A stretch of DNA of 40,345 bases, taken from contig CALMZX010000149.1 of NCBI GenBank assembly GCA_937870685.1, positions 1 through 40,345 on the forward strand. Direction: 5' to 3'. Positions 1 to 40,345 of the stretch are shown piece by piece. The translations under genes and the position numbers were made by a program. The notes beneath the pieces were generated by a model. It was given only the letters and a program-made list of their open reading frames with translations. It was not told the DNA's origin and did not search any database. Every line of letters begins with the position of its first letter. Positions within the stretch are counted from its first letter, which is position 1. This DNA is from an uncultured Alphaproteobacteria bacterium (GTDB lineage Bacteria > Pseudomonadota > Alphaproteobacteria > Rhizobiales > Aestuariivirgaceae).

Positions 1-97
1 GCAGCACCAGCAGGAGGCCCATGACATAAACCACGCGCAGCAGCTTCTTCTGACCGGCCGTGGGCACATAGGTTTCAGGGGTGTTGTCGTTGGTCAT
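1..97 (-). CDS. N-terminus of a small membrane protein (partial; DUF6476-like?)
   Basis: Only the first 32 codons are inside the window; the gene runs off the left edge. The reading is MTNDNTPETYVPTAGQKKLL followed by a strongly hydrophobic stretch (VVYVMGLLLVL), so it begins with a short polar cytoplasmic segment and then a transmembrane helix. Small single-helix proteins of the DUF6476 type are commonly found beside rluD and rpoH in alphaproteobacteria, which is why I suggest that family, but 32 residues are too few to prove it. Confidence 0.6.
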   Translation of the reverse strand, partial: MTNDNTPETYVPTAGQKKLLRVVYVMGLLLVL

Positions 98-126
98 GGG
101 ACTCGTTCATCCGCGTTGCTGTCGGC

Positions 127-816
127 TTATTGCGAAGCAGACGGCGGTTGTCGAGTGGCTTTGCGGGGCCGTGTCACTGCCACCATCACCAGAAGCGGCA
201 AGCCCCAGGCCATCCAGGCGTCACAGGCATAGAAGACCTTGAAACCGCCACGCCAGCCGAAAATGGCCCAGAGAGCAAGATAGATGCGGAAGAACATGGC
301 ACCCGAGGTGACGGCGGCCATCAGCAACATGGCGCGGCGATGGGCGTCGGCGTTGCCGCGGCGAATGTTCCAGATGCCAGCGGCGCAGAGTGCCATCCAC
401 ACCAGGCCCTGGGTGACGAAGCCGGCGGCGGACATCACCGTCACTGGCGCCTCCAGAGCAACAGGCACCGCGGTCACACCGGCCAAGGCCACATCAACCG
501 CCGTGATGCGCCCCATCCACCTGTGCCATCGCGTGCCGCGCAACAGCATTGCCGCCGGAACCAGCAGCAGCGCCAGGCCGCCGGTTACCATGTGGACCGG
601 GAATACCAGCGGCAGCAGTTCCAACTTGATGGCCAGCGCGTCCGGAAACGCGTCATTGTTCCAGCTTTCCGAAACGGCCCGGAGTGCCGTATAGACGGCG
701 AAGACGGCAATCGGGGCAACCACGGCAATGCTGAGGGAACGCCGAATTGCCTCATTTGCCGGCCAAGCCTGCGCGTCACGGAGGAACCCATGTTTGCGAA
801 ACAGCATTTCTTGCAT
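127..816 (-). CDS. DUF2306-type predicted membrane protein
   Basis: A 229-residue polytopic membrane protein with about six hydrophobic segments. Features resembling DUF2306 (COG5395) are the PVHMVTGGLALLLVP segment, the RGTRWHRWMGRI turn (a His/Arg motif between helices) and the ADAHRRAMLLM segment, which in this family precede and follow transmembrane helices. No catalytic function is known for the family. The predicted start overlaps the divergent secreted-protein gene by 27 bp. No better start was found, but the first 20 or so codons may not be translated. The C-terminus is a polar Arg/Gln/Ser tail. Confidence 0.8.
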   Translation of the reverse strand: MQEMLFRKHGFLRDAQAWPANEAIRRSLSIAVVAPIAVFAVYTALRAVSESWNNDAFPDALAIKLELLPLVFPVHMVTGGLALLLVPAAMLLRGTRWHRWMGRITAVDVALAGVTAVPVALEAPVTVMSAAGFVTQGLVWMALCAAGIWNIRRGNADAHRRAMLLMAAVTSGAMFFRIYLALWAIFGWRGGFKVFYACDAWMAWGLPLLVMVAVTRPRKATRQPPSASQ

Positions 817-1266
817 CTTACCCTGCTTGGCTCCCTGGGCCTAGCGGCCTTGTGCGGCAGCCTGCCAGCTCGGGCCGTAGTTGTGTCGCCGTTCTTCGGG
901 CACTGGACGGTGAGCGAGGAGAACCCGGCGTTCAGCAAGAAGGGCATTCTCTACAAATCCATTGATGTCGCTCCCTGCGGCAAGGATTTCTGCGGCGTCA
1001 GCGTGGCCGATGACGGAACCTGTGGCCCGACCCTGTTCCGTTTTCTCACGGCCCATGCCAACGACGAAGAGCTGAAAGGCCACGGCAAGTGGGGAAACGA
1101 GAAAAAAAAGCTCGTCATTGACTATGTGAAGCCCAGTGATGGACAGCCCTATGTCATGCTCGGCCTTGGTGAGGACGATTTTGACTTCACCGGGCGCGAG
1201 GGCAGCATGCCCACATTCTCCACCGAGTATCACGTGTCCGGCCAAGCCCGTTGCACGGCACAGTGA
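790..1266 (+). CDS. small secreted protein, DUF2147-like
   Basis: A 158-residue protein with a clear Sec signal peptide (hydrophobic core LTLLGSLGLAALCGSLPARA), so it is probably periplasmic. The mature part begins FFGHWTVSEENPAF and contains cysteines (CGKDFCGV, CGPTLF, ARC) that could form disulfides. The pattern of a G-W-wrapped start, a 'CG..FCGV' block and a 'G.W......L.I.YVKP' strand resembles DUF2147 lipocalin-like proteins, though the match is partial. ATG 790 is preceded by a good GGAGG-type ribosome binding site, so the much longer in-frame upstream extension is not used. It ends about 30 bp before the chosen rluD start. Confidence 0.7.
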   Translation: MFAKQHFLHLTLLGSLGLAALCGSLPARAVVVSPFFGHWTVSEENPAFSKKGILYKSIDVAPCGKDFCGVSVADDGTCGPTLFRFLTAHANDEELKGHGKWGNEKKKLVIDYVKPSDGQPYVMLGLGEDDFDFTGREGSMPTFSTEYHVSGQARCTAQ

Positions 1267-1298
1267 TTTCTCAAGGGCGAGATGAACAGCCCGCAGTC

Positions 1299-2279
1299 AT
1301 GGCGGCTGTTGCGGAAGCGGGCGAACGGCTCGACCGCATGCTTGTTGCCGCCTTCCCTGAGATCAGCCGCGCACGCTTCCAGAAGCTGATTGCCGGCGGG
1401 GCCGTGACGGTCGATGGCAAGGTGGCGGATGATGCAGGTGCCAAACTGAAGCCCGGCCAGCACGTGTGCGTGGCCGTGCCGCCGCCCGTTGCGGCGGAGC
1501 CAGCGCCCGAGGACATCGGGCTTGATGTGGTGTTCGAGGACCGGCACGTGATCGTCATCAACAAGCCTGCCGGGCTCGTGGTGCACCCTGCTCCCGGCCA
1601 TGATGGCGGCACGCTGGTCAATGCGCTGCTGGCCCATTGCGGAGAGTCGCTCTCGGGCATCGGCGGCGTCAGGCGGCCGGGCATTGTGCACCGGCTGGAC
1701 AAGGATACCTCCGGACTCCTCGTGGTGGCGAAAAACGACGCGGCCCACCAAGCGCTGTCGGAGCAGTTTGCCGCGCATGGGCGCGATGGACGCTTGCAGC
1801 GGGAATACCTCGCCTTTGTCTGGGGGGTGCCGGAACGCCCGGCCGGCACCATCGCCACCGGTATCGGCCGCAGCACCGCCAACCGGCAGAAGCAGGCGGT
1901 GAGCAACCGGGCCGACGCCCGGGAGGCCATCACCCATTATGATGTGGTGGAACGTTATGGAACGGCGGCCAGCCTCGTCCGCTGCCACCTTGAAACGGGG
2001 CGAACCCACCAGATCCGCGTGCACATGGCGCATACCGGTCATCCGCTTCTGGGGGATTTGGTCTATGGGGCCGGCCACAAGTCGGCGTCCGCGCGCCTGT
2101 CGCCGGACGCGCAACTTGCCCTTAAGACCTTGAAAGGACAGGCCTTGCACGCCGCCGTGCTGGGTTTCGAGCACCCGGCCACAGGCAAGGCGCTGCGCTT
2201 CGAGGCCCCCCTGCCGGACGACCTGTCACATTTACAACAGGAACTGCGGCTTCAATCCGGCACCAGAAACAGTACGTAG
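1299..2279 (+). CDS. rluD: 23S rRNA pseudouridine synthase, RluA/RluD family
   Basis: RluA-family enzyme that isomerises uridines in 23S rRNA to pseudouridine. An N-terminal S4 RNA-binding domain (about residues 8-70, SRARFQKLI...G.V.VDG) is followed by the catalytic domain. The signature HRLDKDTSG carries the catalytic aspartate at about residue 134, and the family blocks INKPAGLVVHPAPGH and THQIRVHMA are present. With ATG 1299 the protein is 326 aa, the usual RluD length. Upstream TTG 1251 and GTG 1263 are in frame but would overlap the preceding gene and add a non-conserved leader. It sits just upstream of rpoH, an arrangement typical of alphaproteobacteria. Confidence 0.92.
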   Translation: MAAVAEAGERLDRMLVAAFPEISRARFQKLIAGGAVTVDGKVADDAGAKLKPGQHVCVAVPPPVAAEPAPEDIGLDVVFEDRHVIVINKPAGLVVHPAPGHDGGTLVNALLAHCGESLSGIGGVRRPGIVHRLDKDTSGLLVVAKNDAAHQALSEQFAAHGRDGRLQREYLAFVWGVPERPAGTIATGIGRSTANRQKQAVSNRADAREAITHYDVVERYGTAASLVRCHLETGRTHQIRVHMAHTGHPLLGDLVYGAGHKSASARLSPDAQLALKTLKGQALHAAVLGFEHPATGKALRFEAPLPDDLSHLQQELRLQSGTRNST

Positions 2280-2382
2280 CAACATTACAAATTGTTACTG
2301 AACCCGTGTCTTTTAAATCCGGCGAAGCTCCCTATATGAGGCCTTACGTCAGGTTTATTGACCAATCGGGGAAAGGGAACCA

Positions 2383-3297
2383 ATGGCCAAGACCGCTTCA
2401 CTTCCGATGATTGCTTCCGGCGAGGGCAGCCTCAGCCGCTATCTTCAGGAGATCCGCCAGTTTCCGATGCTTGCACCGGAGGAAGAATACATGCTGGCCA
2501 AGCGCTACAAGGAGCATGGCGACAGGGACGCGGCGCACCGCATGATCACCAGCCATCTGCGACTCGTGGCCAAGATTGCCATGGGCTACCGCGGCTATGG
2601 CCTGCCGATTGGTGAAGTCATCTCCGAAGGCAACATCGGCCTCATGCAGGCGGTGAAGAAGTTTGAGCCGGACAAGGGCTTCAAGCTCGCCACCTATGCC
2701 ATGTGGTGGATCAAGGCCTCGATCCAGGAGTTCATCCTGCGCTCGTGGTCGCTCGTGAAAATGGGCACCACCGCCAACCAGAAGAAGCTGTTCTTCAACC
2801 TGCGCAAGATCAAGGGCCAGATCCAGGCGCTTGAGGAAGGCGATCTCAAGCCGGAGCAGGTGAAATACATCGCCCACCGGCTGGGCGTGCAGGAAGACGA
2901 GGTCATTTCCATGAACCGCCGCCTCGGTGGTGACACCTCGCTCAACGCGCCACTGCGCGCGGATGGCGAAGGCGACGGCGAATGGCAGGACTGGCTGGTC
3001 GATGATTCCGACACGCAGGAAACCGTTCTCGTGCGCAACGAGGAAAGCGACATGCGCAACGCCTACCTCAAGGAGGCGCTGACCAGGCTCACGGAGCGCG
3101 AACGCCGCGTCATCGAGGCCCGCAAGCTGCAGGACGATCCGGCGACGCTGGATGACCTGTCGCAGGAGTTCGGCGTGTCGCGCGAACGCATCCGCCAGAT
3201 CGAAGTGCGGGCCTTCGAGAAGCTGCAAAAGGCCGTGAAGAACGCAGCCCAGAAAGCGCTGGCACCAAAAACACAGGCGCTGCCCGCCCCGGTGTGA
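2383..3297 (+). CDS. rpoH: RNA polymerase sigma-32 factor RpoH
   Basis: Heat-shock sigma factor of 304 aa. Sigma region 2 (about residues 40-125) contains the LAKRYKEHGD...HLRLVAKIA and core-binding blocks and the -10-recognition segment YAMWWIKASIQEFILRSWSLVK. The RpoH box (QKKLFFNLRKIKGQ), which distinguishes RpoH from RpoD/RpoS, is intact. Region 4 ends in the promoter -35 helix-turn-helix SQEFGVSRERIRQIEVRAFEKL. ATG 2383 has an AAAGGGA ribosome binding site at a good distance. The 100-bp gap upstream is AT-richer than its surroundings and probably holds the promoter. A strong terminator follows the stop codon. Confidence 0.97.
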   Translation: MAKTASLPMIASGEGSLSRYLQEIRQFPMLAPEEEYMLAKRYKEHGDRDAAHRMITSHLRLVAKIAMGYRGYGLPIGEVISEGNIGLMQAVKKFEPDKGFKLATYAMWWIKASIQEFILRSWSLVKMGTTANQKKLFFNLRKIKGQIQALEEGDLKPEQVKYIAHRLGVQEDEVISMNRRLGGDTSLNAPLRADGEGDGEWQDWLVDDSDTQETVLVRNEESDMRNAYLKEALTRLTERERRVIEARKLQDDPATLDDLSQEFGVSRERIRQIEVRAFEKLQKAVKNAAQKALAPKTQALPAPV

Positions 3298-3320
3298 GGC
3301 GAGGCACACTCAGAGAATGC

Positions 3321-3347
3321 AAAGGCCGCCAGAAATGGCGGCCTTTT
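3321..3347 (+). terminator. rho-independent terminator after rpoH
   Basis: A 10-bp perfect stem (aaaggccgcc / ggcggccttt) with a 6-nt loop, followed by a short T run, lies 24 bp after the rpoH stop codon. It is nearly symmetrical and could also act on the opposite strand, but the minus-strand gene that follows (3431-4042) ends before reaching it. Confidence 0.85.
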
Positions 3348-3430
3348 CCATGGGCGATGAGGTATCAAAAAACGCGGAGCAACATGAACTGTCGACGAAA
3401 TTCTGGTTGAACCCGCCGTCAATGCTTCCC

Positions 3431-4042
3431 CTATTTTCCCGAACTTGAAACTGTCATTTCATGTACCAATCCAGCCCGTGAGAAATCCATCTGGACTATG
3501 ACCTGTGTTGGCAGGTCAGTGATCGAGAAAATCCAAATATCTTCCCGTATTTGCAAGTCATCCCACTTCGCTACCTCTGCAGCCCATTCCGGACCCGAGG
3601 CGCTTGTCAATATTGTCATTGTCGTCCGTGCCACTGCATGCGTAGGATTGGTGTCAGGTGGAAAGACCTGATCGTCCAACTGCACAAAAAAACCTTGGCA
3701 CGCAAACCATTGCAGAGTGGAACGGAACCCACCTTTCTCAAATTGTCCCGAAACTATGTCCATTAGCGCTAGCCGCGAACTCTTGGCCTTCGCAACTTGT
3801 GAAAATATCGGGTCCATGGGCCTGCGGTTTTCTGGCGAGCATTCTTCAGTGCGACGATAGTTGCCATCGCCACCCGCAAGCCTGCAATCCCAGGTCTGCC
3901 CGTCCGCGACAACTTCGCACTTGCCTTCAAGCCTTGCGTTGGTGGCCTCGGCCAAGACCGCTGTGTCAGCTGGCAGAAGAAACAAAGTGGTCAACAGCAG
4001 CAAGGCAGCCTTGTTCAGCTGAGAAAACCCAAATCCTGGCAT
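3431..4042 (-). CDS. secreted protein of unknown function
   Basis: A 203-residue orphan with an N-terminal signal peptide (LNKAALLLLTTLFLLPADTAVLA), so it is probably exported. ATG 4042 is chosen over the upstream in-frame ATG 4081 because it has a GGAG ribosome binding site and puts the hydrophobic core at a normal signal-peptide position. The mature part has cysteine pairs (GKCEVV...TWDCRL, EECSPEN, FACQGFF), suggesting disulfides. No family was recognised. Its base composition is clearly more AT-rich than rpoH next door, so it may have been acquired. Confidence 0.65.
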   Translation of the reverse strand: MPGFGFSQLNKAALLLLTTLFLLPADTAVLAEATNARLEGKCEVVADGQTWDCRLAGGDGNYRRTEECSPENRRPMDPIFSQVAKAKSSRLALMDIVSGQFEKGGFRSTLQWFACQGFFVQLDDQVFPPDTNPTHAVARTTMTILTSASGPEWAAEVAKWDDLQIREDIWIFSITDLPTQVIVQMDFSRAGLVHEMTVSSSGK

Positions 4043-4166
4043 CAAATGCTCCGTCCAAAACCCAAGCGAACTTCTCCCCAAGTTGCCACTTGGGGGGATA
4101 CCGGTTCTCTCCGTTTGACTTTCTTCAAGCGGCCATTTTCCTGATCGAGACCGGGGGCACTGGCCA

Positions 4167-4565
4167 TCAAAGCCACTTCTCCGTGCGTAGTGCCTCGACC
4201 CTGTTGAACTCGCGCAGGTTTCCGGTCGCGAGAACGAGTCCGCGTGCCCGGGCGGTGGCGGCGATCATGAGGTCATAGGCGCCGATAACACGCCCCTGGC
4301 GTTCCAGCTTGGCGCGGATGTTGCCAGCGTGTCGCGCGGCATTGCTGTCAAAAGCAATGATCTCGACACGGCTGGCAAAATCCTCGACGATGGCAATGCA
4401 CCGCCGCGGATCGTCATATCCTTCCGCCCCGAAGTAGAGTTCGAACAGGGTGACATCGCTGATGGCCATGCGGCCATCATAGGCCGTCAGCCGTTCAAGC
4501 AACACCCTGCTCCGCTTCTTGAGGGCGTGAATGCAGACGTCGGTATCCAGCAGGTGGCTGATCAC
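4167..4565 (-). CDS. vapC: VapC-type PIN-domain ribonuclease toxin
   Basis: A 132-residue PIN-domain protein, the toxin of a type II toxin-antitoxin pair; VapC toxins cleave tRNA or rRNA with a metal-bound acidic centre. Acidic residues are in the expected places: D7 (LLDTDVCIHAL), E42 (LFELYFGAE) and D98 (GAYDLMIAATA). The C-terminal TGNLREFNRV block matches the T-x-N-x-R-x-F motif of the FitB/VapC group. The start codon is GTG at 4565, three bases after the antitoxin stop codon, so the two are translationally linked. Confidence 0.9.
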   Translation of the reverse strand: MISHLLDTDVCIHALKKRSRVLLERLTAYDGRMAISDVTLFELYFGAEGYDDPRRCIAIVEDFASRVEIIAFDSNAARHAGNIRAKLERQGRVIGAYDLMIAATARARGLVLATGNLREFNRVEALRTEKWL

Positions 4566-4568
4566 GGC

Positions 4569-4796
4569 TCAGCCTTTGCGGGACTGCGGGGCGGGCTGTT
4601 TCCGGTCCGCCATGAAATCCGCATCAATGCCCGGAGTGGAGTAGAACTGCGCCCATCCCTGGCCCGCGGGCACCAGCAAGCGTGCCGTACCCTGGCGAAT
4701 GACCTCCACGCGCGTCACGTGTTCAGGCAGCGCGACGGGCTTGGGCAGGCGCACCGCCTGACTCTTGTTCGATCTGAAAACAGAGGATTGCGTCAT
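4569..4796 (-). CDS. vapB: VapB-type antitoxin (SpoVT/AbrB fold)
   Basis: A 75-residue partner of the downstream PIN toxin. The N-terminal MTQSSVFRSNKSQAVRLPK is the classic swapped-hairpin AbrB/VapB DNA-binding start (S-N-x-S-Q-A-V-R-L-P), and the C-terminal half (about residues 40-75) should wrap the toxin. ATG 4796 is selected because the conserved domain begins exactly there; the in-frame extension upstream would run through hutD on the other strand. An inverted repeat lies 8 bp upstream of the start, fitting autorepression by the VapBC complex. Confidence 0.88.
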   Translation of the reverse strand: MTQSSVFRSNKSQAVRLPKPVALPEHVTRVEVIRQGTARLLVPAGQGWAQFYSTPGIDADFMADRKQPAPQSRKG

Positions 4797-4804
4797 GATC
4801 CACG

Positions 4805-4823
4805 TATATCCCTTGGGGATATA
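4805..4823. promoter_or_regulatory. candidate VapBC operator (inverted repeat)
   Basis: Perfect 8-bp arms tatatccc / gggatata around a 3-bp spacer, immediately upstream of vapB on the minus strand and 38 bp before hutD on the plus strand. VapB antitoxins bind such palindromes in their own promoters, so this is the natural candidate site. That assignment is inference from position and symmetry. Confidence 0.6.
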
Positions 4824-4860
4824 TCTGTCAAACCGCTCCCGGCTCTGGCATCCTGCCGCC

Positions 4861-5427
4861 ATGCACATCATCCGCCGCTCCGCCTTCACCACCGTGCCAT
4901 GGAAGAATGGCGGGGGGATCACGCATGAGGTGGCGAAGGCCGAGGGTGATGGCCGCCTGTTGTGGCGGTTGAGCCTGGCCGAGGTGGCGAGCGATGGGCC
5001 GTTCTCCTTGTTCCCGGGACTGGCGCGCATCCTCACGGTGATTGAGGGCGCAGGCATGGACCTGCTCTCGACTGCGGGTAAGGTGGTGCATCCGCTGCCG
5101 CCGCTTGTTCCGGTTCACTTCACCGGCGATGAGTTGTTGACGGGCCGGTTGCGCGCGGGGCCATGCCTTGATTTCAACCTGATCTACGATCCGCAGCGTT
5201 TTGATGCGTCGGCGGAGGTGGTTTCAGGGGAGCGGAGCATGCAGCGCCAGAGCGGCACCGTCATCGATGGCCTTCTCTGCCTCGCAGGCACGGTCCAGTG
5301 TGGAGAGCATGTTCTTGATCGACATGATTTTGCGTTTTTGGAGGATGGGGAGGACGTGAAGACCGTCGGCGGCCATGCACATGCACTCAGACTCTCTCTG
5401 GGCGCGTGGGCGTGTGACCCCCACTGA
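4861..5427 (+). CDS. hutD: HutD/Ves family cupin-like protein
   Basis: A 188-residue HutD (Ves) family protein. The N-terminal signature TTVPWKNGGGITHEVAKAEG and the WRLSLAEVASDGPFSLFPG and R.LTVIEGAGM blocks are typical of this bicupin family, as is a central FTGDE segment followed by DFNLIYDP. HutD is proposed to modulate histidine utilisation, but no other hut gene is nearby, so here it is a stand-alone copy. ATG 4861 is chosen because the family begins at this point; the upstream extension would cross the vapB promoter. It is divergent from vapBC. Confidence 0.88.
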   Translation: MHIIRRSAFTTVPWKNGGGITHEVAKAEGDGRLLWRLSLAEVASDGPFSLFPGLARILTVIEGAGMDLLSTAGKVVHPLPPLVPVHFTGDELLTGRLRAGPCLDFNLIYDPQRFDASAEVVSGERSMQRQSGTVIDGLLCLAGTVQCGEHVLDRHDFAFLEDGEDVKTVGGHAHALRLSLGAWACDPH

Positions 5428-5446
5428 CGAGAACCAAATCTATCTC

Positions 5447-5533
5447 CGTCACCCCGGCGCAGGCCGGGGCAAGGCTCGATCTTCGCGCCCGCGGCTGACG
5501 CAAAGCCCTGTCCCGACCTGCGCCGGGATGACG
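5447..5533. repeat. REP-like palindromic repeat, copy 1
   Basis: An 87-bp element whose ends, cgtcaccccggcgcagg and cctgcgccgggatgacg, are inverted repeats of one another (16 of 17 positions). A second copy of the same family lies at 10840-10925. Repeats with these ends are widespread between genes in alphaproteobacteria. It occupies the space between the convergent hutD and rplI. Confidence 0.8.
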
Positions 5534-5570
5534 ATACCTCGATTGTCTCAGGTGGAGCCGATCGTCACAC

Positions 5571-5602
5571 AAAAAAAACCCCGCCATCGCTGGCGGGGTT
5601 TC
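5571..5602 (-). terminator. terminator of the rpsF-rpsR-rplI operon
   Basis: Read on the minus strand: an aaccccgcca / tggcgggg stem with a 4-nt loop followed by eight T residues. It lies about 20 bp after the rplI stop codon, so it is a strong rho-independent terminator for the ribosomal protein operon. Confidence 0.9.
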
Positions 5603-5623
5603 GGATTTGTCGTTGAACCGAAA

Positions 5624-6205
5624 TCAGCCCTTGGCTTCTTCGGCGATGCGCTCGGCTTCCGCTTCCTCGAAGAGGGCGGCGGCGGCGGCGCGGACTTCGT
5701 CGCGATCAGCGGCGTTGCCGGTGAGCACTTCACCGCGGGCCTGGGCAGCGGCTTCGTCTTCCGAGCGGGCGACGTTCACCGTCACCTTCACGGTCACTTC
5801 CGGATGCAGCGAGACATCAACCGAGTGCAGGCCGATGGTCTTGATCGGATGCACCAGTTCGACGTGGTTGCGGTGCACGGCAATGCCGGTTGCGGCAGCG
5901 GCGGCATCAGCAATGTCACGGGGCGAAACGGAGCCATAGAGGTGGCCCGATTCACCCGCCTGGCGGATGATGATGAAGGCCTTGCCGTCGAGCTTCTTGG
6001 CGTCCACTTCCGACTTGCCGCGGGCTTCGACGTTGCGGGCTTCGAGTTCCGCACGGCGGGTTTCGAACTTGGCCTTGTTGGCGTCGTTGGCGCGCAGCGC
6101 CTTGCCGCGCGGCAGCAGGAAGTTACGGGCGTAACCTTCCTTCACCTTCACGACTTCGCCCATGTGGCCGAGCTTGGAAACGCGTTCGAGGAGAATGACT
6201 TCCAT
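5624..6205 (-). CDS. rplI: 50S ribosomal protein L9
   Basis: A 193-residue L9. The N-terminal rRNA-binding domain is unmistakable ([36 protein letters not shown]), followed by the long connecting helix (about residues 45-75) and the C-terminal domain with [15 protein letters not shown]. The acidic/Ala-rich C-terminal extension (after about residue 150, ending [13 protein letters not shown]) is typical of the longer alphaproteobacterial L9. The ribosome binding site AAGGAG precedes ATG 6205. It is the last gene of the operon, 12 bp after rpsR. Confidence 0.98.
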
Positions 6206-6217
6206 GTGCGTTACTCC

Positions 6218-6457
6218 TTAACCGATCACATACGGCAAGAGGCCGAGGAAGCGGGCGCGCTTGATGGCGCGGGCCAGTTCACGCTGCTTCTTGGTGGACA
6301 CGGCCGAGATGCGGGCCGGAACGATCTTGCCGCGCTCGGAAATGTAGCGCTGCAGCAGACGCACGTCCTTGTAGTCGATCTTGGGCGCGTTGGCGCCGGT
6401 GAAGGGGCACGACTTCCGGCGGCGGAAGAAGGGCCGGCGGGCTTGTGGTTCAGCCAT
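6218..6457 (-). CDS. rpsR: 30S ribosomal protein S18
   Basis: A 79-residue S18 with the conserved [15 protein letters not shown] start, the [24 protein letters not shown] core and the [20 protein letters not shown] end. S18 pairs with S6 on the platform of the 30S subunit. Its start overlaps the rpsF stop codon by one base, so translation is coupled. Confidence 0.98.
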
Positions 6458-6825
6458 CAGTTGAACTCCTCTGTTTCTTCGCCATCCTCACGGCGGCGGT
6501 CTTCGCGGCGGCGCATCTGGGCGGACGGACCCGCTTCCAGTTCTTCCACGGCCACGGTCATGAAGCGGATCACGTCTTCGGAGATGGACATCTGGCGTTC
6601 CATTTCCTTCACCGCCGGAGCGGGCGAAGCGATGTTCATCAGCGTGAAGTGCGCCTTGCGGTTCTTCTTGATGCGATAGGTGAGGGACTTGATGCCCCAG
6701 CTTTCCACCTTCTCGACCTTGCCACCACCGGCGGTGATGACACCCTTGTACTGCTCCACCAGCGCTTCGACCTGCGCGGGTGTTGCGTCCTGGCGAACCA
6801 GGAACACATGTTCGTAGAGACCCAT
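6457..6825 (-). CDS. rpsF: 30S ribosomal protein S6
   Basis: A 122-residue S6, first gene of the operon. Family blocks are [20 protein letters not shown], the [22 protein letters not shown] strand-turn-strand and the [14 protein letters not shown] segment. The charged C-terminal tail ([16 protein letters not shown]) is common in proteobacterial S6. An AAAGGG ribosome binding site precedes ATG 6825. The leader contains a hairpin that could be a binding site for the S6:S18 complex. Confidence 0.98.
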
Positions 6826-6873
6826 GGGTACCCTTTCGTTTTCCTGTCCTCAAAAGCACCGGCGCAAAGCCTC

Positions 6874-6896
6874 CTTCAACCGGGAAAGGGTTGAAG
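6874..6896 (-). promoter_or_regulatory. hairpin in the rpsF leader (possible S6:S18 autoregulatory site)
   Basis: Perfect 8-bp arms (cttcaacc / ggttgaag) with a 7-nt loop lie about 50 nt upstream of rpsF in the transcribed leader; the loop and 3' arm contain a CCGG. In several bacteria the S6:S18 dimer represses its own operon by binding a leader hairpin with an exposed CCG. The hairpin is visible in the sequence; the regulatory role is inference. Confidence 0.35.
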
Positions 6897-7105
6897 ACCG
6901 TTCTGAAGAGAGCGGAGACACGGGAAACCGGGTTCTTGCGAACCCTAACCCACTGATTTTTCAGTAGGTCTTTCCGTTCAGCCACCAGCCTTGTGCTTCG
7001 GACAACGGGCTTATGGCGGAAAGGCCGGGGGAAAGCAAGTGCACTGCGGCATGCTACACTTTGGCGGTTGACCGCCCCCTCCCCCGCCCCTTAACCGTAA
7101 CAGCC

Positions 7106-7507
7106 ATGGTCATGACTCGTCCGTCAGGCATGGAAGTGTTCCGCCGCATGGCGCGCATCGTCACGGTTCTCGTGGCGGTGGCCTGGCTCTTGCCTGCCCT
7201 GTTGACCATCCTGCCCTCGCCCGCGTCGGCGGCCGAGCAGGCGCTCTACGCCGAGGTCATGAAGAGCCGCTGCCTCGACATGGACAATGACGGCCTGCCG
7301 GATGGTGGCGCAAAAGACCATGACTGCAATGACTGCTGCGTGATGTGCGCCGCGCCGCAATCGGGCACCATGCGGGTGCCGGTTCTTGTGCCCATCCTCT
7401 TTGCACCGCGACCGGGGGTCGCCGCAATCGAACCAGAACTCGTCTTGGCCCTGCCGGCATCCGAAGCGGTGTTCCGGCCCGTCTCGCTACGCGGCCCTCC
7501 AGCCTGA
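7106..7507 (+). CDS. DUF2946-like Cys/His-containing membrane-anchored or secreted protein
   Basis: First gene of the copper-related operon, 133 aa from ATG 7106. A hydrophobic N-terminal segment (VTVLVAVAWLLPALLTILPSPASA) works as a signal peptide or anchor. Then comes an acidic segment (CLDMDNDGLPD) and a dense metal-ligand cluster, KDHDCNDCCVMCA. It resembles the short DUF2946 proteins found with PepSY and copper chaperone genes, but the match is by layout rather than strong similarity. The start is uncertain: ATG 7106, 7112 and 7130 are in frame and none has a strong ribosome binding site. Confidence 0.6.
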   Translation: MVMTRPSGMEVFRRMARIVTVLVAVAWLLPALLTILPSPASAAEQALYAEVMKSRCLDMDNDGLPDGGAKDHDCNDCCVMCAAPQSGTMRVPVLVPILFAPRPGVAAIEPELVLALPASEAVFRPVSLRGPPA

Positions 7508-7588
7508 TCCTCTGAACTGACCAGCCGTTGCCCGTCCATGCGCAGGCGCAGGCGGGCGTCAATCGCCTCTCTTTCAAGGATCACTTCC

Positions 7589-8968
7589 ATGACTTCCATG
7601 TCTGCTTCGGCAGAGGGCGCACATGCGTCCAGCCGCCTTTACCGCGCCGTCTGGCGCTGGCATTTTTATGCCGGTCTTTTCGTCGTTCCCTTCCTGCTCA
7701 TGCTGGCGCTCACGGGCGGCTACATGATGCTCTACGCCACGCTCAGCAATGAAATGGGCTGGGTTCCAAGCGTGGCGCCGAAAGCGATCTCCGTGTCGGT
7801 GTCCGCCCAGGGCAAGGCTGCAATCGCGGCGCTGCCGGGCGGAAAACTCGCCACCTATATCGCACCCGAAGCGGTGAACCGGCCCGCCTTCTTCGAAGTG
7901 TCGAAGGACGACACCTATTATTCCGTCGCCGTCGATCCCTACACCGGCACGGTGCTGGACACACATGCCTCGGCTGACACCAGCCGTGCACTGGCGGAAA
8001 AAATCCACGGCACCTTCCTGCTCGGCACCTTCGGCGACAGGCTGATTGAAGTGGCGGCCTCGCTCACCATCATCATGGCGGTCACGGGAATCTTCCTGTG
8101 GTGGCCACGCGGCGAAGGTTTCCCCGGCGCGCTGCTGCCGCGCTTCGGGAACTCGGGCCGGGGGCTGTGGCGCGAGTTGCACAAGACGGGTGGCATCTGG
8201 ATTTCGCTGTTCCTGATCCTGTTCGTGCTTTCGGGCCTCGCCTGGACCGGAATCTGGGGAGACGCCTTCGTGAAACCATGGTCGTCGTTCCCTGCTGCCA
8301 AGTGGGACAACGTGCCCCTGTCGGATGTGAGCCACGCCAGCCTCAACCACGACATCATGCATGAAGTGCCATGGACACTGGAGGCAACTCCGCTTCCGGC
8401 TTCGGGATCGAACGCCGGAACACCGGCGGTTTCCGAACCGGTGGTGCTCGACACGGTGGTCATGTGGGCGCTGGCCAACGGCTTCCAGGACCAGTTCAAG
8501 GTGGCCATTCCCGGCGACGAGAAAGGCGTCTTCACGGTGTCCTATGACGGGCGCAACGAAGACAGCGTCACGCCTGCCAGTGACCGCTTCGTGCACATCG
8601 ACCAATACACCGGCAACATTCTCGCGGATGTGCGGCTCAAGGACTATCCCTTTGTCGGCAAGTTGATGGCCTGGGGCATCGCGCTCCACAAGGGCACGGC
8701 GGGCTGGTGGAACCTCGCGTTCAACCTCGCCTACCTCACCCTCGTCATCTTCGCCTGCATCTCGGGCGTGGTCATGTGGTGGAAGCGCCGACCCGCGGGC
8801 CAGCTTGGTTCGCCCAAGTATCCGCGCGACTACAAGGTGCCCGCGGGTATCCTCGGGCTTGGTGCCGTGCTGTCGGTGCTCTTCCCTCTCGGCGGGCTTG
8901 CCGTCGTTCTGTTTGCCATCATCGACTTCCTTCTGCCCAAGCGGCTGAAGCAGGCCGGTGCCCAATAA
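7589..8968 (+). CDS. PepSY-associated transmembrane protein (PiuB/iron-copper reductase-like)
   Basis: A 459-residue inner-membrane protein of the PepSY_TM family. It has four main membrane helices: the first near residue 25 (RWHFYAGLFVVPFLLMLALTG), a pair in the middle (LIEVAASLTIIMAVTGIFLWWPR and WISLFLILFVLSGLAW), and helices near the C-terminus (LAYLTLVIFACISGVVMWW and a final hairpin). Two periplasmic PepSY-like domains lie between them. Histidines at helix ends (WHFYAG, ELHKTGG, ALHKGTAG) could bind haem. Such proteins are thought to move electrons or metals at the membrane. ATG 7589 has an AAGGA site 8 bp upstream. Here it lies inside a copper operon, pointing to copper rather than iron. 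Confidence 0.88.
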   Translation: MTSMSASAEGAHASSRLYRAVWRWHFYAGLFVVPFLLMLALTGGYMMLYATLSNEMGWVPSVAPKAISVSVSAQGKAAIAALPGGKLATYIAPEAVNRPAFFEVSKDDTYYSVAVDPYTGTVLDTHASADTSRALAEKIHGTFLLGTFGDRLIEVAASLTIIMAVTGIFLWWPRGEGFPGALLPRFGNSGRGLWRELHKTGGIWISLFLILFVLSGLAWTGIWGDAFVKPWSSFPAAKWDNVPLSDVSHASLNHDIMHEVPWTLEATPLPASGSNAGTPAVSEPVVLDTVVMWALANGFQDQFKVAIPGDEKGVFTVSYDGRNEDSVTPASDRFVHIDQYTGNILADVRLKDYPFVGKLMAWGIALHKGTAGWWNLAFNLAYLTLVIFACISGVVMWWKRRPAGQLGSPKYPRDYKVPAGILGLGAVLSVLFPLGGLAVVLFAIIDFLLPKRLKQAGAQ

Positions 8969-8995
8969 TCACAACCTCAACAGGAGAAACTGAAA

Positions 8996-9472
8996 ATGAA
9001 ACTCATCAAGGAAATTGCCTTCGCCAGCGCTCTCACGCTCGCTTCGCTCGTGGCCATGCCCAGTGCATTCGCCCACGAGATCAAGTTCGGCGACCTCGTC
9101 ATCAGCCATCCGTGGTCGCGCCAGTCGCCCATGGGGGCGGATGTGTCGGCGGGCTTCCTCAAGATCACCAACAACGGCGCGGCTGATGACAAGCTTGTCT
9201 CCGGCACCGCCGAGATCGCGCCCGTCGTGCAGATCCACGACATGAAGATGGACGGCGACATGATGAAGATGTTCGAGATCGAAGGCGGCCTCGTCATCCC
9301 CGCGGGCCAGACGGTGGAACTGAAGCCCAAGGCCAAGCACATCATGTTCATGAAGGTGGCTAAGCAGCCCGCCGTGGACACCTCCTTCAAGGGCACGCTG
9401 ACCTTCGAGAAGGCGGGCACGGTGGAAATCGAGTATGAGGTGGTGGACCCGCAGGCCACCATGGATCACTGA
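8996..9472 (+). CDS. periplasmic copper chaperone PCu(A)C
   Basis: A 158-residue PCu(A)C protein that delivers Cu(I) to cytochrome oxidase in the periplasm. A signal peptide ends at SAFA-HEIKFGD. The family ligand pattern is present: H81-x10-M92-x22-H115-x-M117, with extra methionines between (HDMKMDGDMMKM; KHIMFMKV). It lies 27 bp after the PepSY gene and just before the His-rich protein and SCO1, the usual partners in copper delivery. Confidence 0.95.
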   Translation: MKLIKEIAFASALTLASLVAMPSAFAHEIKFGDLVISHPWSRQSPMGADVSAGFLKITNNGAADDKLVSGTAEIAPVVQIHDMKMDGDMMKMFEIEGGLVIPAGQTVELKPKAKHIMFMKVAKQPAVDTSFKGTLTFEKAGTVEIEYEVVDPQATMDH

Positions 9473-9476
9473 GGCC

Positions 9477-9965
9477 ATGATGAAACACATCCTGCTTGCC
9501 ATCGTGTTCAGCCTGTCGCTGGGGCTTTCCGCCATCGACAGGGCTTGGGCCAATGAACATGCCCATCACATCATCCACGTGATGAAGGCGCAGTTCGACA
9601 CGCCGGAAAACCCGCTCACGGTGGACCCCGTTTCCATCGAGGGCGATTTTGCCGTGGCGGGCTGGTCGCAGGGCAGCAAGGGAGGCCGCGCGCTGCTCAA
9701 GCTGGTGGACGGGCAATGGACCATCCATCTCTGTGCCGGGGCAGGCCTGAAACAGGCCCAGCTTCTGCACGAGGCCGGCATGGACATGGCTTCAGCCGAA
9801 AAGCTCGCCGCCCTCGTGGCGACGGATGAAGCGCAGATGGATGCCAAGCAGGTTGCCCTGTTTGACAGCTTCGAGGGAACCGTCATGATCGGTGCGGAAG
9901 GCCACGCAGGTCATGGGACACACGGAACCCACGGCACGCATGGCGCGGAGGCACCGGCGCAATGA
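9477..9965 (+). CDS. secreted His-rich copper-uptake-associated protein
   Basis: A 162-residue exported protein (signal peptide ILLAIVFSLSLGLSAIDRAWA). The mature N-terminus NEHAHHIIHVMKAQFDTPE and the central GWSQGSKGGRALLKL...W.IHLCAGAGL block match small proteins annotated as copper uptake system-associated. The C-terminus is a His/Gly tract with repeated GTH units (GHAGHGTHGTHGTHG), a likely metal-binding tail. It starts 4 bp after the PCu(A)C stop codon and overlaps SCO1 by 4 bp (ATGA), so it is translated with them. Confidence 0.82.
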   Translation: MMKHILLAIVFSLSLGLSAIDRAWANEHAHHIIHVMKAQFDTPENPLTVDPVSIEGDFAVAGWSQGSKGGRALLKLVDGQWTIHLCAGAGLKQAQLLHEAGMDMASAEKLAALVATDEAQMDAKQVALFDSFEGTVMIGAEGHAGHGTHGTHGTHGAEAPAQ

Positions 9966-10552
9966 GAGCCGTTCGATACACACTCTGGGGAGCGGTGGCG
10001 GTTTTCGCCGCCCTCCTCGCCTGGCTTGCCTGGCAATCGCAGTCGGGGCCGAGGACGGCCGCGCTGGATATCGGCATGCCCTTCTCGCTGGCCAGTTCCA
10101 AGGGCGGCACGCTCTCGTCCGACAGCCTGAAGGGCAAGCCCTACGCCATGTTCTTCGGCTTCACCCATTGCCCGGTGATCTGCCCGACGACGCTCTATGA
10201 AATGGACACCGCACTCAAGACGCTGGGCGATGAGGGCAAGGACCTGCGCATGCTCTTCGTTTCGGTCGATCCGGAACAGGACACGCAGGCCTTCACGGCC
10301 AACTACGTCGCCAACTTTGATCCGCGCATTGAAGGCCTGATCCCGACGCCGGAGCAGTTGCCTGTACTGGCCAAGGCCTACCGTGTCTTTTACGAGAAGG
10401 TGCCGACAAGCGGCGGGGGCTACACCATGAACCACACGGCCACGGTTTTCCTCTTCGACCGCAAGGGTGCCTTTGCCGGCACCATCGCCTTCGATGAGAA
10501 TCCGCAGACGCGCATTGAGAAACTGCGCCGCATCATCGCTTCCGCACCATGA
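9962..10552 (+). CDS. SCO1/SenC-type copper chaperone
   Basis: A 196-residue membrane-anchored thioredoxin-fold protein required for CuA site assembly in cytochrome oxidase. An N-terminal membrane helix (about residues 7-24) is followed by the SCO core: GKPYAMFFGFTHCPVICPTT with the copper-binding CxxxC (C70, C74), the VSVDPEQDT strand, and the distal ligand histidine H158 in GYTMNHTATVFL. All three copper ligands are intact. ATGA overlaps join it to the genes on both sides. Confidence 0.96.
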   Translation: MRAVRYTLWGAVAVFAALLAWLAWQSQSGPRTAALDIGMPFSLASSKGGTLSSDSLKGKPYAMFFGFTHCPVICPTTLYEMDTALKTLGDEGKDLRMLFVSVDPEQDTQAFTANYVANFDPRIEGLIPTPEQLPVLAKAYRVFYEKVPTSGGGYTMNHTATVFLFDRKGAFAGTIAFDENPQTRIEKLRRIIASAP

Positions 10553-10743
10553 GTGGAACAGGCATGCAGGCGCAACTCAACACCGCACTCCTGCTGGTGA
10601 TGGCGGCGGCGCTCGCCGTCATCGCCGTTGATACCCTGACAAGCCCCCGCCTCAGCGCCAACGACATCGCCAATGCCGTGGCACTGGCGCAGGGCAAGCC
10701 CTGCATCAACCCGGCCATTCCTCCGGCGGCACTGGAGCCGTGA
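10549..10743 (+). CDS. small single-helix membrane protein, end of copper operon
   Basis: A 64-residue protein with one hydrophobic helix (TALLLVMAAALAVIAVDTL) and a short exported tail containing a single cysteine (GKPCINPAIPPA). It begins inside the SCO1 stop codon (ATGA overlap), so it is almost certainly expressed with the copper genes. No family was recognised. Confidence 0.65.
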   Translation: MSGTGMQAQLNTALLLVMAAALAVIAVDTLTSPRLSANDIANAVALAQGKPCINPAIPPAALEP

Positions 10744-10839
10744 GCACCTACTCAAACCGCTTCGGCGCATAACCATCTCTCGCCAGATTCTGGAACCTGG
10801 GGCATCGGACGGTCAATCGGATTCTCACCCAACCAACTC

Positions 10840-10925
10840 CGTCACCCCGGCGAATGCCGGGGCAAGGCTGCAACTCAAGCAAAACCCGGAAATTTAGCCC
10901 TATCCCGGCATGCGCCGGGATGACG
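10840..10925. repeat. REP-like palindromic repeat, copy 2
   Basis: An 86-bp element with ends cgtcaccccggcgaatgccgg and ccggcatgcgccgggatgacg (inverted, 19 of 21 positions match). It has the same ends and length as the element at 5447-5533, with a different centre. It fills most of the 240-bp gap between the copper operon and the SUKH-like gene. Confidence 0.8.
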
Positions 10926-10983
10926 AGAGTACTATGATTTGAAACGTGATCTCAATTGACAGTCCGATGCTGTCGTGAGCGCC

Positions 10984-11532
10984 CTACTCCATGTTTCGCC
11001 GAACGGACTGGGACCAAAACGGAATTTCCTTTGGAGGGTTTGCTGCATCGATAGGCTGCTTGCTGTCCCATCCATTTTCTTCACGAGCCAGCCAGTCAGC
11101 GAGGTTCTCGCCGTAGTAGATGACATCCGACTGATATACCGAAAAAACCGGATTGCCCGATTCAAATGGCTTTTCCGGCAGATATCGGTGACCGTACAAT
11201 GGTATGAGTCTTGGCGCGGCGGCAAATATCTCAGTCAGTTTTTCGGCTTGTGCAGTTTCACTCATGGGCCGCGCTCCCCACTCTGGCCACCACAGATCAT
11301 TGTGGCGAACGTCAAACAGAAAGCCTTCAAGGGGCCAATCAAGCTTCCGTTGGATGTCTTCATCCGAAGATGTGAGCCAGTCAAACCCTTTGACCTGAAG
11401 CGGGCGGCGTTGCCGCATGAGCGCAACGAGGTCAGGCGGAAAGCTCAGCCGCCACTTGTCCTGGATGCTTTCAAGCTCCGAAAGGCTGTAGCCGTTGCCC
11501 ACCTGCTCTCCGTCCACAGTTTTGCCAACCAA
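10984..11532 (-). CDS. SMI1/KNR4 (SUKH)-like protein
   Basis: A 182-residue cytoplasmic protein. The opening YSLSELESIQDKWRLSFPPD is the SUKH-type start (a helix leading to a 'FP.DL..L' turn). The later LIPLYGHRYLP block, followed by GNPVFSVYQSDVIYYGENL, matches bacterial SMI1/KNR4 proteins. SUKH proteins often act as immunity proteins against secreted toxins, but no toxin gene is adjacent, so here it is a solitary copy of uncertain role. Confidence 0.7.
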   Translation of the reverse strand: MVGKTVDGEQVGNGYSLSELESIQDKWRLSFPPDLVALMRQRRPLQVKGFDWLTSSDEDIQRKLDWPLEGFLFDVRHNDLWWPEWGARPMSETAQAEKLTEIFAAAPRLIPLYGHRYLPEKPFESGNPVFSVYQSDVIYYGENLADWLAREENGWDSKQPIDAANPPKEIPFWSQSVRRNME

Positions 11533-11562
11533 TCAGGAACGTTGACCTGCCGGCATCAATCC

Positions 11563-13062
11563 TCACTCAAACCGCTCCGGCACATAGCCGTCGCGCACCA
11601 GGTTCTGGAACTTGGTGAGGGCCGCGTTGAATTGCAGTTCGACGACGCCGGTGGGGCCGTGGCGCTGTTTGCCGATGATGACTTCGGCAATGCCTTCACA
11701 CTTGGCCATTTCATCCTGCCAGGTGATGTGCTCGGGCGTGCCGGGGCGCGGTTCCTTGCGCAGCATGTAATATTCTTCGCGGTAGATGAACATGACCACG
11801 TCGGCGTCCTGTTCGATGGAGCCGGATTCACGCAAGTCCGCCAGCTGCGGGCGCTTGTCGTCGCGGTTTTCCACCTGGCGCGAGAGCTGCGAGAGGGCGA
11901 TCACCGGCACCGCCAGTTCCTTGGCCAACGCCTTGAGGCCCACGGTGATTTCCGTCACTTCCTGCACGCGGCCTTCCGATGCCTTCTTGGCGGAACCGGC
12001 GAGGAGCTGGAGATAGTCCACCACAATGAGGCCAAGGCCACGCTGGCGCTTCAGGCGGCGGGCGCGGGCTGCAACCTGTGCAATCGTCAGGCCGCCGGTC
12101 GCGTCGATGTAGAGCGGCAGCTTCTGCAATTCCTGGCTCACCTCCACGAGGCGGGCGAATTCGTCCTCGGTGATCTTGCCGCGGCGGATTTTTTCCGAGC
12201 CGATGCCGGATTGCTCGGCGATGATACGCGTCGCCAATTGCTCCGCCGACATTTCCAGCGAGAAGAAGGCCACGACACCGCCATCCATCACCTTGTTGGA
12301 GCCGTCCGGCTGGTATTCGGCGCTGTAGTTCTTGGCCACGTTGTAAGCGAGATTGGTGCACAGCGCCGTCTTGCCCATGGACGGCCGACCAGCGAGGATG
12401 ATGAGGTCGGACTGCTGCAGGCCACCCAGTTTTTCATCAAGGTCCTTCAAGCCGGTGGAGAGGCCGGAGAGATGCCCGTCACGCTGGTAGGCGGCAGAGG
12501 CCATGTCGATGGCATCGGTCAGGGCGCGGCCGAAGGGCATGAAGCCCTTGCCGTACTTGTCCACCTCGGCAAGCGCATAGAGGGACGACTCGGCGCGCTC
12601 GATCAGGGCGCGGGCGGAGTCTTCCACCGTGGCGTCATAGGACTCGTTGACAATGTCGGTGCCGACCGAAATCAGCTTCCGGCGCTGCGCCAGTTCATGG
12701 ATGGTGCGGCCATATTCCTCGGCGTTGATGATGGTGGTGGCCGAGGCCGCAAGCCTTGCGAGGTAGGCAGGCCCGCCCACCTCTTTCATTGTCGCGTCGT
12801 TCTCGAAGAAGGAACGCAGCGTCACCGGGCTCGCCAGCTTGCCGATACGGATCAGGCTTGCTGCCGCATCAAAGATGCGGGAATGCAGCGGCTCGAAGAA
12901 ATGGTCGGGCTGCAGGAATTGCGTGACACGGTCACAGGCCTCGTTGTTGATGAGGATGGCGCCCAGCAAGGCCATCTCCGCCTCGATGTTGTGCGGGAGC
13001 TGGCGGTAGGTGTCGGCTGCGGGTGCAGCATCGGCGGGGCGGAGCGGCGTGACAGTGTTCAT
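11563..13062 (-). CDS. dnaB: replicative DNA helicase DnaB
   Basis: A 499-residue hexameric replicative helicase. The N-terminal DnaB domain (about residues 20-130: PHNIEAEMALLGAILINNEA) is followed by the RecA-like ATPase with Walker A GRPSMGKTAL at residues 225-234, Walker B LIVVDYLQLL and the SQLSRQVENRDDKRPQLADL block with the arginine finger region. It ends in the KQRHGPTG family motif. No intein or insertion is present. The long open frame on the opposite strand is only a GC-rich shadow. Confidence 0.98.
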   Translation of the reverse strand: MNTVTPLRPADAAPAADTYRQLPHNIEAEMALLGAILINNEACDRVTQFLQPDHFFEPLHSRIFDAAASLIRIGKLASPVTLRSFFENDATMKEVGGPAYLARLAASATTIINAEEYGRTIHELAQRRKLISVGTDIVNESYDATVEDSARALIERAESSLYALAEVDKYGKGFMPFGRALTDAIDMASAAYQRDGHLSGLSTGLKDLDEKLGGLQQSDLIILAGRPSMGKTALCTNLAYNVAKNYSAEYQPDGSNKVMDGGVVAFFSLEMSAEQLATRIIAEQSGIGSEKIRRGKITEDEFARLVEVSQELQKLPLYIDATGGLTIAQVAARARRLKRQRGLGLIVVDYLQLLAGSAKKASEGRVQEVTEITVGLKALAKELAVPVIALSQLSRQVENRDDKRPQLADLRESGSIEQDADVVMFIYREEYYMLRKEPRPGTPEHITWQDEMAKCEGIAEVIIGKQRHGPTGVVELQFNAALTKFQNLVRDGYVPERFE

Positions 13063-13239
13063 GATTGATACTGGTGTAGCAGTGGGGGCCAGTGCGGCGG
13101 CGGATTCGATTCAATTTTACGCGCTATCCACAGGGTCGCAAGTCAATCAATTTATGTCATACAAATCAGATACTTAATTGACTGTTTTGATCTCGATTGT
13201 GAAGTGTGGCGCACGCCCCGCGCAGCGGCTGGCCCGGCT

Positions 13240-13893
13240 TCAGTACAGCCCGCCACCGCTGCCGCTGGTTTCGGTCTTGGGCGTTGCCACAGCCCCGCCC
13301 GTGCCGAACATGTTGCCCTTGAGCGGCGGGCCCTCGAAGATCTGCACCGCGAACAGCTTGCCGTCCTGTTCCACCACGCCCGTTGCCACGCTCACGTAGT
13401 CGCGGCTGCGCAGTGTGCGGGCGTGGGAGCCGCTGTTCACCCATTGCTGGAAGAGCTTCCGCGCCTTCGCTTCATCGGCAGCACCCTTGCTGCGCTCGCG
13501 GGCGGCATTCTCGGCCATGCGCGGCAGCATCATCACGCCGGGGTGCAGTGCGCGCATCCGGGATTCAAAACCCGCGCCAGACGAGGAGGTGTGGCCGACA
13601 AAACCATTTTGCATCATGTCGGCGGCATGGGCGCGGGCGGCGGCGGCGAGCGTTTCATTTGCCGGAGCAAGCGGCTTCAGGCCCTTGCCGGCACGGTAAG
13701 CATTGGCGGCGGCGCGCAGCACCTGCTCCAGGTCGTCGCGGTAGCTTGCTCCGCCGGGAAGGCCTGCGTTGATGCGGGCGACATAGGCGGCATAGGTTTC
13801 GCGCGCCGGGGCCTGTGGGGCAAACAGTGTGGCGGCCAGCATGGCAGTCACAAATGCTGCGGCAAGAAATCCCTTGCGCCACCACAATCCCAT
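13240..13893 (-). CDS. exported CAP-domain (SCP/PR1-like) protein
   Basis: A 217-residue protein with a signal peptide or anchor (GFLAAAFVTAMLAATLFAPQAPA) and a CAP domain: NAYRAGKGLKPLAPANETLAAAARAHAADM, a GFVGHTSSSGAGFESR block, AENAA and the W.NSGSHARTLRS segment. Bacterial CAP proteins are exported; most have no known activity. ATG 13893 has a purine-rich ribosome binding site (gggagagagg) and places the hydrophobic segment correctly; an upstream ATG at 13941 is also in frame. Confidence 0.87.
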   Translation of the reverse strand: MGLWWRKGFLAAAFVTAMLAATLFAPQAPARETYAAYVARINAGLPGGASYRDDLEQVLRAAANAYRAGKGLKPLAPANETLAAAARAHAADMMQNGFVGHTSSSGAGFESRMRALHPGVMMLPRMAENAARERSKGAADEAKARKLFQQWVNSGSHARTLRSRDYVSVATGVVEQDGKLFAVQIFEGPPLKGNMFGTGGAVATPKTETSGSGGGLY

Positions 13894-14010
13894 GCAGCCT
13901 CTCTCCCGTTCCGCGATTGCCGCCTCAAACAAATTATCCACGATTTACTCACACAATTCGTATATTTCTAGAGACCGAATCAGTCGCCCAAGGGGCAGGG
14001 CAAGACAGGG

Positions 14011-15429
14011 ATGACGGAGCCGTCGGGCAACGAAATAGCGGAATTGCGCCGTAAAATCAGCGTGCTGGAACAGGACGTTCAGCATCTGGTGAGCCATGAC
14101 CAGTTGACAGGCCTGCTCATCCGCTCGGCGCTGCTGAAGCGCGTGGAGCGCCATCTGGCGGAGGGCCGTGCCAGTGGCCAGCAGTGTGCTGTCATCGAAA
14201 TCGGCGTCCGTGGCATTCCCCGCATCGCCGGAGCTTTGGGCCGCCATGTGGGCGATTATGTGATCTCGGCGCTTGCCGCCCGCCTCTCCAATGCCATTCC
14301 CAGCGACTGCCTGATCTGCCGCCTCGACTATTGGAGCTTCGCCGTCTTCCTGCCGCGCATCAGCGACGCATTGGAAGCACTCACCACCGCCAAGCGCCTC
14401 ATCGAGCTCCTCGACCAGCCCATCGACTGGGTGGAACGCACCCTCACGGTGGAAGCGGCGGCCGGTGTGGCACTGGACACCAAGCTCGACACCGATGCCG
14501 CCCTGCTCGTGCACCGCGCCGGGCTGGCCTACAAGGCGGCCACGGAAAAGGGCGGGCCGGGCTATGCCTTCTTCAACCCGGCGCTGGAGCAGGCCGCCAA
14601 GCGGCGGCAGGACGTGCAACTGGCCGTGCATGAAGCGCTGGAGAAGCATTATTTCTCGCTCGCCTTCCAGCCCTATTTCAACGCCGCGAGCGGTGAACTC
14701 GCGGGCATGGAAGCGCTGATCCGGCTCAATCATCCCACGCTCGGTTTCATCTCGCCCGCGGAATTCATCCCCGTGGCGGAGGAGACCGGTGCCATCCAGA
14801 AAATCGGCGCCTGGGTTCTGGTGGAAGCCTGCCGGGTGGCGGCCAACTGGCCACCGCACCTGTTGGTCTCCATCAACTTCTCGCCGGAACAGTTCATGAG
14901 CGGCCATCTGCTCAGCGATGTGCACAACGCCCTCGAACTGTCATCCTTCCCGGCCTACCGCATGGAGGTGGAAATCACCGAATCCACCATGCTGGGCGAC
15001 ACGGAGATGATTTCGTCACAGCTCACGGCGCTGCGTGAGCTGGGCTGCCAGATCGTGATGGATGATTTCGGCACCGGCTATTCCAGCCTCAGCTACCTGT
15101 GGAAGTTCCCCTTCTCCAAGCTGAAGATCGACCGCTCCTTCGTGCAGGCCATGGATACAAAGCCGCAGGTGAAGGGCATGATGCGCACCATCCTTGATCT
15201 CGCCCGCAACCTCGGCCTCAAGGTCACGGCGGAGGGCATCGAGACGGTGGAGCAGGCCAAGATGCTGCGCGACCACCACTGCGATTTCATCCAGGGCTAT
15301 CTCTGCGGCAAGCCTGTTCCCGAGGCGGATGTGGCCGCCGTGATCATGACCCGCTTCGCCGCCAGCCTCCGCAACATGCAGGCCCCGCCCGAAGAGCTTC
15401 CGGCAGCGCCGTTGCGTTTCGAGTTCTGA
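14011..15429 (+). CDS. EAL-domain cyclic-di-GMP phosphodiesterase with degenerate GGDEF domain
   Basis: A 472-residue cytoplasmic protein. An N-terminal coiled segment (about 5-30) leads into a GGDEF-fold domain (about 30-200) starting SHDQLTGLLIR. Its active-site loop reads CRLDYWSFAVFL instead of GGDEF, so it cannot be a cyclase and may be a regulatory GTP-binding domain. The EAL domain (about 210-455) is intact: FQP, MEALIRL, SINFSPEQF, EVEITEST, DDFGTGYSS, LKIDRSFV, AEGIET and QGYLCGKPVP carry the metal and catalytic residues. It should therefore hydrolyse c-di-GMP. No membrane or sensor domain was seen. Confidence 0.93.
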   Translation: MTEPSGNEIAELRRKISVLEQDVQHLVSHDQLTGLLIRSALLKRVERHLAEGRASGQQCAVIEIGVRGIPRIAGALGRHVGDYVISALAARLSNAIPSDCLICRLDYWSFAVFLPRISDALEALTTAKRLIELLDQPIDWVERTLTVEAAAGVALDTKLDTDAALLVHRAGLAYKAATEKGGPGYAFFNPALEQAAKRRQDVQLAVHEALEKHYFSLAFQPYFNAASGELAGMEALIRLNHPTLGFISPAEFIPVAEETGAIQKIGAWVLVEACRVAANWPPHLLVSINFSPEQFMSGHLLSDVHNALELSSFPAYRMEVEITESTMLGDTEMISSQLTALRELGCQIVMDDFGTGYSSLSYLWKFPFSKLKIDRSFVQAMDTKPQVKGMMRTILDLARNLGLKVTAEGIETVEQAKMLRDHHCDFIQGYLCGKPVPEADVAAVIMTRFAASLRNMQAPPEELPAAPLRFEF

Positions 15430-15445
15430 TCCCCGGGCGACCGGG

Positions 15446-16738
15446 TCAATCCTGGAACGGATCGCGCATCAGGATGGTGTCGTCGCGTTCCGGGGAGGTC
15501 GAGAGCAGGGCCACCGGGCATTCGATCAGTTCTTCCAGATAGCGCACATACTTCACGGCCTGCGCCGGAAGTTCCGACCATGAGCGCGCGCCCGCGGACG
15601 TGCCGGCCCAGCCTTCGAAGCTTTCGTAGACCGGCTCCACCCGCTTCTGGGCCTCTTCTGCGGCGGGGAACATGTCGATGCGCTTGCCATCCAGCATGTA
15701 GCCCACACCCACCTTGATTTCCTTCAGGCCGTCGAGGATGTCGAGCTTGGTGAGCGCAATCCCCTGGATGCCGGAGGTCTTGATGGCCTGGCGCACCAGC
15801 ACGGCGTCAAACCAGCCGCAGCGGCGCTTGCGGCCTGTCACAGTGCCGAACTCGCGACCGCGCTGGCCGATCAGCTCGCCGATCTCGTTGTCCTGCTCCG
15901 TCGGGAACGGACCAGAACCCACGCGCGTGGTGTAGGCCTTGGCGATGCCCAGCGTGTAGCTCACCGAAGAAGGTCCGATGCCGGTGCCGCTGGCGGCCTG
16001 GGCCGCGACGGTGTTCGACGACGTGACATAAGGATAGGTGCCGTGGTCGATGTCGAGGAGAATGCCCTGCGCGCCCTCGAAGAGGATGCGTTTGCCCGCC
16101 CGCTTGTGTTCATCCAGCAGGGCCCAGACGGCATCCGCGAAGGGCAGGATTTTCGGCGCAATCTCGCTCAGGTCCTTCAGCACGTCAGCCGCCTTCAACT
16201 CCGGCTGGCCAAGCCCGCGGCGCAAGGCGTTGTGGTGCGCCAGCATGCGCTCGATCTTCATGCCGATGGTGGAGAGGTCGGCCAAGTCATTCACGCGGAT
16301 GGCGCGGCGGCCCACCTTGTCCTCATAGGCAGGGCCGATGCCGCGGCCCGTTGTGCCGATCTTCCCGGCTCCGGCGGCGGCTTCGCGCAACTGGTCCAGT
16401 TCGCGGTGCAACGGCAGGATCAGCGTGGCATTGCTTGCAATGCGCAGGTTGTCACGGCTGATGGCAACACCCTGCCCCTTCAGCTTGTCGATTTCGGCAA
16501 TCAGCGCCCAGGGGTCAATCACCACGCCGTTGCCGATGACCGAGAGCTTGCCGGGACGCAGGATGCCCGAAGGCAGCAGCGACAGCTTGTAGGTCACGCC
16601 ATTGATGACGAGGGTGTGACCCGCGTTGTGTCCGCCCTGGAAGCGGGCCACGACATCGGCGCGCTCCGAGAGCCAATCCACGATCTTGCCCTTGCCTTCA
16701 TCGCCCCACTGGGCCCCGACCACGGCGACATTTGCCAT
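15446..16738 (-). CDS. purA: adenylosuccinate synthetase
   Basis: A 430-residue enzyme making adenylosuccinate from IMP, aspartate and GTP, the first committed step to AMP. The N-terminal P-loop [11 protein letters not shown] carries the catalytic D13, and GGHNAGHT the catalytic histidine. [14 protein letters not shown], the [21 protein letters not shown] loop and the C-terminal [13 protein letters not shown] block are all present. ATG 16738 has an AAGGA site; the upstream in-frame ATG at 16786 lies inside a leader hairpin. It converges with the EAL gene, 16 bp apart. Confidence 0.98.
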
Positions 16739-16762
16739 CTCGATCATCCTTGAAAACGCGAA

Positions 16763-16799
16763 AACGGCCCCGCAGGACTCAATCATCCCGGGGGCCGTT
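16763..16799 (-). promoter_or_regulatory. hairpin in the purA leader
   Basis: Perfect 9-bp arms (aacggcccc / ggggccgtt) separated by 19 nt, 25 bp upstream of purA. Read with purA, the 3' arm is followed by a T-containing stretch (ttttcgcgttttc), so it resembles a weak terminator or attenuator. The structure is visible; any role in purA control is inference. Confidence 0.4.
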
Positions 16800-16889
16800 G
16801 CAGGCTCTTACAGCATTTGGGGTGCGGTGCAACAGGCTGCCTCCCGCAGCCATGTGTCAACAACTGGTGACCGCGGACGGCACATAACG

Positions 16890-16903
16890 GGGCAATATTG
16901 CCC
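16890..16903. promoter_or_regulatory. perfect 14-bp palindrome in the purA / HTH-regulator gap
   Basis: The sequence gggcaatattgccc is its own reverse complement. It lies in the 358-bp gap between divergent purA and the HTH gene, about 150 bp from purA and 190 bp from the regulator. No further gene was seen in this gap. It could be an operator for either gene. Confidence 0.45.
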
Positions 16904-17028
16904 GGAATTGTGCCCGCAAATCTCACACTTGGTCAGGTCTAAGCCTGTCTTTGCGTAGCCAGCGGGGCCGGAACATGACATGGGCTGCAAGGTTCAAGCG
17001 TCGATTGGCGAAATACACGAACCTTTTA

Positions 17029-17046
17029 CTTCGCCAGGTGGCGAAG
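17029..17046. promoter_or_regulatory. inverted repeat upstream of the HTH regulator (candidate autoregulatory operator)
   Basis: Perfect 8-bp arms cttcgcca / tggcgaag with a 2-bp centre, ending 50 bp before the HTH gene start. A matching half-site, ttggcgaaa, lies at 17005-17013, about two helical turns upstream. This is the arrangement expected of a dimeric HTH repressor on its own promoter; the assignment is inference. Confidence 0.45.
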
Positions 17047-17096
17047 AACTGGAATACGTTCTGGGCAATTGCCGCTCGTCCGGCGATGGGGGAAAC

Positions 17097-17960
17097 ATGA
17101 CCGGCAAGTCGGGAGACCATGCTGTTTTCGCAGCCAACCTTCGGCAGCTTTGTGCGTCGGAGACGTCGATTGCGGACATTTGCCGCGATACGGGAATCAA
17201 CCGGCAGCAGTTCAACAAGTATCTCGCGGGCCGCTCCATTCCAAGCGCCCGCATCCTGCGCAAGATCTGCCTGCGCCTTGGGGTCAGCGAGAATGCCTTG
17301 CTCTCCGGTGGCGAGAGCACCAGCCAGCCGCACGCCAGCGCGGCGCGGGCCGGGCAGTTTTCAAGGGAACTGGACCGTCTCGTCAGTGTCTATCTGCCCG
17401 AGAACAAGTCAGTGCTGCGGCTCGCCGATTCTGAATTCGGGCCCGGTGCCTACCATAGCTATTTTCCGTTCCATGATGCTGCCGGCATCCTGTTGCGCGG
17501 CTATGTGGAGGTGTGGTGGCACAAGGACACGCTGATGTTCACGCGCATGACGCGGGTGCAGGCACCCGGCAGGCGCAATCTCACCCTGCGTTCGCGCCAT
17601 CATGGCGTGGCCATTGCGGCAAAGGGCGAAATTTCGCTGGTCGCCCGCAACCGCATGCAGCCGTTCCAGGTGACGCTCATGAACATCAGCCCGTCATTGT
17701 TGCTGCACAGGTTTTTCGTCGGCATGACACTCACCCATTCTGCCGGGCCCGCAATCGCCTGCCGGGTCGTGCTCGACAGGCTGGGCGAACAGAAGTCCCG
17801 CCGCGAGGCCCTGCGCACCTGCGGCGTTGTGCCGGCCGACCATGCCAGTGTCCCGACATTCGTGCGCGAGGCGATGCGCCAGGACGCACCGCGCGGACCG
17901 ACACTTCAGTTGCCGAATGTTGATGAGATTCTTGGTTCCGCAGCCCTTGCCGACCTGTAG
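17097..17960 (+). CDS. helix-turn-helix (XRE-like) transcriptional regulator
   Basis: A 287-residue protein. The N-terminal HTH (about residues 8-65) reads FAANLRQLCAS...TSIADICRDTGINRQQFNKYLAGRSIP, then an RILRKICLRLGVSENALLSG helix, a Cro/CI-like layout. The remaining ~200 residues form a domain of strands with no recognised family, plausibly a ligand-sensing part (e.g. HSYFPFHDAAGILLRGYVEVWW). ATG 17097 has a GGGGGA ribosome binding site. Palindromes upstream suggest it regulates itself. Confidence 0.82.
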   Translation: MTGKSGDHAVFAANLRQLCASETSIADICRDTGINRQQFNKYLAGRSIPSARILRKICLRLGVSENALLSGGESTSQPHASAARAGQFSRELDRLVSVYLPENKSVLRLADSEFGPGAYHSYFPFHDAAGILLRGYVEVWWHKDTLMFTRMTRVQAPGRRNLTLRSRHHGVAIAAKGEISLVARNRMQPFQVTLMNISPSLLLHRFFVGMTLTHSAGPAIACRVVLDRLGEQKSRREALRTCGVVPADHASVPTFVREAMRQDAPRGPTLQLPNVDEILGSAALADL

Positions 17961-17962
17961 TG

Positions 17963-18253
17963 TCAGGAGGGGTCGAAGGGCGAAGCGTCTCCGAAAGCGT
18001 TGACATAGAGCAGGTCAGTGAGAATCTTGACCGTCGTCAGTCCGGCGGCATGGGCAACTGCACTGAGCAGTGTTGCCTGATCGGCGATGAATGCCGCCGC
18101 CGCTTCCCGGTCCAGGTGCAGGCGCTCGAACATGGTGGCGTCCGCCCCCTCGCCCAAGGCACCCTTCAGCACCTCTTCTGTTCGCGCAAACGTCAGCCGA
18201 CCTGCGCCAAGTGGCTCCGGTCCGTCTGGTCTAGTCTGCCCTGTCTCGTCCAT
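17963..18253 (-). CDS. small protein of unknown function
   Basis: A 96-residue protein with an Arg/Thr/Pro-rich first 20 residues and then helical, Ala-rich sequence (AAAAFIADQATLLSAVAHAAGL). A purine-rich ribosome binding site (aggggcgg) precedes the ATG, and it sits neatly convergent with the HTH gene (2-bp gap), which supports it being real. No family was recognised. Confidence 0.5.
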   Translation of the reverse strand: MDETGQTRPDGPEPLGAGRLTFARTEEVLKGALGEGADATMFERLHLDREAAAAFIADQATLLSAVAHAAGLTTVKILTDLLYVNAFGDASPFDPS

Positions 18254-18584
18254 TTACCGCCCCTGCTTCTGAGGTTAAGGGCTTGATTCCGGAGCGCAAT
18301 TTGTATCTGTAGCGCAGATGAAACCAACAGGCTTTCGCTCTCTGGCTTCTCCCCCTCTGGTTGCGGAAAGTTCGGATTGGTGGGCCGGAATAGGGAAGTA
18401 ACTCCCTACTATTCGCCATCGTCGCTTGCTTTCGCCAACTCACTTGACAATCTGTCGCACCCCTGGTTGCTGCAACAGGTCCGTTGCTTCCTGTCTGAGC
18501 GCGGTCCCGGAGACTGCATTCATCCTCCATTCAGGGGCCGAACTGCAACACATTGCTTCCGATCACAACAGCCGGAGAAAAGCC
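18254..18584. other. 331-bp gap without a recognised gene
   Basis: Intergenic space between two divergent genes. A TTGACA hexamer at 18444-18449 is a candidate -35 element for the secreted protein downstream, without a convincing -10 at the right spacing. A short inverted repeat (taggga / tcccta, 18391-18408) is present. Nothing else was recognised. Confidence 0.5.
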
Positions 18585-19601
18585 ATGCTGGACCGCCCGA
18601 CCCTCCTGAACGCACTTGCCGCACTCGCGGTGCTCGCCACTGCACCGCAGGCGCTTGCCGCTGATCCCGTCAGCTTCAACATGAAGGCATCCATGCCGTC
18701 GCTGCGCGATCCCGCAAACAAGGACACCTTCACGGTGGGGCTTGCGGACAAGCAGGTGGACACCAGCCTGAAGATCAGCTGCCAGGCGGCCCAGGCCGGC
18801 ATCATCTCGGGCCAGGCTGAGTCCTGCGCGGTCACCGGCAACGGCTCCCTCGTCAATCCCGCCAACGGGCAGAAGCTGCCTCGCACGCAGTACTCCGGCG
18901 GCTGGGTGGTGAAATCCGACGGCTTCACCGATGGCGCCAACCTTGCGGCCAACTATCTGGCGCTGGGCAAGGTCGCGGCTTCCAATGCGCGTTTTGCCGG
19001 ATCCATGATGCTGAAGCCGGAGGTGCCGAGCACCGGTGCCAGCCTGCTGCGCGACACCATCCTGAAGCGTATCAAGACCACCGAATCCGGCCTCATCGAT
19101 GAGCGCGTGGACACGGTGCAGCTCAACAATTTCACGGTGCCGTCGGCCGGCCTGCCATCGGACAAGGGCTGCGTCTGGAATGGCGACATGGTCTATTCCT
19201 ACCAGACCGAATCCTGGTTCATCGACGTCAAGGCCAAGTGTGCTGGCAAGGACTATGCCCTCAAGGGCAACATGCCCTTCACCGCCACGCCCAATGTGGG
19301 CAACCAGCACCAGTATGACCTGACACTGACCCTGCCTGCCGCCGATGCCGCCAGCGACGACGCGCTGTTCGCGGCACCTGAAGGTGACGCCGATCTCTTC
19401 GCCACGGCGGACGGCATCACCGGGCAGATCATCATGAAGGAAAGCGCCTACGTGGATGTGGAAGTCGATGGCGCCATGGACAAGGTGGCGAGCGAGATTG
19501 ATGCGAGCGGCTCGTTCAGCGGACAGAATGTGCCGCTGGAAACCGTTCGCTCCTTCTCCACCATCGTGGCGATCATGGCTCGCACCTTCTTCGGGGCATG
19601 A
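18585..19601 (+). CDS. secreted protein of unknown function
   Basis: A 338-residue exported protein with a clear signal peptide (LLNALAALAVLATAPQALA-ADPV). The mature protein is Thr/Ser/Asp-rich, acidic and probably beta-rich, with cysteine pairs (ISCQAAQ...ESCAV; KGCVW...AKCAGK). No catalytic motif or family was recognised. ATG 18585 has a GGAGA site and starts the signal peptide; the upstream in-frame extension has neither. It is followed 9 bp later by a GlsB/YeaQ gene and may be co-transcribed with it. Confidence 0.75.
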   Translation: MLDRPTLLNALAALAVLATAPQALAADPVSFNMKASMPSLRDPANKDTFTVGLADKQVDTSLKISCQAAQAGIISGQAESCAVTGNGSLVNPANGQKLPRTQYSGGWVVKSDGFTDGANLAANYLALGKVAASNARFAGSMMLKPEVPSTGASLLRDTILKRIKTTESGLIDERVDTVQLNNFTVPSAGLPSDKGCVWNGDMVYSYQTESWFIDVKAKCAGKDYALKGNMPFTATPNVGNQHQYDLTLTLPAADAASDDALFAAPEGDADLFATADGITGQIIMKESAYVDVEVDGAMDKVASEIDASGSFSGQNVPLETVRSFSTIVAIMARTFFGA

Positions 19602-19610
19602 TGTCCGGCC

Positions 19611-19874
19611 ATGCTTGACGTTCTCTGGCCCATCCTCATCGGCTTTGCAGCGGGGATCATCGCCAGATTCCTGATGCCGGGAAAGAACGAGCCGAAAGGC
19701 TTTGTGCTCACAGCGCTGCTGGGAATCGCAGGGGCCTTTGTCGGCACATTCACAGGCCAGTTCGTGGGCTATCTGCGGCCGGGGGAACAGGGCAATTTCG
19801 TGGTGTCCATCATCGGCGCCATCGTCATCCTGTTCCTCTGGGGCTGGCTCGCGAAACCCAGACCACAGGCATAA
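19611..19874 (+). CDS. GlsB/YeaQ/YmgE family membrane protein
   Basis: An 87-residue protein with three membrane helices and the family signature FLMPGKNEPKGFVLTALLGIAGAFVG. These small 'transglycosylase-associated' proteins are often stress-induced; no enzyme activity is shown. A paralogue lies at 20431-20685. A terminator follows directly. Confidence 0.93.
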   Translation: MLDVLWPILIGFAAGIIARFLMPGKNEPKGFVLTALLGIAGAFVGTFTGQFVGYLRPGEQGNFVVSIIGAIVILFLWGWLAKPRPQA

Positions 19875-19876
19875 AA

Positions 19877-19902
19877 AATGCCCCGGCAAGACCGGGGCAT
19901 TC
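19877..19902. terminator. bidirectional terminator between convergent genes
   Basis: A 10-bp perfect stem aatgccccgg / ccggggcatt with a 5-nt loop, flanked by an A run on the left and Ts on the right. It serves both the GlsB/YeaQ gene and the convergent YidB-like gene. Confidence 0.85.
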
Positions 19903-19923
19903 TTCAGTCAATCCGTGCCAGCC

Positions 19924-20304
19924 TCAACCCGGCAGACGGCCTGACGGCGTCAGCTTGTCCACCATGCCGGGGAGCACTTCGGCAAGGCGCTTGAGAAGTT
20001 CCTCGCGCGACAGGCCCGTCTGTTCGGCAAGCGAGTCAATCATGTCGCCGCCGACGCCCTTCTCGATTTCAGGGGCGGAGACGGGCTTGTTCTCGCCGGT
20101 GGAAACCCAGGAGTCCGCCTTTTCGCCGAGGCCTGCCTTCTTGAAGCTGTCGACGAGGCCGCCAAGGCCGCCTGCCGGATTGTCTCCCGCACCCGCCTGG
20201 CCGCCGAGGCCCTTGACGAAATCGCCGATCTTGTCGCGGTTCTGCCAGCCCGCGACGACGGCGAGTCCGAGCAGGGCTTTCAGCATGGTGTTGGTCTTGG
20301 CCAT
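19924..20304 (-). CDS. YidB-like (DUF937) protein
   Basis: A 126-residue protein with the DUF937/YidB layout: a hydrophobic start (MLKALLGLAVVAGW), a Gly-rich middle (GGQAGAGDNPAGGLGGLVDSFKKAGLGEKADSWVS) and the conserved end GLSREELLKRLAEVLPGMVDKLTPSGRLP. Function is unknown. ATG 20304 has a GGAG ribosome binding site; the upstream extension is not conserved. Confidence 0.88.
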   Translation of the reverse strand: MAKTNTMLKALLGLAVVAGWQNRDKIGDFVKGLGGQAGAGDNPAGGLGGLVDSFKKAGLGEKADSWVSTGENKPVSAPEIEKGVGGDMIDSLAEQTGLSREELLKRLAEVLPGMVDKLTPSGRLPG

Positions 20305-20430
20305 CTCAATCTCCTCTGAATGGTGGATTCCATATTGGAACGGATCGTGACGATTGCAAGGCATTGCGGCGACGCACGCGGACGGTTAAATTCCCGCCGT
20401 TGACCCGCTCATGGGATCGAGGAGGACGTT

Positions 20431-20685
20431 ATGGGTATCATCTGGACCATCATCATCGGCGCCATCGTGGGTGCCGTCGCCAAGTTCATCATGCCGGGCT
20501 CGAACGAGCCAAAGGGTTTCGTTCTCACAGCCATCCTCGGCATCGTCGGCGCCTTTCTGGCAAGTTTCATCGCGGAAAATGTTGGCATCCTCGGTACCAG
20601 CGGCCTGTGGGGCTTCATCAGCTCCGTCATCGGCGCCATCATCGTGCTGGTGGTCTATGGCATGGTCACCAAGCCCAAGGCCTGA
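20431..20685 (+). CDS. GlsB/YeaQ/YmgE family membrane protein (second copy)
   Basis: An 84-residue paralogue of the 19611 gene, sharing IMPGSNEPKGFVLTAILGIVGAF and three membrane helices. A GGAGG ribosome binding site precedes ATG 20431. It is a single-gene unit closed by a strong terminator. Confidence 0.93.
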   Translation: MGIIWTIIIGAIVGAVAKFIMPGSNEPKGFVLTAILGIVGAFLASFIAENVGILGTSGLWGFISSVIGAIIVLVVYGMVTKPKA

Positions 20686-20709
20686 AGCCCCCGCCACAGC
20701 GAATTCCAG

Positions 20710-20738
20710 CGGCCCGGGCACCTCCCGGGCCGTTTTTT
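20710..20738 (+). terminator. rho-independent terminator
   Basis: A 9-bp perfect stem (cggcccggg / cccgggccg) with a 5-nt loop, followed by six Ts. It closes the GlsB/YeaQ unit and insulates the corrinoid gene block that starts 60 bp further on. Confidence 0.92.
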
Positions 20739-20796
20739 ATGGGTAGCGTCGTTTTTTCACTACCCGTCGTTTTTGGGCCAAGGCATAAAGCCGCCC

Positions 20797-21099
20797 ATGG
20801 CCAATCTCATCATCACTTACTGGCGCGACATTCCCTCGGCGGTTTCCGTGAAAATCGGGCGCAAGGAAGAGAAGCGCATGCTCGACAACCGCTTCATGGA
20901 AGCAATCGACATGGCCGCCATGCGCGATGGGGCCACGGCGACGGACGACTACCTCGCCGACTGGCGGCGCGGTGAACCGATCGCCGTGTCCGATGATCTT
21001 GCCGCCGAAGCCGACAAGGCCAAGGCCGACCTCGAATCCACCTACACACCAGACCGCATCAAGCAACTCATCGGCAATGGAGGCCGGAACGCATCATGA
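20797..21099 (+). CDS. PF13769 ('virulence factor') small protein
   Basis: A 100-residue protein of the PF13769 family: MANLIITYWRDIPSAVSVKI, then GRKEEKRMLDNRFMEAIDMAAMR and DYLADWRRGEP. The family name comes from early plant-pathogen work; no biochemical role is established. Its stop codon overlaps the start of the methyl-THF:corrinoid methyltransferase (ATGA), tying it to C1/corrinoid metabolism. ATG 20797 is chosen because the conserved domain starts there; the ribosome binding site is weak. Confidence 0.88.
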   Translation: MANLIITYWRDIPSAVSVKIGRKEEKRMLDNRFMEAIDMAAMRDGATATDDYLADWRRGEPIAVSDDLAAEADKAKADLESTYTPDRIKQLIGNGGRNAS

Positions 21100-22052
21100 C
21101 CCATACTCTCGTCGCCTCGGCCACGCGCACCCACATCATCGGTTTCGACAAGCCCTTCACCATCATCGGCGAGCGCATCAACCCGACGGGCCGCAAGAAG
21201 CTTGCTGCCGAAATGCAGGCCGGCAATTTCGACACGGTGGTGGCTGACGCGCTGGCCCAGATGGCGGCGGGTGCCCATATCCTCGACATCAATGCCGGCG
21301 TCACGGCGGTGAACCCGAACGAGACCGAGCCGCCGCTGATGAAGCAGACACTCGAGATCGTCATGGGCGTGTGCGACCTGCCGCTGTGCATCGACTCGTC
21401 CGTCACTTCCGCCCTGAAGATGGGCCTCGAAACCGCCAAGGGTCGGCCTCTCGTAAACTCCGTCACCGGAGAAGAAGAGAAGCTCGAAGCCATCCTGCCG
21501 CTGGTCGCCAAGTACAACGTGCCGGTCGTCGCCATCTCCAACGACGAGACGGGCATTTCGGAAGACCCGGATGTGCGTTTCGAAGTCGCCAGGAAGATCG
21601 TGCAGCGCGCCGCCGATCACGGCATCAAGCCGGAAGATATCGTTGTCGATCCCCTCGTCATGCCGATCGGTGCCATGGGCACGGCGGGCCAGCAGGTGTT
21701 CCGCCTCGTGCGCCGCCTGCGCGAAGAGCTGAAGGTGAACACCACCTGCGGCGCCTCCAACATTTCCTTCGGCATGCCGAACCGCCGCGCGCTCACCGGC
21801 TACTTCCTCGCCATGGCGGCCTCACACGGCATGACCTCCGCCATCATGAACCCGATGCATGATGAAGACATGCACGCCATCTTCGGCGCCAATGTTCTCA
21901 ACGGCACGGATGCCCACTGCAAGTTCTGGAACAACAAGTTCCGCGACATGACGGCACCGCGCCCCGCCGCCGCGGCCCCCGGTGAAACGGCTCCCACAGC
22001 CGACGACATCGCCGCCCGCCGCGCCGCCCGCGAAGCCCGCCGCCGGAGGTGA
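21096..22052 (+). CDS. methyltetrahydrofolate:corrinoid methyltransferase (MtgA/MtqA-like)
   Basis: A 318-residue pterin-binding TIM-barrel enzyme that moves a methyl group between a corrinoid protein and tetrahydrofolate. Family blocks are FTIIGERINPTGRKKLAAEM, the GAHILDINAGVTAVNPNETE pterin-site segment, LPLCIDSSV, LVNSVTGEEEK and the GASNISFGMPNR block. In MttB-type systems it accepts the methyl group from the corrinoid protein and feeds methyl-THF to C1 metabolism. The C-terminus carries an unusual Ala/Pro linker ending in an Arg-rich tail (ARRAAREARRRR). A large inverted repeat separates it from the activator gene. Confidence 0.93.
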   Translation: MTHTLVASATRTHIIGFDKPFTIIGERINPTGRKKLAAEMQAGNFDTVVADALAQMAAGAHILDINAGVTAVNPNETEPPLMKQTLEIVMGVCDLPLCIDSSVTSALKMGLETAKGRPLVNSVTGEEEKLEAILPLVAKYNVPVVAISNDETGISEDPDVRFEVARKIVQRAADHGIKPEDIVVDPLVMPIGAMGTAGQQVFRLVRRLREELKVNTTCGASNISFGMPNRRALTGYFLAMAASHGMTSAIMNPMHDEDMHAIFGANVLNGTDAHCKFWNNKFRDMTAPRPAAAAPGETAPTADDIAARRAAREARRRR

Positions 22053-22063
22053 TATCTCTGTCG

Positions 22064-22199
22064 CCCTCCCCCCTGTGGGGAGGGTCGGGGTGGGGGTCGC
22101 TCCGGCATCTGCCCCGTCTCTTGCGCCGTATGCGGAAAGGCACGCAAGATGACCGAGAATCCCAGACCCCCACCCCTGCCCTCCCCACAAGGGGGAGGG
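22064..22199. repeat. long inverted repeat (35-bp arms) inside the corrinoid operon
   Basis: The arms at 22064-22098 and 22165-22199 are reverse complements with about three mismatches; both are very rich in G/C runs. The 66-nt centre contains a shorter cttgcg / cgcaag stem. It fills the whole gap between the methyltransferase and activator genes, so the mRNA should fold into a long hairpin. G-rich elements of related appearance occur at 24720-25410. Confidence 0.85.
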
Positions 22200-22210
22200 G
22201 GAGACATTGA

Positions 22211-24250
22211 ATGACCGAACAGAACCCCCTCATCGTTTTCACTCCCTCCGGCAAGCGCGGGCGTTTTGCCAGGGGCACGCCGGTGTTGCAGGCGGCGCGG
22301 GCGCTGGGCGTTGACATCGACTCCGTCTGCGGCGGGCGCGCCATTTGCGGCCGCTGCCAGATCACCGTCGGCGAAGGCGAGTTCGCCAAGCACGGCATTT
22401 CCTCGGCCACAACCCACGTGAGTGGCGTCACGCAGGTCGAGCAGCGCTACGACAAGCTGCGTGGCCTCGCCGCCGGTCGCCGCCTCTCCTGCCAGACGCA
22501 GATCCTCGGCGATCTCGTCATTGACGTGCCGCCGGAATCCCAGGTGCACAAGCAGGTGGTGCGCAAGGAAGCAGACACCCGCGTCATCGAACTCGATCCC
22601 GCCACGCATCTCTACTACATCGAGGTGGAAGAGCCGGACATGCACAAGCCCTCCTCCGACCTCGAGCGTGTCTACATGGCGCTCAAGGACCAGTGGGGCG
22701 TGGAGAATGTCACCTGCGACCTCTCCATCATCGCCGACCTGCAGAAGACCCTGCGCAAGGGCGAGTGGAAGATCACCTGCGCGGTCTACTCACGCGCCCC
22801 CGGTGGCGGCAACCGCCTCGCCGCCATCTGGCCGGGCTTCCATGACTCGCTTTTCGGGCTGGCGATTGACGTGGGTTCCACCACCATCGCGGCCCATCTC
22901 ACCAATCTCTCCACCGGTGAAGTGGTGTCGTCGGCGGGGCTGATGAACCCGCAGATCCGCTTCGGCGAAGACCTGATGAGCCGCGTCTCCTACGTGATGA
23001 TGAATCCGGGTGGCGAAAAGGAAATGACCACGGCCATCCGCACGGCGCTGCAACAGCTGGCGGAGGAAGTGGCCACCCGCGCAAACCGTCCGCTCACGGA
23101 CATTCTGGAAGTGGTGCTTGTGGGCAATCCGGTCATGCATCACCTCTTCCTCGGCGTGGACCCCACGGAACTGGGTGGTGCGCCCTTCGCGCTGGCCACC
23201 GGCCTTCCCCTCACCTTCCCGGCCCGCGAGATGGAGTTCAAGCTCAATCCCGGCGCCTGGGCCTATGTGCTGCCCTGCATCGCAGGCCATGTGGGTGCGG
23301 ATGCGGCGGGTGTGGTGCTGTCGGAAGCACCGCACACGCAGGATGAATACATGCTCTGCGTTGACGTGGGCACCAATGCCGAAATCGTGCTGGGTTCAAA
23401 GGCGCGGCTGCTCGCCTGTTCCTCGCCCACCGGGCCCGCCTTCGAGGGCGCGCAGATTTCATCGGGCCAGCGCGCCGCCCCCGGCGCCATCGAGCGCATC
23501 CGCATCAATCCGGAAACGCTGGAGCCGCGCTTCAAGGTGATCGGCTCCGATCTCTGGTCGGATGAGCCGGGCTTCGAAGAGGCCATTGCCTCCACCGGAG
23601 TCACGGGCATCTGCGGCTCGGGCATCATCGAGGCGATTGCCGAGATGTATCTCGCAGGGATCATCAGCCAGGATGGTCTGATCGACGGCGCGCTTGCGGC
23701 GCAGTCCCCGCGCATCGAGCCCTACAAGCGCACCTTCAATTATGTGATCCGCACGCCGCGCGAAGACGGCAACGAGCCCCTGATCCGCATCACCCAGAAC
23801 GACGTGCGCGCCATCCAGATGGCGAAAGCGGCGCTCTACGCGGGTGTGCGCCTGCTCATGGACAAACTCAACATCGACCATGTGGACAAGATCAGGCTGG
23901 CGGGTGCCTTCGGCTCCCACATCGACATGAAATACGCCATGGTGCTGGGCCTCATCCCGGATTGCGATCTGGCGCGCGTGCAGTCAGCGGGCAACGCGGC
24001 GGGCACGGGGGCGCGCATCGCCCTTCTCAACAAGAAGGGCCGCGACGAAATCGAGAACGTGGTGCGCCGCATCGAAAAAATCGAAACCGCCGTCGAACCC
24101 AAGTTCCAGCAACACTTCGTGGAAGCCATGGCGCTCCCCCACAAGACAGCAGACTTCGTGAACCTGAAAAAGGTGGTCACCCTGCCGCCGCTGAAGACGG
24201 TGGTGGTCAGTGATGAGGATGGCGGGGGAAGGCGGAGACGGAGGGGGTGA
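22211..24250 (+). CDS. ASKHA/RamA-type corrinoid-activating protein
   Basis: A 679-residue reductive activator that restores Co(I) in corrinoid methyltransferase systems using ATP. The N-terminal 2Fe-2S domain has C40-x5-C46-x2-C49 and a distant C94 (SVCGGRAICGRCQ...LSCQTQ), the plant-type ferredoxin pattern. A middle domain is followed by the DUF4445/ASKHA ATPase part from about residue 215 (LAIDVGSTTIAAHL, MLCVDVGTNAEIVLG, GICGSGIIEAIAEM, and AGAFGSHIDMKYAM). It resembles the RamQ/ASKHA group. The C-terminus ends in an Arg-rich tail (GGGRRRRRG). Confidence 0.95.
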   Translation: MTEQNPLIVFTPSGKRGRFARGTPVLQAARALGVDIDSVCGGRAICGRCQITVGEGEFAKHGISSATTHVSGVTQVEQRYDKLRGLAAGRRLSCQTQILGDLVIDVPPESQVHKQVVRKEADTRVIELDPATHLYYIEVEEPDMHKPSSDLERVYMALKDQWGVENVTCDLSIIADLQKTLRKGEWKITCAVYSRAPGGGNRLAAIWPGFHDSLFGLAIDVGSTTIAAHLTNLSTGEVVSSAGLMNPQIRFGEDLMSRVSYVMMNPGGEKEMTTAIRTALQQLAEEVATRANRPLTDILEVVLVGNPVMHHLFLGVDPTELGGAPFALATGLPLTFPAREMEFKLNPGAWAYVLPCIAGHVGADAAGVVLSEAPHTQDEYMLCVDVGTNAEIVLGSKARLLACSSPTGPAFEGAQISSGQRAAPGAIERIRINPETLEPRFKVIGSDLWSDEPGFEEAIASTGVTGICGSGIIEAIAEMYLAGIISQDGLIDGALAAQSPRIEPYKRTFNYVIRTPREDGNEPLIRITQNDVRAIQMAKAALYAGVRLLMDKLNIDHVDKIRLAGAFGSHIDMKYAMVLGLIPDCDLARVQSAGNAAGTGARIALLNKKGRDEIENVVRRIEKIETAVEPKFQQHFVEAMALPHKTADFVNLKKVVTLPPLKTVVVSDEDGGGRRRRRG

Positions 24251-24663
24251 TGCCCGAACCGTGGCTCCAACTCCTGAGTTTTCCAGTGGCTTTGTTGGCG
24301 GGGTTGGTTGTCAAGGTTATCTACTATTCGATTCCGGCAGTCTCAAGGTGTTGGCAACGATGGTTGTTTGCCAGTGATCCCACACAACCCGAACCAGACT
24401 TTGCACTGGCGGTGTTGCTAAGTCTCCCTTTCAGTGGAGCGGCGGCAATTCTGGTCAACTTTGGCATTGATCAATCTCTGTACCTTCTTCCTTTTGTCGT
24501 TGTTTTGATCAAAGTCCTCCCCCAATACGGAGAGGGTTATCGCCAGTACTTGGCGCGGATGAAGCATTGGAAACTCGAACTTCTCTCCGGTACCGGAGTT
24601 GCAGTTCCCATGGTTGCTGCATTCTATGCTGCGCATACCGTCATCTTTACGAAACTCCATTGA
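24250..24663 (+). CDS. small membrane protein of unknown function
   Basis: A 137-residue protein with about four hydrophobic segments (LLSFPVALLAGLVVKVIYY, FALAVLLSLPFSGAAAILV, LYLLPFVVVLIKVL, GVAVPMVAAFYAAHTVIF). Its start overlaps the activator stop codon by one base, so it could be translated with it. Its base composition is visibly lower in GC than the upstream operon, so it may be a later arrival. No family was recognised. Confidence 0.6.
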   Translation: MPEPWLQLLSFPVALLAGLVVKVIYYSIPAVSRCWQRWLFASDPTQPEPDFALAVLLSLPFSGAAAILVNFGIDQSLYLLPFVVVLIKVLPQYGEGYRQYLARMKHWKLELLSGTGVAVPMVAAFYAAHTVIFTKLH

Positions 24664-24718
24664 ACTAAATGGCGGTGGCCTCCGAGGCGGCCCAGTAGTG
24701 ATGCAACAGATTTTTGAA

Positions 24719-25545
24719 TCCCTCCTTCACAAGGAGGTGCCTGGGGTTGATGGAGGTCACGGGTTCCGGCGTCAGCACGCGTCGCCTCCACCCACCCCCG
24801 CCCCTCCCTGACAGGGAGGGGAGAAGTTGCAGGTGAGCCCCCACTCCCCCGTCATTCCGTGCACGCGCCGAACCGCGTCAGCGGTGAGCGAGTTGCGACA
24901 GCAACACGTTGCGCACGACACGGAACCCAGCTTTGGTGGCGGCGCGATCTGCTTTCAAAGCGGGGTTCCGTGTCGCAGCCCTAACCTGCCTCACGGCAGG
25001 CTCCGCTTCGCTCCGGGGCTTTGCACGGAATGACGGGCAATGGGGAGGAAGTGAAACTCCACTCTTCTCCCCTCCTTCACAAGGAGGGGCCGGGGGTGGA
25101 TGGAGGCCATGGGTTCCGGCGTCGGCATGTGTTGCCTCCACCCACCCCTGCCCCGCCCTGACAGGGAGGGGAGAGGCAGTTGTTGAAGCACCGCCCTCTC
25201 AGGCCGCCGTCCGCGCCGCGTCCTTCTTCACCCTCAGCCGGACCTTCAGCCCGCCCACGCGACTTGCGGCGCATGCTTCGAGGCCGCTGCGCGGCACCTC
25301 AGCATGAGGGTCTATCTCCTGCTCCGCTTCGCTCCGGCGCTCTGCACGGAATGACGGGCAATGGGGAGGAAGTGAAACTCCCCTCCCCTCCTTCACAAGG
25401 AGGGGAGAGGCGGTTGCTGAAACACCGCCCCCTCAGGCCGCCGTCCGCGCCGCGACCTTCTTCACGCCCAACAGGAACTTCGGCCCGGCCAGCGTTGCCA
25501 GCATGTCGAGGCCGCTGCGTGACACCTCGGCATGAGGCATGTGAG
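24719..25545. repeat. repeat-dense intergenic island
   Basis: The 905-bp gap between 24663 and 25569 has no credible gene and is built of repeats. (a) G-rich hairpin units ctccttcacaaggagg...gacagggaggggag at 24720-24832 and 25068-25175, with a truncated third at 25384-25410. (b) A 183-bp palindromic element (24851-25034). (c) A segment tgcacggaatgacgggcaat...gaagtgaaactc duplicated at 25022-25059 and 25343-25380. (d) A segment around caggccgccgtccgcgccgc at 25200 and again at 25434. (e) Two versions of the common alphaproteobacterial 'cctcatgctgaggtgc...cctcgaagcatgc' repeat, inverted at about 25280-25317 and 25503-25540. Confidence 0.8.
24851..25034. repeat. 183-bp palindromic element with 13-bp terminal inverted repeats
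   Basis: The ends are gtcattccgtgca (24851-24863) and tgcacggaatgac (25022-25034), perfect inverses. Inside is a second strong stem of 20-bp arms (24916-24935 with 24956-24975, 19 of 20 positions paired). There is no coding capacity, so it looks like a non-autonomous, MITE- or REP-like element. Confidence 0.75.
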
Positions 25546-25568
25546 ACTTGCGAATTCCAGGCTGCACT

Positions 25569-25949
25569 TCACCTCACCACGCTCACCTCAACTCCGGCAT
25601 CAAGTTTCGCCCAGCTTTTGTCGGCTGTGTAGGCTGGCAGAGACAGTCTTGCGGCAAGGGCGAGGCAGGCGCGGTCACCGATTGACAGGCCGAGATGTTT
25701 GCTCTTGAGCCGCAATGCGCCAGCAGCCACCGCCAACTCCCGGTCGAAGGGGATCACATCAATCGGCAGGTGGGAGAGCATGGGTACGGCAGCGTCGATA
25801 TCGATGCCGCGATCTTGCAGCTTGGACACCACTTCCGCCCAGTTCACGGCGCTCATGACCGCCTTGTCCAACACAGCCGACACGGCATCCGAACCCGGTT
25901 CCTGCCAGATCAGCGCCAGCAGCGCCGATGCATCCAGCACCACTGCCAT
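25569..25949 (-). CDS. vapC: VapC-type PIN-domain toxin (second system)
   Basis: A 126-residue PIN-domain protein with the full acidic set: D6 (VVLDASALLALIW), E39 (VNWAEVVSKL), D92 (SIGDRACLALA) and D110 (AYTADKSW). It is probably an RNase toxin. Its start codon overlaps the antitoxin stop codon by one base. It is a different PIN subgroup from the 4167-4565 toxin (TADKSW end rather than TGNLREF). Confidence 0.92.
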   Translation of the reverse strand: MAVVLDASALLALIWQEPGSDAVSAVLDKAVMSAVNWAEVVSKLQDRGIDIDAAVPMLSHLPIDVIPFDRELAVAAGALRLKSKHLGLSIGDRACLALAARLSLPAYTADKSWAKLDAGVEVSVVR

Positions 25950-26407
25950 CAGCGCTTGGCCTCGGAGCGGCGCTGCGCCAGCAATTCATCGACGACAGAG
26001 CCCCTGCCCTTGTCCTGCTCCTTCACGAGGTCTTGCAGTCGCGAGAAGGCAAACTTCTGCGGGGTGATGCGCAATTCGCCGTTCTCGACGCGGACCATCA
26101 GTTTCGCCGTCTCATCCAGCCCCAATGCTTCACGCACGGCAAGCGGCAGCACAAGCCGACCGTCGCGGGCCATCTGCAGGACAACCGCATCAGTCCGGTC
26201 GCCGCCCTGCGCTGCCGCGCGATGCTTGCGCCATTCATAATACTGGGTGGCCGCCGTATTGACGTTGCCCCCTTCGGCAACGAAGGCATCAATCACTTCC
26301 TTGCGGGAGGCGCGGCGGCCAGACCGGCTGGAGATGGCGTCGGCAAGTTCCCACACCCGTCCGATCACCGTTCCGTGGCTGGGCCGCTTCTGGTGCACGA
26401 TCTGCAT
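25949..26407 (-). CDS. AbrB/SpoVT-type antitoxin with extra N-terminal domain
   Basis: A 152-residue partner of the PIN toxin. The C-terminal half (about residues 70-120) is a SpoVT/AbrB DNA-binding domain: ARDGRLVLPLAVREALGLDETAKLMVRVENGELRITP. The N-terminal half (about 10-65: VWELADAISSRSGRRASRKEVIDAFVAEGGNVNTAATQYYEWRKH) looks like a small helical DNA-binding or winged-helix-like module, unusual for a VapB. ATG 26407 has an AAGGGA site. The AT-rich region upstream carries palindromes. Confidence 0.85.
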   Translation of the reverse strand: MQIVHQKRPSHGTVIGRVWELADAISSRSGRRASRKEVIDAFVAEGGNVNTAATQYYEWRKHRAAAQGGDRTDAVVLQMARDGRLVLPLAVREALGLDETAKLMVRVENGELRITPQKFAFSRLQDLVKEQDKGRGSVVDELLAQRRSEAKR

Positions 26408-26443
26408 TTTGCACTTCCCTTGAAATATAAACATACAACAAAT

Positions 26444-26476
26444 TGCATATCATATGCACATTGTCAATTTGTACAA
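26444..26476. promoter_or_regulatory. candidate operator of the second toxin-antitoxin pair
   Basis: An AT-rich stretch just upstream of the antitoxin contains two palindromes: tgcatatcatatgca (26444-26458, perfect 7-bp arms around a single centre base) and ttgtacaa (26469-26476). Position and symmetry fit autorepression by the antitoxin; this is inference. Confidence 0.5.
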
Positions 26477-26556
26477 TTCCTGTGCTTGAATCCAGAAAGG
26501 ATGATCGCCACCCCGGTCATTCGCTCAAAGCCCGTTGGGGGGTACGCCCTGTGCCC

Positions 26557-27075
26557 CTACTCCACCGCCACCAGCCGCATCTTGGCGGGGGCCAGTTTTT
26601 CGGCAAGGCGCTCAAAATCTTTCAGGCCGGGTTCGCCGGTCACCTTGCAGTCCGTATTGGAGAAGGTGATCCAGCTGGCGGCATCCGGCAGCAGCTTGAT
26701 TTCGTCGCAGAAGACCGGTTGCAGCAGCACGGCGCCGTCCTTGATCTCGGCCACCACATAGCCCGATGGCTTGCCCTCTTCCGTCACCTGCAGCAGGTAG
26801 CGCGATGGCCCCATGGCCACCAACAGGAAGGCGGTGGGGCGGCTGCTCTCCTCCTTGCTGGCACCCATGTAGTGGCGGCCTTCGGGAGTGAAGGTGATGG
26901 AGTCGTCCTGGCGCTGCCATGCGCCCTTGTCGAAGACCTCGGCGGCAAAGCGTGTGCCGAGGCCATCCAACGCCAGCACGCCGCGCTCATCGGGGAAGAG
27001 CGGCTTGGCGGATTCCAGCACGCAGCCCGCAAGGGCGAAGGTGAGGAGGAGAAGCGAGAAAAAGCGGTACATCAT
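26557..27075 (-). CDS. lipoprotein of unknown function
   Basis: A 172-residue protein with a lipoprotein signal peptide (FFSLLLLTFALAGC, lipobox LAGC with C18), so it is probably anchored in the envelope. The mature part contains ITFTPEGRHYMGASKEE and a strand-rich middle. Two cysteines near the end (QPVFCDEI, NTDCKV) may pair. No family was recognised. Two adjacent ATGs (27075, 27072) are possible starts. Confidence 0.75.
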   Translation of the reverse strand: MMYRFFSLLLLTFALAGCVLESAKPLFPDERGVLALDGLGTRFAAEVFDKGAWQRQDDSITFTPEGRHYMGASKEESSRPTAFLLVAMGPSRYLLQVTEEGKPSGYVVAEIKDGAVLLQPVFCDEIKLLPDAASWITFSNTDCKVTGEPGLKDFERLAEKLAPAKMRLVAVE

Positions 27076-27143
27076 GCCGTCACCCTAGCGCTTTCACGCG
27101 CCCCTGTCAATCTTTTTATTCCTATGGGATTCCAGTCACATGC

Positions 27144-27917
27144 TTACGAGGGCCGGTCCTCGATGTGGCGGGAGGCCACGTAGAGGTGCCAGGTGGCATG
27201 GCCGAGCACCGGCAGCACCACGATCAGGCCGAGGAACAGGGGAATGAGGGCGAGGAAGGTGAGCAGCGCCACGATCAGGCCGAAGAGGATCATCGGCGCC
27301 AGGTTCTCGAACACCGTGCGCCAGCTGGTGATCAGCGCGGTGATGAAATCCACGTCGCGGTGCAGCAGCATGGGCATGGCGATGACGGTGGAGCAGAACA
27401 GCACGAAGGACAGCGCCGCGCCGATCACCGTGCCGATGGCGAGGAACGTGAGTCCGCTCTGCCCGGTCAGCGCCACGATGAAACCATCGAGGCTGGCGAA
27501 GCCCTTGTAGCCCATGAAGAAGGCCACCAGCAGGCGCACCTGGTACATCCAGACCCAGAGGATGAACAGCACCACGAAGGCCATCCAGCCGAATTCGCGG
27601 CGGCTCTGGCGGATGGTGACGGTGAGAATCTCGCCCCACCACAACTGCTCGCGCCGCGCCAGCCTGCGGCTGATCTCGTAGAGCCCCGCCGCCACAAAGG
27701 GTCCGATCAGCGGAAAGCCGATGGCCAGCGGCAGGATCAGCCAAACGCTGCGGTAGTAGCTGAGCAGCAGGTAGAGCAGGATTCCGGCGCCGGCATAAAT
27801 GCCGCCGAAGAACATGCCGTAGAGAGGGGCGGCGCGGAAATCACGCCAGCCCGCGCCAAGGGCGCCGAAGACATCGGCGAAGCTGAGGGTATGGGAAATG
27901 CGGGAAGGTTTCGGCAT
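27144..27917 (-). CDS. DUF2189 membrane protein
   Basis: A 257-residue integral membrane protein with about six helices. It begins with the DUF2189 signature (DVFGALGAGWRDFRAAPLYGMFFGGIYAGAG) and has the family's RREQLWWGEIL loop and a RDVDFITALITSW segment. DUF2189 proteins are of unknown function, often near respiratory genes; no such genes are adjacent here. Confidence 0.92.
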   Translation of the reverse strand: MPKPSRISHTLSFADVFGALGAGWRDFRAAPLYGMFFGGIYAGAGILLYLLLSYYRSVWLILPLAIGFPLIGPFVAAGLYEISRRLARREQLWWGEILTVTIRQSRREFGWMAFVVLFILWVWMYQVRLLVAFFMGYKGFASLDGFIVALTGQSGLTFLAIGTVIGAALSFVLFCSTVIAMPMLLHRDVDFITALITSWRTVFENLAPMILFGLIVALLTFLALIPLFLGLIVVLPVLGHATWHLYVASRHIEDRPS

Positions 27918-27985
27918 GAGTGGACGCTATGGTTGCACTGTGCCTGCGGCCATGATGCAGATCAATATGCAGTGCAACAATGCGG

Positions 27986-28912
27986 TCAGGCCTGCTTCGC
28001 ACCTGCACGCAGGGCCAGCAATCCGGCGAGTGCAATCAGCCCCATGCCGATGAAGGTGGTGATGCGCGGCACTTCGCCGAAGAACAGGAAGCCCCACAGG
28101 CTGCCCCAGACCATGCCCAGATATTCAAACGGTGCCACGACATTGGCGCTGGCCTTGCGGTAACCCTGAGTCAGGAAGTTGGCACCAAAGACGGCGATGA
28201 CACCACAAAGCGCCATCAACCCCATGTCGCGCAGGTTGGGCACGGACCAGGGCCGCACGAGGAAATCGAGGCTTGGGTGTCCGAACGGCTGCACCTGCAA
28301 GCCCATCATGACCGTCGCGATGAAGATCGCGCCAATCAGATAGGCGAAGTTGAGGTAGAAGGTCATCACCGATGCCGCAATGGTGCGGCCATGCTTGCGG
28401 GCAAGGATCATGGCATAGGCATAGGCTGTGGCGCTGACCAGCGAGAGCAGAGCAGCGGGTTCGAAGATGCCTGAGCCCGGACGCAGGATCACCAGCACGC
28501 CCGCGAGCCCGATCACCACCGCAGCCCAGGCGGAAGGCGTCACCCGCTCGCCCAGCAGCGGCCCGGACATCAGCGTCACCAGCAGCGGCACCATGAAGAA
28601 CAGGGCGATGGCCTCGGCCAGTGGCAGCGCCGGAAAAGCCATGAAGTAGGTCGTGTAGGAGGTCAGCAGGATGAAGCCGCGCACCATCAGGATCGGCCAT
28701 TGCGGGGTTTCCAGCTGGCGAAGCCCTCCCGACATGATCACCATCACGGTGATGATGGGGAAGGCGACCACGGCCCTGAGGGCGATGGCCAGCGTCACGG
28801 AATGCTCCCCGCTGATCGACTTGATCACGGTATCCTGCAGCGAAAAGACCAGCGAACCCGCACAGAGCGAGGCGATGCCGATCAGGGTGTTGCGGGAAAT
28901 GGACGACGTCAT
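27986..28912 (-). CDS. EamA-family (DMT) transporter
   Basis: About 308 residues with ten membrane helices in two EamA repeats: the first from residue 10 (LIGIASLCAGSLVFSLQDTVIK), the second from about residue 160 (SLVSATAYAYAMILARKHGRT). The conserved late segment APFEYLGMVWGSLWGFLFFGEVP is typical. DMT exporters move small metabolites out of the cell; the substrate cannot be told. The start is uncertain: ATG 28912 and 28930 are both plausible, and neither has a strong ribosome binding site. It is divergent from the M24 peptidase. Confidence 0.9.
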   Translation of the reverse strand: MTSSISRNTLIGIASLCAGSLVFSLQDTVIKSISGEHSVTLAIALRAVVAFPIITVMVIMSGGLRQLETPQWPILMVRGFILLTSYTTYFMAFPALPLAEAIALFFMVPLLVTLMSGPLLGERVTPSAWAAVVIGLAGVLVILRPGSGIFEPAALLSLVSATAYAYAMILARKHGRTIAASVMTFYLNFAYLIGAIFIATVMMGLQVQPFGHPSLDFLVRPWSVPNLRDMGLMALCGVIAVFGANFLTQGYRKASANVVAPFEYLGMVWGSLWGFLFFGEVPRITTFIGMGLIALAGLLALRAGAKQA

Positions 28913-29036
28913 GGGCAGGAGGCAAGCCATATCCCGGCGCGGGATTCGCGGCAATGCGCGTTGCACTCACCTGCCCTGCCGATTGTTCACCGCTGCCGTC
29001 TCGACGCAACCACGCCTGCCCGTTAGAAGCGGGGGC

Positions 29037-30140
29037 ATGACACTGCTTGCCCCCGTCCACGCCATTCTCGCCCGCACCGGTCTTGACGCCATCGCGCTCG
29101 TTCCCGGGGCCAATTTCCTGCGCATCTTCGGCAAGGATTTCCACCAGATGGAACGTCCGCTGGTGATCGTCGTGCCGCGCACAGGTTCGCCGGTGGCGAT
29201 CGTGCCCAACCTCGAAATGGGTTCTTTCGCGCCGCTGGGTTTTCCGGGCGAAGTGTTTGACTGGCGCGATGAGGAAGGTTTCATGGGCGCCTTCATGAAA
29301 GCCGGTGCGGCGCTGCCGCAACTTGGCAAGGGCGCGCGCATCGGCGTGGAAGGCCAGCGCATGCGGGTGTTTGACTTCCAGGCCCTGCAGAAGGCCCTGC
29401 CCCACGCCGCATTCGAGGACGCCCACGCGGAGATTTCCACCGTCCGCCTGCACAAGACGCCAGCCGAGATCGAGGCGCTGCGCGAAGCCATCCGGCGGTC
29501 CGAAGTTGCGCTCGAAGCCACACTGCAACAGGTCAAGGTGGGCATGACGGAAAAGCAGGTGGAGGCGATCCTGCTGGGTGAACTGTTCAGGGCGGGATGC
29601 GACGGGCTCTCATTCGATCCGATTGTCGCGGCCGGAGACAATGCGGCTAAGCCCCATGCATCGGCGCGCGCCGACTATGTGATCAAGGCAGGTGATGCCC
29701 TTCTCTTTGACTTCGGCGGACGCTACCGGCATTTCAACGCCGACATCACGCGCACGTTTTTCGTCGGCCATGTGAGTGACCATGACCGCGCCTTCTATGA
29801 AACGGTGCTCGCCGCCAATGCCAAGGGCCGGGAAATTTCCCGTCCCGGCATGACCGCCTCCGAGGTGGATGACGCGGTGTGCAAGGTGCTGGAGAATTCC
29901 CAGTTCGCTGCCTTCAAGCGCCACAAGACCGGACACGGCCTCGGGCTTGATGTGCATGAAGCACCGCAGATCATGCGCGGCAACATGGCGAAGCTCGAAC
30001 CCGGCATGATCTTCACCATCGAACCCGGCCTCTACCGCGACGGCGAAGCAGGCGTGCGCATCGAGGATGATGTTGTGGTGACGGAAACCGGAATCGAAAG
30101 CCTCACCACCTTCCCGCGTGACTTGCGGGTGATCGGCTAA
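29037..30140 (+). CDS. M24-family (Xaa-Pro) metallopeptidase
   Basis: A 367-residue 'pita-bread' enzyme with a creatinase-type N-terminal domain (about 1-130) and the catalytic domain (about 140-365). All five metal ligands are present: D215 (FDFGGRY), D226 (FNADITRTFF), H290 (TGHGLGLDVHE), E319 (FTIEPGLY) and E333 (VRIEDDVVV). The family includes Xaa-Pro aminopeptidases and related small-molecule hydrolases, so a dipeptide or C-N hydrolase role near the methyltransferase genes is possible but unproven. It converges with psuG with a 4-bp overlap. Confidence 0.92.
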   Translation: MTLLAPVHAILARTGLDAIALVPGANFLRIFGKDFHQMERPLVIVVPRTGSPVAIVPNLEMGSFAPLGFPGEVFDWRDEEGFMGAFMKAGAALPQLGKGARIGVEGQRMRVFDFQALQKALPHAAFEDAHAEISTVRLHKTPAEIEALREAIRRSEVALEATLQQVKVGMTEKQVEAILLGELFRAGCDGLSFDPIVAAGDNAAKPHASARADYVIKAGDALLFDFGGRYRHFNADITRTFFVGHVSDHDRAFYETVLAANAKGREISRPGMTASEVDDAVCKVLENSQFAAFKRHKTGHGLGLDVHEAPQIMRGNMAKLEPGMIFTIEPGLYRDGEAGVRIEDDVVVTETGIESLTTFPRDLRVIG

Positions 30141-31045
30141 CCCTTGGCGTAAGCCACGGCGATCTCCGTTGCCACGCGGGCGTTGTTCATGACGAGCGCG
30201 ATATTGGCCGTGAGCGAGCGGCCCGCGGTGATTTCGGTGATGCGCTTCAGCAGGAATGGCGTGACGTTCTTCCCGGCAATGCCCTGGTCTTTCGCCTCGG
30301 CGAGGGCGCGCGTGATGTGCGGCGTGATTTCGGCTGACGGGATCTCGTCTGCACCCGGAATGGGATTGGCAACGACAATGCCGCCCTTCAATCCCAAGTT
30401 CCACTTGGCCTTCATCATCGCCGCCACCTCAGCCGCCGTGTCAAGGCGCATGGGCACGGGGATGCCGCTGGCGCGCGAGTAAAAGGCGGGAAATTCGTCC
30501 GTCGCGAATCCCACCACCGGCACGCCGTTGGTTTCGAGAATTTCAAGGGTCAGCGGCAAATCCAGGATGGCCTTGGCACCTGCCGTCACCACCGCCACAT
30601 TGCTGATGGCAAACTCATGCAGGTCATTCGAAATGTCGAAGGTCGTATCGGCCTCGCGGTGGGCCCCGCCGATGCCGCCTGTCGCGAACACGGCAATGCC
30701 CGCCATGGCCGCAAGTCGCATGGTGGAGGCGACCGTCGTCGCGCCCGTCACCTTGCGGGCCACGATGTAGGGGATGTCGCGCGTCGAAACCTTCGGAATG
30801 GTGGTACCGGTTTTCGCGAAGTGCTCCAACTCCCCGTCAGCCAGTCCGGCGCGCAGCACGCCATCGATGATTGCGATGGTGGCGGGAATGGCGCCGTTTT
30901 TCCGCACCACGTCCTCAACCTCGCGGGCCATATCCAGATTCTGCGGGTATGGCATGCCATGGGCGATGATGGTGGACTCGAGTGCCACCACAGGCGCGCC
31001 TCTGACCACGGCGCGGCGCACATCCTCAGCGAGTTGCACTTTCAT
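30137..31045 (-). CDS. psuG: pseudouridine-5'-phosphate glycosidase
   Basis: A 302-residue enzyme that splits pseudouridine 5'-phosphate into uracil and ribose 5-phosphate. The family signature VALESTIIAHGMPYPQNL, the GAIPATIAIIDG block, KVSTRDIPYIVARKVTGATTVASTM (catalytic lysine region), FATGGIGGAHREA and NPIPGADEIPS are all present. It is the last gene of the lysR-mttB-kinase-psuG operon, 3 bp after the kinase. Confidence 0.95.
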   Translation of the reverse strand: MKVQLAEDVRRAVVRGAPVVALESTIIAHGMPYPQNLDMAREVEDVVRKNGAIPATIAIIDGVLRAGLADGELEHFAKTGTTIPKVSTRDIPYIVARKVTGATTVASTMRLAAMAGIAVFATGGIGGAHREADTTFDISNDLHEFAISNVAVVTAGAKAILDLPLTLEILETNGVPVVGFATDEFPAFYSRASGIPVPMRLDTAAEVAAMMKAKWNLGLKGGIVVANPIPGADEIPSAEITPHITRALAEAKDQGIAGKNVTPFLLKRITEITAGRSLTANIALVMNNARVATEIAVAYAKG

Positions 31046-31048
31046 GTT

Positions 31049-31912
31049 CTACTCCAAAGTGGATGCGGCACCGGCAATGACCTGCCCCGCCAGACGTTGC
31101 CCGCGGGCTGCCGCGATGGCCAACGGCTCGCCCTGCAAAAGCCCATGGACCAGACCCGCCACGGCGGCGTCGCCAGCTCCAGTCACATCGGCGATCTGTG
31201 CCGGCGGCTGGGCTTCGACATGGTCGATGTCGGTTCCATCGGAGACAAACGCGCCTTCCGGTCCGGCGTGGATCACCACGTTCCGCAGGCCCTTGCCGTG
31301 CATGTAGGCAAAGGCGGCTTCGATGTCCCGCGTGCCTGCAAGGCTGTCGATCTGGTCGAAGTTCGGCGAAGCGAGGAAGAGCGGCGCCACCTTCAGGGCC
31401 TCGATCAGCTTCCTCGATTTCGGAACGGAGACGGGCTCGACGACGAGCTTTGCGCCAGCCAGTTCCGCCACGAAATTCAGTGTCTCCTGCGGCAGGTTGC
31501 AATCCGCGACCACGAGGCGCGCCTTGTCGAGCATGGCGGCATGGGCCTCCACCAGCTGTGGCGTCAGTTCCTCCATGCAGCGCATGTCGTTCAGCGCCGT
31601 CACCAGTTCCCCGTCATGGTCGAGATAGGCGACATAGGAGCCGGTGCTGATGCTTGTGCGCAGGATGCGCGACACGTCCACGCCCGCCTTGCGGGTCTGG
31701 TCCAGCACCGCATCGCCGTGCACGTCGCGGCCGACAATGGAAATGAGTGCGACGTCGGCTCCGAGGCGCGCGAGGTTGTGGGCGATGTTGCGCCCCACCC
31801 CGCCTGCCGTCATGCTTACCACACCGGGATTGGATGTTCCCAGCCGGTTGGGTTCGTTGACCTTGGCCTTGATGTCGATGTTGGCGCCGCCAATGACGAC
31901 GATGTCGGGCAT
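31049..31912 (-). CDS. psuK: PfkB-family kinase, probable pseudouridine kinase
   Basis: A 287-residue ribokinase-fold sugar/nucleoside kinase. The N-terminal VVIGGANIDIKAKV and TSNPGVVSMTAGGVGRNIAHNLARLGADV and the C-terminal DVTGAGDAAVAGLVHGL (anion hole and catalytic aspartate) are typical of PsuK-type PfkB kinases. It should phosphorylate pseudouridine, the substrate for PsuG directly downstream. It starts 2 bp after the MttB-type gene, so these genes are clearly co-transcribed. Confidence 0.92.
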   Translation of the reverse strand: MPDIVVIGGANIDIKAKVNEPNRLGTSNPGVVSMTAGGVGRNIAHNLARLGADVALISIVGRDVHGDAVLDQTRKAGVDVSRILRTSISTGSYVAYLDHDGELVTALNDMRCMEELTPQLVEAHAAMLDKARLVVADCNLPQETLNFVAELAGAKLVVEPVSVPKSRKLIEALKVAPLFLASPNFDQIDSLAGTRDIEAAFAYMHGKGLRNVVIHAGPEGAFVSDGTDIDHVEAQPPAQIADVTGAGDAAVAGLVHGLLQGEPLAIAAARGQRLAGQVIAGAASTLE

Positions 31913-31914
31913 GC

Positions 31915-33468
31915 TCAGAAGTCCGTCTTGACGCCGCCCTCCCTGACACGGCGGTCGACGAACGCGTCGAGTTCGGCGCGGACGGCGGCGGGCATTTCAG
32001 GCTGCACGTAGTTTTCCAGTGCCTGCTTATAGACCTGATTCGCCTTCTTGTAGGCATCGGGGCTGCCGGCGGCGGTCCACTGCTGATAGTTGCGCCAGTC
32101 CGAGATGATCGGCTGGTAGAAGGCATCGGCATAGCGTGCCAGCGTGTGCTGGGCGCCGAAGAAGTGGCCGCCGGGGCCAACTTCGCGGATCGCGTCCAGC
32201 GCCAGCGAGTCCGGGCTGGTGTCCAGCGGCTTGAGGAAGGTCTTCACCATCTGGATCAGGTCGCAGTCGAGCACGAACTTCTCGAAGGAGGCGACGAGGC
32301 CGCCCTCCATCCAGCCCGCGCCGTGCATGATGTAGTTGCCACCGCCCATGGTGACACCCCAGAGCGAGAACACGCTTTCGTAGGCCGCCTGCGCGTCCAC
32401 CGTGTTGGCGGCGCAGGTGTTGGAGGTACGGTAGGGCACGCCATAGCGCCGCGCCATTTGCCCGCCGAGCAGGGTGGATTTCATGTATTCCGGTGTGCCG
32501 AAAGCCGGTGCGCCGGATTTCATGTCCACGTTGGAGGTGAACCCGCCATAGATCACGGGCGCGCCCTTCTTCACCAGTTGGCAGAAAGCGAGGCCTGCCA
32601 GAGCTTCGGCATTTTGAAGTGCCACGGCACCGGCGATGGTGACGGGGGCCATGGCACCCGCCAGCGTGAAAGGCGTGACGCAGACGATCTGGCCGCGCGA
32701 TGACAGCTCCATCATGCCCGTCAGCATGTTGCCATCCAGCTTGAGGGGCGAGTTGGTGTTGACGATGGTCATCAGGCAGGGGCGCCTGGTGAACTCCTCT
32801 TCGCTGACATTGTTGGCAATGCGGGCGATCTCGATGGCGTCGAGAACGTTCTGGCGGCCAAGCGAATAGCATTTCAGCGGCTTGTCGAGGAGAAGGCACT
32901 TGTCGCGCAGGGCCTCCAGATGACGGATCGACGGATGCAGGTCGATCGGTTCCACGCTGTAGCCGCTGCAGGCGTCGAGGCAGTCAAAATACTGCGAGAG
33001 CTTGAGGAACTTCTGGAAATCGGCGCGGGTGCCGGGGCGGCGGCCACCGTCCATGTCGTGGCAATTGGGCGGGCTGCCCACGGCGCAGAACGCCATGTAG
33101 TCGCCACCAAGCGGGAAGCTGCGCGCGGGATTGCGGGCATGGAAGGTGAATTGCGCCGGGGCGTGGCTCACCATGTCCTCGATGAAGGCGGGATCGAAGC
33201 GCACGCGCTCGCCGTCTATCTTCACGCCGCCTGATGCCTTCAGCAGGTCACGCGCTTCGGGCAGAAGGAAATCCATGCCGATTTCGCTGAGGATCTGGAG
33301 CGACGCGCGGTGAATGGATTCCACCTGGTCATCGGACACGATCTTCGTCGGCGGGAACGGCCGCTTGGCCACACCCGGCGGAATTTGCGGAATGGTGCTT
33401 CCGGCGGGAGCGCGGCGCGTGGTGTCGCGGCGGGTACGGCGGGTGCTTTCGGGGGCGATCTCGGTCAT
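31915..33468 (-). CDS. MttB-superfamily (non-pyrrolysine) corrinoid methyltransferase 1
   Basis: A 517-residue member of the trimethylamine methyltransferase superfamily (COG5598). Family blocks are SIHRASLQILSEIGMDFLLPEARDLL, FHARNPARSFPLGG, LKCYSLGR, LMTIVNTNSPLKLDGNMLTG, MAPVTIAGAVALQNAEALAG and GPGGHFFGAQHTLARYADAFYQP. The frame has no in-frame amber codon, so it belongs to the branch without pyrrolysine that includes the glycine-betaine (MtgB) and proline-betaine (MtpB) demethylases. ATG 33468 overlaps the lysR stop codon (ATGA); the open frame upstream runs over lysR and is not coding. The first 25 residues are Arg-rich. Confidence 0.94.
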   Translation of the reverse strand: MTEIAPESTRRTRRDTTRRAPAGSTIPQIPPGVAKRPFPPTKIVSDDQVESIHRASLQILSEIGMDFLLPEARDLLKASGGVKIDGERVRFDPAFIEDMVSHAPAQFTFHARNPARSFPLGGDYMAFCAVGSPPNCHDMDGGRRPGTRADFQKFLKLSQYFDCLDACSGYSVEPIDLHPSIRHLEALRDKCLLLDKPLKCYSLGRQNVLDAIEIARIANNVSEEEFTRRPCLMTIVNTNSPLKLDGNMLTGMMELSSRGQIVCVTPFTLAGAMAPVTIAGAVALQNAEALAGLAFCQLVKKGAPVIYGGFTSNVDMKSGAPAFGTPEYMKSTLLGGQMARRYGVPYRTSNTCAANTVDAQAAYESVFSLWGVTMGGGNYIMHGAGWMEGGLVASFEKFVLDCDLIQMVKTFLKPLDTSPDSLALDAIREVGPGGHFFGAQHTLARYADAFYQPIISDWRNYQQWTAAGSPDAYKKANQVYKQALENYVQPEMPAAVRAELDAFVDRRVREGGVKTDF

Positions 33469-34397
33469 GCTGCTTTGCCTGCATCCTTGATGGGTTCGAG
33501 GGCGGGATCGGCAGCGACCTGCTTTACCAGCCAGTCCTCGAAGCGTTTGATCTTGGGCTTGTTGCGGTGCTCGCTGTGGCAGGCGAAGTACCACTGGTTC
33601 CTGTTGGGCGCGCGCATGGGGAATGGCTGCACCAGCCGGCCCAGCTTGATTTCTTCCGATGCGAAAGGCCCGATGGTCATGGCCACACCACGGCCTTCGA
33701 TGGCCGCTTCCTGGGCGAGGATGTAGCTGTCCACCGAGAGGCGGTTGGAAGGTTTCACGCCCTTCACGCCCGCCGCGTCGAGCCAGAGCTGCCAGTCCTC
33801 CTCTGCCGTATAGACGTCGATCAGCTTGTGCTTCTTCAGGTCTTCCGGCTTCTTCAGCGGATTGTCGCCTTTCAGGAGTTGTGGCGCACATACCGGCACG
33901 AGATAGGACTTGAAGAGCGGGCGGTAGTAGTGGCCCGGTGCCTTGTTGCGGGCCAGGATGATGCCGAGGTCCACGTTGCGGTCATCAAAGTCCCAGTCGA
34001 AGTAGGAGGTGGAGAGCCTGACCTTCATGTCCGGAAAGCGGCGCTCGAAATCATGCAGGCGGGGAATGAGCCACTTGAGGGCCACCGTCACATAGACCTG
34101 CACCGTCAGCTCATTGTCGGTGACAGACGGGCGCGCGGCGCGGGTCTGCGCCTCGATCTGGTCGAAAGCATCGCGGATCGCGGGAAAATAGGCCTGGCCG
34201 CTCTGGGTCAGTTCGGCCCTGCGGGCATCGCGGCGGAACAGCTGGGTGCCAAGCCGGTCTTCCAGCAGCTTCACCTGGTGGCTGACGGCACTGCGGGTTA
34301 TGCCCAGCTCATTGGCGGCCATGCGGAACGAACCGAGCCGGGCAGCGGCCTCGAAGGCGGTCAGGGCGCGGAGCGGTGGAAGGTCACGTCTGGGCAA
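33465..34397 (-). CDS. LysR-family transcriptional regulator (GcvA-like)
   Basis: A 310-residue LysR regulator. The winged HTH is at residues 6-65 (LRALTAFEAAARLGSFRMAANELGITRSAVSHQVKLLEDRLGTQLFRRDAR), and the effector-binding domain spans about residues 95-295. The start codon is TTG at 34397; an in-frame stop lies just upstream, and the next ATG would cut the HTH. It overlaps the MttB gene downstream by 4 bp and is divergent from the second MttB gene, so it is a good candidate to control both operons. Confidence 0.93.
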   Translation of the reverse strand: MPRRDLPPLRALTAFEAAARLGSFRMAANELGITRSAVSHQVKLLEDRLGTQLFRRDARRAELTQSGQAYFPAIRDAFDQIEAQTRAARPSVTDNELTVQVYVTVALKWLIPRLHDFERRFPDMKVRLSTSYFDWDFDDRNVDLGIILARNKAPGHYYRPLFKSYLVPVCAPQLLKGDNPLKKPEDLKKHKLIDVYTAEEDWQLWLDAAGVKGVKPSNRLSVDSYILAQEAAIEGRGVAMTIGPFASEEIKLGRLVQPFPMRAPNRNQWYFACHSEHRNKPKIKRFEDWLVKQVAADPALEPIKDAGKAA

Positions 34398-34578
34398 GAT
34401 GGCTCACCATGGTCAAAGTGTGATTCACCCTAGCAGGCCTGTTTTCTGGGTGTTAGGGGGCAATTTCAGATCGCCCACAGCGCCAGAGTGAATTCTCCTC
34501 ACCACCACCGCGCGCAAAAGCGGCCTTCCGGCAGGACGTGAAAAAAGGCATGTTCCGGGCTTCACTGGAAACCTTGCC
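34398..34578. promoter_or_regulatory. divergent promoter region between lysR and the second MttB gene
   Basis: The 181-bp gap between two divergent operons, where a LysR regulator would be expected to bind. A short interrupted repeat, caccc (34426-34430) with gggtg (34448-34452), is the only symmetry noticed; no clear T-N11-A box stands out. The assignment rests on gene layout. Confidence 0.5.
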
Positions 34579-36159
34579 ATGAGCACTGCCGAAGACCTTT
34601 CCCGCCGCCGTGGCGGCCGCGACGCCCGCCGGGCGCTGCGTTCCCGCGCCATTCCCATGGATGAAGCTGCTGTCCGCCCCGGCATGACGGGAGGCCAGTA
34701 CAAGCCACTGAAGGATTCAGACCTGCCGCGCATTCATGCGGCGGCCCTCAAGCTGCTGGAGACAGTGGGGCTGGGCAGCGCCATTCCCTCCTGCGTCGAG
34801 GCGATGTCGGCGCACGGCTGCTGGGTCAATGACAAGGGCCGCCTGTGCATTCCGCGCGGCCTCGTCGAGGACACCATCGCCAAGGCGGCGCGCAATTTCA
34901 TCCTGCCCGCGCGCAACCCGCAGCACGATATGGAACCGTCGGGCAAGCGCGTCTATTTCGGCACGGCGGGTGCCGCTGTCCATATCGTCGAACCCTCGAC
35001 CAAGGAATACCGCGAGTCGCTTCTGGTCGATCTCTACGATGCCGCCCGCATTGTTGACACCTGCGAGCACATCCACTTCTTCCAGCGCCCGCTGACGGCG
35101 CGCGACATGATCACGGGGCACGACCTCGACATCAACACCATGTACGCCTGTCTCGCGGGCACACAGAAGCATGTGGGCACCTCCATGGTTGAACCCGCCC
35201 ATGTGGAGGAATGCCTGCAGATCCTGCACGTGATCGCGGGCGGTGAGGACAAGTGGCGGGCGCGGCCCTTCGTGTCGCAGTCCAACTGCTTCGTGGTGCC
35301 GCCCCTCAAGTTCGCCGAAGATGCCTGCCGCTGCCTTGAGGCCGCGGCGCGCGGCGGCATGCCGGTGCTGCTGCTCTCGGCGGCGCAGGCTGGTGCCACA
35401 TCCCCGGCGGCGCTCGCCGGAACAGTGGTGCAGGCGGTGGCGGAATGCCTCGCAGGCCTTGTCTACATCAACTGCATCGTGCCCGGCGCGCTGGCGATCT
35501 GGGGGCCCTGGCCCTTCGTGTCCGATCTCCGCACCGGGGCCATGTCTGGCGGTTCGGGCGAGCAGGCGCTGATCACGTCCGGTTGCGCACAGATGGGCCA
35601 CTACTACGATCTCACCGTCGGCTCCGCCGCAGGCATGTGCGACTCCAAGATGCCGGACATGCAGGCAGGCTATGAAAAGGGCGTGACCGCCGGCATCTCA
35701 GCCATGACCGGCATCAACATGCTCTATGAATCGGCTGGCATGCATGCCTCGCTGCTCGGCTTCTGCCTTGAGAGCCTGCTCATCGACAACGACATGCTGG
35801 GCTCGATCAACCGCAATGTGCGGGGCATCGAGGTGACGGAGGATTCACTTTCCATCGACGTCATCACCGACACCTGCATCAATGGTCCGGGGCACTATCT
35901 CGGCAGCGAGCAGACACTGAACCTGATGCAGAAGGACTACGTGTATCCCGCCATCGGCAACCGCATGAGCCCGAAGGAATGGGTAGAGGCGGGCAAGCCG
36001 GACATCGTGGAGCGGGCGGCGGCACGCAAGCGGGAAATCCTGTCGGGCTACTATCCCGACTACATCCCGCGCGCGATTGATGATCTCATCCGCGCCAAAC
36101 ATGACATCAAGCTGCCACGGCAGGTGATGGAACCGGGCGATCCGCGCTGGGCGCGCTGA
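34579..36159 (+). CDS. MttB-superfamily (non-pyrrolysine) corrinoid methyltransferase 2
   Basis: A 526-residue paralogue of the 31915-33468 gene, clearly different in sequence. Family blocks are RIHAAALKLLETVGLGSAIPSC, RNPQHDMEPSGKRVYFG, HIHFFQRPLTARDM, QKHVGTSMVEPAHVEEC, QAGATSPAALAGTVVQAVAE, SKMPDMQAGYEKGVTAGI and NGPGHYLGSEQTLNLMQKDY. There is no in-frame amber codon. It should transfer a methyl group from a quaternary amine to the corrinoid protein. The N-terminus is strongly Arg-rich (LSRRRGGRDARRALRSRA). It leads a four-gene operon. Confidence 0.94.
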   Translation: MSTAEDLSRRRGGRDARRALRSRAIPMDEAAVRPGMTGGQYKPLKDSDLPRIHAAALKLLETVGLGSAIPSCVEAMSAHGCWVNDKGRLCIPRGLVEDTIAKAARNFILPARNPQHDMEPSGKRVYFGTAGAAVHIVEPSTKEYRESLLVDLYDAARIVDTCEHIHFFQRPLTARDMITGHDLDINTMYACLAGTQKHVGTSMVEPAHVEECLQILHVIAGGEDKWRARPFVSQSNCFVVPPLKFAEDACRCLEAAARGGMPVLLLSAAQAGATSPAALAGTVVQAVAECLAGLVYINCIVPGALAIWGPWPFVSDLRTGAMSGGSGEQALITSGCAQMGHYYDLTVGSAAGMCDSKMPDMQAGYEKGVTAGISAMTGINMLYESAGMHASLLGFCLESLLIDNDMLGSINRNVRGIEVTEDSLSIDVITDTCINGPGHYLGSEQTLNLMQKDYVYPAIGNRMSPKEWVEAGKPDIVERAAARKREILSGYYPDYIPRAIDDLIRAKHDIKLPRQVMEPGDPRWAR

Positions 36160-36160
36160 G

Positions 36161-36823
36161 ATGGAACACCCGGTACTGGGCCGCATCCGGCGCGAGGGCT
36201 TCGCGGCCCTCGGCTGGTTTGCGCCTTCGCCGGAGGACCGCGCGCCCGCCGGTGCCGTCTTCATGGTGTTGATCGGCAACGCAGGGCCGGAGATGTTCCG
36301 GCGCTTTGCCCGCGAACGAGACCCGGCCCGGGACAGGATGGATGACTGGACACGCCAAACGGTGGACCGGATGGCCACCGATCTTGATGCCCGCGCCGTC
36401 TATCCGTTTGACACACCTCCCCTGCCCTTCCTCACCTGGGCGCGGAAGGCGGGCGCGGGCCATGTCTCTCCGCTCGGCCTCAACATCCATCCCGTCCATG
36501 GCCTGTGGCATGCCTACCGTGCCGCGCTGCTGTTTCCGGTGGCGTTTGACTTTCCGCGCCACGCCGCAGGGCCGCATCCGTGCGAAAGCTGCGTCGGCAA
36601 ACCCTGCCTTGCGGCCTGTCCGGTTTCCGCCTTTGACGGGACTTCCTATGATGTTGCCGCTTGCGGACAACATGTGCTCTCGCCCAAGGGTGAAACCTGC
36701 ATGACGGGCGGGTGTCTCGCCCGGCTTGCCTGCCCGGTGGGCAGGCGTTACGTCTATGAACCGGCACAACTGCACTTCCACATGAGGGCCTTTGCCGAAG
36801 CCCGCAGGAAAGAGCGACCATGA
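36161..36823 (+). CDS. Fe-S protein with CblC/QueG-like corrinoid-binding motif
   Basis: A 220-residue cytoplasmic protein. The first ~135 residues include a PLGLNIHPVHGLWHAYRAALLFP segment (about 104-126), which resembles the 'IHP..G.....R..LL' motif of MMACHC (CblC), QueG and reductive dehalogenases, where it forms part of the base-off cobalamin pocket. The C-terminal part has eight cysteines in ferredoxin-like groups: C141-x2-C144-x4-C149-x3-C153-P, then C168, C180, C185 and C191-P, enough for two 4Fe-4S clusters. It starts 1 bp after the MttB gene and overlaps the next gene by 4 bp. I infer a corrinoid reductase or electron-donor role; it could also be a plain ferredoxin. Confidence 0.8.
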   Translation: MEHPVLGRIRREGFAALGWFAPSPEDRAPAGAVFMVLIGNAGPEMFRRFARERDPARDRMDDWTRQTVDRMATDLDARAVYPFDTPPLPFLTWARKAGAGHVSPLGLNIHPVHGLWHAYRAALLFPVAFDFPRHAAGPHPCESCVGKPCLAACPVSAFDGTSYDVAACGQHVLSPKGETCMTGGCLARLACPVGRRYVYEPAQLHFHMRAFAEARRKERP

Positions 36824-37734
36824 GTTACGAACCCATCCGCCGGAAACTTGCGGGAGGTGAGGTCATCATCCTCGACGGCGGAACGGGAACGGACATCCAG
36901 CGCCGGGGCGCCCCGATGAGCGGCGACACCTGGTGCGCCGATGCCAACCTCACCCACCCGCAGATCGTACGCGAGGTCCACAGGGACTATGTGGCGTGTG
37001 GCGCCGACATCATCACCGCCAACACCTACGCCAGCAGTCCCCTGCTCTTCAGCCATATCGGGCGCGCGGCGGATGTGAACCGCATCGACACCATCGCCGT
37101 CCAGCTGGCGCAGGAGGCTGCTGCCGGGACAGATGTTTGCGTGGCGGGCTCCATGTCCACCATGCGGCCCATGCAAACGGGTTCCGACCGCAACAATCTG
37201 GCCCATGAGTGGCCGGAAGAAGAGGCGCGTCGCCTGTTCCGCATGAAGGCCAATGGGCTGAAAGCCGCGGGCGCTGACCTGATCATGATGGAGATGATGC
37301 GCGACACTGACTACGCCGTTTGGGCCAGCGAGGCCGCGTTGGAAACCGGGCTGCCTGTATGGATCGGCATGTCAGCCGAACGGGCCGAAGGCGGGGGATT
37401 GCAGGGCTGGGGCCGCGCCGATTGCCGGTTTGAAGACATTGTGACACGTCTGGCTGCCCTGAAGCCGGACGTGATGTGCATCATGCATACGTCGCCCAAC
37501 GACACGGGCGAAGCGATCGGCATCCTGCGCAAGCACTGGAGCGGCCCCATCGCCACATATCCAGAATGCGGTTACTTCAAGTCACCGGACTGGGAGTTTG
37601 TTGACGTGATCGCGCCTGCCGATCTCGTGGCGGCGTCTCGTGACTGGCAGCGCAAGGGTGCCAGCATCTTCGGCGGCTGCTGCGGCATCGGGCCGGAGCA
37701 CATTGCCACACTCAACAGGGAATTGCGGACATGA
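36820..37734 (+). CDS. homocysteine S-methyltransferase/BHMT-like enzyme
   Basis: A 304-residue TIM-barrel protein of the Zn-dependent homocysteine methyltransferase family: VIILDGGTGTDIQRRGAP, GADIITANTYASSP, VCVAGSMSTMRP, EMMRDTDYAVWA and the zinc motif SIFGGCCGIGPEHI (C287, C288). The third zinc ligand, normally the Cys of an 'N-C-T-x-P' turn, is replaced: the sequence reads DVMCIMHTSPNDT, with His223 in that place and Cys220 three residues earlier. It could use betaine or another methyl donor, or act within the corrinoid system. ATGA overlaps link it to both neighbours. Confidence 0.88.
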   Translation: MSYEPIRRKLAGGEVIILDGGTGTDIQRRGAPMSGDTWCADANLTHPQIVREVHRDYVACGADIITANTYASSPLLFSHIGRAADVNRIDTIAVQLAQEAAAGTDVCVAGSMSTMRPMQTGSDRNNLAHEWPEEEARRLFRMKANGLKAAGADLIMMEMMRDTDYAVWASEAALETGLPVWIGMSAERAEGGGLQGWGRADCRFEDIVTRLAALKPDVMCIMHTSPNDTGEAIGILRKHWSGPIATYPECGYFKSPDWEFVDVIAPADLVAASRDWQRKGASIFGGCCGIGPEHIATLNRELRT

Positions 37735-38114
37735 CACAGGGTTCCTGTCTTTGCGGCGGCGTTGCCTTCACCATCACCGGTCCGCTGCGCCCGGTTGTCG
37801 CCTGTCACTGCACGCAGTGCCGCAAGCAATCGGGCCACTACGGCGCTTTCACCGCCTGTGCCGATGCCGACCTGCATTTCACGGCACAGGATACACTGGC
37901 CTGGTACAGCGCCAGTGCTTCGGCAAAGCGCGGCTTCTGCAAGACCTGTGGTTCCCTGCTGTTCTGGAAAGGTGATGGCCGCGACTACACCTCCATTGCC
38001 GCCGGATCGCTGGACGGCAAGACCGGCCTGACACTGGAAGGTCACATCTTCTGCGCCGACAAGGGCGACTATTATGAGATCTGTGATGGCACCTACCAGA
38101 AACAGACCTGGTGA
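37731..38114 (+). CDS. GFA-family (glutathione-dependent formaldehyde-activating-like) protein
   Basis: A 127-residue zinc protein with the seven GFA cysteines: C6-x-C8, C25-x-C27-x2-C30 and C70-x2-C73. Some members of this family bind glutathione-formaldehyde adducts, although many are of unknown role. As the last gene of the MttB2 operon (ATGA overlap with the methyltransferase before it), it may deal with C1 by-products. Confidence 0.93.
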   Translation: MTQGSCLCGGVAFTITGPLRPVVACHCTQCRKQSGHYGAFTACADADLHFTAQDTLAWYSASASAKRGFCKTCGSLLFWKGDGRDYTSIAAGSLDGKTGLTLEGHIFCADKGDYYEICDGTYQKQTW

Positions 38115-38759
38115 TCAGGAGCGCTTCGCCATCTCGTCGGCCAGTTCGCCATAACCGGTGAAGCGGTACTCATAGGCAAGGCCGAGTTTGCGGGCAGCGG
38201 CCCTTGCCTTCTCCTCCATGGCCTCGTCCTTCACCTGGGCGAGATAGACGATCTTGGTATAGTTGCCGAAATAATCCGCCAGCAGTTCGGGGTGCCGGTC
38301 GAGGCCGAGCCCCTGCCAGACCAGCTTGTCGAAGTGCCGGGCCAGATAGTCGGTGAGGAAGAAGGCGCTGAAGTCGTCATCCGCCGTGGCGGCAAAACGC
38401 TCGTTGCCACTGAAGAAGGCATAGCAGTGCGGACCACCAATGCGCTCCACCCCTTCTTCCGCGAGCATCACATCCAGCAGCCCGCCCGTACCACAATCAC
38501 CATAGAGGACATAGAGCGATTGATAACGGGCCCGGTTCGCCCTGATCTTCTCGCGCAAGGCAGGAACAATGAGTTCCGGCGTGTTGTGCCACTTGGCGGG
38601 CAGACACTGGATGTCGAAGGCCTGCCAGCTGTTTGCCTCGACCAGATCGACGATCTCGCGCGCCAGCGCGCCACAGGCCAGCAGGAGAACGCGGGCACTT
38701 CCGGTGCTGCGTTCGAGTTTCTCGGACGGCAGAAGTTCCAGTGGTTGTGTCGTCGCCAT
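38115..38759 (-). CDS. DUF1638 protein
   Basis: A 214-residue protein of the DUF1638 family: VLLLACGALAREIVDLVEAN, FDIQCLPAKWHNTPELIVPALREKI, LYVLYGDCGTGGLLD and GPHCYAFFSGNERF. Conserved cysteines (LACGAL, IQCLPA, GDCGTGG, PHCYAF) suggest a metal or Fe-S site. DUF1638 genes recur beside MttB and corrinoid genes, so a support role in that system is likely. ATG 38759 is preferred to the upstream extension. It is convergent with and directly abuts the GFA gene. Confidence 0.9.
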   Translation of the reverse strand: MATTQPLELLPSEKLERSTGSARVLLLACGALAREIVDLVEANSWQAFDIQCLPAKWHNTPELIVPALREKIRANRARYQSLYVLYGDCGTGGLLDVMLAEEGVERIGGPHCYAFFSGNERFAATADDDFSAFFLTDYLARHFDKLVWQGLGLDRHPELLADYFGNYTKIVYLAQVKDEAMEEKARAAARKLGLAYEYRFTGYGELADEMAKRS

Positions 38760-39008
38760 GAACAGCGCCCAGCCTAGGTCAATTGCGGGTGACCGATGCA
38801 TAACACCGCAACCGGCCCATTTACCAGCCATTCACCACGCTCCCGATCCTGTACAGGATTTCATGAACTTCCATCAATGTTCACAATCGGATTCAGCCCT
38901 CGTTAAAGGGTGACGCGTAGGTTGAGCCTCATATTCACGAGGCAAACAGCAAGACGCTCACTGCAGATCGTGGATAGGTGCAGTCAGTAAATGAGTTGGA
39001 GTTTTCAA

Positions 39009-39167
39009 ATGAAGAAGTTTTTCAAGGACGAATCTGGTGCGACCGCCATTGAATATGGCCTGATCGCTGCTGCCACGGGCCTCGCCCTCATCGGCGTCAT
39101 GCCGACCCTGTCGGCCAACCTCGGCTCGACCTTCTCCACGATCGCCACGAACATCTCTGGTTCGTAA
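39009..39167 (+). CDS. Flp/Fap-type pilin, copy 1
   Basis: A 52-residue prepilin. The N-terminal MKKFFKDESGATAIEYGLIA has the prepilin peptidase site (cleavage after G10) and the Glu/Tyr pair (E15, Y16) that defines Flp pilins, followed by a hydrophobic helix. It is the subunit of Tad/Flp pili used for adhesion. The Tad export machinery is not in this window. GGAG ribosome binding site; own terminator. Confidence 0.96.
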   Translation: MKKFFKDESGATAIEYGLIAAATGLALIGVMPTLSANLGSTFSTIATNISGS

Positions 39168-39215
39168 TGGTTTGACTGCGGGGCGCGGCGCAAGCTGCCC
39201 CCGCAGCCCTATCAC

Positions 39216-39246
39216 AAAAGGCGTCCCCTCGCGGGGGCGCCTTTTT
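39216..39246 (+). terminator. terminator of pilin copy 1
   Basis: A long stem (aaaaggcg and cccc on the left, ggggg and cgcctttt on the right) with a short tcgc loop and a T run, 49 bp after the stop codon. Confidence 0.92.
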
Positions 39247-39462
39247 GCATTGCCTGGAGCATCCCCGCGCAGCTTAACGCGGCATTCACCACACTCCCGA
39301 TCCTGTATGGAATTTCATGAACTTCCATCAATGTTCACAATCGGATTCAGCCCTCGTTAAAGGGTGACGCGTAGGTTGAGCCTCATATTCACGAGGCAAA
39401 CAGCAAGACGCTCACTGCAGATCGTGGATAGGTGCAGTCAGTAAATGAGTTGGAGTTTTCAA

Positions 39463-39621
39463 ATGAAGAAGTTTTTCAAGGACGAATCTGGTGCGACCGC
39501 CATTGAATATGGCCTGATCGCTGCTGCCACGGGCCTCGCCCTCATCGGCGTCATGCCGACCCTGTCGGCCAACCTCGGCTCGACCTTCTCCACGATCGCC
39601 ACGAACATCTCTGGTTCGTAA
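39463..39621 (+). CDS. Flp/Fap-type pilin, copy 2 (identical)
   Basis: The second unit of the 454-bp tandem duplication; its 52-residue product is identical to copy 1, with the same ribosome binding site, processing site and downstream terminator. Two identical genes would raise the dose of the same subunit rather than provide variants. Confidence 0.96.
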   Translation: MKKFFKDESGATAIEYGLIAAATGLALIGVMPTLSANLGSTFSTIATNISGS

Positions 39622-39669
39622 TGGTTTGACTGCGGGGCGCGGCGCAAGCTGCCCCCGCAGCCCTATCAC

Positions 39670-39700
39670 AAAAGGCGTCCCCTCGCGGGGGCGCCTTTTT
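39670..39700 (+). terminator. terminator of pilin copy 2
   Basis: Same stem-loop as at 39216-39246, in the second duplicated unit, followed by a T run. Confidence 0.92.
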
Positions 39701-39904
39701 GCTCTGCCTGGAGCGTCCCCGCGCAGCTTAACGTGGCATTCACCACACTCCCGATCCTGTACGGAATTTCATGAACTTCCATCAATGTTCACAATCGGAT
39801 TCAGGTCTCATTAAAGAGTGCGGCATAATTTGACACCCTGTCAGCGAAACATTGGCTAGGCAGTCTTTCGCGGGTTGAAATCGGGCAGGCAATTGGAGCG
39901 TTCA

Positions 39905-40060
39905 ATGCGGAAATTTTTGAAGGAAGAGTCGGGCGCGACGGCCATTGAATATGGCATGATTGCCGCAGCCACCGGCATGGCCCTCATGGGCGTCATGCCG
40001 TCCATCGGCGAAGCGCTGCAACCGATCTTTACCAGTCTCGCAGCCGGCTTCGGCAGCTGA
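39905..40060 (+). CDS. Flp/Fap-type pilin, divergent third copy
   Basis: A 51-residue prepilin, MRKFLKEESGATAIEYGMIA, with the same cleavage site and E15/Y16, but a Met-richer helix (ATGMALMGVM) and a different C-terminus (GEALQPIFTSLAAGFGS). It shares the start of the duplicated upstream sequence only as far as about 39820. It has a GGAG ribosome binding site and its own terminator. Confidence 0.95.
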   Translation: MRKFLKEESGATAIEYGMIAAATGMALMGVMPSIGEALQPIFTSLAAGFGS

Positions 40061-40092
40061 TCACGGCATTCACGGGGCCCTGCCCCAAACGC

Positions 40093-40122
40093 AAAAAGCG
40101 CCGCGACAAGCGGCGCTTTTTT
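40093..40122 (+). terminator. terminator after the third pilin (probably bidirectional)
   Basis: A 12-bp perfect stem aaaaagcgccgc / gcggcgcttttt with a 5-nt loop and T/A runs on both sides; it could also end transcription of the convergent corrinoid protein gene. Confidence 0.92.
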
Positions 40123-40144
40123 CATGGGAGTGAGTTGCGGCTGA

Positions 40145-40345
40145 TCAGGCCATCTGGTTGTGCTTGCGGGCCATGAAGCTCTTGGCGGTTTCGACGGCCA
40201 CCGCAGCATCGCGGCAATAGGCGTCGGCACCAATGGCCTTGGCAAAGTCTTCGTTCAGGGGAGCACCGCCCACGAGCACGGTGTAATCGTCGCGGATGCC
40301 CTTTTCCTTCATGGTGTCGATGACGACCTTCATGTAGGGCATGGT
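40145..40345 (-). CDS. corrinoid (B12-binding) protein, C-terminal part (MtbC/MtgC-like)
   Basis: The last 66 residues of a B12-binding domain protein; the gene runs off the right edge. The TMPYMKVVIDTMKEKGIRDDY segment and the VLVGGAPLNEDFAKAIGADAYCRDAAVAVE block are the C-terminal half of the cobalamin-binding domain in MtbC/MtaC-type methyl carriers. It would carry the methyl group between the MttB-type enzymes and the methyl-THF methyltransferase. The cobalt-ligating D-x-H-x-x-G motif should lie just outside the window. Confidence 0.94.
   Translation of the reverse strand, partial: TMPYMKVVIDTMKEKGIRDDYTVLVGGAPLNEDFAKAIGADAYCRDAAVAVETAKSFMARKHNQMA

What the first reader, a model, noticed from the sequence alone, without database searches (positions are those of the whole stretch)
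20797..40345. Nearly complete non-pyrrolysine corrinoid methyl-transfer system spread over three loci
Seen: two MttB-superfamily methyltransferases, a methyl-THF:corrinoid methyltransferase, an ASKHA/RamA-type activator, a B12-binding corrinoid protein, DUF1638, PF13769, a homocysteine-methyltransferase-like enzyme and a GFA protein within 20 kb. Established knowledge: in anaerobes, MtgB (glycine betaine) and MtpB (proline betaine) use this set of parts, with RamQ-type activators. Inference: this alphaproteobacterium, presumably aerobic or facultative, demethylates a quaternary amine and sends methyl groups to THF. The parts are in separate operons, which may mean one corrinoid core serves several substrate modules.
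Basis: partly seen in the sequence, partly recalled or inferred. Interest (0 to 1): 0.72.

Follow-up and report, generated by a model that had tools for sequence, protein, structure and literature searches.

The report
Aerobic vitamin B12 betaine-demethylation gene island
These genes form a vitamin B12-based machine, recently described in other aerobic bacteria, that probably strips methyl groups from glycine betaine and also makes methionine; here it comes with an unnamed small iron-sulfur protein that looks like a new kind of B12-handling protein.

Summary
The core is the aerobic split methionine synthase/glycine-betaine demethylase MtgBCDE with RamA and DUF1638, published in 2018 and 2025, so it is not new. 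MttB1 is most likely MtgB: it is sister to a clade of rhizobial MttBs beside dimethylglycine-dehydrogenase-type genes, shares 182 of 183 conserved columns with them, and 46 of 48 genomes with it have that gene.

The parts
20773..21099 (+). PF13769 (Virulence_fact) small protein, first gene of the MtgD-RACo unit
   Evidence: Pfam 71 bits vs cut-off 25
21096..22052 (+). MtgD-type methyl-THF:corrinoid methyltransferase
   Evidence: Pfam Pterin_bind 107.1 bits; NCBIfam NF005719 369.5 vs 259
22211..24250 (+). RACo/RamA-like ASKHA corrinoid activator with a 2Fe-2S domain
   Evidence: Pfam RACo_C_ter, Raco_middle, RACo_linker, Fer2
24247..24663 (+). small ORF overlapping the end of the activator gene, no family above cut-off
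30137..31045 (-). PsuG, pseudouridine-5'-phosphate glycosidase
   Evidence: Pfam Indigoidine_A 424.1 bits; PDB 4gij E 1e-99, with the Lys in AGAK that the 4gim chain lacks
31049..31912 (-). PsuK, pseudouridine kinase (PfkB family)
   Evidence: Pfam PfkB; PDB 7vkp pseudouridine kinase E 7e-46; below the NCBIfam PsuK cut-off (172.2 vs 540)
31915..33468 (-). MttB1, non-pyrrolysine MttB-superfamily protein, probably MtgB (glycine betaine:corrinoid methyltransferase)
   Evidence: Pfam MTTB 643.9 bits; PDB 4yyc (function untested) 353 bits and 9yce glycine betaine methyltransferase 323 bits; tree; 182 of 183 conserved columns shared with MttBs beside DMGDH-type genes
33465..34397 (-). LysR regulator, GcvA subfamily, ATGA overlap with MttB1
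   Evidence: NCBIfam GcvA 310.5 vs 288; sequence read
34579..36159 (+). MttB2, distinct non-pyrrolysine MttB-superfamily protein; Met codon ATG 35635 aligned to the pyrrolysine UAG
   Evidence: Pfam MTTB 350.2 bits; PDB 7xcl alignment; Rfam PYLIS_3 59.7 bits
36161..36823 (+). Fd, QueG/MMACHC-like protein with eight invariant Cys, candidate minimal class III B12/2[4Fe-4S] protein
   Evidence: alignment A1; AF2 pLDDT 87.9; Foldseek QueG, MMACHC, RdhA; weak profile hits
36820..37734 (+). SMT, S-methyl_trans protein, a subfamily distinct from MtgE/Bmt
   Evidence: Pfam 169 bits; 83.6 vs cut-off 338 for the betaine-homocysteine family; 25-26% identical to three MtgE sequences, GGCC kept
37731..38114 (+). 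GFA-domain protein
   Evidence: Pfam GFA 73.6 bits
38115..38831 (-). DUF1638 protein, the published partner of the RamA-like activator
   Evidence: Pfam 92.1 bits; PMC5764234 passages
40145..40345 (-). C-terminal 66 residues of MtgC; N-terminal part on contig C48 of the same genome

Best explanation
The window holds most of an aerobic, cobalamin-dependent split methionine synthase / glycine betaine demethylase (MtgBCDE type) in an Aestuariivirgaceae-like alphaproteobacterium. Model: MttB1 (MtgB) moves a methyl group from glycine betaine to cob(I)alamin on MtgC; MtgD (21096) passes it to tetrahydrofolate; an unlinked dimethylglycine-dehydrogenase-type enzyme takes the product on; in reverse, methyl-THF charges MtgC and MtgE on contig C48 makes methionine. 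The RACo/RamA protein with DUF1638 restores cob(I)alamin after oxidation. A second, divergent operon adds MttB2 for another, unknown methylated amine, an SMT that may hand methyl groups to a thiol, and Fd, proposed here as a small QueG/MMACHC-like corrinoid-binding iron-sulfur protein that reduces or processes the cofactor. PsuK-PsuG is a pseudouridine-salvage pair captured in the MttB1 operon. Shown here: gene content, synteny, tree, profiles, predicted fold. Inferred from published homologs: every reaction. Inferred only by resemblance: the roles of Fd, SMT and MttB2.
For: Family matches. MtgC completed by C48, with MtgE 2.6 kb away (NF005718 508.1 vs 338). No MetH seen: only two S-methyl_trans genes found in the genome, MtgE and SMT. 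One MtgC match at 88-100% identity in each of 4 relatives, the 100% one probably the query's own genome. The MttB1 clade (40 rows, support 91) is sister to 76 rows (98) that include the DMGDH-linked rhizobial MttBs, and one genome nested in the MttB1 clade (L069 = L208) has its MttB1 beside a DMGDH-type gene. Of 183 columns conserved in both groups 182 are identical. MttB1 and a DMGDH-type gene of at least 59% identity: both 46, MttB1 only 2, DMGDH only 4, neither 17 of 69 genomes; leaving out genus g2, p = 1.3e-4, against p = 0.71 for MttB1 and PsuG. The marker protein has the DAO-FAO_M-GCV_T architecture. Published genetics and proteomics for the same set: PMC12478193, PMC5764234.
Against: No activity or expression data. 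MttB1's best PDB match is 4yyc, whose function is untested (353 bits), ahead of MtgB (323 bits), and of the 182 shared conserved columns 110 are identical in 4yyc and 102 in MtgB 2QNE, so sequence alone does not single out MtgB. In this window MttB1 is linked to PsuK-PsuG, not to DMGDH; the DMGDH-type gene is elsewhere and split over two contigs (C59, C146). 'DMGDH' is an architecture, not a tested substrate: it passes no NCBIfam cut-off among the models listed. Only 29 of 46 loci with less similar MttB1 have that gene within 3.5 kb downstream. The RACo match to AcsV is below that model's cut-off (403.7 vs 800). The genome is 92% complete in 155 contigs, so absence of MetH is not proved. I had no sequence of R. 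pomeroyi MtgB for the tree.
Confidence: 0.68

Rival explanations
1. MttB1 demethylates another quaternary amine (for example proline betaine, carnitine, gamma-butyrobetaine or choline) rather than glycine betaine; the rest of the model stands.
For: MttB-superfamily substrates change between paralogs in one organism (Mausz discussion). MttB1 scores higher against 4yyc, of untested function, than against MtgB, and shares slightly more conserved columns with it (110 vs 102 of 182).
Against: Sister clade beside DMGDH-type genes, 182 of 183 shared conserved columns and co-occurrence with that gene. 4yyc groups with the C22-type paralogs, outside the MttB1 clade. The downstream paralog MttB1', not MttB1, carries changes at conserved sites (E173D, P174A).
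Confidence: 0.2
2. MttB1 and PsuK-PsuG form one pathway: the corrinoid enzyme removes methyl groups from N-methylated pseudouridines released from RNA, PsuK and PsuG then split the nucleoside.
For: LysR-MttB1-PsuK-PsuG overlap or nearly abut; 33 of 45 PsuG matches (33 of 43 genomes) in the family lie within 3.5 kb of an MttB1-like gene, all 33 on the same strand; PsuK and PsuG match the solved pseudouridine enzymes.
Against: MttB1 presence is not associated with PsuG once genus g2 is left out (p = 0.71). In G179, without an MttB1 match in the genome, PsuK-PsuG stays in the island, and MttB1, LysR, MttB2 and SMT are missing from the stretch read. G173 (the same genome as L064) has MttB1 and MttB1' adjacent without it. 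182 of 183 columns as in the DMGDH-linked clade. No paper in the listings describes such a link.
Confidence: 0.03
3. Fd is an ordinary 2[4Fe-4S] electron carrier, for example the donor to the RACo protein, and binds no corrinoid.
For: Eight Cys and weak NapG/ferredoxin matches in 29 of 30 members; a carrier is chemically needed for reductive activation; the fold matches have high rmsd (5 to 8 A for QueG and MMACHC).
Against: The 130-residue part before the cysteines is conserved and is part of a model whose best matches are QueG and then MMACHC; MMACHC family match in 26 of 30 members, though weak (best E 0.0017).
Confidence: 0.35
4. Fd is a QueG-like reductase with another job and is in the island by chance.
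For: Class-wide only 17 of 80 Fd loci have a core methyl-transfer gene within 8 kb, and 32 of 59 Fd genomes lack MttB2.
Against: 33 of 33 Fd hits in 87 loci of this order lie within 400 bp of an island gene (loci chosen mostly for MttB1 or PsuG, some genomes twice); Fd and MttB2 co-occur 27 / 2 / 32 / 228 in 289 genomes.
Confidence: 0.15

Closest known systems
Ruegeria pomeroyi MtgBCDE dual methionine synthase / glycine betaine methyltransferase (PMC12478193)
   Same: MtgB, MtgC, MtgD, MtgE, RamA-like and DUF1638 proteins, aerobic alphaproteobacterium, several MTTB paralogs on one MtgC
   Different: Here most parts are gathered in one region; PsuK-PsuG lies in the MtgB operon; extra MttB2-Fd-SMT-GFA operon; no metF or betaine transporter family among the window ORFs scanned (not every ORF was scanned)
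Phaeobacter inhibens three-part methionine synthase with RamA-like and DUF1638 reactivation proteins (PMC5764234)
   Same: same three modules and the same two reactivation proteins
   Different: No Fd-like protein in the passages I saw; the window adds substrate modules
Desulfitobacterium hafniense MtgB (PDB 2QNE, 9YCE; organism recalled)
   Same: MttB1 residues 39-512 align with it (323 bits), no pyrrolysine
   Different: anaerobe (PMC12478193); MttB1 belongs to a separate proteobacterial clade, 102 of the 182 shared conserved columns are identical in 2QNE
Epoxyqueuosine reductase QueG and reductive dehalogenases (class III B12/[4Fe-4S] enzymes)
   Same: predicted fold (QueG E 2.8e-4, prob 1.00, TM 0.55 by query) and two cysteine sets
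   Different: 220 residues against about 370 to 380 in the QueG chains listed, first cysteine set spaced Cx2Cx4Cx3CP
MMACHC (CblC) B12-processing protein
   Same: fold match E 0.011 prob 1.00 and weak sequence matches
   Different: MMACHC lacks the ferredoxin part (PMC4646009 passage)

Membership tests
MtgBCDE split methionine synthase / betaine demethylase | separate cobalamin-binding protein (cap plus PF02310) with D-x-H-x-x-G | tested here: met
   B12-binding_2 55.6 vs 23 and B12-binding 74.7 vs 32.1 on C48, DIHDIGKN at residue 113, C-terminus in the window
MtgBCDE split methionine synthase / betaine demethylase | separate pterin-binding methyltransferase (MtgD) | tested here: met
   NF005719 369.5 vs 259
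MtgBCDE split methionine synthase / betaine demethylase | separate homocysteine module (MtgE) in place of MetH | tested here: met
   C48 gene NF005718 508.1 vs 338; only two S-methyl_trans genes found, genome 92% complete
MtgBCDE split methionine synthase / betaine demethylase | RamA-like plus DUF1638 reactivation pair | tested here: met
MtgBCDE split methionine synthase / betaine demethylase | growth on glycine betaine and methionine prototrophy depend on mtgC | not testable with these tools
   needs mutants
MtgB (glycine betaine methyltransferase) | grouping with a tested MtgB | tested here: inconclusive
   sister to the DMGDH-linked clade with 182 of 183 columns shared, but the only tested enzyme in the tree, 2QNE, lies outside, and 4yyc is slightly nearer
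MtgB (glycine betaine methyltransferase) | activity with glycine betaine | not testable with these tools
   needs enzyme assay
Pyrrolysine MttB (trimethylamine methyltransferase), for MttB2 | in-frame UAG read as pyrrolysine | tested here: not met
   ATG at 35635 is aligned to the UAG; TIGR02369 366 vs 525
MtgE/Bmt, for the window SMT | score above the betaine-homocysteine family cut-off | tested here: not met
   83.6 vs 338
Class III B12/[4Fe-4S] enzymes (QueG, RdhA), for Fd | two [4Fe-4S] cysteine sets | tested here: met
   C141, C144, C149, C153, C168, C180, C185, C191 invariant in 30 of 30; cluster type inferred
Class III B12/[4Fe-4S] enzymes (QueG, RdhA), for Fd | nitroreductase-like cobalamin-binding fold | tested here: inconclusive
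   predicted fold matches QueG and MMACHC with TM 0.55 and 0.46 by query length and rmsd 5 to 8 A; sequence evidence weak
Class III B12/[4Fe-4S] enzymes (QueG, RdhA), for Fd | bound base-off cobalamin | not testable with these tools
   needs purified protein

The most novel reading that the evidence does not exclude
The 220-residue protein at 36161-36823 belongs to a so far unnamed minimal class III B12/[4Fe-4S] family (a QueG/MMACHC-like corrinoid-binding region plus two iron-sulfur clusters, without the extra C-terminal domain of QueG), and its job is to reduce or process the corrinoid that MtgC carries, so aerobic split methionine synthases would have a second reactivation or cofactor-loading route besides RamA and DUF1638.
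Probability: 0.35. Interest if true: 0.75.

Novelty: new variant of a known kind. Interest (0 to 1): 0.5.

Why it matters
The core shows the B12-dependent betaine/methionine system, described in roseobacters and some Hyphomicrobiales, in the little-studied Aestuariivirgaceae, with one corrinoid hub for several methyltransferases. The unnamed Fd protein is a concrete, small candidate for a further class III B12/[4Fe-4S] family; the QueG structure paper (PMC4646009, passage seen) says that other uncharacterized families of this class may exist but lack a recognisable cobalamin motif. How oxygen-exposed cells keep corrinoid in the Co(I) state is a question that a knock-out of this gene would address directly. 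The MttB2 family gives a defined target for finding another methylated amine used in aerobic habitats.

Tried and rejected
Methyl-pseudouridine demethylation by MttB1 with PsuK-PsuG: suggested by the operon, but rejected after the profile test, the genomes G179 and G173 (= L064), and the conserved-column test. A pyrrolysine reading of MttB2: one search listed stops inside several matches; in the 30 loci fetched the tblastn alignments, which are shorter at the ends, show one stop only, at query position 512, near the end, and in the 29 loci where the site could be read (L241 is a fragment) the residue at the pyrrolysine site is Met or Ile; PYLIS_3 is then read as coding similarity. The window SMT as MtgE: rejected. 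DUF1638 structure: model pLDDT 80, but no PDB match below E 0.001 and TM by query length at most 0.30 in the 50 rows shown, so nothing learned. Fd as an obligate island gene: not so, class-wide only 17 of 80 loci have a core gene within 8 kb (80 of 83 matches fetched, the window's own and two fragments left out); neighbours elsewhere are varied. First tree had four rows taken from a wrong frame (L085, L030, L032, L095); they were re-extracted and the tree redone. Of the 263 rows extracted, 141 entered the tree, with two PDB sequences: rows found with two wrongly chosen queries (the longest frames of L002 and L003, not their MttB genes), some further C22-type rows and all but six MttB2 rows were left out. 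Some genomes are in both collections under two ids (for example L064/L210, L063/L211, L069/L208), so locus counts hold duplicates. Literature: judged from the listings and abstract beginnings, none of 1 paper and 7 papers joins pseudouridine genes with MttB; none of those listed (15 of 31; 3 of 3; 6 of 6) announces an Fd-like protein. These searches cover open-licence papers only.
Full report
What is there. On the plus strand 20773-24663 lie PF13769, an MtgD-type methyl-THF:corrinoid methyltransferase, a RACo/RamA-like activator and a small unknown ORF. On the minus strand LysR (33465-34397) overlaps MttB1 by ATGA; PsuK and PsuG follow after gaps of 2 and 3 bases (coordinates). Divergently, MttB2, Fd, SMT and GFA follow each other with a 1-base gap and two 4-base overlaps. 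DUF1638 and the C-terminus of a corrinoid protein lie on the minus strand at the right edge. The window is 40345 bases of contig C149 of a 3.29 Mb, 155-contig, 92%-complete assembly. The named relatives closest in MttB1 are Hyphomicrobiales MAGs, Aestuariivirga and Taklimakanibacter (taxonomy), so the genome is most likely Aestuariivirgaceae; no tool named it.

Beyond the edge. A full-length ortholog (L041) found the missing part: G000:C48:52222-52770, 96% identical over residues 1-183, running into the contig end. The last 55 bases of C48 equal the first 55 of the reverse-complemented window, so the two contigs are very probably neighbours. DIHDIGKN is at residue 113. C48 also carries a Bmt/MtgE gene 2.6 kb away, 59% identical to a Mesorhizobium one and above the cut-off of the betaine-homocysteine family. 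Only MtgE and SMT were found with S-methyl_trans in the genome, and the five B12-binding matches (frames of 226 to 745 aa) include none long enough for a complete MetH; at 92% completeness this is suggestive. Four relatives have exactly one MtgC match each, 88-100% identical (the 100% one is probably the genome of the query). This genome has five MTTB genes and one further, 43% identical corrinoid protein on C110.

What it works like. The parts list equals the published three-part methionine synthase with RamA-like and DUF1638 proteins (PMC5764234, passages) and the dual methionine synthase/glycine betaine methyltransferase of Ruegeria pomeroyi (PMC12478193, sections 3, 4 and 9), whose authors also note up to seven MTTB genes per genome and colocalized genes in S. 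meliloti. A 2025 paper reports that the P. inhibens Bmt can use betaine and DMSP directly in vitro (PMC12366255, passages), so MtgE may have a second activity.

MttB1. In the tree of 143 rows (quick method, SH-aLRT, some genomes twice) the 40-row clade with MttB1 (91) is sister to 76 rows (98) that contain the rhizobial MttBs beside a DAO-FAO_M-GCV_T oxidoreductase, the architecture of dimethylglycine dehydrogenase (the substrate is inferred). One genome nested within the MttB1 clade (L069 = L208) has such a gene beside MttB1. Of 183 columns conserved at 95% in the MttB1 clade and the 43 DMGDH-linked rows, 182 carry the same residue; the downstream paralog MttB1' differs at five of these, among them E173D and P174A. 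Against: MttB1 scores higher with PDB 4yyc (function untested) than with MtgB, and 110 of the 182 columns are identical in 4yyc, 102 in 2QNE. Across the 69 genomes of the family MttB1 and the oxidoreductase (59% identity or more, read from a list that was cut at its weak end) occur as 46 both, 2 MttB1 only, 4 oxidoreductase only, 17 neither; outside genus g2 p = 1.3e-4. MttB1 and PsuG give 36/12/7/14, and outside g2 p = 0.71 (related genomes are not independent). In genome contigs, of the 63 of 80 loci with at least 3 kb downstream, the 17 with MttB1 at 65% or more have PsuG in 13 and DMGDH in 0 within 3.5 kb downstream; the 46 below 65% have PsuG in 0 and DMGDH in 29.

PsuK-PsuG. Both match solved pseudouridine enzymes. 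In the family 43 of 69 genomes have PsuG; 33 of 45 matches lie within 3.5 kb of an MttB1-like gene, all 33 on the same strand; one more (G153) was missed there because its MttB genes are frame-broken. Of 51 PsuG matches in 150 genomes of the order, 30 loci were fetched: 4 of the genus, next to MttB1, and 26 from elsewhere, of which none has MttB within 1.5 kb and 23 have PsuK. In G179 the stretch read keeps PsuG-PsuK, Fd, GFA, DUF1638, MtgC, MtgD and RACo but not MttB1, LysR, MttB2 or SMT. G173 (= L064) has MttB1 and MttB1' side by side without PsuK-PsuG. I read this as capture of a salvage pair by the operon. Why it is kept so well is unexplained.

MttB2, SMT, GFA. MttB2 scores alike against Pyl-MttB (199 bits) and MtgB (194) and forms its own deep branch. 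ATG 35635 stands where mttB has UAG; Rfam's PYLIS_3 matches from that codon on. MttB2 homologs occur in 29 of 289 class genomes; of the 29 loci other than the window's, 18 have a DMGDH-like flavoprotein and 6 a divergent LysR within the short flanks, so a quaternary amine is the best guess. SMT keeps the GGCC pair, but the third cysteine of MtgE (GANC) falls in an (I/V)MH stretch (the zinc roles are recalled).

Fd. Thirty orthologs share eight invariant cysteines, a Cx2Cx4Cx3CP set and a second set, and an invariant SPLG...GLxHA pattern. The AF2 model (pLDDT 87.9, pTM 0.85) matches QueG best (5d0a, E 2.8e-4, prob 1.00, TM 0.55 by query, rmsd 7.9 A), then human MMACHC (9mrs, E 0.011, prob 1.00) and reductive dehalogenases (E 0.046 and up). 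By sequence the profile gives QueG E 0.013, MMACHC-like 5ujc 0.11, MMACHC 3sby 0.8; members match QueG in 27 of 30, NapG in 29 of 30 and the MMACHC family in 26 of 30, all weak; the window's own protein does not match MMACHC at E 1. Each of these is weak alone; together they point to one superfamily. Fd is in 82 of 385 class genomes. With MttB2, over the 289 genomes, taken by their handles to be contained: 27 both, 2 MttB2 only, 32 Fd only, 228 neither. Against a strict link: of 80 Fd loci outside this genome only 17 have a core gene within 8 kb. In 87 loci of this order, chosen mostly for MttB1 or PsuG, all 33 Fd hits are within 400 bp of an island gene. So a role with corrinoid or C1 metabolism is likely, a role on MtgC is a proposal.

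Verdict. A real, conserved and mostly known system with features I did not find described, of which Fd deserves an experiment. Novelty: new variant of a known kind; interest 0.5.

Noticed in passing
window 38832-39833: 454-bp tandem repeat units, with small Flp-type pilin genes (name recalled); the first two (38991-39167, 39445-39621) are identical at protein level and a third, diverged one is at 39875-40060.
   Followed up: partly
window 35635-35734: Rfam PYLIS_3 (pyrrolysine insertion sequence mttB) matches inside MttB2 above its gathering score although the aligned amber codon is ATG; also in L041, L202 and L210.
   Followed up: partly
G000:C48 (L197:9912-12121): Between MtgE and MtgC lie two minus-strand genes, a class V aminotransferase and a Gfo/Idh/MocA oxidoreductase; their clusters recur beside MtgC in other loci.
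   Followed up: no
L198 (G179:C40): A 2.6 Mb relative lacks MttB1, LysR, MttB2 and SMT in the island but keeps PsuK-PsuG, Fd, GFA and the MtgC/MtgD core: a natural deletion useful for separating roles.
   Followed up: partly
L043:13298, L050:8628, L210:7622 and others: A paralog MttB1' follows PsuG (or MttB1 directly) in several relatives, forms its own clade (13 rows, support 98, one genome twice) and changes E173 and P174; its substrate may differ.
   Followed up: partly
L340, L341 (G329, G433): Outside the order, Fd lies divergently beside a 76-78% identical MtgC with DUF1638; in 6 class loci a formate-THF-ligase-like gene (name from resemblance) lies near Fd on the same strand.
   Followed up: no
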